Origin: Prevotella sp.
GTDB taxonomy: Bacteria; Bacteroidota; Bacteroidia; Bacteroidales; Bacteroidaceae
Assembly (NCBI GenBank): GCA_017474925.1
Contig: JAFVGN010000053.1
Location: forward strand, 1-43,066
Length of the DNA stretch: 43,066 nt
Direction: 5' to 3'
This document shows, piece after piece, positions 1 through 43,066 of the stretch (the stretch's first letter is position 1; every line of letters starts with the position of its first letter). Under the pieces are notes generated by a model, which was not told the origin of the DNA, did not search any database, and saw nothing but the letters and a program-made list of their open reading frames with translations. The translations under genes and the position numbers were made by a program.

Positions 1-1
1 C

Positions 2-253
2 CGCAAGCTCGTCCTTGAGAACCTGCCAGACTTCAGCAGCATGCTGATGTCGAAGGAATACAAGATGAGCCAGAAGGATTTCGACTTGTGTGTCCTGTTC
101 CGCCTTGGCTTCAAGTCCAAAGAGGTAAGCAACATGCTGGGTCTAACCCAGGGAAGAGTGTCCCAAATCTGCACAAAACTACTCCGTGATGTCTTTAAGA
201 AGGACGAGGGCGGAGCCGCAGAATTAATCAATATTCTCCACGAATGGTGCTAA
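2..253 (+). CDS. C-terminal part of a helix-turn-helix transcriptional regulator (5' end outside window)
   Basis: The reading frame is open from base 2 to the stop at 251-253, so this is the 3' part of a longer gene; the first ATG (41) is internal. The visible 83 residues end in a LuxR/sigma-region-4-like helix-turn-helix: 'SQKDFDLCVLFRLGFKSKEV' followed by 'SNMLGLTQGRVSQICTKLL'. This arrangement, an acidic 'DFDLCVL.RLGF' helix before the recognition helix, is common at the C-terminus of large Bacteroidetes sensor/regulator proteins whose N-terminal part is periplasmic or TPR-rich. That last point is family knowledge; the N-terminal part cannot be seen here. It probably binds DNA. The target genes are unknown, although the BspA-like genes follow directly downstream on the same strand after a 197-bp gap. 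Confidence 0.6.
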   Translation, partial: RKLVLENLPDFSSMLMSKEYKMSQKDFDLCVLFRLGFKSKEVSNMLGLTQGRVSQICTKLLRDVFKKDEGGAAELINILHEWC

Positions 254-354
254 AAACCGCGTATTTGTATTTTTTAACGAAATCACCAACTCGTTTATTA
301 CAAGTGGTTTACAAAGAAAACTAAACTTTCACTAAAGTCTTTTTCCTCCAAATA

Positions 355-386
355 TTTGGTTCGACGTGGAATTCTTTATAAATTTG
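355..386 (+). promoter_or_regulatory. Bacteroidetes-type promoter for the first BspA-like gene
   Basis: A TTTG (-33 type) at 355-358 is followed after 20 bp by TAAATTTG at 379-386, matching the TAnnTTTG -7 consensus of the Bacteroidetes primary sigma factor. It lies about 65 bp before the ATG at 451. The rest of the 254-450 gap is AT-rich and shows nothing else convincing. Confidence 0.6.
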
Positions 387-450
387 CGGTTGCAAGTTCT
401 ATAACTACTCCGTTTCGTTATTTCAATCATGAAGAAAAATAAATGAAGAT

Positions 451-993
451 ATGAAAAAAGGTATTTTGCTGTTTCTGATTATTCTACTGCCTATTGCTGC
501 AGATGCTTTTACAGGTATTGTGGAGATTAATGGTATCTGGTACCAGGTAAACACCGACAGACAAGAAGCAGAAGTGTTTCCGAGGCAAGACGGAAAACAA
601 TATGAAGGTGAAATCGTCATTCCTACCATCGTCGAATACAATGGCACATCTTGTCATGTGACGAAAATACAAGACCATGCTTTCGCTACCGCCAGTCACC
701 TCACTTCTATTACCATTCCTAATAGCATTAATTCTATTTCTGTAGGTGCATTCTATGGCTGTACTGGACTTACTACTGTAAATTTGGCCGAAGGAATAAG
801 CATTATTGAAGAGCATGCTTTTTCTTATTGCACAAGTCTGTCCTCTATCAATTTACCGTCAAGCATCACTACTATTGGCGAATATGCTTTCTATCATAGT
901 ATTTTGCTAACTTCTGAACTACTCCAAACGAAATCATGGCTATTTTTCTTGCTTCATTCGAAACTAAGCCCTATCTTTGCAATAAATTTTTGA
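451..993 (+). CDS. BspA-like leucine-rich repeat protein, probably C-terminally truncated
   Basis: A 180-residue exported protein. Residues 1-19 are a signal peptide (MKKGILLFLIILLPIAADA). After a short beta-rich N-terminal part there are about three 23-residue LRR_5 (BspA/Treponema pallidum type) units with the 'AF..C..L..I..P.S...I' pattern. After 'GEYAFYHS' (about residue 147) the pattern is lost and the last ~33 residues are unlike any LRR unit. The expected C-terminal cap ('TLYVP.G....Y....W..F..I') and sorting tail seen in the neighbouring genes are missing. The non-LRR tail runs through the likely promoter of the next gene (949-979). I infer a deletion that joined a truncated LRR gene to intergenic DNA. 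It may still be expressed from the promoter at 355-386 but is likely decayed. Confidence 0.65.
   Translation: MKKGILLFLIILLPIAADAFTGIVEINGIWYQVNTDRQEAEVFPRQDGKQYEGEIVIPTIVEYNGTSCHVTKIQDHAFATASHLTSITIPNSINSISVGAFYGCTGLTTVNLAEGISIIEEHAFSYCTSLSSINLPSSITTIGEYAFYHSILLTSELLQTKSWLFFLLHSKLSPIFAINF
949..979 (+). promoter_or_regulatory. Promoter of the second BspA-like gene, inside the 3' end of the first
   Basis: TTG at 949-951, a 20-bp spacer and TATCTTTG at 972-979 fit the Bacteroidetes -33/-7 pattern well. It lies 40 bp before the ATG at 1019 and overlaps the degenerate tail of the 451-993 reading frame. Confidence 0.6.
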
Positions 994-1018
994 ATATAAT
1001 TGACATTTGATTAAGACA

Positions 1019-2239
1019 ATGATGATGAAGAAACAACTGCTTATACTTATTCTGATGATGCTACCATTAGTGGCAAGTGCGCACGACATTGAGGTCAAGA
1101 ATGCCGACGGCGTTACCATTTATTACAATTACACCAATGATGGTACAGAACTGGCGGTTACTTTCCGTGGTCCATCATACTACACAGACTATCCTGATGA
1201 ATATATGGGTAAGGTAGTAATTCCCCAGGAAGTAACCTATATGAACAAGACCCTTAAAGTGACCAGCATTGGCGAATATGCTTTCGGCTATTGCACAGAG
1301 CTCACCTCCGTGACCATTCCCAACAGCGTGACGAGTATGGGCGAAGGTGTTTTCCACCAGTGCTCTGGTCTAACCTCCGTGACCATCCCCAACAGCGTGA
1401 CGAGTATGGGCGAAAGTGTTTTCTCTTGTTGTTTTGGCCTAACCTCCGTGACCATCTCCAATGGTGTGACGAGCATCAGTAAGGGTACTTTCGATAATTG
1501 CTATCGCCTTACCTCTCTTAACATTCCCAATAGCGTAACGAGCATTGGCGATTATGCTTTCTATGGCTGCTCTAGACTAACCTCCGTGACCATCCCCAAC
1601 AGTGTGACGAGCATTGGCGATTATGCTTTCGTTGGATGTTCTAGTATTACCACAGTGACCATCCCCAACAGTGTGACGAGCATTGGCGATGGTGCATTCA
1701 GGGGTTGTTCTGTCCTTGCCTCCGTTACCATTCCCAACAGTATAACGAGCATCGGCAATTATACTTTCCAAAACTGCTCTGACCTAACCTCAGTCACCAT
1801 CCCCAACAGCGTGACGAACATTGGTGAATATGTTTTTCAGAACTGCTATAAGCTCAAATCTATCACCATCCCCAACAGCGTGACAAGTTTGGGCAAGAAT
1901 GCTTTCGATGGCTTAACCCTCTCTACTATTGTTTCACAGATAGAGAATCCATTTGAAATTTATGGTTCGACAGGTGCGACACCGTATTTGAGCATCTTTA
2001 CAGTTGAAACATTCAACAATGCTACACTGTATGTACCAGAAGGTAGTATCGATAAATACAAAACAACGGAGGGGTGGAAAGACTTTAAAAATATTGTAGA
2101 GGGTATTCCTTCTGGAATAAAGGGTATTCTTTTAAATAATGACAAGGATAGTCCTATATATGACATCAATGGTAGAAGATTGGAAGTTCCACAAAGGGGT
2201 ATCAACATCATTAATGGCAAAAAGGTCGTGAGTAAGTGA
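1019..2239 (+). CDS. BspA-like leucine-rich repeat surface protein
   Basis: A signal peptide (MMMKKQLLILILMMLPLVASA) is followed by nine uninterrupted 23-residue LRR_5 units of the form 'VTSIGDYAFYGCSRLTSVTI' plus 'PNS', then a cap ('ATLYVPEGSIDKYKTTEGW') and a C-terminal tail 'YDINGRRLEVPQRGINIING' ending KKVVSK. In Tannerella and Prevotella, proteins of this family sit on the cell surface and bind host matrix or other bacteria; that role is family knowledge, not shown here. The tail resembles type IX-secretion or surface-sorting tails of Prevotella. The frame is open from a TTG at 1007, but three consecutive ATG codons at 1019-1027 give a normal signal peptide, so I start at 1019. The repeat DNA is strikingly homogeneous. 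Confidence 0.85.
   Translation: MMMKKQLLILILMMLPLVASAHDIEVKNADGVTIYYNYTNDGTELAVTFRGPSYYTDYPDEYMGKVVIPQEVTYMNKTLKVTSIGEYAFGYCTELTSVTIPNSVTSMGEGVFHQCSGLTSVTIPNSVTSMGESVFSCCFGLTSVTISNGVTSISKGTFDNCYRLTSLNIPNSVTSIGDYAFYGCSRLTSVTIPNSVTSIGDYAFVGCSSITTVTIPNSVTSIGDGAFRGCSVLASVTIPNSITSIGNYTFQNCSDLTSVTIPNSVTNIGEYVFQNCYKLKSITIPNSVTSLGKNAFDGLTLSTIVSQIENPFEIYGSTGATPYLSIFTVETFNNATLYVPEGSIDKYKTTEGWKDFKNIVEGIPSGIKGILLNNDKDSPIYDINGRRLEVPQRGINIINGKKVVSK
1259..1879 (+). repeat. Nine tandem 69-bp units encoding LRRs
   Basis: Nine in-frame 69-bp units start at the Val of 'VTSIGEYAF' and end before the partial unit at 1880. Several share long near-identical stretches around 'acctccgtgaccatcccc' followed by 'aacagcgtgacgag'. 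They code for the LRR array and are not a CRISPR. Confidence 0.85.
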
Positions 2240-2241
2240 GA

Positions 2242-2268
2242 GAAGAACAAAGCCTGCTTGAGTTCTTC
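2242..2268 (+). terminator. Weak hairpin after the BspA-like gene
   Basis: GAAGAAC (2242-2248) can pair with GTTCTTC (2262-2268) across a 13-base loop just after the stop codon. No T-run follows, so a terminator function is only a suggestion. Confidence 0.2.
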
Positions 2269-2337
2269 AGTTCCGATCATGGGGTCGCCGATCATGGCTA
2301 TCTCATGCTGTGGGGAATTGAATAGTTACAAAACTTC

Positions 2338-2345
2338 TATCTTTG
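2338..2345 (+). promoter_or_regulatory. -7 box (TATCTTTG) left of the RAYT-like element
   Basis: TATCTTTG matches TAnnTTTG, with a TTG at 2318-2320 about 17 bp upstream. An ATG at 2353 follows 7 bases later but its frame closes inside the left inverted repeat of the element. It may be the orphaned promoter of the gene whose tail survives at 2732-2841. Confidence 0.35.
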
Positions 2346-2363
2346 TATTAAAATGTTAATTCA

Positions 2364-2390
2364 CGTAGATCGGGGGACGGTTCTATGATC
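2364..2390 (+). repeat. Left inverted end of the RAYT-like element
   Basis: 27 bp, 25 of which match the reverse complement of 2705-2731; contains 'ggggacggttct'. Confidence 0.8.
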
Positions 2391-2444
2391 TGTTATAAAT
2401 CATTAAAGGTTTACGAAGTATGCTGACATATTACAATAATTATG

Positions 2445-2452
2445 TACCTTTG
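2445..2452 (+). promoter_or_regulatory. -7 box (TACCTTTG) of the transposase remnant
   Basis: TACCTTTG lies 21 bases before the ATG at 2474, inside the element. It suggests the parent element carried its own promoter. Confidence 0.45.
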
Positions 2453-2473
2453 GTGCAACTTAAAACAATAAAT

Positions 2474-2725
2474 ATGCCCAGACAAGCACGCAAGACAAGC
2501 GGCACAGGTATCTACCACGTAATGCTGCGTGGTATTAACCGGCAAGACATCTTTGAGGATGATGAGGACTACATGAAGTTTCTGCAAAGTCTTCATCAGT
2601 TGGTGGAATGCTATGACGAGTGCGGCTACAGGATGCGAGCAGGATTCAGACAGCTGGCCCGAATAACGGGCATCAGTTACGGGATTATTCAAAGAGTAGC
2701 AACGGATCAGAGAACCGTCCCCTGA
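2474..2725 (+). pseudogene. Internally deleted REP-associated tyrosine (Y1) transposase
   Basis: The start 'MPRQARKTSGTGIYHVMLRG' continuing into 'INRQDIFEDDEDYMKFLQSL' is the typical N-terminus of Bacteroidetes RAYT/Y1 transposases (IS200-related, single-strand DNA HUH nucleases). After residue ~51 ('VECYDECG') the protein jumps directly to a C-terminal helix-turn-helix segment 'GFRQLARITGISYGIIQRV'. The central part, which should hold the HUH motif and catalytic tyrosine, is missing, leaving 83 residues where the family normally has roughly two hundred. The frame was kept across the deletion and the stop falls inside the right inverted repeat. The ATG at 2474 is chosen over the upstream one at 2420 because family members begin MPRQ/MARP and because of the -7 box at 2445. 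Confidence 0.75.
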
Positions 2726-2731
2726 TCTACG
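2705..2731 (-). repeat. Right inverted end of the RAYT-like element
   Basis: Reverse complement of 2364-2390 with two mismatches; contains 'agaaccgtcccc' and the stop codon of the transposase remnant. Confidence 0.8.
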
Positions 2732-2841
2732 GAGATGTGATTCTTGGTCAAGGTAATATATCTTTGAAAGCAGGATTCACAAAAATTAAAAATTCCACAA
2801 CAGTGCCATTAGGCACAACACTTAAAATAGAAAATAATTAA
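2732..2841 (+). pseudogene. 3' remnant of a secreted protein gene next to the element
   Basis: Immediately after the right end of the element an open frame reads 'GDVILGQGNISLKAGFTKIK' then 'NSTTVPLGTTLKIENN' and stops at 2839-2841. The repeated 'V.LG.G.I.LKAGF..I' pattern resembles the beta-rich tails of Bacteroidetes secreted proteins. No start codon, signal peptide or upstream body exists in this frame; it runs back only into the element. I infer a gene whose 5' part was lost when the element arrived or through later deletion. Confidence 0.4.
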
Positions 2842-2868
2842 AAATAATAAAAATATATAAGAAATTCA

Positions 2869-2897
2869 TTGATTGTAAAAAAACATTCGTATTTTTG
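2869..2897 (+). promoter_or_regulatory. Promoter of the 2929 secreted-protein gene
   Basis: TTG at 2869-2871, an 18-bp gap, then TATTTTTG at 2890-2897 (TAnnTTTG). It ends 31 bases before the ATG at 2929. Confidence 0.5.
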
Positions 2898-2928
2898 TAT
2901 CAATTATCATTAAATAGTTACAATATTT

Positions 2929-3648
2929 ATGGGAAAGAAAACATTTCTAATGTTGTTGCTTTGCATCTCATGTTCTATACATGCGATATCACAAACGTAC
3001 TATTATTACTACCAGGGAAGGAAAATTCCTCTAACCCTAAATGAAAACAAAGTATGTATCAGTATTCCCAAAACATGTGAATCAACAAGCGAAAGAATTC
3101 AAACAAATGTTCAGATTCTGGTTACGATTAAAAATGAGAATTTTGACATATTTGTAATTACGCAGTCAGATTTTGAGAAGTTAACCTCACTGGATTTTTG
3201 GGAAGAAGATGCAAAGTCTGTGATATTATCCTCACTTTATTTTACAGAGAATGACCAAGAGGTTGTTTCAACTCCTTACCTGAATGTACGACTTAAAAAG
3301 GAGGAGGATGAAGACTTACTGACCTTATATGCAGAGAAGTATAAACTCAATATTGTTAATAATAGCCCTTTAATGCCTTTATGGTACATCCTGTCTGTCA
3401 CTCTAGAAAGTGAAAAAAGCCCATTGGAGTGTGCAAATGAAATATTTGAAAGTGGGGATTTTGCAACATCAGTACCAGACCTTGCTTCTATCGCGTCTAT
3501 AGAGATAGAGTCGACTGTTCCCAACATTACCACTCTGACTACAGGGGAATCATCAGAGATTTACGATCTCCAAGGCCGCCGCATGCAACCTGAAGAGTTA
3601 CATAAGGGCATCTATATCCAGAACGGAAAGAAGTTTGTTGTAGAATAG
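2929..3648 (+). CDS. Secreted protein of unknown function with Prevotella sorting-like tail
   Basis: 239 residues. Residues 1-21 form a signal peptide (MGKKTFLMLLLCISCSIHAIS). The body (about 22-205) has no repeat or motif I recognise; it contains a conspicuous tyrosine run 'TYYYYYQGRK' just after cleavage and an acidic 'KKEEDEDLLTLYAEKY' stretch. The C-terminus 'IYDLQGRRMQPEELHKGIYI' followed by QNGKKFVVE is the same type of tail as in the 3785 gene, and the last 50 bp of the two genes are identical. The tail suggests export past the inner membrane and probably to the cell surface by the type IX pathway or a relative; that is inference. It has its own promoter and is not in an operon with its neighbours. 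Confidence 0.75.
   Translation: MGKKTFLMLLLCISCSIHAISQTYYYYYQGRKIPLTLNENKVCISIPKTCESTSERIQTNVQILVTIKNENFDIFVITQSDFEKLTSLDFWEEDAKSVILSSLYFTENDQEVVSTPYLNVRLKKEEDEDLLTLYAEKYKLNIVNNSPLMPLWYILSVTLESEKSPLECANEIFESGDFATSVPDLASIASIEIESTVPNITTLTTGESSEIYDLQGRRMQPEELHKGIYIQNGKKFVVE
3598..3647 (+). repeat. 50-bp exact direct repeat, copy 1 (3' end of the 2929 gene)
   Basis: Identical to 5042-5091. It begins 'ttacataagggcatctatat' and encodes the tail 'LHKGIYIQNGKKFVVE'. The flanking bases differ at both edges. Confidence 0.85.
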
Positions 3649-3749
3649 GTTCAGGAAACCCAAAATCCTTTCATAGGATCAAAGTGGTCAATTATATTGC
3701 ATAATAAAAGAGGACATAAAAAACATTATTATGAAAAAGAATGCATTAT

Positions 3750-3757
3750 TATATTTG
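3750..3757 (+). promoter_or_regulatory. -7 box (TATATTTG) of the 3785 gene
   Basis: TATATTTG fits TAnnTTTG and ends 27 bases before the ATG at 3785. No clear -33 box is visible. Confidence 0.45.
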
Positions 3758-3784
3758 CATTAAAAATTACAATTTGCTGAAATC

Positions 3785-5092
3785 ATGAAAAGAATACTAT
3801 CTTTAATTTTGGCTATTGTGCCGTTGATAAATATGGCACAAAGCACAACCAGATTCGTGGAACAGGGTAAGTGCTGGCACATGCACTATTCAGATCCTGA
3901 GATGTACCCAGAAGTTGAATATGATTTCACATATTATTTGGATGGCGACACAATAATAGGCGGACAAACCTGTACAAAATTTTATGTAGAGAACCAGCAT
4001 GGGGATGGTACCGTGGAATATCTTGCTGGGTTTTTCGAAAAGGAAAAGGACAAAGAAGTTTACTTTATACCAAAAGGTAGCGAAAAAGCATTTCTCTTGT
4101 ATGACTTTAGTGCAGAGGAAGGCAGTTCTGTCGTCATTGATGACTTTATTCATCCTGGCGAATTTACCCAACAAATGAATGTCCAGATATCGGAAAACAA
4201 AACATTTCTGGGAGTAAATCGAAATTTCCAGAGAGTATATAGGGAAAAGAATGAAAAACGCTTTCCCTCTGGATGGTGGATTGAAGGTATAGGCAGCGAG
4301 CTTGGTCCTATCAATACTTGGGGCTTTGAGGCTGTAGGCTTTCCCTCAATACTTGTCAGTTGCAATGTTGGGGACAAAATCCTGTTTAACATCTCGGCTT
4401 TCCGAGAAGCTATAAGACAAGAGTATATGGATCCTCAGACGAAGGTCATCTACACCTATGAGCCTGGTAGCGGGAAGGCAATGGTCAAGAAGGGACGTGT
4501 CTATGCACGGGGAGGAGTTGACGAGGAATTGGAAGAGATTCATGAACCTGGCAGCCCTGATGCAACAGGTGATATAACAATACTGAGCAGTTTCACCGTT
4601 GACGGGCAAGAATATATAGTTACCCACATTGGTGACCTCGCATTTTATGATTGTGGTAAAATCACCTCCGTGTCTCTTCCTGAGAGTCTGTTATCGATTG
4701 GAGGACGTTCTTTTGTTGGCTGCTATTTTACCAATGTTGAGATCCCGAAGTCTGTCACATCAATAGGTGAATGGGCCTTTGAAGAATCGAAATTGGTTTC
4801 AGTTGTTTCACACATAGAGGAGCCTTTTATAACTTATGGTTTTGGAGAGTCTAAATCCAAAGCTACACTTTATGTCCCCAAAGGGTGTGAAGCAAGATAC
4901 AGCGCAACAAAGGGATGGAATATCTTTGCGAAGATTGTGGAAATGGGCACAACAGGCATTCTGTCTCCTGAAAGCAATGGGCAAGAGAATACTAAAGAGT
5001 CCGTCTACGACCTTCAGGGCCGCCGCATACAACCAGAAGCATTACATAAGGGCATCTATATCCAGAACGGAAAGAAGTTTGTTGTAGAATAA
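3785..5092 (+). CDS. Secreted protein with C-terminal BspA-like LRRs and sorting-like tail
   Basis: 435 residues with a signal peptide (MKRILSLILAIVPLINMAQS). Residues ~20-215 form an unrecognised domain rich in aromatic and acidic residues ('EQGKCWHMHYSDPEMYPEVE'), of a kind seen in front of LRR_5 repeats in Prevotella. From ~260 on there are two to three degenerate LRR_5 units ('IGDLAFYDCGKITSVSLPES', 'IGEWAFEESKLVSVV'), a cap ('ATLYVPKGCEARYSATKGW') and the tail 'VYDLQGRRIQPEALHKGIYI' + QNGKKFVVE. It is much poorer in repeats than the 1019 gene, so the N-terminal domain is probably the working part. It is likely exported to the surface. Function unknown; adhesion or ligand binding is possible. 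Confidence 0.8.
   Translation: MKRILSLILAIVPLINMAQSTTRFVEQGKCWHMHYSDPEMYPEVEYDFTYYLDGDTIIGGQTCTKFYVENQHGDGTVEYLAGFFEKEKDKEVYFIPKGSEKAFLLYDFSAEEGSSVVIDDFIHPGEFTQQMNVQISENKTFLGVNRNFQRVYREKNEKRFPSGWWIEGIGSELGPINTWGFEAVGFPSILVSCNVGDKILFNISAFREAIRQEYMDPQTKVIYTYEPGSGKAMVKKGRVYARGGVDEELEEIHEPGSPDATGDITILSSFTVDGQEYIVTHIGDLAFYDCGKITSVSLPESLLSIGGRSFVGCYFTNVEIPKSVTSIGEWAFEESKLVSVVSHIEEPFITYGFGESKSKATLYVPKGCEARYSATKGWNIFAKIVEMGTTGILSPESNGQENTKESVYDLQGRRIQPEALHKGIYIQNGKKFVVE
5042..5091 (+). repeat. 50-bp exact direct repeat, copy 2 (3' end of the 3785 gene)
   Basis: Identical to 3598-3647; encodes the shared C-terminal tail. Confidence 0.85.
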
Positions 5093-5135
5093 GATCAGAA
5101 AACAAAAATCTTGATGAGAAAAGTGTAGGAAGATG

Positions 5136-5198
5136 TTTCTTTCGGAGTAATGAAAATTTCTTTCGGAGTAATCGAAATTACTCTCGGAGTATTTTATA
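5136..5198. repeat. Three 21-bp tandem units in the convergent intergenic region
   Basis: Units start at 5136, 5157 and 5178. The first two differ only near their end ('tttctttcggagtaat' shared), the third is more diverged ('ctcggagta' shared). GAGTAAT (5166-5172) pairs with ATTACTC (5177-5183) across CGAA, giving a 7-bp hairpin between two convergent genes. It could act as a two-way terminator, although there is no strong T-run. Confidence 0.6.
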
Positions 5199-5220
5199 AC
5201 CCTGCCAATTCATCAATAAC

Positions 5221-5239
5221 TGTAGTGTCACACACTACA
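5221..5239 (-). terminator. Hairpin at the 3' end of the minus-strand corrinoid operon
   Basis: TGTAGTGT (5221-5228) and ACACTACA (5232-5239) form an 8-bp stem with a 3-base loop that covers the stop codon of the CbiG-CobM gene. No T-run follows on the minus strand, so it may serve in 3'-end protection rather than termination. Confidence 0.35.
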
Positions 5240-7046
5240 ATGGTTCTGCGTTGCGGAACAAGTGTGCAAAATCCTTAGAATATAGTTCGGAGAGTCCCTT
5301 GCGGTTGTCTATGGCCTCGCCAACCACAATCATGGTGGTTAGCGTAAGGTTGTTTTCGTGGACAATCCGTGCCAAATCGTGTAATTGTCCTCGATAGATG
5401 CGCTGGTCGGACCATGTTAGATGATAACAGGCGGCAACGGGAGTTTCTGCAGGATATTCCTGTAGTAATTCGCGCTGTACGTCGTCGACGATAGCTGCCG
5501 AGAGAAATATGCACATGGTAGACTGGCTTCGGGCCAGCAGATGCAGTTGTTCTCTCTCGGGCATGGGGGTACGGCCTTCTCCACGTGTGAGGATTATGGT
5601 TTGGCAGCGACCGGGTATGGTGAATTGTGAACGTAGTTCGGCTGCTGCTGCGAGGAAACTGGAGATGCCAGGCGTGATGTGGTAGGACATTCCCTCTTGG
5701 TCGAAGAACGCCATCTGTTCTTGTATAGCTCCGAAGATACAGGGATCGCCTGTGTGAAGTCGGACGATGAAATGATTGAGGTCGTAGTGTTGTTTCATTA
5801 GTTGGCACTGCTGTTCGAGTGTCATGTCTGCGCTGCTTCGTACGACGGCTCCCGGTTTGTGGCATTCTGTCAGCGCCTTTGGTACCAGCGAGCCGGCATA
5901 TAGTATGAGGTCTGCACGCTCAAGCATTCTTCGTCCGCGTACAGAGACCAGATCAGGATCGCCAGGACCGGCACCAACTATCTCAATGTGGCCTTTCTTC
6001 AGTCTCAGGTTCTTGTAATCAATGGCAAGTGCCGCCGTCCAGTTCTTGCCTTTAATCTTTGGGACAATCAGTTTTCCGTGATTCGAGCCCAGTATGGCCG
6101 CTGCTTCGCAGACACTGGGGGTACCAACATGCTTGGCGACAGTCGTGCTGGGGTTGGGTACATCGACAGTTGCCAATTGTCCAGCCGTGAAGAATTCGAC
6201 CTTCTCTCCATACTCTATCTCCAGCATTTCCACGAAATCCTCGTCACGCTTGACGTCTATGGTACAATAGTTCCTGGCGCAAGGCAATATACCGTGGAGG
6301 GATAATGCATTGTCTATCTCGTCGTAGATGACCTCGTAGTCTTCAGGGTGATGGGACAGTCCAAAGCCTATGGTTCCCACCATTGGTACGAAGTGTAGCA
6401 CATGCATGTCTTCTGGGCAGGAGTATATGAAGGGTGAGACAATGATGAGCAACGTGTATTTCCCAGTGAAAGCATCGTTGATGTTGTTGATGACGGTGAC
6501 GTGTTCTGGCATGGTCTTTTCCAGATAGTCTGTACCCTCATCGCAAACATCCATCAGCAATGCGGTTGGCTTGCGGTTGACAAAGTCGAATATGCAATCG
6601 TTCATGTCTTCCTTGTCGCTGGCCAAAGGCCAGTTAAACCGCTCTTCAAGTGTATCCAGAGCCCAGAATCCGGCTAAGTCGCTTTGGGTGGTAATAATCT
6701 CGCGAGCCCCTATCATACTGGCTACTTGGTGAGTCAGTTCGTTTGCTCCGCCCAAATGTCCGCTCAATACGGAGATGGCGTTGAATCCCATACTGTCGAC
6801 GCACACTACTGCAGGGTCATCGTGCTTGTCCTTGACGTATGGAGCTATGGTACGAACACAAATGCCCATGGCGCCGATGAAGATAAAAGCGTCGTAATCA
6901 TTCCATCGTTTTCCTACGTCCTTCCGACTGACTATCTCAGCCACAGGTTTCTCTTTGTCATTGCGATTCGTGCCATGCACATTATTCATAATCATGAAGG
7001 CAATATGTTTACCCTCTTCGCTGATTTGTATGATTGCTATTCTCAT
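5235..7046 (-). CDS. cbiG-cobM: Fused cobalt-precorrin-5A hydrolase (CbiG) and precorrin-4 C11-methyltransferase (CobM/CbiF)
   Basis: 603 residues, cytoplasmic. Residues 1-~205 match CbiG_N ('IFIGAMGICVRTIAPYVKDK', 'VLSGHLGGANELT'). ~220-345 match the CbiG C-terminal region ('VGTPSVCEAAAIL'), and 352-603 are an SAM-dependent tetrapyrrole methyltransferase of the CobM/CbiF type ('IEIVGAGPGDPDLVSVRGRR', 'LHTGDPCIFGAIQEQM', 'ITPGISSFLAAAAEL'). CbiF methylates C11 of cobalt-precorrin-4 and CbiG opens the resulting lactone, so the fusion joins consecutive steps of the anaerobic B12 pathway. It is the last gene of the minus-strand operon, 13 bp after the HAD gene. The ATG at 7046 starts directly with CbiG sequence. 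The presence of CbiG, which the aerobic route lacks, indicates the anaerobic (early cobalt insertion) route. Confidence 0.9.
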   Translation of the reverse strand: MRIAIIQISEEGKHIAFMIMNNVHGTNRNDKEKPVAEIVSRKDVGKRWNDYDAFIFIGAMGICVRTIAPYVKDKHDDPAVVCVDSMGFNAISVLSGHLGGANELTHQVASMIGAREIITTQSDLAGFWALDTLEERFNWPLASDKEDMNDCIFDFVNRKPTALLMDVCDEGTDYLEKTMPEHVTVINNINDAFTGKYTLLIIVSPFIYSCPEDMHVLHFVPMVGTIGFGLSHHPEDYEVIYDEIDNALSLHGILPCARNYCTIDVKRDEDFVEMLEIEYGEKVEFFTAGQLATVDVPNPSTTVAKHVGTPSVCEAAAILGSNHGKLIVPKIKGKNWTAALAIDYKNLRLKKGHIEIVGAGPGDPDLVSVRGRRMLERADLILYAGSLVPKALTECHKPGAVVRSSADMTLEQQCQLMKQHYDLNHFIVRLHTGDPCIFGAIQEQMAFFDQEGMSYHITPGISSFLAAAAELRSQFTIPGRCQTIILTRGEGRTPMPEREQLHLLARSQSTMCIFLSAAIVDDVQRELLQEYPAETPVAACYHLTWSDQRIYRGQLHDLARIVHENNLTLTTMIVVGEAIDNRKGLSELYSKDFAHLFRNAEPL

Positions 7047-7059
7047 ATCGACTTTAGAC

Positions 7060-7854
7060 TTATATCAGTTTGAAATATTTCAGAGCATTCATGATGCCAT
7101 CGTCGTCTACGGAGGTTGTCACATAGTCTGCCTGTTGTTTCAGCGAGTCAAGGGCGTTGCCCATTGCAATGCCAATACCTGCCGCCAGTACCATCGAACT
7201 GTCGTTCCCACCATCCCCGAAGGCCATTGTGTACTGGGCGTCAAGCCCTTCGTGGGTAGCCATTGTGAGCATTCCCTCGCCCTTGTCGGCTCCCCTGACG
7301 GTGATATCTGTAAAGGCAGGGTGCCAACGTCCGGAATTACAACAAGGTATCTTTTCCATCAGTTCGAGTTCGTAGTGCTCGTCAAAGAAAGGAGTCAGCT
7401 GAAAGATGCGCTGTTTGAGCACTTCGTCAATAGGCTTAGCTTGGTTAAGGTTCTTGACGGCAAGCTCTACGCGGAAAATTCTGTCCACTTCGCCCTTGGG
7501 GTCTAAGACGGCTACGTCGCTCTCTCCCACAACGATTAGTCCGTAGTTCCGTTCTTGTGCATCACGAACCACCTGTCGTACAGCCTCCAGAGGGATATCC
7601 TTACAACTCACTACTTTTTTACCGATAAAACACAACGCTCCGTTGATGGTCACATAACCATCAATCAGGTGCTCGATGGCTCCCAGGTTGGTGATGATGA
7701 TTGGCGGTCGTCCTGTGGCAATGAATACCTTATGTCCATTAGCCTTGGCCTGAGTAAGTGCCAGGATGGTGGAAGCAGGTATTTCATGAGTCCTGAAACT
7801 TACCAAGGTTCCATCTATGTCGAAAAACAATGCGTATTTATTCATACTTTTCAT
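7060..7854 (-). CDS. Cof-type HAD-superfamily phosphatase inside the corrinoid operon
   Basis: 264 residues. HAD motif I is 'FFDIDGTLVSF' near the N-terminus, motif II lies in 'KVFIATGRP', and motifs III/IV are around 'DKGEGM' and 'MAFGDGGNDSSMVLAAGIGI'. The large alpha/beta cap between ~85 and ~185 makes it the Cof/YbiV (IIB) type, whose members dephosphorylate sugar phosphates, FMN or similar small molecules. Two starts are possible: the ATG at 7854, 2 bp after the cobL stop, or that at 7845 ('MNKYALFF'), which matches family N-termini better. Its place between cobL and cbiG-cobM with almost no spacing says it is co-transcribed with B12 synthesis. A role as a phosphatase of the pathway, for example on alpha-ribazole phosphate, is conceivable but unproven; it may simply have been captured by the operon. 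Confidence 0.85.
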   Translation of the reverse strand: MKSMNKYALFFDIDGTLVSFRTHEIPASTILALTQAKANGHKVFIATGRPPIIITNLGAIEHLIDGYVTINGALCFIGKKVVSCKDIPLEAVRQVVRDAQERNYGLIVVGESDVAVLDPKGEVDRIFRVELAVKNLNQAKPIDEVLKQRIFQLTPFFDEHYELELMEKIPCCNSGRWHPAFTDITVRGADKGEGMLTMATHEGLDAQYTMAFGDGGNDSSMVLAAGIGIAMGNALDSLKQQADYVTTSVDDDGIMNALKYFKLI

Positions 7855-7856
7855 GA

Positions 7857-9128
7857 TTACCCATGATAATGGGCCTTAAGAATCTCAATAGGGTTGTAGT
7901 CGTTGATTCGAATGCACAGAGGAGGATCTTGCTGAAGGTTCAGTTCTGTGCAGGTTTCGTCCCACAGCTTACGGCTGTTTACTGGTACGTGAGGTGAACT
8001 GACACTGTTGAAGACGATGACACCGCCGGAATCCATCACACTCAGCACCTTAGCCACAATTTCTTTCAAATGACCACCATGCCCCCCAATGAACACAGCA
8101 TCAGGGCAGGGGAGGGTGGTGATGTCTTTTTCGAGGAAGTCGCCCATGTACACGTCAATGCCCGGGGCACCGAAACGGCGCATGTTTTCGTGGATGATGG
8201 ACTCGCATTCAGGACGTATTTCAAAGCTGCAGATGTGTAGGTGTGGAAACAGTAGTCGGGCTTCGATAGATACGCTGCCAGTACAGAATCCAATATCCCA
8301 GAATGTGTTTCTTCGGGAAAGTTCGAGGGCTTGTAGCGTCAGCAGTCTGATGGGCATTTTGGTAATCATTTTCTCACGACCGTTGAGCAGTGAGAAGTCT
8401 GCGTCAGGTATGCCGAATGGCCTTGCATCATAGGTGGGGTCATTGGCCGAGGACGCAACGGGAACAGATGGCCCTTTTCTTTTTAGAATAATGCAGTTCG
8501 GGTTGCAGAAGTCTTGATGTGAGGCATCTTCAAGTGAGCATGTGGTGACACGTTCCAACGAGGGGTTGCCCAAATGTTCGCCAACAGACATCGTATAACG
8601 GGAATAGCCATAGTCGAGCATATGCTGTGCAATGGCAGATGGCGTGTGTTCGCGATCGGTTAGTACACCAATCTTCCCTGCTCGTTCAATCAGCGCCTTG
8701 TCAAACTCAGGCCAGGGACGTCCCGTCAACGAGACAATCCGCATGTCGTGATAAGGTATCAGCAACCTGTGGGCAAGTAGTTGCAGTGAGTTAAACGAAG
8801 GATAGACCACGATGTCGGCTTGGGGCATCTTTCGTCGGATGGTGTTGGCAAAGCCATAGAAAAGAGGGTCACCGCTGGCGAAGACCACAATCGAGTCGCT
8901 ATCTGCTACTTGATAGTTCTCAAAGACTGCGTCCAAAGGTGCAGTAATGTCAATCCATCGTGCATCGTCAGGTAACAGCGGAGCCACTATCTCATGATGG
9001 CGCTTGCCGCCAGAGAATACCCTTCCCCCCTTGATGATTTCCAATACTTCGGGTGGAAAAAACGGATGGGGATGGTCTGATATGCCAATGACAATGAATC
9101 TGTTCATAACTTTCAGCATTTGATGCAT
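7857..9128 (-). CDS. cobL: Precorrin-6B C5,15-methyltransferase, decarboxylating (CobL = CbiE-CbiT)
   Basis: 423 residues with two domains. Residues 8-~215 are a CbiE-type tetrapyrrole methyltransferase ('VVFASGDPLFYGFANTIRRK', 'SVGEHLGNPSLERV'). ~245-423 are a CbiT-type class I SAM methyltransferase with glycine motif 'WDIGFCTGSVSIEA' and 'PDAVFIGGHGGHLKEI'. Together they methylate C5 and C15 and remove the C12 acetate carboxyl. The gene overlaps its neighbours' spacing closely: 1 bp after cobJ-cobH and 2 bp before the HAD gene. The frame allows ATG at 9128, but MNRFIVIG at 9107 is the family-like start and may be the true one. Confidence 0.9.
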   Translation of the reverse strand: MHQMLKVMNRFIVIGISDHPHPFFPPEVLEIIKGGRVFSGGKRHHEIVAPLLPDDARWIDITAPLDAVFENYQVADSDSIVVFASGDPLFYGFANTIRRKMPQADIVVYPSFNSLQLLAHRLLIPYHDMRIVSLTGRPWPEFDKALIERAGKIGVLTDREHTPSAIAQHMLDYGYSRYTMSVGEHLGNPSLERVTTCSLEDASHQDFCNPNCIILKRKGPSVPVASSANDPTYDARPFGIPDADFSLLNGREKMITKMPIRLLTLQALELSRRNTFWDIGFCTGSVSIEARLLFPHLHICSFEIRPECESIIHENMRRFGAPGIDVYMGDFLEKDITTLPCPDAVFIGGHGGHLKEIVAKVLSVMDSGGVIVFNSVSSPHVPVNSRKLWDETCTELNLQQDPPLCIRINDYNPIEILKAHYHG

Positions 9129-9129
9129 T

Positions 9130-10530
9130 CTACAAATCCCTACCGGGTTTCAGCTGTGCTGCATCGTCGAAGGTGAGAATGGCGTTACAAAGAGTAGCTG
9201 CAAGGTTGCTACCCCCCTTTCTGCCCTCAACGATAATCTTTGGAATGTCACGGAAAGGCTTCACCATATGTTTCGATTCACATACGTGTACAAAACCTAC
9301 GGGGGCAGCAATGATGCCTGCCGGATAAGCTTTGCCCTTACGGATGAGTTCGCATAGCTCCATGAGTGCCGTCGGAGCATTGCCGAAAGCAAAGAGCGCA
9401 TTGGGGTGTTCCTCTACAGCCAGTCGGATGCCAGCCTGGGTGCGGGTTATGTTTTCCGTGCTTGCCATTTCAGTCACACGAGGGTCGCTGAGGTAGCACT
9501 TGGCCTCGATGCCGAGTCGCTGCAAGGCTCCTTTACGGATTCCGCTGGTCACCATCGTTACGTCACTGATGATGGTCTTCAGCGTTCCATTCCTTACCTT
9601 ATTATATAATATCTCGACAGCTCCGTCATCAGTATGTAGGATATTCTCCATATCGAAGTCTGCGGTAGTATGAATGGCATGAAGCAGAGCCCATTTGTGG
9701 TCAAGGGGAATGTCTTTCTGCTTTAGTTCTTTCTCAATCGTTCGGAATGACTCCATCATGATGTTCTGCCCAATCTTCACCCCTTCAGGTTCGCTGTTGC
9801 GGTAATAGCCGCGAGGAGTTATCATCCTGCCGTCAGCAATGTACGATTGTGAGTTGCCCACAATGATGACGGTGAACATATCCACCTCTTCCGGATCAAA
9901 CTGTCCGAGGGTGGTTAACTCTACTTCCTGTCCTTTGCGTCCAGCCTGACGGACATAGCCTACGGGAGTGTCGGCTGAACGTTCCTGTAGGAAGATTTCC
10001 TGCAACCGGTAGAGTTGCCAGTATCGTCCGTGCGACTTCGGATTGTATATGGCTGTGACAAAGTCGCCCACAGCAGCAGCCCGAATACGTCGCTCAATCA
10101 GCTCCCAAGGTGTCATCAGGTCCGAGAGTGAGATGAGGCATGTGTCGTGACCAATAGGGGCACCGAGCAGCGAGGCAGCCTTCTGAAAGGCGGAAATGCC
10201 GGGCAGCACCTCTATTGCGATGTCGGAACACTGCTCTCGTTTCATCTCGTACACGAGCGGTGCCATACCGTAAATACCAGCGTCGCCAGACGAAATAACC
10301 ACGACGGTCTTGCCCTGCTGGGCTAGTCGGAAAGCCTCCTCGGCCCGCTCGCGTTCGTGCTTCATGCCAGTGTCAATACACTCGCAGTCCTGCTTCAGAT
10401 AGGGAGTGACGAACTGAAAGTAATATTTGTACCCGATTACCACATCAGCCTCGCCGATTACATGAAGCGCAGCGTGAGTGATGTCTTCCTTGTTGCCAGG
10501 ACCGATGCCTGCTATGATGATTTTTCCCAT
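9130..10530 (-). CDS. cobJ-cobH: Fused precorrin-3B C17-methyltransferase (CobJ/CbiH) and precorrin-8X methylmutase (CobH/CbiC)
   Basis: 466 residues. Residues 1-~245 are CobJ/CbiH ('IIIAGIGPGNKEDITHAALH', 'VVISSGDAGIYGMAPLVYEM', 'VLPGISAFQKAASLLGAPIG', 'YNPKSHGR'), which methylates C17 and contracts the ring. ~255-466 are CobH/CbiC with the catalytic-type motif 'HAIHTTADFDM' (candidate catalytic His287), 'SDVTMVTSGIRKGAL' and 'GIIAAPVGFVHVCESK'; it moves the C11 methyl to C12. The fused steps are not adjacent in the pathway. It lies 21 bp after the DUF2149-like gene and 1 bp before cobL, so it is translated from the same message. Confidence 0.9.
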   Translation of the reverse strand: MGKIIIAGIGPGNKEDITHAALHVIGEADVVIGYKYYFQFVTPYLKQDCECIDTGMKHERERAEEAFRLAQQGKTVVVISSGDAGIYGMAPLVYEMKREQCSDIAIEVLPGISAFQKAASLLGAPIGHDTCLISLSDLMTPWELIERRIRAAAVGDFVTAIYNPKSHGRYWQLYRLQEIFLQERSADTPVGYVRQAGRKGQEVELTTLGQFDPEEVDMFTVIIVGNSQSYIADGRMITPRGYYRNSEPEGVKIGQNIMMESFRTIEKELKQKDIPLDHKWALLHAIHTTADFDMENILHTDDGAVEILYNKVRNGTLKTIISDVTMVTSGIRKGALQRLGIEAKCYLSDPRVTEMASTENITRTQAGIRLAVEEHPNALFAFGNAPTALMELCELIRKGKAYPAGIIAAPVGFVHVCESKHMVKPFRDIPKIIVEGRKGGSNLAATLCNAILTFDDAAQLKPGRDL

Positions 10531-10551
10531 ATCGATTTTTGTCTGCTTCTG

Positions 10552-10887
10552 CTATTCCGGAACGTAGATAATCTGTCCGTTTTCCAACTGATAAGCCGTA
10601 CCGAGTCGTTTCCCCTGTTGTCCGTTAAGGCCTTCCGATTTGCCAGAGGCTTTGTAGGTGTTGATCTCCTTCCCCTCCTTGGTGATGATTTCCATGTTTT
10701 CCTTGCCAGGATTCTTGACAACGGTAAAATCCTCCTGCCCGAAAATCTCCGTCATGTTCATGTGTATTACCATCGCCACCATCAATGATACGGCAAAGAC
10801 CATAGCCACGTCGAAAAGGTTGACCACCACACTCAGTGGATCCCCGTCATCCTCCTGTAGGATATTCAGATTACGTTTCCTTCTCAT
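10552..10887 (-). CDS. DUF2149-like membrane protein (HmuV-like)
   Basis: 111 residues. The N-terminal 'RRKRNLNILQEDDGDPLSVV' and the single membrane segment 'VNLFDVAMVFAVSLMVAMVI' (about 22-42) match my memory of DUF2149 proteins. The C-terminal part is soluble and ends 'ENGQIIYVPE'. The fold plan (short N-tail, one membrane helix, periplasmic domain) recalls ExbD/TolR, the partner of ExbB/TolQ. DUF2149 genes usually sit beside a MotA/TolQ/ExbB gene and a CobN-like gene, as here, and correspond to hmuV of the Porphyromonas haem locus. It overlaps the upstream ExbB-like gene by 17 bp, which indicates translational coupling. Role inferred: part of an ion-driven motor complex. Confidence 0.75.
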   Translation of the reverse strand: MRRKRNLNILQEDDGDPLSVVVNLFDVAMVFAVSLMVAMVIHMNMTEIFGQEDFTVVKNPGKENMEIITKEGKEINTYKASGKSEGLNGQQGKRLGTAYQLENGQIIYVPE

Positions 10888-11476
10888 TGCTCAGCTGATA
10901 GATTCGTGAAACATAGTCGAGACGGTTTACATCTTTCGCGTACCAGCGCGACTTGAGTTGTTGGGTGTACAGTCCTACAGCACTAATAACAAGTCCAACG
11001 ACAGTAGCAGAGAAAACCACCTGCATGTTATAGGCCATCCCCGATATGTCGCCAGTGGACAGTCCGACCAATGCCGGCGACATGGAAATCAGCGTCCCGA
11101 TGAGTCCCAGTACTGGGCCCAGTTTTGTCAGTAGTCTTGCCAGGTTGACATCCTTTGCAGCCTCCGTCTCGTAGTGGGTGATGATATAGTCAGCGTAAGC
11201 CTCGCTGCCAGGATGTGCCAGCAGGTCGGCCAGATATTTTGTCAATAGCGAGTCTGGCTGTTTGGGCAACAAGCTGCGCAAATGGCTGATGCCGTCGGGT
11301 TGCAGCTCCTTGATAGCCGTGTCGAGCAGCATGTCGTTCCTGCGACGTGTCATAAACTGACTGTATGTTCCCCCGAGCATCATCAATGCTCGGAAGAAAA
11401 AGAAGATGAGCAGGATGATATCAGGTATCAGTAGCGAGTTGGCAATCCCGAAGAGGGCTTTTGATATAAACTCCAT
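10871..11476 (-). CDS. MotA/TolQ/ExbB-family proton channel protein (HmuU-like)
   Basis: 201 residues with one membrane segment near the N-terminus ('LLIPDIILLIFFFFRALMML'), a cytoplasmic stretch, and a C-terminal pair of membrane helices carrying the family signature 'LLTKLGPVLGLIGTLISMSP' followed by 'MAYNMQVVFSATVVGLVISA'. The family forms ion channels that energise outer-membrane or flagellar machines. It is 6 bp after the multi-pass membrane protein gene and overlaps the DUF2149-like gene by 17 bp. It matches hmuU of the Bacteroidales haem-uptake locus in type and neighbours. I infer that it forms a motor with the DUF2149-like protein and possibly powers the CobN-like protein or its TonB receptor. 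Confidence 0.85.
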   Translation of the reverse strand: MEFISKALFGIANSLLIPDIILLIFFFFRALMMLGGTYSQFMTRRRNDMLLDTAIKELQPDGISHLRSLLPKQPDSLLTKYLADLLAHPGSEAYADYIITHYETEAAKDVNLARLLTKLGPVLGLIGTLISMSPALVGLSTGDISGMAYNMQVVFSATVVGLVISAVGLYTQQLKSRWYAKDVNRLDYVSRIYQLSNEKET

Positions 11477-11482
11477 ATCGTT

Positions 11483-12145
11483 TTATCTATTAAGTTTCCA
11501 TTTGAGGCGATGAACAGTCAATCCTACTATGAAGAGTGCTAGAAAAAAACCAAATGATGTCATGAGTGACACCCAGTCCAGCGGTTCCTCTTTAACGACG
11601 TAGACCATCTGGCCGTGTGTCGTGGATATTAATCCGAGCATACAGACAAGAACGGTGAGCTGCAGATGCAGTTCCACGCGACTTGACTTGTCAGGGAGGA
11701 GCCATCGGATACCCTGGGCCATCAGCGGAAGCAGGACGATAATGGCAGCAGCGAATGTCAGCCCCACCATTCCAAAATCTTTTCCTGTAGTCAAAAAGAT
11801 GACCTGTGTCAACAGGTAAAACACCACGGGGAACATTAGTAAACTGGCATAAGCATCAAGTAGTTTCATGGATTTCCCGTTTAACCACAAGAGAGAGAAA
11901 GCCAGTCCTATAGCCGACTCTATGGTAATAAGTATAGCCAGCGTCTGCAACGTATTCGTGTCTTGAAGATAGTCAGTCAGCTGTGTCTTCGACTGTAATA
12001 TGACCCAGCGAAGACTCCACCATGCAAAGCCACCCAGAAGCAGACCATACAGCGCCTGTTGCCACCATCGCCATAAACTGAGTTTTGTCACACAGTTCAG
12101 CACAATCAAGAGTATCAGTAAATGGATGACCAGTTCCATGAGCAT
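11483..12145 (-). CDS. Multi-pass inner-membrane protein (HmuT-like), first gene of the minus-strand operon
   Basis: 220 residues from the ATG at 12145, with about six hydrophobic helices, for example 'ELVIHLLILLIVLNCV', 'LMFPVVFYLLTQVIFL', 'GLTFAAAIIVLLPLMA' and 'FGFFLALFIVGLTVH'. No catalytic motif is visible. The frame is open up to 12253, but the extra N-terminal residues would be non-membrane sequence read from the promoter and riboswitch region. A -7 box at 12164-12171 places the transcript start near 12158, so I choose 12145 (12139 is also possible). By position, next to ExbB-like, DUF2149-like and CobN-like genes, it corresponds to hmuT, whose role is unknown. It could be the membrane platform or permease of the complex. 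Confidence 0.7.
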   Translation of the reverse strand: MLMELVIHLLILLIVLNCVTKLSLWRWWQQALYGLLLGGFAWWSLRWVILQSKTQLTDYLQDTNTLQTLAILITIESAIGLAFSLLWLNGKSMKLLDAYASLLMFPVVFYLLTQVIFLTTGKDFGMVGLTFAAAIIVLLPLMAQGIRWLLPDKSSRVELHLQLTVLVCMLGLISTTHGQMVYVVKEEPLDWVSLMTSFGFFLALFIVGLTVHRLKWKLNR

Positions 12146-12163
12146 CTTTTTTGTTGACGACTG

Positions 12164-12171
12164 CAAAGGTA
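12164..12171 (-). promoter_or_regulatory. -7 box of the minus-strand corrinoid operon
   Basis: The plus strand reads caaaggta, so the minus strand reads TACCTTTG. It lies 18 bases before the ATG at 12145 and leaves room for only a very short leader, so no riboswitch fits on this arm. Confidence 0.55.
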
Positions 12172-12191
12172 CGACATTTTTCCTAAAAAAG

Positions 12192-12222
12192 TTGCATGTT
12201 TTTAAAATATTGTGTACCTTTG
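12192..12222 (+). promoter_or_regulatory. Promoter of the riboswitch-controlled plus-strand operon
   Basis: TTG at 12192-12194, 20 bp, TACCTTTG at 12215-12222. It is back-to-back with the minus-strand -7 box about 45 bp away, so regulation of both arms by one bound protein is possible. Confidence 0.6.
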
Positions 12223-12226
12223 CAAC

Positions 12227-12440
12227 CGAATTGGTGATGCATGGGTGTTTCATCTTTGCATGAAAAGGGAATCAGGTGCAAGTCCTGAGCAGTACCCGCT
12301 ACTGTCATCCTCATTATGGAAAGTCTAGTCAGAGCCACTGAACCACTTTGGGTATGAAAAATGTGTTTGGGAAGGCAGACTTTTCGGGGAGAGCCAGGAA
12401 ACCTGCCATTCAATTACGAGGCGTATGCTCCGGGAATAGG
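12227..12440 (+). ncRNA. Cobalamin riboswitch upstream of the BtuB-like receptor
   Basis: Two conserved blocks are present in order and at normal spacing: 'aggtgcaagtcctgagcagt' continuing into 'acccgctactgt' (about 12269-12305), and the B12 box 'agccaggaaacctgcc' at 12392-12407, close to the consensus agcCAGgagACCtGCC. Several paired segments lie between. The transcript from the promoter at 12192-12222 would begin just before it. There is no T-run before the ATG at 12470; instead a small hairpin GTTAT/ATAAC (12454-12465) lies right before the start. I infer control of translation: bound cobalamin would switch off synthesis of the uptake operon. Boundaries are approximate. Confidence 0.92.
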
Positions 12441-12469
12441 GCAGAGCTGTTAAGTTATTCATAACGGAA

Positions 12470-14617
12470 ATGGTTAGAAGACTGCTTTGGCTGTCGGTAT
12501 TTGTGTTGATGCTGATTCCTGTGTATGGACAGAATGGCAAGCAGCATAAGAGCCGGATGAAGGATTCGGTGATGATAGATAATGTAACCATCACCGGCAA
12601 ATCGAAGACCCAGCGGTTGCGCGAGGGTTCTCTTTCTGTCAATGCTATTGACGTACACTCCATGGTCAGTAGCATCAGCTCGTTGGGGCGGCTCGTCGAC
12701 CGTACGGCTGGCGTGAAACTGAGGGAAGAAGGCGGCCTGGGGTCTGATTTTGACCTGTCCATTAATGGAATGTCTGGCAATTCTGTTCGTTATTTTATAG
12801 ATGGTGTTCCCCTTGATACAAAAGGCAGTGACGTTTCACTGGCCAATCTGCCTATAAACCTTATTGACCATATAGAAATATACAAAGGTGTAGTTCCCAC
12901 ATGGCTCAGCAGCGATGCCTTGGGCGGTGCCGTAAATATTGTCACCAACCGTCGGCATACCAATTATCTCGATGCCAGCTACGGCTTTGGTTCCTTTTCT
13001 ACCCACAAGGGCGACTTGAACGGGCAATATGTCTTTAAGAACGGCCTGACCATTCGTCCAACTTTCGGTATCAGCTATTCGAAGAACAACTACATGATGC
13101 GAGGTGTGGAAGTCTGGGACGAGGAGAGTCGGGAGTACATTGAGGTTGATCGTCGCAGATTCCATGACGATTATTTCTCGATGTTGGGACAGTTAGAGGT
13201 AGGCTTTACCGACAAATGGTGGGCTGACGAGTTCTTCATTGCAGCCTCCTATAACAAGATGAACAAGGAAATACAGACCGGTCAGATACAGACGAAGGTG
13301 ATTGGTGAGGCAGAGAGACGTTCCGATGCCTGGAGCCTCTCAGCCAACTACCAGAAACGTCGTTTCCTGCTCGACAATCTGGATGCGAACTTCTCGCTGT
13401 CCCACACTTGGGACCATTCTGTCACCGTCGATACTGCCTACCGGAAATACGACTGGAATGGCGACTTTATCAAGAGCTCGCGCAACGAGATTACAGGTCG
13501 TGCCCGTTCCATACGCCATTACAAGCGTCCGCTGACCCTCGTCCGTGCCGACTTTGGCTATCATCTTGCCGAGGGCCATTTCCTGAATCTCAGCTATTCG
13601 CTCAACCGTACGGGCAACGACCGCTACGACGAGGTGGACAAGTCTTTCGAACCTGCCAACGATGCCTTGGTCAAACATATTGCCGGCTTGTCCTACAATC
13701 AGTTTCTCTTCAATGGGAAAATGAGTAATACCTTTTTTCTTAAGGACTATATCAACCATACGAGTATCAATCAGACTGACATCCCCACCGTCACCGGTTC
13801 ACGCGATGTGGCGGGTTCCCATACTACCAACAACCTTGGCGGTGGCGTCGGACTGCGTTACCAGCCTGTGGGACTCTTTGCCGTCAAGGCCAGCTATGAG
13901 CATAGCGTCCGTCTTCCTTTGGCCCGCGAACTGTTGGGCAATGGCACCACGGTCTATGCCAACGTCGCGCTGGAACCCGAGAAGAGCGACAACGTCAACC
14001 TCGGTTTCTTTGGTACGCTGAAGAACGATGACCATACATTCTCCTACGAAGTCAACGGATTCCTGCGCTATGTCGACAACTATATCCAGCCACAGGTGTC
14101 CGAGAAGGAAGGCATGATGCAATATGTCAATGTGCCTGCCGTCCATATCAAAGGTGTCGAGGGCGAACTGCGCTACGACTGGCAGCAGCGCCTGCAGGTT
14201 GTCGGTAACGTGACCTGGGAGGATGCCCGCGACCGTCAGGAGTTCAAGAGCGATGGCAAACCGTCGGTTACCTACAACAACCATGTGCCTAACCGCCCGT
14301 GGTTCTATGCCTCGGCAGAAGCCCGCTATCAGTTCCGTCATATACTGTCCAGGCACGATCGTCTGCAATTGGGCATCGACTATCAGTGGGTGCACTGGTT
14401 CTATCTCTCGTGGGAAGGCTACGGTGCGCTCGAGACCAAGGCACGCATCCCGGAAAAGAACATTTTTGGAGCTCAAGCCACTTATTCATGGCAAAACGAT
14501 AGGTATAGTATCGCTGTCAACTGTGATAATCTGTTCGACCGTACAGTCTACGACAACTATAAGCTGCAGAAGCCAGGCCGGGCACTCTTTATTAAGTTCA
14601 GAGTCAATTTACTTTAA
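12470..14617 (+). CDS. btuB: BtuB-like TonB-dependent outer-membrane receptor for corrinoids
   Basis: 715 residues: signal peptide 1-20 (MVRRLLWLSVFVLMLIPVYG), a plug domain about 35-160 ('VDRTAGVKLREEGGLGSDFD', 'YFIDGVPLDTKG', 'IEIYKGVVPTWLSSDALGGA') and a 22-strand-type barrel ending in an aromatic-poor but beta-type terminus 'PGRALFIKFRVNLL'. No carboxypeptidase-like N-terminal extension is present, so it is of the BtuB/HmuR type and not a SusC. The cobalamin riboswitch directly in front makes a corrinoid or a corrinoid precursor the likely ligand. The gene order with a CobN-like protein and the ExbB-like module parallels HmuR, so a porphyrin-like ligand cannot be excluded from sequence alone. 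Confidence 0.85.
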   Translation: MVRRLLWLSVFVLMLIPVYGQNGKQHKSRMKDSVMIDNVTITGKSKTQRLREGSLSVNAIDVHSMVSSISSLGRLVDRTAGVKLREEGGLGSDFDLSINGMSGNSVRYFIDGVPLDTKGSDVSLANLPINLIDHIEIYKGVVPTWLSSDALGGAVNIVTNRRHTNYLDASYGFGSFSTHKGDLNGQYVFKNGLTIRPTFGISYSKNNYMMRGVEVWDEESREYIEVDRRRFHDDYFSMLGQLEVGFTDKWWADEFFIAASYNKMNKEIQTGQIQTKVIGEAERRSDAWSLSANYQKRRFLLDNLDANFSLSHTWDHSVTVDTAYRKYDWNGDFIKSSRNEITGRARSIRHYKRPLTLVRADFGYHLAEGHFLNLSYSLNRTGNDRYDEVDKSFEPANDALVKHIAGLSYNQFLFNGKMSNTFFLKDYINHTSINQTDIPTVTGSRDVAGSHTTNNLGGGVGLRYQPVGLFAVKASYEHSVRLPLARELLGNGTTVYANVALEPEKSDNVNLGFFGTLKNDDHTFSYEVNGFLRYVDNYIQPQVSEKEGMMQYVNVPAVHIKGVEGELRYDWQQRLQVVGNVTWEDARDRQEFKSDGKPSVTYNNHVPNRPWFYASAEARYQFRHILSRHDRLQLGIDYQWVHWFYLSWEGYGALETKARIPEKNIFGAQATYSWQNDRYSIAVNCDNLFDRTVYDNYKLQKPGRALFIKFRVNLL

Positions 14618-14643
14618 ACATTTTATATTAAACATTGATCAAT

Positions 14644-15117
14644 ATGAAGAAACTTAGAATCTATCTCATGCTCTTGGTTGCTTTGCTGGGTACGAGTGCT
14701 TATGCTGACAGCGTTAAGTACATTGTATTCAACGCCGGGGGCGAGGAAACCGTCATCGCTCTGGAAGAGATGCCGGTGATGACCATCAATGATGGGGTCC
14801 TGAAGGTGGTGGTACGAGGTGATGAACGACTGTCAGCATCTCTTTCCGATGGACTGTCATATCGCTTTTCCGAAACTGTCCCCACCGGCATTCAGGAAGT
14901 TTTTAACGATGAGGCCCCCCGACTCGAGCAGGGTCACGTCTATATTGCCAATGCCAAGAAAGGCGACGTAGTACGTGTCTTTACCGCTGACGGTAAGTTC
15001 GTGACCTCTCAGCGCGTCAGTGACGACGGCACCGCTGACGTCGATCTGACGGTGTTAAACAAAGGCCTCTACATCGTGAGATCTGCAAGAACAAGTATTA
15101 AAGTCATTAACAAATAA
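14644..15117 (+). CDS. Small secreted protein with type IX-like C-terminal domain, in the B12 uptake operon
   Basis: 157 residues from the ATG at 14644; an upstream TTG at 14635 is in frame but adds only MIN. A signal peptide (MKKLRIYLMLLVALLGTSAYA) is followed by an ~60-residue beta-rich part ('YIVFNAGGEETVIALEEMPV') and, from about residue 95, a domain 'GHVYIANAKKGDVVRVFTAD' ... 'LTVLNKGLYIVRSARTSIKV' that fits the Por-secretion/T9SS tail pattern. The protein is essentially a short N-domain plus a sorting tail. It occupies the place where haem loci encode the haemophore HmuY, 26 bp after the receptor. A ligand-capture or receptor-accessory role is inferred only from context. Confidence 0.75.
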   Translation: MKKLRIYLMLLVALLGTSAYADSVKYIVFNAGGEETVIALEEMPVMTINDGVLKVVVRGDERLSASLSDGLSYRFSETVPTGIQEVFNDEAPRLEQGHVYIANAKKGDVVRVFTADGKFVTSQRVSDDGTADVDLTVLNKGLYIVRSARTSIKVINK

Positions 15118-15129
15118 AACATAAACATC

Positions 15130-16458
15130 ATGAAAAGATTTATACTCACTATCGTTGCAACCATGACGCTGTGCCTCGGTGTCAGCGCACAGACCTATAA
15201 TATGGTGATAACCAAAACCGACGGAACGACACTGCCTATTCCGGCTGATGAGATAAGGAACGTCGAATTTGTCCTGAACGAAGAGCCTGTCGTCTATCCC
15301 CCCCATCACTTCGACCTTACTGTGACTGTAGGCAAGCAGGGTGGTATGGGCCGCGACGTCACCACCATCATGCAGAGCCGTGGCACGCTGGCAAGCGGTG
15401 CGGTGGTAGACTTCAAGAATGCCGGTGCGGAAATCAATGCCGACTACACCATGGAAACCGTCTTCAAGGGCAAGTACTACTATCAGGTTCCTGTATCGGG
15501 CGACCGTTTCGTCAAGCTGCAGTTCGTCAACAATCGGATGCAGGTTGTCCAGGCCCAGCGTTTCATGGAAAATACCTTTAAACCCCGTCAGTACTGCCAC
15601 GCATGGACCGACGACAACACGTTGGTCATCATGGCTTCCAACGGCGACGGAAACGCCATCGTGTGGACCAAGCTCAATGCTTCCGACATGCGTATCATTG
15701 CTGAGGGAACGCTCAATCTCAGTGTTGCCCCCGGTTGGGAGACCTTCACCACCAGTGGCATCCTGAGCTATCGCAAGAGCGACAACAAGCTGTTCTACTT
15801 CTACTATAATAAGAAAGGCTCTGGACGCACGGCTACCAAGGAAGACAAATTCCACGTAGCAGTCATCAATCCCCAGTCGATGGCTGTCGAACAGGACAAT
15901 CAGTGTCCTTTCGTTGCCGAGACAGCCGGTTCTGCCTATGGCGAACTGCTTCAGCAGACCACTTTTGCCGACGAAGCTGACAATCTTTATATTGCTGCTT
16001 TCAGCGACACTGCCATCGGTGAAGAGGGCAAGCTGCTTCGCATCAACAAAGGCGAGTATAATATCGACCCCAACTACAACGGCTTCCCCCAGAGCGACGG
16101 CAAACTGCTGACCACCCAGTATCTGGGTAATGGCAAGGTGTTCTGCTACTCCCGTCATGATGACAAGGCTCTTGGCACCGGCATTGACAGCTATGCCCAC
16201 TATTACAGTGTCGTGGACTTGCGCACCAACACCCGTACGCGCATGAGCTACGGCGGTTCGGTGATTCCTTATAGCAGCGGCCGCTTCTCGCAGCGCTCAG
16301 CCTACGACCCCTCAGACAAGAAGGTTTACTTTGGTGTGAACACGGAGAATGCGCAGCCTCAGGTCTACATCTACGACAGCACCACCGGTGCGGTGGCCAA
16401 GGGCGTCAGCGTGGCCGAAGGATACTATTTCGAGCAGATTCGCCTCTTGGAGGACTAA
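15130..16458 (+). CDS. Secreted beta-propeller-like protein, candidate corrinoid-capture partner of the receptor
   Basis: 442 residues: signal peptide 1-21 (MKRFILTIVATMTLCLGVSA, cleavage near AQ), with no lipobox cysteine. An N-terminal segment 'YNMVITKTDGTTLPIPADEI' is common in Bacteroidetes secreted proteins. From ~60 to the end there are repeated four-strand-like modules ('YYQVPVSGDRFVKLQFVNNR', 'LFYFYYNKKGSGRT', 'NLYIAAFSDTAIGEEGKLLR', 'KVYFGVNTENAQPQVYIYDS') that look like propeller blades, similar in style to DUF4374 proteins. Bacteroides uses surface propellers next to TonB receptors (BtuG with BtuB, XusB with XusA) to grasp ligand; the analogy here is by context and shape, not by demonstrated homology. 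It starts 12 bp after the previous gene and is under the same riboswitch. Confidence 0.7.
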   Translation: MKRFILTIVATMTLCLGVSAQTYNMVITKTDGTTLPIPADEIRNVEFVLNEEPVVYPPHHFDLTVTVGKQGGMGRDVTTIMQSRGTLASGAVVDFKNAGAEINADYTMETVFKGKYYYQVPVSGDRFVKLQFVNNRMQVVQAQRFMENTFKPRQYCHAWTDDNTLVIMASNGDGNAIVWTKLNASDMRIIAEGTLNLSVAPGWETFTTSGILSYRKSDNKLFYFYYNKKGSGRTATKEDKFHVAVINPQSMAVEQDNQCPFVAETAGSAYGELLQQTTFADEADNLYIAAFSDTAIGEEGKLLRINKGEYNIDPNYNGFPQSDGKLLTTQYLGNGKVFCYSRHDDKALGTGIDSYAHYYSVVDLRTNTRTRMSYGGSVIPYSSGRFSQRSAYDPSDKKVYFGVNTENAQPQVYIYDSTTGAVAKGVSVAEGYYFEQIRLLED

Positions 16459-16486
16459 TTGAGTAATCACAAGCGTGTGATTAGAC

Positions 16487-17314
16487 ATGTGTATTATTAT
16501 ATTAAGTTTGCTTGTGTTCCTGTGTGCGACTTCTTGCCGTGCACAGGAAACCTTTTCTAAGCAGGGCCTGTTGATGGTGCATTTTGGTACCACCTACGAC
16601 GACACCCGTCAGAAGACCATTGATGCCATCAATGAGAAAGCACACGAGGCCTTCCCCCAGTTGACGCTGCGTGAAGCCTACACCTCGCATATCGTCATGA
16701 AGCGTCTGGCCAAGCGTGGCATCAGTAAGGACACACCCGTCGACGCCTTGCTGAAAATGCACGGTGAAGGAGTCCGGACGGTGGCCGTCCAGCCGTCCTA
16801 TGTCATTGACGGTATTGAGATGGAGCGTCTGCGTCAGGATGTGGAAAAGGTCCGTCCTTTCTTTGACAGCATCTGGGTGAGTACGCCCTTGCTCTATAGT
16901 GTGGAAGACGCTGAGAAAGTCTGTCAAGTGTTGGTTAATCGCCATCCTGCTGATTCTAGGAAGCATGAGCATGTGCTTTTCATTGGTCATGGAACAGAAG
17001 GTCCTGCGACGGCACTCTACAGTCAGCTCGACTACATGTTGCGTGCAAACGGTCACGCCAACTATCATGTCTCGACCATCGAGGGCTATCCCACCCAGGA
17101 GACAACAGTCGCTCAAATCAAGGCCATGAAAGGCCGGAAGGTAACACTCGTCCCCTTGCTGTTCGTGGCAGGCGACCATGCCAACAACGACATTGCCGTA
17201 GAATGGAAGGAAGCACTTGAGAAACAAGGCTTCACCGTTGAAGTGAGCCTCGAAGGACTGGGCGAGGTTCCTGAGATACAAGACCTGTATATCAAGAAGA
17301 TAAAACAAAGATAA
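16487..17314 (+). CDS. cbiK: Exported sirohydrochlorin cobaltochelatase (CbiK)
   Basis: 275 residues. The chelatase body matches CbiK: 'LLMVHFGTTYDDTRQKTIDA', 'PSYVIDGIEM', 'LFIGHGTEGPATALYSQLDY' (His168), 'STIEGYPT' (Glu199) and 'LLFVAGDHANNDI' (His231), the metal-binding trio expected of the family. It inserts cobalt (in vitro also iron) into sirohydrochlorin. Unusually it begins with a hydrophobic signal 'MCIIILSLLVFLCATSCRAQ'; Cys17 after A-T-S could be a lipobox, so the enzyme is probably a periplasmic lipoprotein or soluble periplasmic protein. Exported CbiK is known from Desulfovibrio. The stop TAA overlaps the ATG of the CobN-like gene (shared A at 17314), a sign of translational coupling. 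Confidence 0.9.
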   Translation: MCIIILSLLVFLCATSCRAQETFSKQGLLMVHFGTTYDDTRQKTIDAINEKAHEAFPQLTLREAYTSHIVMKRLAKRGISKDTPVDALLKMHGEGVRTVAVQPSYVIDGIEMERLRQDVEKVRPFFDSIWVSTPLLYSVEDAEKVCQVLVNRHPADSRKHEHVLFIGHGTEGPATALYSQLDYMLRANGHANYHVSTIEGYPTQETTVAQIKAMKGRKVTLVPLLFVAGDHANNDIAVEWKEALEKQGFTVEVSLEGLGEVPEIQDLYIKKIKQR

Positions 17315-20300
17315 TGAACCATCGGAAGATTCTGACCATCGTTGTTTCCATAGCTATATTGGCGGTTGCCGGATTTGCCGTCTGTCGCCAATATATGCTT
17401 CCTACCCGTATCATTGTTGTCAATGCCCTGAAGACGCAGCAGGCTGACATCGTTCTGTGCAATGACCATCCCCGCATCAAGGTGGACTGTGTCGATGCCG
17501 GAGAGATGGGCAGCCTCGACGGCTATGATGCCGTCATCTTCTACGCCCGCCGCCTTTTCCTCACACCGGAACAGGAGGCCGAGGTCAGACGTGTGGCAGC
17601 CGAGGGCATCCCCGTCTTCACCAAGACGCTGCGCAGCAACGATTTCGTCGAGAACCACAACCTCAGCGCGGAGCAGATAGCGACGCTGCAGGAATACTTC
17701 GGCAACGAGAACCGCCAGAACTTCCGCAACGGTCTCCGGTACCTGCGCCACATCGCCACGCCGCAGCGCTGGGGCGACCAGACGTTCGGGAAGCCTGTCG
17801 AAGTGCTGAAGGACATGTTCTACCACCGCGAGTACGGGAAGTATTTCAAGACCGCCGATGAACTGACGCAATATCTGAAGGAGCGCCGTCTCTACCACGA
17901 GGGCGGTCAGCGCCTTGCCCTTGTCTCCGGCATCACATTTCCCATGGAGGGCAATCGCGAGCATGTGGATACGCTCATCACGATGCTCACCGGACGCGGC
18001 TTCAACGTCTATCCCATGACCTGTTCGGGCAAGAAGCGCGAGAAAATGCTCCGCCGGCTGAAGCCCGACGGCGTGGTCTATATGCCGATGGGACGTATCG
18101 GCAACGACACGCTTGTCCGGTGGCTTCAGGACGAGAACATCGCGCTGTTCTGCCCCTTCCCGTTCTCACAGACCCATGAGGAGTGGATGGACAAGTCGGT
18201 TCCGATGACCAGCGGCTCGAAGAACGCCCGCATAGTCATCCCCGAGATTGACGGCGCCACGGCTCCCTACTGCATAGCCACCCAGAACGCCACCGCGGAA
18301 GGCTATTTCGTCCATACGGCCGAGGTGGAGCGCTGCGAGATGCTGGTGGAACATATCTGCCGCAGCATGTCACTGCGCACCAAGGCGAACAGCGAGAAGC
18401 GCATCGCCATCGGCTATTTCAAGCGGCCCGGCAAGGATGCCCTGCTGGCGAGTGGCATGGAAGTGATTCCTTCGCTGTACAATCTGTTGAAGCGGTTACA
18501 GCAGGAAGGCTATCGTGTCGACGGCCTGCCGGACTCGCCCGACGCCTTCGCCAAAGCCATCAGGACCGAGGGGCTCGTGCTGGGGTCCTATGCCCAGGGT
18601 GCCCAGCAGGAATATATGTCAAAAGGCCATCCGCTCTGGATTGGCAGGACGCAATACGAGCAGTGGGCCCGTGAGGTCCTCACCGAAGAACAGTACCGCG
18701 AAGTCGTCAGCCGTTATGGCGACGCTCCGGGGCAGTTGCTGGCCCGTGGCGACAGCATCGCCGTGGCCTGTGTGCGCTATGGCAACGTGCTGCTCTTTCC
18801 CCAGCCCCGTCCGGCCATAGGCGACGACGACTTCAAGATTGTCCACGGCGTCGACATGCCGCCGCCTCACAGCTATCTGGCACCTTATTTATATATGCAG
18901 AAGGGCTTCCGGGCCGATGCCGTCATCCATTTCGGCACGCATGGCAACCTGGAGTTCACGCCGGGCCGCGATGCCGGAATGCGGCAGCAGGACTGGAGCC
19001 TGCAGCTCATTGGTCCCACGCCGCATTTCTACTACTACACGACCAGCAACATCGGCGAGGCCATCATTGCCAAGCGGCGCTCGCATGCCGTGCTGCTGAC
19101 CTACCTGACGCCGCCTTATGCCGAAAGCGGCATGCGCAGGAAGTACAATGCCCTGCACGATGATGTCCACCGGGCCCTGGCTGCCGGTGGGGCCACGGCC
19201 GGCGCCTCGCTGAGGCAGCGCATCGTCCGTGAGGGCCTGCACCGTGCACTGGGCATTGACAGTGCGCTCAACAAGGCGCTCACCCACGACGAGCTGGAAC
19301 GCATCGACAGTCATCTGGAGGAACTGATGAACGAGAAGATGCAGGGAGCCTACTACACCCTGGGGCAGCCCTACACCGAAGAGCAGCTGGACCAGACGGC
19401 GCGCGCCATGAACGACGACGCCTCCCAGTGGCCCCGCATCAGACAGCTGCTGCGGGCATCGACACAGGCCGAAATCGACAACATGATCCGCGCGCTCAAC
19501 GGCGGGACGGTAGCCCCGGCACCCGGCGGCGACCCGATACTCAACGACAATGTCTTGCCCACGGGCAGGAACATGTTCAGCATCAACCCCGACAACACGC
19601 CTGACCCCCAGGCATGGGAAGACGGCAGGCGGCTGGCGGAGCAGACCATTGCCCGCTACAGGAAGGAGCACGGCGAGTACCCCCGCAAGGTGAGCTATAC
19701 CTTCTGGGCGGGGGAATTCATCGCCACGGGCGGCGCCACCGTCGCGCAGGCACTGTGGATGCTGGGCGTCGAGCCGGAACGTGACAGCCAGGGGCGCATC
19801 GGGGCTCTTCGCCTGGTGCCTGCCGCCGAACTGGGACGTCCGCGCATCAACGTGACGGTGCAGGTCAGCGGCCAGTTGCGCGACATTGCCGACTCGCGCC
19901 TGCAGCTCATCACCGAGGCAGTCCGGATGGCTTCCGCCGAGGAGCACGACTCCAACTTCGTGCGCGAAGGCACGCTGGCCCAGGAGAAGGAGCTCATCGA
20001 CCAGGGCATTCCGCCGCAGCGCGCCCGCGAGCTCTCCGCCCTGCGCGTCTTCGGACCCGTGAACGGCGGCTACAGCACGGGCATGATGGACTACATCGAG
20101 CGCAGCGGGGCCTGGGACGACAAGAGCCAGCTGGTGGACGCCTATCTGAACAACATGTGTGCCGCCTACGGCGACGAGGCCCACTGGGGGACGCCCCAGC
20201 GCGAACTGTTCGTTGCGGCGCTCCAGGGCACCGACGTCTCCGTCCAGCCCCGGCAGAGCAACACCTGGGGCCCTGTCTCGCTCGACCACGTCTACGAGTT

Positions 20301-21033
20301 TACCGGCGGGCTGTCCATGACCGTCAAGGCACTCACGGGCAAGGAGCCCGACGCGCTGATGGCCGACTACCGCAACGCCAGGAACCGGCGCATGCAGGGC
20401 ATGAAGGAAGCCGTCGACGTGGAGGTGCGCACCACCTTGCTCAATCCCAACTTCGTACGCGAGCGGATGAAGGGCGGCGAGGGGACGGCCCAGATGTTTG
20501 GCGAGACGTTCCGCAACATCTTCGGGTGGAGCGTGACCAAGGCATCGGTGCTCGACGCGAACCTCTACGACGACCTCTATCGCATGTACGTCACCGACGA
20601 GCAGCATCTGGGCGTCCGCGAATTCTTCGTGCAGAAGAATCCCGCAGCCTACCAGGCCATGACGGCTACCATGCTCGAGAGCGCCCGCAAGGGCTACTGG
20701 AAACCTGCCGGTGCGCAGCTGAAGGCCGTGGCGGCCCTGCATGCCGAACTGACCGCCGTGAGCGGCCCGGCATGTACCGATTTCGTCTGCAACAACGCGC
20801 AGCTTCAGCGCTTCGTCGCCAGCCAGCTCGCGCCTGCTGAGGCCGGGAACTACAACCGGCTGATGGCCGGCACCAGGAACCTGTCGTCGTCCGGCGGAGT
20901 GATTCTTGAGAAGAGCGGGGTAGGGCAGCAGCCCGCCGCGCAGCAGGACACCGGCCTCCTCTTGACCGTCGCGGCCGTCGTCGTGCTGTTCCTCGCCGTC
21001 ATCATCTACCGCCTGCGCAAGTCAGCGCGGTGA
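17314..21033 (+). CDS. cobN: Membrane-anchored CobN-family chelatase (HmuS-like)
   Basis: 1239 residues, the usual length for CobN/BchH. Residues 6-24 are a membrane anchor ('LTIVVSIAILAVAGFAV') and 1213-1232 a second one ('GLLLTVAAVVVLFLAVIIY') followed by RLRKSAR. The body carries the family core: 'VIHFGTHGNLEFTPGRDAGM' (His539-Met556 region), 'PPHSYLAPYLYMQKGFRADA', 'KVSYTFWAGEFIATGGATVA' and 'VFGPVNGGYSTGMMDYIERS'. True aerobic cobaltochelatase needs CobS/CobT, which are absent here, and the other genes indicate the anaerobic pathway, where CbiK inserts cobalt. With both ends anchored and positive charges on the C-terminal tail, the large domain is probably periplasmic. The gene matches hmuS of haem loci, reported to extract metal from haem. 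I infer metal insertion into or removal from an imported tetrapyrrole. The DNA is markedly more GC-rich than upstream genes. Confidence 0.85.
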   Translation: MNHRKILTIVVSIAILAVAGFAVCRQYMLPTRIIVVNALKTQQADIVLCNDHPRIKVDCVDAGEMGSLDGYDAVIFYARRLFLTPEQEAEVRRVAAEGIPVFTKTLRSNDFVENHNLSAEQIATLQEYFGNENRQNFRNGLRYLRHIATPQRWGDQTFGKPVEVLKDMFYHREYGKYFKTADELTQYLKERRLYHEGGQRLALVSGITFPMEGNREHVDTLITMLTGRGFNVYPMTCSGKKREKMLRRLKPDGVVYMPMGRIGNDTLVRWLQDENIALFCPFPFSQTHEEWMDKSVPMTSGSKNARIVIPEIDGATAPYCIATQNATAEGYFVHTAEVERCEMLVEHICRSMSLRTKANSEKRIAIGYFKRPGKDALLASGMEVIPSLYNLLKRLQQEGYRVDGLPDSPDAFAKAIRTEGLVLGSYAQGAQQEYMSKGHPLWIGRTQYEQWAREVLTEEQYREVVSRYGDAPGQLLARGDSIAVACVRYGNVLLFPQPRPAIGDDDFKIVHGVDMPPPHSYLAPYLYMQKGFRADAVIHFGTHGNLEFTPGRDAGMRQQDWSLQLIGPTPHFYYYTTSNIGEAIIAKRRSHAVLLTYLTPPYAESGMRRKYNALHDDVHRALAAGGATAGASLRQRIVREGLHRALGIDSALNKALTHDELERIDSHLEELMNEKMQGAYYTLGQPYTEEQLDQTARAMNDDASQWPRIRQLLRASTQAEIDNMIRALNGGTVAPAPGGDPILNDNVLPTGRNMFSINPDNTPDPQAWEDGRRLAEQTIARYRKEHGEYPRKVSYTFWAGEFIATGGATVAQALWMLGVEPERDSQGRIGALRLVPAAELGRPRINVTVQVSGQLRDIADSRLQLITEAVRMASAEEHDSNFVREGTLAQEKELIDQGIPPQRARELSALRVFGPVNGGYSTGMMDYIERSGAWDDKSQLVDAYLNNMCAAYGDEAHWGTPQRELFVAALQGTDVSVQPRQSNTWGPVSLDHVYEFTGGLSMTVKALTGKEPDALMADYRNARNRRMQGMKEAVDVEVRTTLLNPNFVRERMKGGEGTAQMFGETFRNIFGWSVTKASVLDANLYDDLYRMYVTDEQHLGVREFFVQKNPAAYQAMTATMLESARKGYWKPAGAQLKAVAALHAELTAVSGPACTDFVCNNAQLQRFVASQLAPAEAGNYNRLMAGTRNLSSSGGVILEKSGVGQQPAAQQDTGLLLTVAAVVVLFLAVIIYRLRKSAR

Positions 21034-21060
21034 GGGGCTGAGGCGACCTAGAGGAAGATG

Positions 21061-21078
21061 CCTCCGCGCGCCCGGAGG
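21061..21078 (+). terminator. Possible terminator hairpin after the CobN-like gene
   Basis: CCTCCG (21061-21066) and CGGAGG (21073-21078) form a 6-bp GC stem with a 6-base loop, followed by AT-rich sequence without a clean T-run. It is a reasonable but weak candidate for the end of the riboswitch operon. Confidence 0.35.
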
Positions 21079-21157
21079 ACAAATTATAAGTTTAACATCT
21101 AACTGATTAACAACTTTTTTGTGCGCAGAATTCGTACGTAATGTCGGAAATAATATG

Positions 21158-21165
21158 TATCTTTG
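21158..21165 (+). promoter_or_regulatory. -7 box (TATCTTTG) directly before cobB
   Basis: TATCTTTG ends 5 bases before the ATG at 21171, so transcription would start at or next to the start codon. No clear -33 box is seen. Confidence 0.5.
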
Positions 21166-21170
21166 CACGC

Positions 21171-22454
21171 ATGAAAGCTCAATTTCTGATAGCGGCACCC
21201 ATTAGCGGCTCGGGCAAGACGACCGTAGCCCGGGGGCTGATGGCCCTGCTGACGGAGCGGGGCTACGCAGTCCAGCCGTTCAAGTGCGGACCCGACTACA
21301 TCGACACCAAGTTCCACACGGCAGTCTGCCGCCGCCCCAGCGTCAACCTTGACACCTTCATGGCTTCGCCCCAGCACGTCCGCGAGATCTTTTCCCGCTA
21401 CGGAGCCGATGCCGACGTGTGCGTGGTAGAGGGCATGATGGGCCTGTTCGACGGCTACGATCGCGACCGGGGCTCGACGGCCGAGATAGCCCGCGTGCTG
21501 GGACTGCCCGTCGTGCTGGTGGTCGATGCGCGTTCGGCGGCCTATTCGACGGCGGCGCTGCTGACGGGTTTCGCGAGTTTCCGTCCAGACGTCGGCCTGG
21601 AGGGGGTCATATTTAATAAGGTGGGGTCGGAGCGCCACCGCCGCATGCTGCAGCAGGTCTGCCAGGACGTGGGCATGGAGTGCCTGGGCTTTCTGCCCAA
21701 GGACAGCGCTTTGGAACAGGGGTCGCGCTATCTGGGGCTCGATTTCTCGGTGCAGCCCGAGTGCCGCCGGCTGACGGAACTGCTCGAAGAGCATGTCAAC
21801 TGGCGCCGGCTGCTGGAAATGAAAGTCCGTCCGGGACAGTCCGTCTTCCCGTCTGTCCCGACAGCCAAACCCGTCCCCGCCGGTCAGTTCGTCCCCGCCG
21901 GTCGGAATGTCGTCGTGGCCCGCAATGCCGAGAGCTTCTCGTTCCTCTATCAGGAGGTGTTGGACGGCTTCGGAAGCGTTACCTATTTCGACCCCGAGCG
22001 CGACGTGCCTCGTCTGGACGATGCCGACATGCTGTATCTACCTGGCGGCTATCCCGAGAAGCACGTGGCGGCGCTGGTGCAGAACGAGGCGTGCCGCAAG
22101 ACCATTCGCGACTACGCCGAGCGTGGGGGGTGCGTGGTGGCAGAGTGCGGCGGCATGATGTACCTGTGCCGTGACATCGTCGACGACGACGGGTCGCACC
22201 CGATGTGCGGCGTGTTGCCCTGCCAGATTACGGCTCGCACGGCCGACCGTCGGCTGTCGCTGGGCTACCGGCAGTTCACGATGGACGGCCGGGAATATCG
22301 CGGCCACGAGTTCCACTACACCCAGTTCCTGGGCGAGGCTCCGCGCAGCGTCGTGCAGGTGTATGACGCCCGGGGCGAGGCTGTTGCAACGCCGGTGATG
22401 AAATATAAGAACGTATTAGCCAGTTATACCCATTTGTATCTATGCAAAGACTAA
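21171..22454 (+). CDS. cobB: Cobyrinate a,c-diamide synthase (CobB/CbiA)
   Basis: 427 residues from the ATG at 21171 (MKAQFLIAAP). The frame also has an ATG at 21141, but that would place the -7 box inside the gene and the extra MSEIICIFAR is unlike the family. The N-terminal P-loop is 'AAPISGSGKTTVARGLMALL', followed by 'FKCGPDYIDTKFH' and 'VVEGMMGLFDGYDRDRGSTA'. The C-terminal class I glutaminase has 'LPGGYPEKHVAAL', the nucleophile in 'VVAECGGMMYLCRDIV' and 'GHEFHYTQFLGEAP'. It amidates the a and c side chains of cobyrinate using ATP and glutamine. An 18-bp-period duplication ('PAGQFVPAGR') lies in the linker between the two halves (21873-21903). The gene overlaps cobQ by 13 bp. Confidence 0.9.
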   Translation: MKAQFLIAAPISGSGKTTVARGLMALLTERGYAVQPFKCGPDYIDTKFHTAVCRRPSVNLDTFMASPQHVREIFSRYGADADVCVVEGMMGLFDGYDRDRGSTAEIARVLGLPVVLVVDARSAAYSTAALLTGFASFRPDVGLEGVIFNKVGSERHRRMLQQVCQDVGMECLGFLPKDSALEQGSRYLGLDFSVQPECRRLTELLEEHVNWRRLLEMKVRPGQSVFPSVPTAKPVPAGQFVPAGRNVVVARNAESFSFLYQEVLDGFGSVTYFDPERDVPRLDDADMLYLPGGYPEKHVAALVQNEACRKTIRDYAERGGCVVAECGGMMYLCRDIVDDDGSHPMCGVLPCQITARTADRRLSLGYRQFTMDGREYRGHEFHYTQFLGEAPRSVVQVYDARGEAVATPVMKYKNVLASYTHLYLCKD

Positions 22455-23962
22455 GGAACATCATGTTTGTCGGTACGGGCAGCGACGTTGGCAAGAGCGT
22501 CATTGCCGCCGCCTTCTGCCGCATCTTCAGGCAGGACGGCTATCGCCCGGCACCTTTCAAGGCCCAGAACATGTCGCTCAACTCGTATGCCACGCCCGAA
22601 GGCCTGGAGATTGGCCGAGCTCAGGCCGTGCAGGCCGAGGCGGCAGGCATCCCCTGCCATACGGACATGAACCCCGTGCTACTGAAACCCCAGTCGGACC
22701 ACACGTCGCAGGTGGTGCTCAACGGACGTCCGGCCGGCAACCAGTCGGCGGGCAGCTATTTCCGACGCGAGGGCAGGGGCGAGCTGTGGCGCGAGGTGTG
22801 CGTAGCGTTCGACCGTCTGGCCGCGCGCTACAATCCCATTGTCATGGAAGGAGCCGGTAGCATATCGGAACTGAACCTGCGCGACGTCGACATCGTCAAC
22901 ATGCCGATGGCTCTGCATGCCGACGCCGACGTCATCCTGGTGGCCGACATCGACCGCGGTGGCGTGTTTGCCTCCGTCTATGGCAGCATCATGCTGCTGC
23001 CCGAGGACGAGCGACGACACGTCAAAGGCATCATCATCAACAAGTTCCGCGGCGACCTGAAGCTCTTCGACAAGGGCCGCCAGATGCTCGAGCAGTTGTG
23101 CCGCGTGCCGGTGCTCGGCGTTGTTCCCTATTTTACCGACATCCACATCGAGGCTGAGGACAGCATGTCGCTGGCCGGAAAGGGCAGCACTGCCTCCCGC
23201 CGCTTGTCATCGGCCGGAAAGGGCAGCACTGGCTCCCGCGGCTCGTCGTTTGCCGACAAGCAGGTCCAGGTGGCCGTGGTGCTGTTGCGCCATGTGAGCA
23301 ACTTCACCGACTTCGACGTCCTGGAGCGCGACCCACGGGTACATTTATATTATACCAGCAATCCGTCTGACCTGGACGATGCCGACGTCATCATCCTGCC
23401 CGGCTCGAAATCGACCATTGACGACCTCTACCACCTGCGCCGCAACGGCGTGGCCGAAGCCGTCATTCGGGCTCGTCGGCGCGGAGCAACCGTGCTGGGC
23501 ATCTGCGGAGGTTACCAGATGATGGGGCGCGAGGTCTGCGACCCCAATCATGTAGAAGGCGATGTGGAGCGCATGCCCGGACTGGGACTGTTGCCCGTGA
23601 CGACCGTCATGAGCGGCGAGAAGCGGACGCGGCAGGTGACGTGTGAGTACGGACGGGGATACGAGATCCACATGGGTGCAACCACACCTTTGGAGAGCCC
23701 CTCGCCCCTGCTGCATCTGGACGATGGCCGCGACGACGGCTACGTGGTCGACCGGAAGTGCATGGGTACGTACGTCCACGGCATCTTGGACAACGCCCCG
23801 TTCATTGACTACCTGCTGGAGCCCTATGCCGACAAGCTGCAACAGCCTGCCGACTACGACCATGCGGCCTACAAGCAGCGTCAGTACGACCTGCTGGCCG
23901 ACCATGTCCGCCGCTATGTCGATATCCCTGCCGTTTACAGGATATTAGGGGAAGCGCTGTAA
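22442..23962 (+). CDS. cobQ: Cobyric acid synthase (CobQ/CbiP)
   Basis: 506 residues. P-loop 'MFVGTGSDVGKSVIAAAFCR', then 'PFKAQNMSLNSYATPEGLEI', 'VMEGAGSISELNL', 'ADIDRGGVFASVYGSIMLL' and 'IINKFRGDLKLFDKG'. The glutaminase half has 'LPGSKSTIDDLYHLR', the nucleophile Cys in 'VLGICGGYQMMGREV' and the His in 'MGTYVHGILDN'. It amidates the b, d, e and g side chains of the corrin ring. The ATG overlaps cobB by 13 bp, so the two amidases are translationally coupled. An extra Ser/Gly/Lys-rich linker of two 13-residue copies ('AGKGSTASRR', 'AGKGSTGSRG') sits between the halves and is not expected in the family. Confidence 0.92.
   Translation: MQRLRNIMFVGTGSDVGKSVIAAAFCRIFRQDGYRPAPFKAQNMSLNSYATPEGLEIGRAQAVQAEAAGIPCHTDMNPVLLKPQSDHTSQVVLNGRPAGNQSAGSYFRREGRGELWREVCVAFDRLAARYNPIVMEGAGSISELNLRDVDIVNMPMALHADADVILVADIDRGGVFASVYGSIMLLPEDERRHVKGIIINKFRGDLKLFDKGRQMLEQLCRVPVLGVVPYFTDIHIEAEDSMSLAGKGSTASRRLSSAGKGSTGSRGSSFADKQVQVAVVLLRHVSNFTDFDVLERDPRVHLYYTSNPSDLDDADVIILPGSKSTIDDLYHLRRNGVAEAVIRARRRGATVLGICGGYQMMGREVCDPNHVEGDVERMPGLGLLPVTTVMSGEKRTRQVTCEYGRGYEIHMGATTPLESPSPLLHLDDGRDDGYVVDRKCMGTYVHGILDNAPFIDYLLEPYADKLQQPADYDHAAYKQRQYDLLADHVRRYVDIPAVYRILGEAL
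23173..23250 (+). repeat. In-frame 39-bp tandem duplication in the cobQ linker
   Basis: Two 39-bp copies start at 23173 and 23212, sharing the first 20 bases 'ggccggaaagggcagcactg' exactly and most of the rest. Each adds 13 residues. Confidence 0.75.
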
Positions 23963-24002
23963 AAAAAATGCCATAATTGTTTCGTTTCATAAAAAAATAC
24001 AC

Positions 24003-24010
24003 TACCTTTG
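24003..24010 (+). promoter_or_regulatory. -7 box (TACCTTTG) of the TPR-like gene
   Basis: TACCTTTG about 41 bases before the ATG at 24052; a TTG at 23977-23979 is a distant -33 candidate. Confidence 0.5.
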
Positions 24011-24051
24011 CACCCGCTTTTAATCGGATATAGGTAAAAGATAAAAACTAA

Positions 24052-25257
24052 ATGACGTCAAGAAGAGTTTTCATGATAGCGTGCGGTTGTCTGGCGGCTT
24101 TGGCATGCATGGCACAGAAGAGAGAGCTGAACCAGGCCGAGGCGTACCTCAAGAGCGGCAAGGACCTGGACAAGGCCGAGAAGCTGATGACAGACCTGCT
24201 GAAAAAACCGGAGAACCGCAACAACAAGAAAATCTACCTGACATGGTACAAGAGCGTGGAGGCACAGTACGAGGTCGCCAACGAGAAGCTGTACCTGAGG
24301 CAGAAGTACGATACGACCCAGTTCTTCGGACTGATACGGCGCCTGTACCAGGTGGCCGAGACGTTGGACTCTGTCGATGCGCGTCCCGACAAGAAGGGTA
24401 GGGTACGTCCCGACTATCGGAAGAAACACGCCGAGCGGCTGGACCAGCTCCGCAGGAACTTGTATTTCGGCGGAACCTATCAGGTGCGCAAGGGCAACTA
24501 TGATGAAGCCTACGGCTATTTCACAACCTACCTCGATGCCGACCACCAGCCGTTGTTCAAAGGCTACGGCTATCTGGCCACGGACTCGCTGATGCCGCAG
24601 GCGGCCTTCTGGGCCACGCAGAGTGCCTACATGTTGCAGCGCGCCGACTCGGTGCTGGCCTACCGCAACGTGGCGCTGCTCGATACGGCCAGGCGCGAAT
24701 ACACCTTGCAATACGTCTGCGAGGCTTGGCGTTGGCTGAACCGCGACTCGGCATACGTCGCTACGCTGAGGCGCGGCTTCGACGAATATCCCGAGCATCC
24801 GTACTTCTTCCCGCGGCTGGCCGACTGGTACACGGCACACCAGATGCCTGACTCGGTGCTGGCTGCAGCCAACCGGGGACTGCGGGTGAACGCCGACAAC
24901 CAGCTGTTCCTCCTGGCCAAGTCGGTGGCACAGCTCAACATGGGCGACGATGCCGGATGCATCGAGACCAGCGAGCGGCTGATAGCGCTGAACGACACCA
25001 TGCCCGAAGCCTATTTCAACATTGCCACGGTCTATCTGAACCAGGCTTTGGCGCTCGAGATGGAGAACGAGCCGCGCAAGAACCGTATGCGTCTCACCGA
25101 GCTCTATCAGCAGGCACGCCCCTACATGGAAGCCTATCGGAAACTGGCACCGGAAGACAGCAAACGGTGGGCACCGGCACTCTATCGCGTCTACCTGAAC
25201 CTGAACATGGGCAAGAGGTTTGACGAGATAGACGGCATACTGAAAAAGATGAAATAA
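24052..25257 (+). CDS. Exported TPR-like protein of unknown function
   Basis: 401 residues with a signal peptide (MTSRRVFMIACGCLAALACM, cleavage near AQ). The mature protein is almost all helical and contains several tetratricopeptide-like units, for example 'ELNQAEAYLKSGKDLDKAEK', 'GTYQVRKGNYDEAYGYFTTY', 'PDSVLAAANRGLRVNADNQL' and 'GCIETSERLIALNDTMPEAY'. Such exported TPR proteins are widespread in Bacteroidales, usually as scaffolds in the periplasm; no partner can be named. It stands alone between cobQ and the phosphohexomutase, with its own promoter. A link to B12 is not supported. Confidence 0.75.
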   Translation: MTSRRVFMIACGCLAALACMAQKRELNQAEAYLKSGKDLDKAEKLMTDLLKKPENRNNKKIYLTWYKSVEAQYEVANEKLYLRQKYDTTQFFGLIRRLYQVAETLDSVDARPDKKGRVRPDYRKKHAERLDQLRRNLYFGGTYQVRKGNYDEAYGYFTTYLDADHQPLFKGYGYLATDSLMPQAAFWATQSAYMLQRADSVLAYRNVALLDTARREYTLQYVCEAWRWLNRDSAYVATLRRGFDEYPEHPYFFPRLADWYTAHQMPDSVLAAANRGLRVNADNQLFLLAKSVAQLNMGDDAGCIETSERLIALNDTMPEAYFNIATVYLNQALALEMENEPRKNRMRLTELYQQARPYMEAYRKLAPEDSKRWAPALYRVYLNLNMGKRFDEIDGILKKMK

Positions 25258-25310
25258 TTAAAAAAATAAAAAAATGATGTGCAGAGATGCTGACTTTGGG
25301 AAAAAGTCAG

Positions 25311-25318
25311 TATCTTTG
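25311..25318 (+). promoter_or_regulatory. -7 box (TATCTTTG) of the phosphohexomutase gene
   Basis: TATCTTTG about 47 bases before the ATG at 25366. A T-tract (25351-25361) lies just before the start codon. Confidence 0.5.
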
Positions 25319-25365
25319 CGTTAAATAAATATGTACGAATCTAAAACTATTAATTTTTTTTTTTT

Positions 25366-27111
25366 ATGGAAAATAACGCTCAGTTGATTGCTCAGTGCGA
25401 GGCACGGGCAAAGGAATGGTTATCTCCTGCCTTTGACGAGGAGACACGTAAGGAAGTACAGGCACTGTTGGACAATGCCGACAAGACGGCACTCATCGAT
25501 GCTTTCTATCAGAATCTGGAGTTTGGTACGGGCGGCCTGCGCGGCATCATGGGTGTCGGCACAAACCGTATGAACAAGTATATCGTAGGCATGGCTACAC
25601 AGGGCTTTGCCAACTATATCCTGAAAGCGTTCCCCGGAAAGCAGTGCTCTGTGGTGGTAGGTCACGACAACCGCAACAACGGTCGCATGTTTGCCGAGAC
25701 CGTAGCCGACATCTTCTCGGCCAACGGCATCAAGGTCTATCTGTTCGAGAGTCTTCGCCCCACACCTGAGATTTCATTCGCTATCCGTCAGCTTGGTGCC
25801 CAGGCTGGCGTGAATGTCACCGCTTCCCATAATCCCCGTGAGTACAATGGCTATAAGGCTTATTGGGACGACGGTGCACAGGTGCTGTCACCACACGATA
25901 CGGGCATCATCGACGAAGTGAACAAGGTGACTATCAACGACGTGAAGTTTGAAGGCAACAAGGAACTCATCGATATCATTGGTGGTGAGATGGACTGGGA
26001 CTACCTGCAGGCTGTCAAGGAAGCTATGGTTGACCAGGATGTTATCCTGCGCCAGAAGGACCTCAACATCGTCTATTCGCCCATGCACGGCACTGGCCGC
26101 GTCATCATACCTGAGGCTTTGCGCTCTTGGGGCTTCCAGAATATCCATGTTGTTCCTGAGCAAATGGTTATCGACGGAAACTTCCCCACCGTCGTCAGCC
26201 CGAATCCTGAGAATGCCGAGGCCATGACCTTGGGCATGAAGTTGGGTACGCGCCTGAATGCCGACTTGGTCATCGCTTCCGACCCCGATGCCGACCGTTT
26301 GGCCATCGTGTGTCGCAACGACAAGGGCGAGTGGGAAATCCTGAATGGTAACCAGACTGCCATGATGTTCTCTTGGTACATCATCACCAACAAGAAGAAG
26401 CTGGGCCAGCTGAAGGGCAACGAGTTCATGGTGAAGACCATTGTGACCTCAGAGATGATAGCCGAGATTGCCAAGCGCAACGGTGTCGAGATGTTCGACG
26501 AGTACACTGGCTTCAAGTGGATTGCCTATCGCATTCGCGTCAACGAGGGCAAGAAGAAGTATATCGGCGGCGGCGAAGAGTCGTTCGGATTCCTGCCCTT
26601 CGACAAGGTGCGCGACAAGGACTCCCCTGCCAGCATCTGTCTGGTTTGCGAAATCGCAGCCTGGGCTCGCGACAATGGCATGACACTCTACGACCTGTTG
26701 ATGAACATCTATGCTGAGTACGGATTCTCCAAGGAGACCACTATCAACGTGGTAAAGCCCGGTAAGAGCGGTGCCGACGAAATCAAGCAGATGATGGCCG
26801 ACTTCCGTGCCAATCCTCCCAAGGAGCTGGGCGGCTCGAAGATCTGCTTGTGGAAGGACTATCAGACGCTGGAGGCTGCCAAGGCTGACGGTTCGAAGGA
26901 AAAACTCGATATGCCTGCCACTTCGAACGTGCTGCAGTGGTTCACCGAGGACGGCATCAAGATTAGCGTGCGTCCTTCTGGTACCGAGCCCAAGATCAAG
27001 TTCTATTGCGAAATCAAGGACAACAGCTTCAAGGATGCTGCCAGCTACGAGCCCTGCACCAAAGCTGCTATGGAGAAGATTGAAGCCATCAAGAAGAGCT
27101 TGAACCTCTAA
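25366..27111 (+). CDS. Phosphoglucomutase/phosphomannomutase of the alpha-D-phosphohexomutase family
   Basis: 581 residues, a full-length four-domain cytoplasmic enzyme. Catalytic phosphoserine loop 'VNVTASHNPREYNGYKAYWD' (Ser154), Mg-binding loop 'IASDPDADRLAIV', sugar-binding loop 'IGGGEESFGFLPFD' and phosphate-binding loop 'SVRPSGTEPKIKFY' are all present. It interconverts glucose-1-phosphate and glucose-6-phosphate, with possible action on mannose or ribose phosphates; the length fits the PgcA/PGM2-like branch. It is monocistronic, with its own promoter and a strong terminator directly downstream. Codon use looks normal for a highly expressed housekeeping gene. Confidence 0.93.
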   Translation: MENNAQLIAQCEARAKEWLSPAFDEETRKEVQALLDNADKTALIDAFYQNLEFGTGGLRGIMGVGTNRMNKYIVGMATQGFANYILKAFPGKQCSVVVGHDNRNNGRMFAETVADIFSANGIKVYLFESLRPTPEISFAIRQLGAQAGVNVTASHNPREYNGYKAYWDDGAQVLSPHDTGIIDEVNKVTINDVKFEGNKELIDIIGGEMDWDYLQAVKEAMVDQDVILRQKDLNIVYSPMHGTGRVIIPEALRSWGFQNIHVVPEQMVIDGNFPTVVSPNPENAEAMTLGMKLGTRLNADLVIASDPDADRLAIVCRNDKGEWEILNGNQTAMMFSWYIITNKKKLGQLKGNEFMVKTIVTSEMIAEIAKRNGVEMFDEYTGFKWIAYRIRVNEGKKKYIGGGEESFGFLPFDKVRDKDSPASICLVCEIAAWARDNGMTLYDLLMNIYAEYGFSKETTINVVKPGKSGADEIKQMMADFRANPPKELGGSKICLWKDYQTLEAAKADGSKEKLDMPATSNVLQWFTEDGIKISVRPSGTEPKIKFYCEIKDNSFKDAASYEPCTKAAMEKIEAIKKSLNL

Positions 27112-27139
27112 GCTTCCCTCTGCCCAATGTGTATACCAG

Positions 27140-27176
27140 ACAGCCCTGCCAACCTTGGCGGGGCTGTTTCCTTGTT
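27140..27176 (+). terminator. Intrinsic terminator after the phosphohexomutase gene
   Basis: A near-perfect stem of up to 13 bp (27140-27152 with 27155-27167, one G-T pair; in practice ~11 bp with an AACCTT loop) is followed by a T-rich run 'tttccttgttcc'. Confidence 0.8.
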
Positions 27177-27219
27177 CCTCGTAAATTGACAAAACCATGA
27201 AAATCCATATAAATAAGGA

Positions 27220-27250
27220 TTGCGGGAAAGGAAAATAGTCCGTACTTTTG
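27220..27250 (+). promoter_or_regulatory. Promoter of the second TonB-dependent receptor gene
   Basis: TTG at 27220-27222, 20 bp, TACTTTTG at 27243-27250; the ATG at 27260 follows after 9 bases, so the leader is very short or absent. Confidence 0.6.
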
Positions 27251-27259
27251 CAGCCAGTT

Positions 27260-29725
27260 ATGAAAACAAGTAAGATATTATTGTTAGCCGGGGTGCTTAG
27301 TGTGGTGCCCCTTCTGTCGCAAGCCGTCGAGGTGAACGACACGTCCCGAGTAGTCGACCTCGACGAGGTCGTTGTTATATCCCAACCCAAGGAAGCCGCT
27401 CTACTGCGCCTGCAGCCAGCCAGCAGCAACGTCTATGGCAGCGAGCAGTTGCAGCAGCTGCACGTGCTCGACCTCGCCCAGTTGTCGCAGTATGTGCCGG
27501 CCTTCACAATGCCTGCCTATGGTGCTCGCCTGACGTCTTCCGTCTATGTGCGCGGCATAGGTTCGCGTGTCAACAGTCCCGCCGTGGGCATCTACTACGA
27601 CAACATCCCGATGATGTCGAAGGCCGCGTTCAACAGCCATTTCTATATGCTCGACCGTGTTGACGTGCTCCGCGGTCCTCAGGGTACGCTCTATGGTCAG
27701 AACACCGAGGGTGGACTGGTGCGTATCTATTCGAAGAACCCTATGAACTATCAGGGTACCGACATCCGGCTGGGTATCGGTACAGGACTGTATAGCAATG
27801 TCGAGGTGGCCCACTACCACCGTCCCAGCGACCGCGTGGCTTTCTCGGTAGCCGGATTCTATACGGGCTTGAAGGGTTTCATCAATAATACGCAGTTCTC
27901 TGAGAAGAACGACAAGTCAAACGAGGCTGGCGGCAAGGTGCGCCTGGTGTATACTCCCTCGCAGGCATTGAAGCTGGACTGGACAGCCGACTATCAGTAT
28001 GTCAACCAGAATGGCTTCGGCTACGGTGAGTTCCGTCCGTTTGAAACGGTGAATGGCGGCTTGGTCATTCCTTCTGACGAGAACGTTCAAGACCCTGCAA
28101 CTACCATCATGAACGGCTACAAGCGCAACATGTTCAACACCGGCCTGAACGTCAGCTACGACATGGACAACCTGCTCTTTACCTCCACGACCAGCTATCA
28201 GTTCCTGAGCGACCAGATGGACATGGATCAGGACTACATGGTGCCTGACTACCTGCGACTGGAGCAGCTCCAGAAGATGAACGCCCTGACGCAGGAGTTC
28301 GTGCTTCGCTCACACGACAAGAGCCGCTGGCAGCACGCTACTGGACTCTTCGGTTCTTACCAGTGGCTGCATACCGATGCCCCTGTCACGTTCGGCGATG
28401 CCATTACCGGTCCCATCAGCGACGCCATCACCACTGCCATGCGCAGCGCCATGCAGCGGTCGATGTATCCACGCATCTACCAGCAGATGCTCGAACAGAT
28501 GATGGCGCAGGGCATGCCTGAGGCCGTGGCGAAACCACGGGCCGAGGCTGCTGCCAACGCCGCCGTGCAGAAAGTCATCGAGGGCGTCAGCATGTCGGCT
28601 GAGATGGCTGTCCCTGAGTGGTTCAAGACGCCCTCGCTGTCGTTCGCCGCTTTCCATGAGTCGAACATCATGCTGGCCGACCGCCTGAAACTGACGCTGG
28701 GTCTGCGTTTCAATGTGGACAAGGTGAAGATAGAATACGACGCCCTGGGATACATGAACATGACGGGAGGTACCGCCGAGCGCCAGGCTACCTACCACCT
28801 GACCTCGCACGTTGCCGACAGCCGCTCGAAGACCTTTACCCAGCTGTTGCCCAAAGTGGGACTTACCTACATGTTCGACAATAATCTGGGCAATGTCTAT
28901 GCCCTTGTCTCGAAGGGTTACCGTGCCGGAGGCTATAACATCCAGATGTTCTCCGACATCCTGAAGACCGACCTCTCCAACCATAGTCAGGACGCCATGA
29001 GCGGCGACTACGACGTGGAGCACACCGCCCAGGACTACGACACCATCGAGGAGACCATCAGCTACAAGCCTGAGGAGTCGTGGAACTACGAGGCTGGTAC
29101 CCACCTGAACCTCTTCGACAACCAGCTGCACTTCGACCTCTCCGTGTACTACATGCAGATTCGCAACCAGCAGCTCTCGCAGATGATTCCCTCGTCCAAC
29201 TACGGACGCATGATGGTCAATGCCGGCAAGAGCCATTCGTGTGGCTTGGAAACTACGCTTCGCGGCAAGGCTCTCGACAATGCCCTCGACTGGGGTGTGA
29301 CCTACTCCTTCACCAATGCCAAGTTCGACGAGTACGACGAGACGGAGACCGTCACTGAGGGCGATGCCGTCACTACGCACCGCATCGACTATCACGGCAA
29401 GTACGTCCCCTTCGTCCCCCAGCATACCTTCAGCGGCACCATCGACTGGCACATCGGCCAATTCACTCTCGGTGCTAATGTTACGGGTCAGGGAAAGACC
29501 TGGTGGGACGAGGCCAACACCTTTAGCCAGCGGTTCTATGCCCTGCTGGGTGCTCATGCCGACTACGACTTCGGCCCCGTTGTCGTGTCGCTTTGGGGAC
29601 GCAACCTGACCAACACCCACTACAACACCTTTGCCGTCATGAGCCAGGCTGCCGGCGGACAACACTACTTTGCTCAGCGCGGTACACCTGTTCAGTTAGG
29701 TATCGACCTTTCGATACATTTATAA
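27260..29725 (+). CDS. TonB-dependent outer-membrane receptor, ligand unknown
   Basis: 821 residues from the ATG at 27260; the frame opens at a TTG at 27248 inside the -7 box. A signal peptide (MKTSKILLLAGVLSVVPLLS) is followed by 'RVVDLDEVVVISQPKE' (TonB-box-like), a plug about 45-165 ('YVRGIGSRVNSPAVGIYYDN', 'DRVDVLRGPQGTLYGQNTEG') and a barrel ending 'QRGTPVQLGIDLSIHL'. 'RGPQGTLYG.NT.GG' is typical of siderophore/vitamin-type receptors and not of SusC. No riboswitch or SusD gene is adjacent. Between about residues 380 and 455 there is a Met/Ala/Gln-rich helical segment that a barrel loop should not contain. The next genes (rprX-rprY) have their own promoter. Confidence 0.85.
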   Translation: MKTSKILLLAGVLSVVPLLSQAVEVNDTSRVVDLDEVVVISQPKEAALLRLQPASSNVYGSEQLQQLHVLDLAQLSQYVPAFTMPAYGARLTSSVYVRGIGSRVNSPAVGIYYDNIPMMSKAAFNSHFYMLDRVDVLRGPQGTLYGQNTEGGLVRIYSKNPMNYQGTDIRLGIGTGLYSNVEVAHYHRPSDRVAFSVAGFYTGLKGFINNTQFSEKNDKSNEAGGKVRLVYTPSQALKLDWTADYQYVNQNGFGYGEFRPFETVNGGLVIPSDENVQDPATTIMNGYKRNMFNTGLNVSYDMDNLLFTSTTSYQFLSDQMDMDQDYMVPDYLRLEQLQKMNALTQEFVLRSHDKSRWQHATGLFGSYQWLHTDAPVTFGDAITGPISDAITTAMRSAMQRSMYPRIYQQMLEQMMAQGMPEAVAKPRAEAAANAAVQKVIEGVSMSAEMAVPEWFKTPSLSFAAFHESNIMLADRLKLTLGLRFNVDKVKIEYDALGYMNMTGGTAERQATYHLTSHVADSRSKTFTQLLPKVGLTYMFDNNLGNVYALVSKGYRAGGYNIQMFSDILKTDLSNHSQDAMSGDYDVEHTAQDYDTIEETISYKPEESWNYEAGTHLNLFDNQLHFDLSVYYMQIRNQQLSQMIPSSNYGRMMVNAGKSHSCGLETTLRGKALDNALDWGVTYSFTNAKFDEYDETETVTEGDAVTTHRIDYHGKYVPFVPQHTFSGTIDWHIGQFTLGANVTGQGKTWWDEANTFSQRFYALLGAHADYDFGPVVVSLWGRNLTNTHYNTFAVMSQAAGGQHYFAQRGTPVQLGIDLSIHL

Positions 29726-29821
29726 TTGCAATACAAAAACTAAACTAGATGATTTTGGTTAAAATCGTTAAAATTAACGGAAATAATTAACTTAAAGACT
29801 TCTTCATAGCTGGAAAAACGT

Positions 29822-29829
29822 TACCTTTG
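29822..29829 (+). promoter_or_regulatory. -7 box (TACCTTTG) of rprX
   Basis: TACCTTTG ends 5 bases before the ATG at 29835; the transcript should be leaderless or nearly so. No good -33 box is visible. Confidence 0.5.
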
Positions 29830-29834
29830 CAACC

Positions 29835-31397
29835 ATGAAGAAGTCTACTATTTGGGTCATAGCCATTATCATGGGATTCTCGTTCCTGGCTTTGCTTTAC
29901 CTTCAGTTCTCGTACGTCGAGGAGATGGTGAAGATGAAGAAGGAACAGTTTGACGAGAGTGTCAACCGTTCGCTCTATCAGGCATCGCGTAGCCTTGAGA
30001 TGAACGAGACGCTCCGCTATTTGGAGAAAGACGTCAACGCGACCGAACGCCGCGCCTTCCAGCAGGACTCGGTCACCGTCGACGGCATAGGAGGCACCAT
30101 CAAGCACAGTCACCAGTTCTCTGTGGCAGCCGACGACGGGACGGTTTATTCGTCGTTCCAGGTCAAGGCTTTCCAGATGAAGCCCTCGTCAGTGCCCAAG
30201 GCCATGATCCTGCGCAAGGATAAGAACTCGCTGCTCGACGCCACCCGTTCAATGCAAGAAATTGTGCGCAATCGCTACGTCTACCAGAAAGCCCTGCTGG
30301 ACGAGGTGGTCTACAACATCCTATATACTGCTAGCGAGAAGCCCCTCAAGGAGCGCGTCAACTTCCGCATGCTCGACTCTGACATTCGCAACGAGCTTTC
30401 CAACAACGGCATCAATATTCCCTATCACCTTACCGTCTCGACCGCCGACGGCCGCGAGGTCTACCGCTGTCCCGACTATACCGACGAGGGCGAGCGCTAT
30501 TCCTATACGCAGGTGCTGTTCCGCAACGACCCCCAGTCGAAAATGGGCGTTGTCAGAATCCATTTCCCCGACATGGGAAGCTACATCTACTCCTCCGTGC
30601 GGTTCATGATTCCCAGCATCATCTTCACCCTGGTGCTGCTCCTGACGTTCATCTTCACCATCGTCGTCATCTTCCGCCAGAAGCGTTACTCCGAAATCAA
30701 GAACGACTTCATCAACAACATGACGCACGAGCTGAAGACCCCCATCGCCTCCATCTCGCTGGCAGCACAGATGATGAACGACGAGTCCGTGGCCAAGACC
30801 CCCCAGATGACTAGTCACCTCGGTCAGGTTATCGGCGACGAGTCCAAGCGCCTGCGCTTCCTGGTCGAGAAGGTGCTCCAGATGTCGATGTTCGACAAGA
30901 AGAGCGTCGTGTTCAAGAAGAAGGAACTCGACCTGAACGAGATGGTGGAGCAGATAGCCCAGACCTTCACCCTCCGCGTGGAGCATACCGGTGGTAAGAT
31001 CTACACCGAGATCGAGGCTATCGACTCGGCCATCTACGTCGACGAGGTGCACTTCCAGAACGCCATCACCAACCTGATGGACAATGCCGTGAAGTACCGC
31101 AAGCAGGACGAGCCCCTCGACATCTATATCCGTACCTGGAACGACGAGCACAACCACCTGTGCCTCTCTATCCGCGACACCGGCCAGGGCATCAGGAAGG
31201 AGAACCTGCGCAAGATCTTCGACAAGTTCTACCGGGTCCATACCGGCAACAAGCACGATGTCAAGGGCTTCGGTCTCGGACTGGCCTACGTCAAGAAAGT
31301 CATCGACCTGCACCAGGGCGACATCAAGGCCGAGAGCGAGCTGGGCCGCGGCACGAAGTTCACCATCCAGCTGCCTGTACTGAAGGAAGAGGAGTAG
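29835..31397 (+). CDS. rprX: Sensor histidine kinase (RprX-like)
   Basis: 520 residues. Membrane helix 1 (~7-25, 'WVIAIIMGFSFLALLYLQF'), a periplasmic sensor domain ~26-255, membrane helix 2 (~256-277, 'SIIFTLVLLLTFIFTIVVIF'), then HisKA with the H-box 'FINNMTHELKTPIASISLAA' (His298) and an ATPase domain with N-box 'NAITNLMDNAVKYR', G1 'IRDTGQGI' and G2 'GFGLGLAYVKKVI'. It autophosphorylates and passes phosphate to the regulator 64 bp downstream. The layout and the neighbouring regulator match RprX of Bacteroides; the name rests on memory of that pair and on context. The signal is unknown. Confidence 0.9.
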   Translation: MKKSTIWVIAIIMGFSFLALLYLQFSYVEEMVKMKKEQFDESVNRSLYQASRSLEMNETLRYLEKDVNATERRAFQQDSVTVDGIGGTIKHSHQFSVAADDGTVYSSFQVKAFQMKPSSVPKAMILRKDKNSLLDATRSMQEIVRNRYVYQKALLDEVVYNILYTASEKPLKERVNFRMLDSDIRNELSNNGINIPYHLTVSTADGREVYRCPDYTDEGERYSYTQVLFRNDPQSKMGVVRIHFPDMGSYIYSSVRFMIPSIIFTLVLLLTFIFTIVVIFRQKRYSEIKNDFINNMTHELKTPIASISLAAQMMNDESVAKTPQMTSHLGQVIGDESKRLRFLVEKVLQMSMFDKKSVVFKKKELDLNEMVEQIAQTFTLRVEHTGGKIYTEIEAIDSAIYVDEVHFQNAITNLMDNAVKYRKQDEPLDIYIRTWNDEHNHLCLSIRDTGQGIRKENLRKIFDKFYRVHTGNKHDVKGFGLGLAYVKKVIDLHQGDIKAESELGRGTKFTIQLPVLKEEE

Positions 31398-31429
31398 AAG
31401 TAATATTCTCTCATTCCTAATGCTTCATT

Positions 31430-31437
31430 TAAATTTG
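31430..31437 (+). promoter_or_regulatory. Possible -7 box (TAAATTTG) of rprY
   Basis: TAAATTTG 24 bases before the ATG at 31462, in the 64-bp gap after rprX. It may give the regulator extra expression besides read-through from rprX. Confidence 0.35.
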
Positions 31438-31461
31438 TATTAACTTTTAAATATTACGATT

Positions 31462-32160
31462 ATGGACGAAAAACTGAAAATTCTTCTTTGCGAAGACGAC
31501 GAGAACCTCGGAATGCTGTTGCGCGAATACTTAGCCGCTAAAGGCTATTTTGCTGAGCTCTGTCCCGACGGCGAGGCTGGCTACAAGGCATTCCTCAAGA
31601 CCAAGTTCGACATCTGCGTGCTCGATGTGATGATGCCCAAGAAGGACGGCTTCACCCTGGCACAGGAAATCCGACAGGCTAATCCCGACATCCCAGTCAT
31701 CTTCCTTACCGCCAAGACGCTGAAGGAAGACATCCTCGAAGGTTTCAAGCTCGGTGCCGACGACTACATCACCAAGCCATTCTCCATGGAAGAGCTCGTG
31801 TTCCGTGTGGAAGCAATTTTACGCCGAGTACGCGGCAAGAAAAACCGCGAGAGTTCAGTTTACCACATCGGCCGCTTCACCTTCGACACCCAGAAGCAGC
31901 TGCTCAGCATCGGCGACCGTCAGACCAAGCTCACCACCAAGGAGAACGAGCTGCTGGGGCTGCTCTGCGCCCACGCCAACGAGATCCTGCAGCGCGATTT
32001 CGCCCTGAAGACCATCTGGATTGACGACAACTACTTCAACGCTCGCTCCATGGACGTCTACATCACCAAGCTGCGCAAGCACCTCAAGGACGACCCGCAG
32101 ATTGAAATCATCAACATTCACGGCAAGGGTTACAAGCTGATCACTCCTGAGGAGGATTAA
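31462..32160 (+). CDS. rprY: OmpR/PhoB-type response regulator (RprY-like)
   Basis: 232 residues. Receiver domain 1-~122 with acidic pocket 'LLCEDDENLGMLL', phospho-acceptor Asp55 in 'FDICVLDVMMPKKDGFT' and Lys105 in 'DDYITKPFSMEEL'. A winged-helix DNA-binding domain (~135-228) ends 'DVYITKLRKHLKDD' ... 'IHGKGYKLITP'. The sequence closely recalls RprY of Bacteroides fragilis and Porphyromonas, a regulator of membrane, sodium and stress genes; target genes here are not known. It is the partner of the kinase just upstream and is followed by a strong terminator. Confidence 0.92.
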   Translation: MDEKLKILLCEDDENLGMLLREYLAAKGYFAELCPDGEAGYKAFLKTKFDICVLDVMMPKKDGFTLAQEIRQANPDIPVIFLTAKTLKEDILEGFKLGADDYITKPFSMEELVFRVEAILRRVRGKKNRESSVYHIGRFTFDTQKQLLSIGDRQTKLTTKENELLGLLCAHANEILQRDFALKTIWIDDNYFNARSMDVYITKLRKHLKDDPQIEIINIHGKGYKLITPEED

Positions 32161-32204
32161 GCCGCATTCCCGTCAGTATCATCTGACCCGCACCCCCCTT
32201 AAAG

Positions 32205-32259
32205 ACAATCGGGTAGGATAGGGCGCAAGCCCAGTTCCTATCCGGTTGTTCTTTTTTTT
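32205..32259 (+). terminator. Intrinsic terminator after rprY
   Basis: A two-part stem (acaatc with ggttgt, and ggatagg with cctatcc, with a small bulge) encloses a smaller gc-gcaa-gc hairpin and is followed by eight T (32252-32259). Confidence 0.8.
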
Positions 32260-32310
32260 AATGTTTACTAAAAAATAAGTCATTTCCATTCTTTTTTGAC
32301 TTATTTTTTA

Positions 32311-32318
32311 TACTTTTG
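32311..32318 (+). promoter_or_regulatory. -7 box (TACTTTTG) of the MFS-NRPS operon
   Basis: TACTTTTG 24 bases before the ATG at 32343. A TTTG at 32295-32298 is closer than the usual -33 spacing. Confidence 0.5.
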
Positions 32319-32342
32319 TTTCCATGATTGGACCAATAACTT

Positions 32343-33611
32343 ATGAATAATCGTAAACAATACCTATTAAGCTGGACTTTGATGACGTTGGCTGCTATCA
32401 GCGTGATTTCTGCCAATTCCATTTTTGTACCCTCTCTGTCGTATATCGCCGATGAGTTGGGAACGAGTGAGGCTGTGGCTTCATCGAATATGGCTGTAAG
32501 CCGAGTATGCATGGTTGTTTGTATGTTCTGTTTTGGAGCCTTTGCAGACTTGTTCAGTACCAAACGGTTAATGCAGGCCGCGCTGTTCATTTGCATTCTC
32601 AGCTGCGGACTAAGTGCAGTGGCTTGGAATATCTTTATCTTCGATGTAGCTCAGGCCGTCGAGGCTGTTTCCCGCGCAATGGTGATGTTGACCATGCAGC
32701 TTTGGATTGCAGCCATTTCCAACAAGGACAACCTTGCCTCTCGCCTTAGTTGGTACACCATTCTTATCACGATCGCTCCTATCGCAGCTCCGTCGGTAGG
32801 CGGCTTTGTGTCCGACTACATGTCGTGGCGTTATTCCTTCATCCTGTTGATAGTGATTTGTGGAACCATCCTGACGTTGCTTTCTTTCTACAGACTTTAC
32901 AACGGAAAAGAGAATCATGCAGAAGAAAGCGAATCACAGGATGAGGAAGCGCACAAGCCCAAGGCTCGCTTTGCTCCGTTGGAGACGTTGCGCGAATACC
33001 GTCGCGTGTTGTCAACTTCACCCCTGCTGAAGCTATCTTTCTCATTAGGGTGGATGGCATGGATTGACGGTGCCTATATAGCCATTGTCTCGTTTCTGTT
33101 CATTCGCGAATTGGGTCTTTCAGCCTCGTCGTTGGGACTCATTATCTTTACTTATGTCGCAGGTGCCTTCGCAGGCCGATTTCCCATTCTCTACCTACAG
33201 AAACACTATGGGCCTCGTGTCACCTTTCTGTTCCATCAGGGCGTCATCCTGTTGGCGACGGTAGGCAGTGCCCTCTACTATTTCCTGACAGGCAGTCATT
33301 CGGTGCTGGAGATTACCATCGTCATGGTGCTGTTCGGCTTCGGATTCAGCGGCATGTACATCTACTGCCTCCGTAACAGCATGGTACTCGAACCAGAGAA
33401 GAAAAGCATTTATACCAGTCTCTTCAATAGTTTCTATAGCATCGCCTCACTTATCGGCGTCGTAACTATACAGGTGCTCTATTCCCTTGGCTTCACTTCC
33501 ATCGGCATCTTCCAGACATTGATGGTGGTTGCCAGCGTGGCAATGATTGCAGGCAGTATCATGCATTTGCAGGAAGTGAAAATACTTGAACCTATCAACG
33601 AAAATCAATAA
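32343..33611 (+). CDS. Major facilitator superfamily exporter next to the NRPS
   Basis: 422 residues with about 12 hydrophobic helices split by a charged central loop ('NGKENHAEESESQDEEAHKP' around residue 185-210). The N-terminal half has the drug-H+ antiporter look ('SNMAVSRVCMVVCMFCFGAF' + ADLFSTKRLM for the loop 2-3 motif, and 'IAPSVGGFVSDYMSWRYSFI'-like motif C with 'APIAAPSVGGFV'). The family exports drugs and small metabolites using the proton gradient. It stops 6 bp before the NRPS start, so the two are co-transcribed. I infer that it exports the peptide product or protects the cell from it. Confidence 0.88.
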   Translation: MNNRKQYLLSWTLMTLAAISVISANSIFVPSLSYIADELGTSEAVASSNMAVSRVCMVVCMFCFGAFADLFSTKRLMQAALFICILSCGLSAVAWNIFIFDVAQAVEAVSRAMVMLTMQLWIAAISNKDNLASRLSWYTILITIAPIAAPSVGGFVSDYMSWRYSFILLIVICGTILTLLSFYRLYNGKENHAEESESQDEEAHKPKARFAPLETLREYRRVLSTSPLLKLSFSLGWMAWIDGAYIAIVSFLFIRELGLSASSLGLIIFTYVAGAFAGRFPILYLQKHYGPRVTFLFHQGVILLATVGSALYYFLTGSHSVLEITIVMVLFGFGFSGMYIYCLRNSMVLEPEKKSIYTSLFNSFYSIASLIGVVTIQVLYSLGFTSIGIFQTLMVVASVAMIAGSIMHLQEVKILEPINENQ

Positions 33612-33617
33612 CCAAAT

Positions 33618-36600
33618 ATGCAAACAGTCGTATCTCTTTGGCGTAAACAGGTGGAGGCAACACCTGAACAGCAAGCTGTCGTTTATCAAGACCATCGTTA
33701 TGCTTATCAGGAGGCAGACCAAATCTCGGAACGCCTTGCAGCCCGTATCAAAGCCTTAGTGCCGGAAAAGGACACGGGTGATATACCAGGGAATAAAGAT
33801 AGGGTAGTATCTATCCTCATAGGCCGCAACCAATGGATGGTTCTGGCGCCCTTGGGCGTGGCCAAGGCAGGTTGTGCCTATCAGCCGCTGGACCCAGCCT
33901 ATCCCCAAGAGCGGCTGCGTTATATGATAGAAGACGCAAAGTCGAGTCTGCTGATTGCCGACGAGGAGTTACTGCCGCTGTTAGGTGACATCACGATACC
34001 TGTTATTCTTACCAAGGATATCGAACAGTTACCACCTGCCATCCAGCCTTTGGAAGACCCTGATCCTGCAGCCCTGCTGATACTTGTCTATACCTCGGGA
34101 ACCACTGGACAACCCAAGGGCGTGATGCTGGAACAGCGCAACGTCGCCTCATCTTCTACGGCCTTTGCCAAGTTCCTGGGTATGAAGATTGGCAGTCGAA
34201 TAGCCAATTTTGCCAGCTTTGGATTCGTGCCAACATTGTCGGAAACATGGGGAGGACTCACCGTAGGCGCTACGCTGCACATTCTCGACAATGCCGAACG
34301 CTTTGATGTGGAACGTCTGAGGAGGTATATCCGCCAGGAAGAAATCACGCATATTTTCATGACCACCATGATGGCATATCAGTTTGCCGGCAGCATCAAT
34401 CATGATACCACCCTTCAGGTTCTCAGTTGTGGCGGTGAGAAACTGCCGCCGCTGACCCCGCCCAAGCATGTCCGCCTGGTTAATTTCTACGGCTGTTCTG
34501 AATGTACCAGCGTTACGGCTCATGTCGTCACGGAGCGCGAGGAGCAACCTGTCATGGGTAAACCCTTGGGTGAGACGACGCTGGCTGTCATCGCGGCCAA
34601 CGGACAGCCTGCCGCCCCTGGTGAGGAAGGCGAGCTTTGGGTGATGGGTCCGCAGGTGAGCCGAGGCTATCTGAACGCTCCTGAGCTGACTGCACAGAAG
34701 TTTGACGAAGACAGTTCGGGGCGGATTTTCAAAACAGGTGACATCGTCTTGCGGCGCGATGATGGTGAGTTGATGTTCGTTGGCCGTCGCGACGGTATGG
34801 TGAAGATACGTGGCTATCGTATCGAGTTGAAAGAAGTGGAGGGTATTCTCTTGGAATATCCCGGTGTGAAAAATGCTACAGTGAAGGCCTTCGACAATCC
34901 CTCGGGCGGACAGTTCCTGACGGGGTATGTCGTCAGCGAGCAGACGATTGACGCTGAGGCCGTGAAACGTTTCGTGGCCAGCAAGAAACCCGACTACATG
35001 GTGCCTGAGTTCATCATGCAGCTGGATAGAATCCCCGTCAATCAGAACCAGAAGGTCGATAAGCGGGCACTGCCTCATCCGCAGGAGCACTTGGCTATGG
35101 GAACGGCACCGCAAACCCCGCTGCAAAAAGAGCTCCACGACATGGTGGCCGATATCATCAAGAACGCATCGTTTGGCATCGAGACTCCGTTGAGACTGGC
35201 GGGCCTTACCTCCATCACCGCCATCAGACTGGCTTCGCAGCTGTTGAAGACCTACGGCGTTGAAATAGACGCCAAGACTATGGTGAAGGAGTACAGCATC
35301 CTGTCATTAGAAGAGAAGGTTAGTCACGGCGTGGCTTCGAAACCCGTCGCTGAGAGTTTTGTCGGGCAGGAGGCTCCACTTACATACAGCCAGACAGGCA
35401 TCTATGTGGACTGTACACTCAATCCGGAATCGGTGGCATACAATATCCCTGTGTATATGCAGATGCCCAAAGGTGTCACAGCCATAGCGGTCAGACAGGC
35501 CTTGCAGGAGGTAATAGCGTGTCATCCGATGATGAAGGCTCATTTCGAGGCAAAAGGCGACGATATCGTGCAAGTGATTGATGCCAGTCAACCGCTTAAC
35601 ATGACCGAGACGTTCTTGAATCAGGATGAGTTGATGGCTTATATTGACCATTTCGTCAAGCCCTTCGATTTCCAAAAGGGTCCTTTGTATCGTGCAGAGA
35701 TTGTCACTACCGATGCAGGCGTCATGCTGTTCCTTGATGTGCATCATCTCGTTTTTGACGGTACGTCCCTCGACATCTTCTTCCGTCAGCTCTGCCGATG
35801 CCTGGAGGGACAGGGCGTCGAGCCTGAGATGCTCTCGTACATACAGTTTGCCAACGAACAGAGGGCGACTGATCATCGTGAGGCCAAGGCTTTCTTCGAC
35901 CAGCAGATGTCCCGCTTCGAAGGTGCTACGGAGATACCCACCGACCATAATAGTCCGACTACGGGACAGGAGTGCTGTCATATCCAGCCTTTGGACTGGG
36001 CACGTATAGAATCTTTCTGTCGCGGGCAGGGCATCACCCCCTGTCACCTGTTGCTGGCTGCTACTGTCTATACGGCTTCCCGCTACAGCAATAACCGTCA
36101 AGTCAGCCTTTGTACCATTAGTAGCGGCCGTGCTGACCTCCGTACGTCTGAAACTACGGGTATGTTTGTCAACACGCTGCCCGTCTGCGAGGAGATAGGC
36201 GAGGGTAGTGTTGCCGACTTCCTGCATCAGGTGAGCGACCGTTTCGAGCAGTCGCTGCGCCATGAGCAATACCCCTTTGCCCATATCGCTGCCGACTACG
36301 GCTTTAAGCCACAGCTGTCGTTTGTCTATCAAGTAGGTCTGTTCTCCCGTTATGAGGTGCAGGGCGAACAGTTGGCAATCCAGAAGATAGACAGCCACAT
36401 GCCCAAGTTCAAGCTACAGGTGATGGTCTTTGAGGACGGTGTCCATCTGAACTACGACGATGCCTGCTACGAACTGTCGACCATTCAGGGTTTTGGCAGT
36501 TCGTTGGCAGCTGTTGTCAACCACTTCATGGAACAGCCTGATCTTGCCGTGAGACAGATGTCTGTTGTCAGCGGAGAACAGCAAGTGCAGCTTTCCTCGT

Positions 36601-39600
36601 TGCGCAGCGTCAGGACCGAGGGCGACACAAAGGCTCCGTTTGCGCTCTTCCATGAATGCATCAGTCACTATGCCAAGATTCAGCCACACCATGAGGCACT
36701 CATTGCCATCGACGCCAAGTACAACTATCAGGAGATGGAAGAGCTGACCAACCACATGGCCCACGTACTTCGCCGGAAGGGTGTTCGTGAGCGCGACCGT
36801 GTGGCTTTGTTGCTGCCACGTACCAGTCGTCTCATCCTCTCGCTCTTCGGCGTGCTGAAGACTGGTGCAGCCTATATTCCATGCGACCCCGAATATCCCG
36901 CTGACCGCGTCAAGCTCATTCTGGAAGACAGCGAAGCCCGCTTTGTCATTACCACCAAAGAGCTCCTGGCTGCTGTTCCTGCCGGGAAAGCCATTGATGT
37001 CGAGGACCTTGTCGACGACACGGCGGAAGGCACCGTTGTCACGGCTGACATCACCCCTGACGATCTCGCCTATCTGATCTATACCTCTGGTTCGACAGGA
37101 CGTCCCAAGGGCGTGATGCTGCGCCACGAAGGCATCTGCAACTACCTCTACGGTCATCCCGCCAACGTGCTGGCCAACGCGGTGCTGACTGATGCTACAC
37201 GCATACTGAGCGTCACTACCATCTCGTTCGATGCGGCACTGCAGGATATCGGTATGGCATATTACAACGGCAAGACGCTCGTTCTCGCCACCGAGGAGCA
37301 GGCCAACAACCCACTGTCGTTGGCAGAGCTCATCAATACGAACCGTATCGATATGGTGAGTGGTACACCCTCCAGATGGCAGGCATGGCTTACCAGTTCC
37401 GATTTCTGCCAGGCCCTCGGCCGGGTGTCTCTATGCCGGGCGGGTGGCGAGCAATTCCCCGACCAGCTGCTGTCTCAGTTGCGCGGGGTGACAAAGGCTC
37501 GTATCTTCAATTGTTATGGTCCGACGGAGATTACCGTTGCCTCGAACAACAAGGAGCTCACCCGTGCCAAGTTCGTCACCGTTGGCAAGCCCCAGCTGAA
37601 CGTGAAGGAGTTCATCGTCGACAGCGATGGCAACGAGCTGCCAGCAGGTGTGCTGGGCGAACTGTATATCGGTGGTCTTGGTGTAGGGCGCGGCTACAAC
37701 AACCTCGACGAGATGACGCATGAGCGTTTCATTCACTATCATGGTACGCGCGTTTACCGTTCCGGCGACTATGCCAAGTGGTTGCCCGACGGCGACGTGG
37801 TCATCCTCGGGCGCACCGACCATCAGATCAAGCTCCGCGGACTGCGTATCGAGCTGGGCGAAGTGGAACATGCCATTGCGTCCTATCCGGGCGTACAGCA
37901 AGTAAGGGTCGTTGTTCGCAAGGTTTCCAGTACGGAACACCTATGCGCCTACTTCACTGCCGACAAGCGCGTCGACACGGCAGAACTGAAACAGTCCATC
38001 GGTGCCAGGCTCACAGATTACATGGTACCGACGGTCTATATGCAGTTGGACAAGATGCCGATGACGCCTAACGGCAAGATAGACCAGAAGGCGCTGCCCG
38101 AACCCGAGGCTCCCATTGCCGAGGCGGCGGAAGAGTGTCATGTGCCCATGAACAAGCTGGAGAAAGCCTTGCACGAATTGGTGGCAGACATCGTGCAGCA
38201 TCAGAATTTCGGACTGATGACACCCTTGCAGCAGGCTGGCCTTACTTCGCTGACTGCTATCCGGCTGGCCGTTGTCATCCGGCAGCGCTATGGAGTGACG
38301 ATTCAGAGCAAACAACTGCTCAAGGGCGCCACGCTGCAGACGATAGAGGACGAAATTGTCAGCCAGCTGCTGGAGCAGAAGGAGTCCTCCGATAATTCTT
38401 CACTTCTCACTCTTCACTCTTCACTTACAGAGGCTCCGCTGACCAGTGCCCAGACGGGTGTCTATATGGAGTGCATGAAAACTGCAGGCAGCACGGCCTA
38501 TAACATTCCCGTCATGATGACGCTTCCCCCGACAGTGACCGAAGAACGGCTGACGCAGGCTCTGACTGCTGTCATCAAGGCTCATCCGCAGTTTGCTGTT
38601 CATTTCGAGCTCAGCGCTACCGACATCATGCAGGTGACGGACAAGGCGCTGGCACCGCAAATCGCAACTTCCCGGATGACCGAGGAGGAACTGAAAGAAT
38701 ACGCGGGACAGTTCGTGCGCCCCTTCAACCTGAACAAGGGACCGCTCTACCGCTTTGAAATCATCCGCACGCCCCAGTCGCTCTACCTCCTGGCCGATAT
38801 ACATCACCTGATATTCGACGGCAGTTCACGCGAACTCTTCAACAGTCAGCTGGTGGAAGCGCTCGAAGGCAAGGAGATTCCTGCAGAGACCTATACCCTG
38901 CTGGACTATGCCGTTGACGAGCGAGCACAGGACATGACGGAGGCAAAAGACTACTTCGACACCCTGCTCAAGGAGTGCGAGGGTGCCAGCGACGTGCCTG
39001 ACGACATCAGGGATTGCGAACGGACAGGCAGGCTGCAGTGGGTGCGACAGACGACCGACCTGAAGGCTGCCGAGGCATTCTGCCGTCAGAACGGCCTGAC
39101 GCCTGCAACGCTCTATCTGTCGGCCACGCTATACACCATAGCCCGCTACACAAGCAGCAGGGACGCCTACATCTGTACCGTCAGCAACGGACGCTCCAAC
39201 CTGCGCATCGCGCAGACCATGGGCATGTTCGTCAATACGCTGCCGCTCACAGCAACCATCGGTACGGAGAGCACGGCAGAATTCCTGCGCCTGACTGGCG
39301 AACGGTTTGCACGGACGCTGGAATATGAGCAATATCCCTTTGCCCAGATTGCTGCCGACTACGGCTATAAACCGTCGGTATGCTTTGCCTGGCAGGTGGG
39401 AATCAGCAGCGAACGGCGCATTGACGGGGTACTGATCAAGACCGAACCCCTGGACCTGAAGACACCGAAGTTCAAGATTGACATTGCCGTCGAGAACTAT
39501 GACGGCAGGCCCGCTATCGTCATTGGCTACGACGACGCGTGCTATACCGAGGCCTTCATGCAGTCGATGGCCGAAGCCATTGATACCTGCGTGATGCACT

Positions 39601-42600
39601 TCATGGCTGCTCCCGACGCACCGCTGGCCCGGGTGTCGCTGCTCAACAGTCGACGCCAGTCCGAGGTCATGGCGATGTCGAAGGGCAAGGACTTGCAGGT
39701 CGACCTGACTAAGACCTTTGCCAACGTGTTCACCGAGAATGCCTGTCGCACTCCCGACGCGCTGGCCGTTGCCGACGACAATCGCGAGCTGACTTACGCC
39801 GAAATGGAGCATCGCGCCAACGTCCTGGCACGTCACTTGATTGAGGTGGGTGTTGTCCGCGACAGCTTTGTGGCGCTGATGCTGGAACGGACGGTCGACT
39901 TCCCCGTGGCCGTACTGGCCGTACACAAGGCTGGAGCAGCCTATCTGCCCCTCGACTTGGAATATCCTGCTGAACGTCTGCTCTATATGTTGGAGAACTC
40001 CGATGCTCCCGTGCTGCTGACCACCCACGACGTGATGGACGGTTCACCGGCGGTAGCCAATCGCTTTCTTCACTCTTCACTTATCTACCTCGACGACCTG
40101 GACTTCAACCAGCCCGCAGAGCACATTGACCGCTCGTGCCCCGACGGACTGGCCTATATGATCTACACCTCAGGTTCCACGGGCAAGCCCAAAGGTACCA
40201 TGCTGCACCAGGCGGGACTGAGGAACTTCATCGCCGCCGTCACCGACTTTACCCACCTGACTGCTGCCGACCGCGTCGGCCATCACCGCAGCTTCAGCTT
40301 CGATGCCCACATCGAGGACCTGTTCCCCATACTCTCGCAGGGAGGCAGCCTGCACATCATGCCGTCGGCCATACGGAAAGACCTGCAGGCCATCTACGAC
40401 TTCCTTGTCCGCCACAAGGTGACGGGAGGCGGTTATGCCACGCCGATGGCCATACTGCTGCTGAACAACTTCGACCTGCCCGTGCGCTTCATCACCGCTG
40501 GAGGCGACAAGCTGGCGGGCGTGAAGAGCGACCACATAGACATCATCAACGTCTACGGGCCAACAGAGTGTACCGACGATACCAGCTTCTTCGTCATGGA
40601 ACGCGGCAAGGACTACGAGAATATCCCCATAGGCCAGAGCATCGCCAACTGCTGGAGCTTCATAGTCGACGGCGACGGAAACTTGCTGCCGAGAGGCGTG
40701 GCAGGCGAGCTGTGCTTTGCCGGCGTACAGGTGGGTCGTGGCTACTGGCACCTGCCTGAGCGGACGGAACAGGTGTTCGGTCCGTGTCCGTACGTGGATA
40801 CCGATGCCTTTGGCCGCCGCGTCATGATGTACCATACGGGCGACCTCTGCCGCTACAATGCCCAGGGCGACATGGAGTTCATCGGGCGCACCGACTCGCA
40901 GGTGAAGATCAACGGTTTCCGCATCGAGCTGGGCGAGATTGAGAGCACGGCACGGCAGATCAGTGGAATCTCCGAAGTCGCTGCCACCGTCAAGGACATC
41001 GGTATCGCCAAGCATATCTGTCTCTACTACACCGTGAACGACGCGTTGCCGCTCGCCGCTGTCAAGCAGCACATGGAGCAGTCGGGACTGGCCACGTACA
41101 TGGTACCCGATGTCTATGTGCAGCTGGCCGACATGCCCCACACGCCGAGTGGCAAGGTCAATGTCAAGGCACTGTCTGCTCCCGACCTGTCGGCGCTGAG
41201 CGAGTATGTGGCTCCGCGAAACGAGACGGAAGAGACGCTGTGCGCCATTTTCTCACAGGTGCTGAAGCTTGAGAAGACAGGCATCCATGACGACTTCTTC
41301 ACGCTGGGCGGTACCTCGCTGCAGGTGACCCGTGTGGTCATTGAGGCCTCGCGTCGCGGGTTCAACATCACCTATGGCGACGTGTTCCGCCTGAAGACCG
41401 TCGAGGCACTGGCATGCTACCTGACGGGCAACGCTGCCGAAGAGGACGAGACGGAGGTGCGCAACCGGCAGGTCGCCGACTATGACTACGGTGCCATCGG
41501 CAGCCTGTTGAGGCAGAACACCCTGGACAGCCTGTCGGGCGACTCCCAGCCGATGGGCAATGTCCTGGTGACGGGTGCTACGGGATTCCTGGGCATCCAC
41601 GTACTCAGACAGCTGATAGACTCCGATGCCGGCAACATCTATTGTCTGGTACGCGGCGACAGTCAGGAGCGGGCCGAGAGCCGGTTGCGCTCGCTGCTCT
41701 TCTACTATTTCGACCAGTCGTTCAAGTCTGTGTTCGGCACCCGTCTGCACGTCATCCTTGGCGACGTCACCCAGGACCTCGTAGAGCTTACTTCTTCCGT
41801 CCTGCCGCTCAACACGATCGATACCGTCTTCAACTGTGCCGCCAACGTGAAGCACTTCTCCAGGGGTACCGACATCGAGGACGTCAACATCGGCGGTGCC
41901 CGTCAGTGCATCAAGTTCTGTCTGGCACACGGCGCTCGCCTGATTCATGTCTCTACGATGAGCACGCGGGGCCTTGTCTTTGTCGACGGTCAGCAGTCAG
42001 ATGCCGACAGGCTGTTCACCGAACAGGAGCTTTTCCTCGGCCAGTATCTTGTCAGCAAGTACGCCTGGTCGAAGTTCATGGCTGAGCGCGACATCCTGCA
42101 AGCCGTCTGCCAACAGGGGCTGAGGGCGAAGATCATGCGCGTGGGCAACCTCTCGGCACGTTCTACCGACGGTGAGTTCCAGGCCAACTTCAACAGCAAC
42201 ACCTTCATGGGACGCCTGCGAATCCATCAGATGCTCGGTGCCTGTCCCTACAGCATGTTCGACAGTCCCGTCGAGTTCTCGCCCGTCGACCAGACGGCTC
42301 ATGCCATCGTCCTGCTGTCAACGACGCCCGACGGCTGTTGCCTGTTCCATCCCTACAACCATCACCAGGAACTGCTGGGTGACGTGCTGAACCGCATGTC
42401 CACCATCAGGCACAAAATAGAATTGGTGGAGGATGACGAATACGAACGGCGCATGGAGTTCCTGCGGCAGTCGGATGAGGGTGCCAAGCGGCTCTCCGGA
42501 CTGGTGGCCTACCAGAACACCACCCATGGCCGCAAGGCGGTAATACCCGCCATGCAGAACACCTATACCATGCAGGTGCTCTATCGCCTGGGGTTCCGAT

Positions 42601-42686
42601 GGGACATCACGACATGGGACTATATCGACCGCATGCTAAAGGCCATCAACAGCCTGGGCTTCTTCGACGGCATCACTCATGAATAA
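33618..42686 (+). CDS. Three-module non-ribosomal peptide synthetase with terminal thioester reductase (A-T-C-A-T-C-A-T-R)
   Basis: 3022 residues. A1 ~1-490 (P-loop 'LVYTSGTTGQPKG' ~159-171; Lys in 'NQNQKVDKRAL'), T1 with carrier Ser532 ('GLTSITAIRLA'), C1 ~585-1000 ('HHLVFDG', His709-Gly715), A2 ~1005-1500 ('IYTSGSTGRPKG'), T2 with Ser1544, C2 ~1605-2025 ('HHLIFDG', His1729-Gly1735), A3 ~2045-2520 ('IYTSGSTGKPKG'), T3 with Ser2567 ('LGGTSLQVTR'), R ~2648-3022 ('VLVTGATGFLGIHVL', Tyr2815-x-x-x-Lys2819). There is no epimerase or thioesterase. The R domain releases the chain by NAD(P)H reduction, giving a peptide aldehyde or alcohol. A1 lacks the substrate-clamping Asp (Val204); A2 and A3 keep it (Asp1205, Asp2229). 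A phosphopantetheinyl transferase must act from elsewhere. The carrier motifs of T1 and T2 ('GLTS') are non-canonical. Related gut NRPS enzymes make protease-inhibiting peptide aldehydes. Confidence 0.95.
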   Translation: MQTVVSLWRKQVEATPEQQAVVYQDHRYAYQEADQISERLAARIKALVPEKDTGDIPGNKDRVVSILIGRNQWMVLAPLGVAKAGCAYQPLDPAYPQERLRYMIEDAKSSLLIADEELLPLLGDITIPVILTKDIEQLPPAIQPLEDPDPAALLILVYTSGTTGQPKGVMLEQRNVASSSTAFAKFLGMKIGSRIANFASFGFVPTLSETWGGLTVGATLHILDNAERFDVERLRRYIRQEEITHIFMTTMMAYQFAGSINHDTTLQVLSCGGEKLPPLTPPKHVRLVNFYGCSECTSVTAHVVTEREEQPVMGKPLGETTLAVIAANGQPAAPGEEGELWVMGPQVSRGYLNAPELTAQKFDEDSSGRIFKTGDIVLRRDDGELMFVGRRDGMVKIRGYRIELKEVEGILLEYPGVKNATVKAFDNPSGGQFLTGYVVSEQTIDAEAVKRFVASKKPDYMVPEFIMQLDRIPVNQNQKVDKRALPHPQEHLAMGTAPQTPLQKELHDMVADIIKNASFGIETPLRLAGLTSITAIRLASQLLKTYGVEIDAKTMVKEYSILSLEEKVSHGVASKPVAESFVGQEAPLTYSQTGIYVDCTLNPESVAYNIPVYMQMPKGVTAIAVRQALQEVIACHPMMKAHFEAKGDDIVQVIDASQPLNMTETFLNQDELMAYIDHFVKPFDFQKGPLYRAEIVTTDAGVMLFLDVHHLVFDGTSLDIFFRQLCRCLEGQGVEPEMLSYIQFANEQRATDHREAKAFFDQQMSRFEGATEIPTDHNSPTTGQECCHIQPLDWARIESFCRGQGITPCHLLLAATVYTASRYSNNRQVSLCTISSGRADLRTSETTGMFVNTLPVCEEIGEGSVADFLHQVSDRFEQSLRHEQYPFAHIAADYGFKPQLSFVYQVGLFSRYEVQGEQLAIQKIDSHMPKFKLQVMVFEDGVHLNYDDACYELSTIQGFGSSLAAVVNHFMEQPDLAVRQMSVVSGEQQVQLSSLRSVRTEGDTKAPFALFHECISHYAKIQPHHEALIAIDAKYNYQEMEELTNHMAHVLRRKGVRERDRVALLLPRTSRLILSLFGVLKTGAAYIPCDPEYPADRVKLILEDSEARFVITTKELLAAVPAGKAIDVEDLVDDTAEGTVVTADITPDDLAYLIYTSGSTGRPKGVMLRHEGICNYLYGHPANVLANAVLTDATRILSVTTISFDAALQDIGMAYYNGKTLVLATEEQANNPLSLAELINTNRIDMVSGTPSRWQAWLTSSDFCQALGRVSLCRAGGEQFPDQLLSQLRGVTKARIFNCYGPTEITVASNNKELTRAKFVTVGKPQLNVKEFIVDSDGNELPAGVLGELYIGGLGVGRGYNNLDEMTHERFIHYHGTRVYRSGDYAKWLPDGDVVILGRTDHQIKLRGLRIELGEVEHAIASYPGVQQVRVVVRKVSSTEHLCAYFTADKRVDTAELKQSIGARLTDYMVPTVYMQLDKMPMTPNGKIDQKALPEPEAPIAEAAEECHVPMNKLEKALHELVADIVQHQNFGLMTPLQQAGLTSLTAIRLAVVIRQRYGVTIQSKQLLKGATLQTIEDEIVSQLLEQKESSDNSSLLTLHSSLTEAPLTSAQTGVYMECMKTAGSTAYNIPVMMTLPPTVTEERLTQALTAVIKAHPQFAVHFELSATDIMQVTDKALAPQIATSRMTEEELKEYAGQFVRPFNLNKGPLYRFEIIRTPQSLYLLADIHHLIFDGSSRELFNSQLVEALEGKEIPAETYTLLDYAVDERAQDMTEAKDYFDTLLKECEGASDVPDDIRDCERTGRLQWVRQTTDLKAAEAFCRQNGLTPATLYLSATLYTIARYTSSRDAYICTVSNGRSNLRIAQTMGMFVNTLPLTATIGTESTAEFLRLTGERFARTLEYEQYPFAQIAADYGYKPSVCFAWQVGISSERRIDGVLIKTEPLDLKTPKFKIDIAVENYDGRPAIVIGYDDACYTEAFMQSMAEAIDTCVMHFMAAPDAPLARVSLLNSRRQSEVMAMSKGKDLQVDLTKTFANVFTENACRTPDALAVADDNRELTYAEMEHRANVLARHLIEVGVVRDSFVALMLERTVDFPVAVLAVHKAGAAYLPLDLEYPAERLLYMLENSDAPVLLTTHDVMDGSPAVANRFLHSSLIYLDDLDFNQPAEHIDRSCPDGLAYMIYTSGSTGKPKGTMLHQAGLRNFIAAVTDFTHLTAADRVGHHRSFSFDAHIEDLFPILSQGGSLHIMPSAIRKDLQAIYDFLVRHKVTGGGYATPMAILLLNNFDLPVRFITAGGDKLAGVKSDHIDIINVYGPTECTDDTSFFVMERGKDYENIPIGQSIANCWSFIVDGDGNLLPRGVAGELCFAGVQVGRGYWHLPERTEQVFGPCPYVDTDAFGRRVMMYHTGDLCRYNAQGDMEFIGRTDSQVKINGFRIELGEIESTARQISGISEVAATVKDIGIAKHICLYYTVNDALPLAAVKQHMEQSGLATYMVPDVYVQLADMPHTPSGKVNVKALSAPDLSALSEYVAPRNETEETLCAIFSQVLKLEKTGIHDDFFTLGGTSLQVTRVVIEASRRGFNITYGDVFRLKTVEALACYLTGNAAEEDETEVRNRQVADYDYGAIGSLLRQNTLDSLSGDSQPMGNVLVTGATGFLGIHVLRQLIDSDAGNIYCLVRGDSQERAESRLRSLLFYYFDQSFKSVFGTRLHVILGDVTQDLVELTSSVLPLNTIDTVFNCAANVKHFSRGTDIEDVNIGGARQCIKFCLAHGARLIHVSTMSTRGLVFVDGQQSDADRLFTEQELFLGQYLVSKYAWSKFMAERDILQAVCQQGLRAKIMRVGNLSARSTDGEFQANFNSNTFMGRLRIHQMLGACPYSMFDSPVEFSPVDQTAHAIVLLSTTPDGCCLFHPYNHHQELLGDVLNRMSTIRHKIELVEDDEYERRMEFLRQSDEGAKRLSGLVAYQNTTHGRKAVIPAMQNTYTMQVLYRLGFRWDITTWDYIDRMLKAINSLGFFDGITHE

Positions 42687-42747
42687 GTAACGAGGAAGGA
42701 GAAACGAGTAACGAGGAAGGGGAAATTTTCCTTACTCCTTCCTCGTT
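42687..42747 (+). terminator. Direct repeat and hairpin after the NRPS gene
   Basis: 'gtaacgaggaagg' occurs at 42687-42699 and again at 42708-42720. The second copy pairs (aacgaggaagg, 42710-42720) with ccttcctcgtt (42737-42747) for an 11-bp stem, with ggaaa/tttcc able to pair in the loop. A plausible terminator for the NRPS operon that could also serve the convergent minus-strand gene; no long T-run. Confidence 0.5.
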
Positions 42748-42771
42748 CATCAGGTATTAGTCATCAGTTGC

Positions 42772-43066
42772 CTAGCCTTCTGCTCCGCCGCCACCGCCGG
42801 GCAGACCGCCGCCTCCGCCGCCGTTGTCATCACCGCCGCCGTTGTCGCCGGTATTGTCACCGGTATTGTCGCCAGTGTTGGTGTTGTCACCCTCGTTGGT
42901 GCCGCCGCCGTTGGCGTTGTCGGTACCCTCGGGGTCGTCGGTGGAGTCCGAACCCGTCAGGCTCTTGATCATCGCCTTGGTCTTCGAGGTGAATGCCAGT
43001 CGGGCATCGCGGTTCATGTTATCGATGGTGGTCTCGCCCGTGGCCTGCATGATGAGCTTCACGGCG
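42772..43066 (-). CDS. C-terminal part of a protein with a Gly/Asp/Asn-rich tail (5' end outside window)
   Basis: The minus-strand frame is open from the window edge to the TAG at 42772-42774; the GTG at 43062 is probably internal. The first visible part is 'VKLIMQATGETTIDNMNRDA' followed by 'RLAFTSKTKAMIKSLTG', a helical segment I do not recognise with certainty. The last ~55 residues are low-complexity: TD/EG/DN(T) runs such as 'DNTNTGDNTGDNTGDN' followed by a poly-glycine end 'GGGGGGLPGGGGGAEG'. Gly-rich ends of this kind occur on several Bacteroidales proteins, including HU-like DNA-binding proteins and DUF6261-type proteins, but nothing here decides between them. It converges with the NRPS operon. 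Confidence 0.55.
   Translation of the reverse strand, partial: AVKLIMQATGETTIDNMNRDARLAFTSKTKAMIKSLTGSDSTDDPEGTDNANGGGTNEGDNTNTGDNTGDNTGDNGGGDDNGGGGGGLPGGGGGAEG

Follow-up and report, generated by a model that had tools for sequence, protein, structure and literature searches.

Among the closest described counterparts of our locus is the hmu operon of Bacteroides thetaiotaomicron, which combines a TonB receptor, the genes for HmuT, HmuU and HmuV (T-U-V) and HmuS (PDB 9D26), a CobN-family protein that is hydrophobic at both ends, binds haem through Met79 and His254, and has His538/His1209 as its active-site pair (PMC12583661). Further HmuS homologues exist in other clades and likely have other functions (PMC13227078). 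A cobalamin riboswitch before an hmu-like operon has already been published, and the riboswitch-led BtuS1 operon of B. fragilis also contains an anchored CobN-like protein; compared by description and not by sequence, that operon is presented without CbiK or a Xus-like pair in the accessible portions of the reports (PMC6460266, PMC10100974). Also relevant are XusABC, which takes up xenosiderophores and whose XusAB complex is PDB 9GBC (PMC13142918), and soluble CobN, which shares its Pfam family and His538 with BtuS but is soluble, belongs to a separate clade and depends on ATP-driven AAA+ partners (ChlI/ChlD or CobS/CobT).

In this work, we analysed a Prevotella contig of 43,066 nucleotides, which we call the window. 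Our results suggest that, in some Prevotella, the machine with which other gut bacteria remove iron from haem has been rebuilt under B12 control, beside an exported enzyme that inserts cobalt, and would probably handle the metal of a scavenged B12 building block. The genes are arranged in two divergent arms, as follows.

5235..7046, minus strand: CbiG-CbiF fusion (TIGR01465, 330 bits; CbiG_N, 9e-34)
7060..7854, minus strand: Cof-type HAD hydrolase, amid the corrin genes (TIGR00099, 178 bits)
7857..9128, minus strand: CbiE-CbiT fusion (TIGR02467, 164.6 bits; TIGR02469, 101.5 bits)
9130..10530, minus strand: CbiH-CbiC fusion (TIGR01466, 332 bits; PF02570, 4e-66)
10552..10887, minus strand: HmuV-like DUF2149 protein V (PF09919, 7e-34)
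10871..11476, minus strand: HmuU-like MotA/TolQ/ExbB protein U (PF01618, 2e-8)
11483..12139, minus strand: HmuT-like multi-pass membrane protein T (six hydrophobic stretches)
12215..12424, plus strand: cobalamin riboswitch aptamer RF00174 (86.5 bits against a gathering score of 31.5; full length, 1-189)
12470..14617, plus strand: TonB-dependent receptor, XusA-like (PDB 9GBC chain A, 355 bits)
14644..15117, plus strand: small protein with a signal-like N-terminus (Por_Secre_tail, 3e-4, below its cut-off)
15130..16458, plus strand: putative XusB-like propeller protein (profile match to XusB 9HQE)
16487..17314, plus strand: CbiK-type class II cobalt chelatase with a signal-like N-terminus (PF06180, 1e-75)
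17314..21033, plus strand: BtuS, a CobN/HmuS-family protein (Pfam CobN-Mg_chel, 7e-277)
21141..22454, plus strand: CbiA-like amidotransferase (CbiA and GATase_3 domains; named from length and order)
22442..23962, plus strand: CbiP-like amidotransferase (CbiA and GATase_3 domains; named from length and order)

The five gene types of the haem module that an earlier note on this DNA had recognised are all present, by Pfam matches and, for T, by hydrophobic stretches, and so are its six corrin-synthesis genes (CbiGF, CbiET and CbiHC on the minus arm; CbiK, CbiA-like and CbiP-like on the plus arm). HmuY has no match on either arm of the window, where the remaining five hmu gene types are found. Compared to the hmu operon, the window adds the B12 riboswitch, CbiK and the corrin genes; compared to XusABC, it has chelatases instead of the PepSY inner-membrane reductase XusC, for which no gene of either arm gave a match. 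The coupling to CbiK and Xus-like proteins, and the loss of the haem site described below, were not found in the literature searched.

The receptor gene is the direct downstream neighbour of the aptamer. The riboswitch linked to the module in the earlier note is a real RF00174 element but, being found on the plus strand only, it controls by position only the plus arm. Likewise, the split over two divergent arms holds for the window and is a local feature, since most relatives have one run: 10 of 14 relatives have T-U-V downstream of the CobN-like gene in the same orientation, the module genes lie in a single riboswitch-led run in 10 of 14, and in one locus (L051) the genes of both window arms form a single run on one strand. 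The co-occurrence with cobalamin riboswitches is consistent, as the element heads every window-type run whose upstream region was scanned (13/13); in a genome of the sister branch (G424) there was none within the 20 kb scanned.

The presence of this riboswitch is one argument for regarding the locus as a corrinoid uptake module, in which receptor and propeller import cobamides or cobinamide, BtuS and CbiK bind or hand over their ligand without moving metal, and the corrin genes are simply co-regulated. A 2023 paper on B. thetaiotaomicron, in the part accessible, offers cobalamin metabolism as a guess for the role of hmu-like operons led by a riboswitch (PMC10100974), and B12 import in Bacteroidota is mentioned to proceed through a TonB receptor and the lipoprotein BtuG (PMC13142918). 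However, the receptor is distant from BtuB. It had been described as BtuB-like, an assignment that we replace with XusA-like, given its 355 bits to 9GBC chain A against about 45 to BtuB chains; it reaches 101.9 bits with the BtuB model TIGR01779, whose cut-off is 599.7, and its best NCBIfam match is the MxcH siderophore receptor, with 476 bits under a cut-off of 925. XusA is the nearest solved chain, and the XusB-like propeller gene adjoins: a profile of nine propeller homologues matches XusB (9HQE) with an E value of 5e-7, the match being confined to 156 C-terminal profile positions, and, judged by eye, four of the nine aligned homologues have a lipoprotein-type start in which the cysteine is followed by an acid-rich stretch. 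The BtuS branch is accompanied by this XusA/XusB-like pair and a probably exported CbiK, not by BtuB. Furthermore, in two relatives (G009 and G060) genes for a FecCD permease and a binding protein, the types to which BtuC and BtuF usually belong, adjoin the corrin genes, in G009 headed by a riboswitch, so that these two already have a route for corrinoids across the inner membrane. As BtuS and CbiK also retain their catalytic residues, we regard simple corrinoid uptake as unlikely, if far from negligible.

The BtuS family reportedly goes back to Rodionov in 2003. In our tree of the CobN family, the BtuS of the window is placed inside the HmuS/BtuS clade (support 100) and not with soluble aerobic CobN, which agrees with the expectation of the earlier note; BtuS is a separate branch of this membrane-anchored family, arising from within the HmuS radiation. 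An identity as soluble CobN was rejected as a candidate, the tree joining BtuS to soluble CobN giving an AU p value of 4e-42 and a log-likelihood difference of 127. The claimed membrane anchoring is borne out by hydropathy, residues 6-24 near one end and 1213-1231 near the other being hydrophobic.

The key residues of the window BtuS are Arg79, Arg80, Met259, Ala305, His539, His543, His992 and Glu995, and the positions of His538, His1209 and Glu1212 were mapped through B. finegoldii HmuS (His538, His1105, Glu1108). Both HmuS haem ligands are absent from all 17 sequences of the branch, the window having Arg and Met instead: Met79 is replaced by Arg in 17/17, His254 by Met (14) or Val (3), and Gln299 by Ala, Ser or Thr (17/17). 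In the HmuS group used for comparison, Met79 is found in 33 and His254 in 36 of 37 rows. His506, His534, His538, the second catalytic His and its Glu are kept in 17/17, so the catalytic pair of HmuS (9D26) is shared. The Met-rich insertion (domain IV) is reduced or missing in the BtuS branch, where the region has 57-113 residues with 1-5 Met (57 residues between anchors and 2 Met in the window), compared to 164-380 residues with 4-26 Met in the HmuS group. An Arg in place of a haem ligand would suit a ligand richer in carboxylates. A sister BtuS (L049/G067) shows the same residue changes, yet its genome contains hem genes but neither CbiD nor CbiK.

In the window CbiK, the histidines of the GHG and AGDH motifs, which we take to be the catalytic ones, align with those of Salmonella CbiK. 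A signal-like N-terminus was seen by eye in all 14 sequences inspected, including the window and leaving out G061, and A19-Q20 is kept in 12/12; the protein encoded at 16487..17314 is, from these features, probably exported. A strong CbiK match is present in each of the 14 other carriers, which were chosen by BtuS, and matches to the CbiX model in these genomes are CbiK proteins only. The equivalog model NF047852 gives the window protein 192.4 bits against a cut-off of 400. Other exported members of the class II chelatase family are the CbiK-like protein 2XVX, presumably from Desulfovibrio, and the haem-binding FetB (9B86); periplasmic Desulfovibrio CbiK has been ascribed a role outside B12. 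Another is P. gingivalis IhtB, thought to take iron out of haem (PMC10913741). What sets the window CbiK apart from all these is its link to a riboswitch, to corrin enzymes and to BtuS.

Such homologues, together with the origin of BtuS within the HmuS radiation and the import of ferric siderophores by XusAB (PMC13142918), are what a scavenging system for cobalt or iron could build on; BtuS would strip an imported metalloporphyrin for its metal and not its ring, with CbiK binding haem or handling iron like IhtB and FetB. In one relative (G034), a receptor, a PepSY protein and CbiK are indeed found together. Nevertheless, the loss of both haem ligands in 17/17, the B12 riboswitch ahead and the corrin enzymes in the shared gene run argue against it, and we judge it quite improbable.

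We tentatively prefer, at somewhat less than an even chance, a B12-riboswitch-controlled periplasmic metal-exchange station that feeds the corrin pathway of the cell. The XusA/XusB-like pair would catch a carboxylate-rich precursor of the isobacteriochlorin type (candidates are sirohydrochlorin, sirohaem or a further methylated relative) and carry it across the outer membrane. The membrane-anchored BtuS, having lost its haem site, would remove an unwanted metal (iron, zinc or nickel), the exported CbiK would then put in cobalt, and the corrin would be completed in the cytoplasm by CbiHC, CbiET, CbiGF, CbiJD, CbiA and CbiP. The earlier note had metal moving into or out of an imported corrinoid or precursor. 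A precursor is the likelier ligand and a finished corrinoid unlikely for removal, because cobalt, once in a corrin, is very difficult to remove and the known substrate of CbiK is sirohydrochlorin.

In this metal-exchange reading, T-U-V (membrane protein, ExbB-like channel and DUF2149 as an ExbD-like subunit) would give BtuS proton-motive energy, replacing the ATP-driven ChlI/ChlD or CobS/CobT of soluble chelatases, or alternatively help the cobalt-loaded ring to move inward. As anticipated, these genes travel with the CobN-like gene: T or U, and V, adjoin it at 51 of 55 HmuS/BtuS-type loci. With the placement of BtuS in the tree, neither of the two outcomes that the earlier note had named as refuting was obtained. 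At two loci (L043 and L041) T-U-V do not adjoin BtuS. None of the 55 has ChlI/ChlD adjoining, which are present only at the soluble CobN locus of G132; there, soluble CobN lies with ChlI, ChlD and CbiZ under a riboswitch, and a separate HmuS has its own T-U-V. Across 51 homologues of U, G124, L125, G127, T128 and T158 are invariant (L123 in 50/51).

A one-step rival, compatible with any other reading, is that T-U-V have nothing to do with the chelatase and form a dedicated ExbB/ExbD pair and permease powering the TonB receptor. HmuU and HmuV are similar to ExbB and ExbD, energy supply to the outer-membrane receptor has been proposed as their role, and many genomes in a cblaster survey have T-U-V but no HmuS, according to the accessible part of the source (PMC10100974). 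The aspartate in the single hydrophobic stretch of V (Asp26, in 50/50 homologues) also fits. Against this role, seven relatives, of which two are near copies, have T and U as a single fused protein, no T-U-V adjoin the riboswitch-led receptor of G061, and, although TonB receptors are common in Bacteroidales, DUF2149 is nearly absent without a CobN-family protein: among 393 sampled Bacteroidales genomes, it occurs in 35/35 CobN-positive genomes and only weakly in 3 of the 358 others. We consider powering of the receptor quite possible, though falling a little short of probable. Since T-U-V accompany the chelatase throughout the sampled order and seven relatives have T and U fused, the function of HmuT, HmuU and HmuV can be tested here.

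Regarding the tetrapyrrole genes, HemB, HemC and a CobA above its cut-off are lacking in 14/14 other carriers (completeness is stated for 4 of them), and CbiD is kept in 13, the exception being G064, so that early tetrapyrrole genes are absent and corrin genes present in 13/14. This pattern recalls the tetrapyrrole precursor salvagers of Shelton et al., which in the accessible part come mostly from the Firmicutes and have 5-aminolaevulinate as the demonstrated salvaged precursor, no dedicated operon for import and metal loading being described; the same source notes P. gingivalis as a long-known case of corrin genes without early tetrapyrrole genes (PMC6461909). However, of 31 genomes from the same genus that do not carry the module, 29 have no HemB either; its absence is therefore normal in the genus and not specific to carriers. 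In addition, seven relatives (G015, G020, G022, G025, G033, G034 and G035; 79-94% complete) have corrin genes with neither HemB nor any CobN-family protein found, and therefore BtuS seems not to be required for feeding the pathway. The window genome (64% complete) has HemB, HemC and CobA, with two hem gene sets, and need not scavenge a ring. The idea that scavenging and synthesis form one system consequently fits the hem-negative relatives but is not forced in the window genome.

CbiL is absent from 10 of the 14 other carriers, and plain sirohydrochlorin therefore cannot enter their pathway by known chemistry. Because most carriers lack CbiL, a C20-methylated ring of the factor III type may be proposed, into which cobalt would be inserted outside the cytoplasm, with BtuS stripping, CbiK loading and T-U-V as a proton-driven counterpart of the AAA+ partners; in this specific form the proposal is very doubtful. 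If true, B12 synthesis would include a step in the periplasm, powered by protons, in which the metal of a foreign precursor is edited. The locus bears on how bacteria with corrin genes and no early tetrapyrrole genes obtain and load the ring, and it offers parts that can be tested: a pair for capture, two metal-handling enzymes that are probably exported, a complex of the proton-channel type and a B12 riboswitch.

Two minor observations concern gene limits and neighbours. The open reading frame listed for T starts at 12253, within the riboswitch, and its conserved start is at 12139 (M39 in 40 of 42 homologues). Homologues of the small protein at 14644..15117 adjoin the receptor in several relatives.

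The window comprises two divergent gene runs, a plus and a minus arm, and we infer from gene order that the runs described here are operons. L, G and C numbers denote loci, genomes and contigs, respectively, and G000 is the window genome.

12215-12424, plus strand: cobalamin riboswitch, at the head of the plus arm
12470-14617, plus strand: TonB-dependent receptor
between the receptor and propeller genes, plus strand: small protein
15130-16458, plus strand: propeller-type protein
16487-17314, plus strand: CbiK
17314-21033, plus strand: BtuS, a CobN-family protein (CobN match E 7e-277)
after BtuS, plus strand: CbiA-like and CbiP-like genes
head of the minus arm, minus strand: T, a membrane protein with six hydrophobic stretches
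minus arm, minus strand: U, an ExbB-like protein, and then V, a DUF2149 protein
minus arm after V, minus strand, in order: CbiHC, CbiET, HAD hydrolase, CbiGF

All five gene types named in the earlier note (receptor, CobN-like, membrane, ExbB-like and DUF2149 proteins) are present, and chance is not an issue given the CobN E value and a riboswitch score 55 bits over the gathering score. No second CobN-family protein was found in the 64% complete portion of the window genome. For the minus arm, no minus-strand riboswitch was detected at the gathering threshold, and the consensus promoter pattern (TTTG, TANNTTTG) had no match between the arms; the whole window has a single match (355-386), close to the chance expectation. 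BspA-type leucine-rich-repeat proteins (451-5092) adjoin the corrin arm, and positions 29835-42686 encode a histidine kinase, a response regulator, an MFS transporter and an NRPS of 3022 residues, which has three adenylation domains, two condensation domains and a terminal domain of the reductase type.

Searching proteins with BtuS as the query yielded 15 named loci, in records titled Prevotella, Prevotellaceae or, for L049, Bacteroidales; one record title names a reticulum sample. Thirteen of them are window-type, L053 is HmuS-type and L049 is a sister type. The window genome aside, the 13 loci and genome G006 make up 14 carriers (G006, G009, G018, G032, G060-G066 and G068-G070). The order receptor, (small protein), propeller, CbiK, BtuS, (T) U, V lies on a single strand in ten of the 14 carriers, so that the two-arm split noted earlier is local to the window. 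CbiA and CbiP follow V or BtuS in 5/14 carriers within the stretch of sequence covered, and in L051 both window arms form one run, since CbiHC, CbiET and CbiGF follow on the same strand. The exceptions are L043, with no T-U-V within 23.6 kb; G061, in which a riboswitch-led receptor-propeller-CbiK run stands apart from BtuS and T-U-V adjoins neither; and L044 and L045, in which about 5.8 kb separate CbiK from BtuS-T-U-V.

A cobalamin riboswitch heads the run in all 13 window-type cases whose upstream region was scanned with Rfam (the window, L039, L040, L042, L043, L046, L047, L048, L050, L051, L052, G006 and G061), a count that leaves out L044 and L045, both of which start inside the receptor gene; the scan also leaves out L131. 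The riboswitch of L039, its 5' end cut, precedes two further receptors and a second CbiK. None of the eight HmuS-type loci scanned has a riboswitch directly in front (L053, G043, G054, G012, G016, G001, G029 and G437s); that of G054 heads a receptor run about 18 kb upstream of the HmuS gene, on the same strand. The sequences G149s and G132s, outside the HmuS/BtuS clade, are likewise riboswitch-bearing. The riboswitch lead is not new in itself, because riboswitch-led hmu-like operons of B. fragilis were earlier in print, as described in a portion of PMC10100974. This variant of the HmuS/T-U-V system, conserved and led by a B12 riboswitch, is real and its anatomy is well supported; within this sample it was confined to the genus of the window and to records whose titles read Prevotella or Prevotellaceae. 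It would most likely handle the metal in an imported tetrapyrrole precursor.

Among solved chains, BtuS best matches the haem dechelatase HmuS (9D26, 1071 bits), with ChlH at 372 and CobN at about 335 bits. Our trees have long outgroup branches and an unequal letter make-up; in the 59-protein tree, window-type sequences form a clade (support 100) that is nested in the HmuS/BtuS clade and includes G424 and L049 side by side, and a 28-protein tree under a mixture model gave the same placement. The 59 rows were drawn from 64 proteins by omitting fragments and near copies (G191, G300, G225, L045 and G228), and a G017 fragment of 654 residues is outside all protein sets. Grouping of the window type with soluble CobN was rejected in the 28-protein mixture-model tree (p-AU 4e-42), so the phylogeny proposed earlier as a check sets the CobN-like protein apart from soluble CobN.

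According to excerpts of PMC12583661, the HmuS family is defined by a Met-rich insertion, Met79 and His254, the last two being the haem ligands. Residues were counted in all 64 proteins but G191. Across the window clade, 17 sequences that include G424 and L049, Met79 is always Arg, Gln299 is always Ala, Ser or Thr, and His254 is Met in 14 and Val in three. The insertion region spans 57-113 residues, compared with 164-380 in the HmuS group, and the catalytic histidines and glutamate are retained in 17/17. With its haem ligands lost, its insertion shortened and its catalytic residues kept, the window branch looks, from these alignments, like a haem dechelatase that has lost its haem site; an Arg at position 79 might suit a ring bearing more carboxylates. 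Outside the clade, the closest row is G437h; it has Pro79 and Met254, the haem ligands already being gone, but its insertion is still long and contains 15 Met. In three further rows of the HmuS group, Met79 is replaced by His. A section of PMC6460266 attributes to Rodionov 2003 both the BtuS family and its connection with the salvage of metalloporphyrins, and part of PMC13227078 describes additional HmuS homologues in other clades, with functions that are likely different. An hmu run with HmuY was also seen in L210 (NZ_OY725918.1), a Bacteroides finegoldii record labelled plasmid.

The ExbB-like and DUF2149 genes travel with the CobN-like gene elsewhere, as the earlier note had expected. T or U, plus V, adjoin 51 of 55 HmuS/BtuS-type genes, the exceptions being L041, L043, L049, where the contig begins, and G424, whose U and V are on a different contig. 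In a sample of 393 Bacteroidales genomes, the same for both searches as judged from equal numbers and handles, 38 have DUF2149 and 35 a CobN-family protein; every CobN-positive genome has DUF2149, and the remaining three matches are weak or partial (Fisher p 6.5e-47, kinship ignored). Neighbourhoods were analysed in 33 of these 35 genomes, with G308 and G036 (a 4.3 kb locus) outside. T and U are fused into one ORF of 351-376 residues in seven relatives (L039, L046, L050, L051, L052, G018 and G032, of which L050 and L052 are near copies), which hints that T belongs to the channel complex. An aspartate is invariant within the hydrophobic stretch of V (50/50), and ExbD likewise has an aspartate in its hydrophobic stretch. 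Moreover, G132 has a soluble-type CobN with ChlI, ChlD and CbiZ under a riboswitch, and it is the separate HmuS that has T-U-V. Co-occurrence, adjacency, fusions, the V aspartate and the G132 contrast together favour a link of T-U-V to the chelatase. T-U-V may also power the receptor, the role published for it; the survey in PMC10100974, in the portion available, describes T-U-V without HmuS in many genomes, which disagrees with our sample, where DUF2149 without CobN is limited to the three weak or partial matches. The G132 genes form a single run at L171 (G132:C2) of riboswitch, periplasmic binding protein, soluble-type CobN, ChlI, ChlD and CbiZ, which is a B12-controlled class I chelatase with an ATP motor.

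The receptor, previously described as BtuB-like, is not so: its closest match is 9GBC chain A. This structure is the XusAB complex, and XusABC imports foreign siderophores, as stated in passages of PMC13142918. A profile from nine propeller homologues matches XusB (9HQE; E 5e-7, over 156 positions); unlike XusABC, the window arms have no XusC-like match. Elsewhere, at L141:9380-13926 (G034:C31), a window-type CbiK, a PepSY membrane protein and a receptor occur together without BtuS.

A hydrophobic signal-like start is present in 14/14 window-type CbiK proteins, assessed by eye and, for the window, by hydropathy, with G061 excluded; in L051 it lies behind an over-long ORF start. Both catalytic histidines align with those of Salmonella CbiK, and the window protein does not attain the NCBIfam CbiK equivalog cut-off. 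Many genomes have a second CbiK-like protein, which in the four read (G009, G000, G060 and G006) has a lipoprotein start, is acid-rich after the cysteine and adjoins at least one TonB receptor. Such lipoproteins near TonB receptors are located as follows.

L128:7731-8831: second CbiK-like lipoprotein
L131:9134-10279: second CbiK-like lipoprotein
L126:3426-5006: second CbiK-like lipoprotein

In the 14 other carriers, the CbiX model matched nothing besides CbiK proteins; the comparator G050 has a two-domain CbiX, plus HemB, HemC, CobA, CbiL and CbiD. The only candidates seen in carriers for cobalt insertion into sirohydrochlorin carry signals, if insertion occurs at all. In the open-access literature searched, no paper was seen that combines an exported CbiK, a Xus-like pair and an HmuS-type protein lacking the haem ligands, all led by a B12 riboswitch.

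HemB and HemC are absent from all 14 other carriers, in none of which CobA exceeds the cut-off; CbiD is present in 13 (all except G064) and CbiL in four (G006, G063, G064 and G069). Completeness is 90-99% for four carriers, with no figure for ten. HemB and CbiK were searched in 72 genomes, TIGR01467 CbiL and CobA in 45 of those, HemC, CbiD and CbiX in 25, and a group CbiL profile in 28. That CbiL was overlooked through a poor model was rejected: with the profile of the group's five CbiL, which themselves score 372-434 bits by construction, all other matches are at or below 39 bits, and with the independent TIGR01467 these five reach 147-165 bits while nothing else exceeds 69. CbiH/CbiF-type genes and CbiD occur without recognisable CbiL, HemB, HemC or CobA in G018, G009, G032, G060, G061, G062, G065, G066, G068 and G070. 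As a control, among 31 genomes of the same genus that lack the module, 29 also lack HemB. Loss of hem genes is thus usual in the genus rather than a mark of carriers, and the notable point is that hem-negative genomes have corrin genes.

Two contigs of the window genome carry hem genes, with two copies each of HemB and HemC and one of CobA.

L124:5487-13320 (G000:C50): sulfite reductase, HemA, HemC-CobA-HemD fusion, HemB, class III aminotransferase (HemL by position)
contig C35: same aminotransferase type, HemB, HemD, HemA-HemC, HemE

The C50 run is of the sirohaem type. Composition relative to the window, used as a contamination check, gave r 0.88 for C35 and r 0.63 for C50, and the two HemB are 85% alike; we provisionally take these hem genes as real. 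Contigs G000:C20 and G000:C39 are identical over 5,111 bases, though oppositely oriented, an assembly redundancy. Since the window genome has HemB, HemC and CobA, ring scavenging is indicated for the relatives and not for the window species; the idea of scavenging and synthesis as one system fits the former, and the window species need not scavenge the ring. P. gingivalis lacks the steps to precorrin-2, according to an extract of PMC6461909, and cobalt insertion into exogenously acquired cobalamin has been speculated for Chlorobaculum, in work cited in a part of PMC8620254. Seven relatives (G015, G020, G022, G025, G033, G034 and G035) have corrin genes with no HemB and no CobN-family protein found, and CbiD is present in all four of them in which it was searched, which suggests that BtuS is not obligatory.
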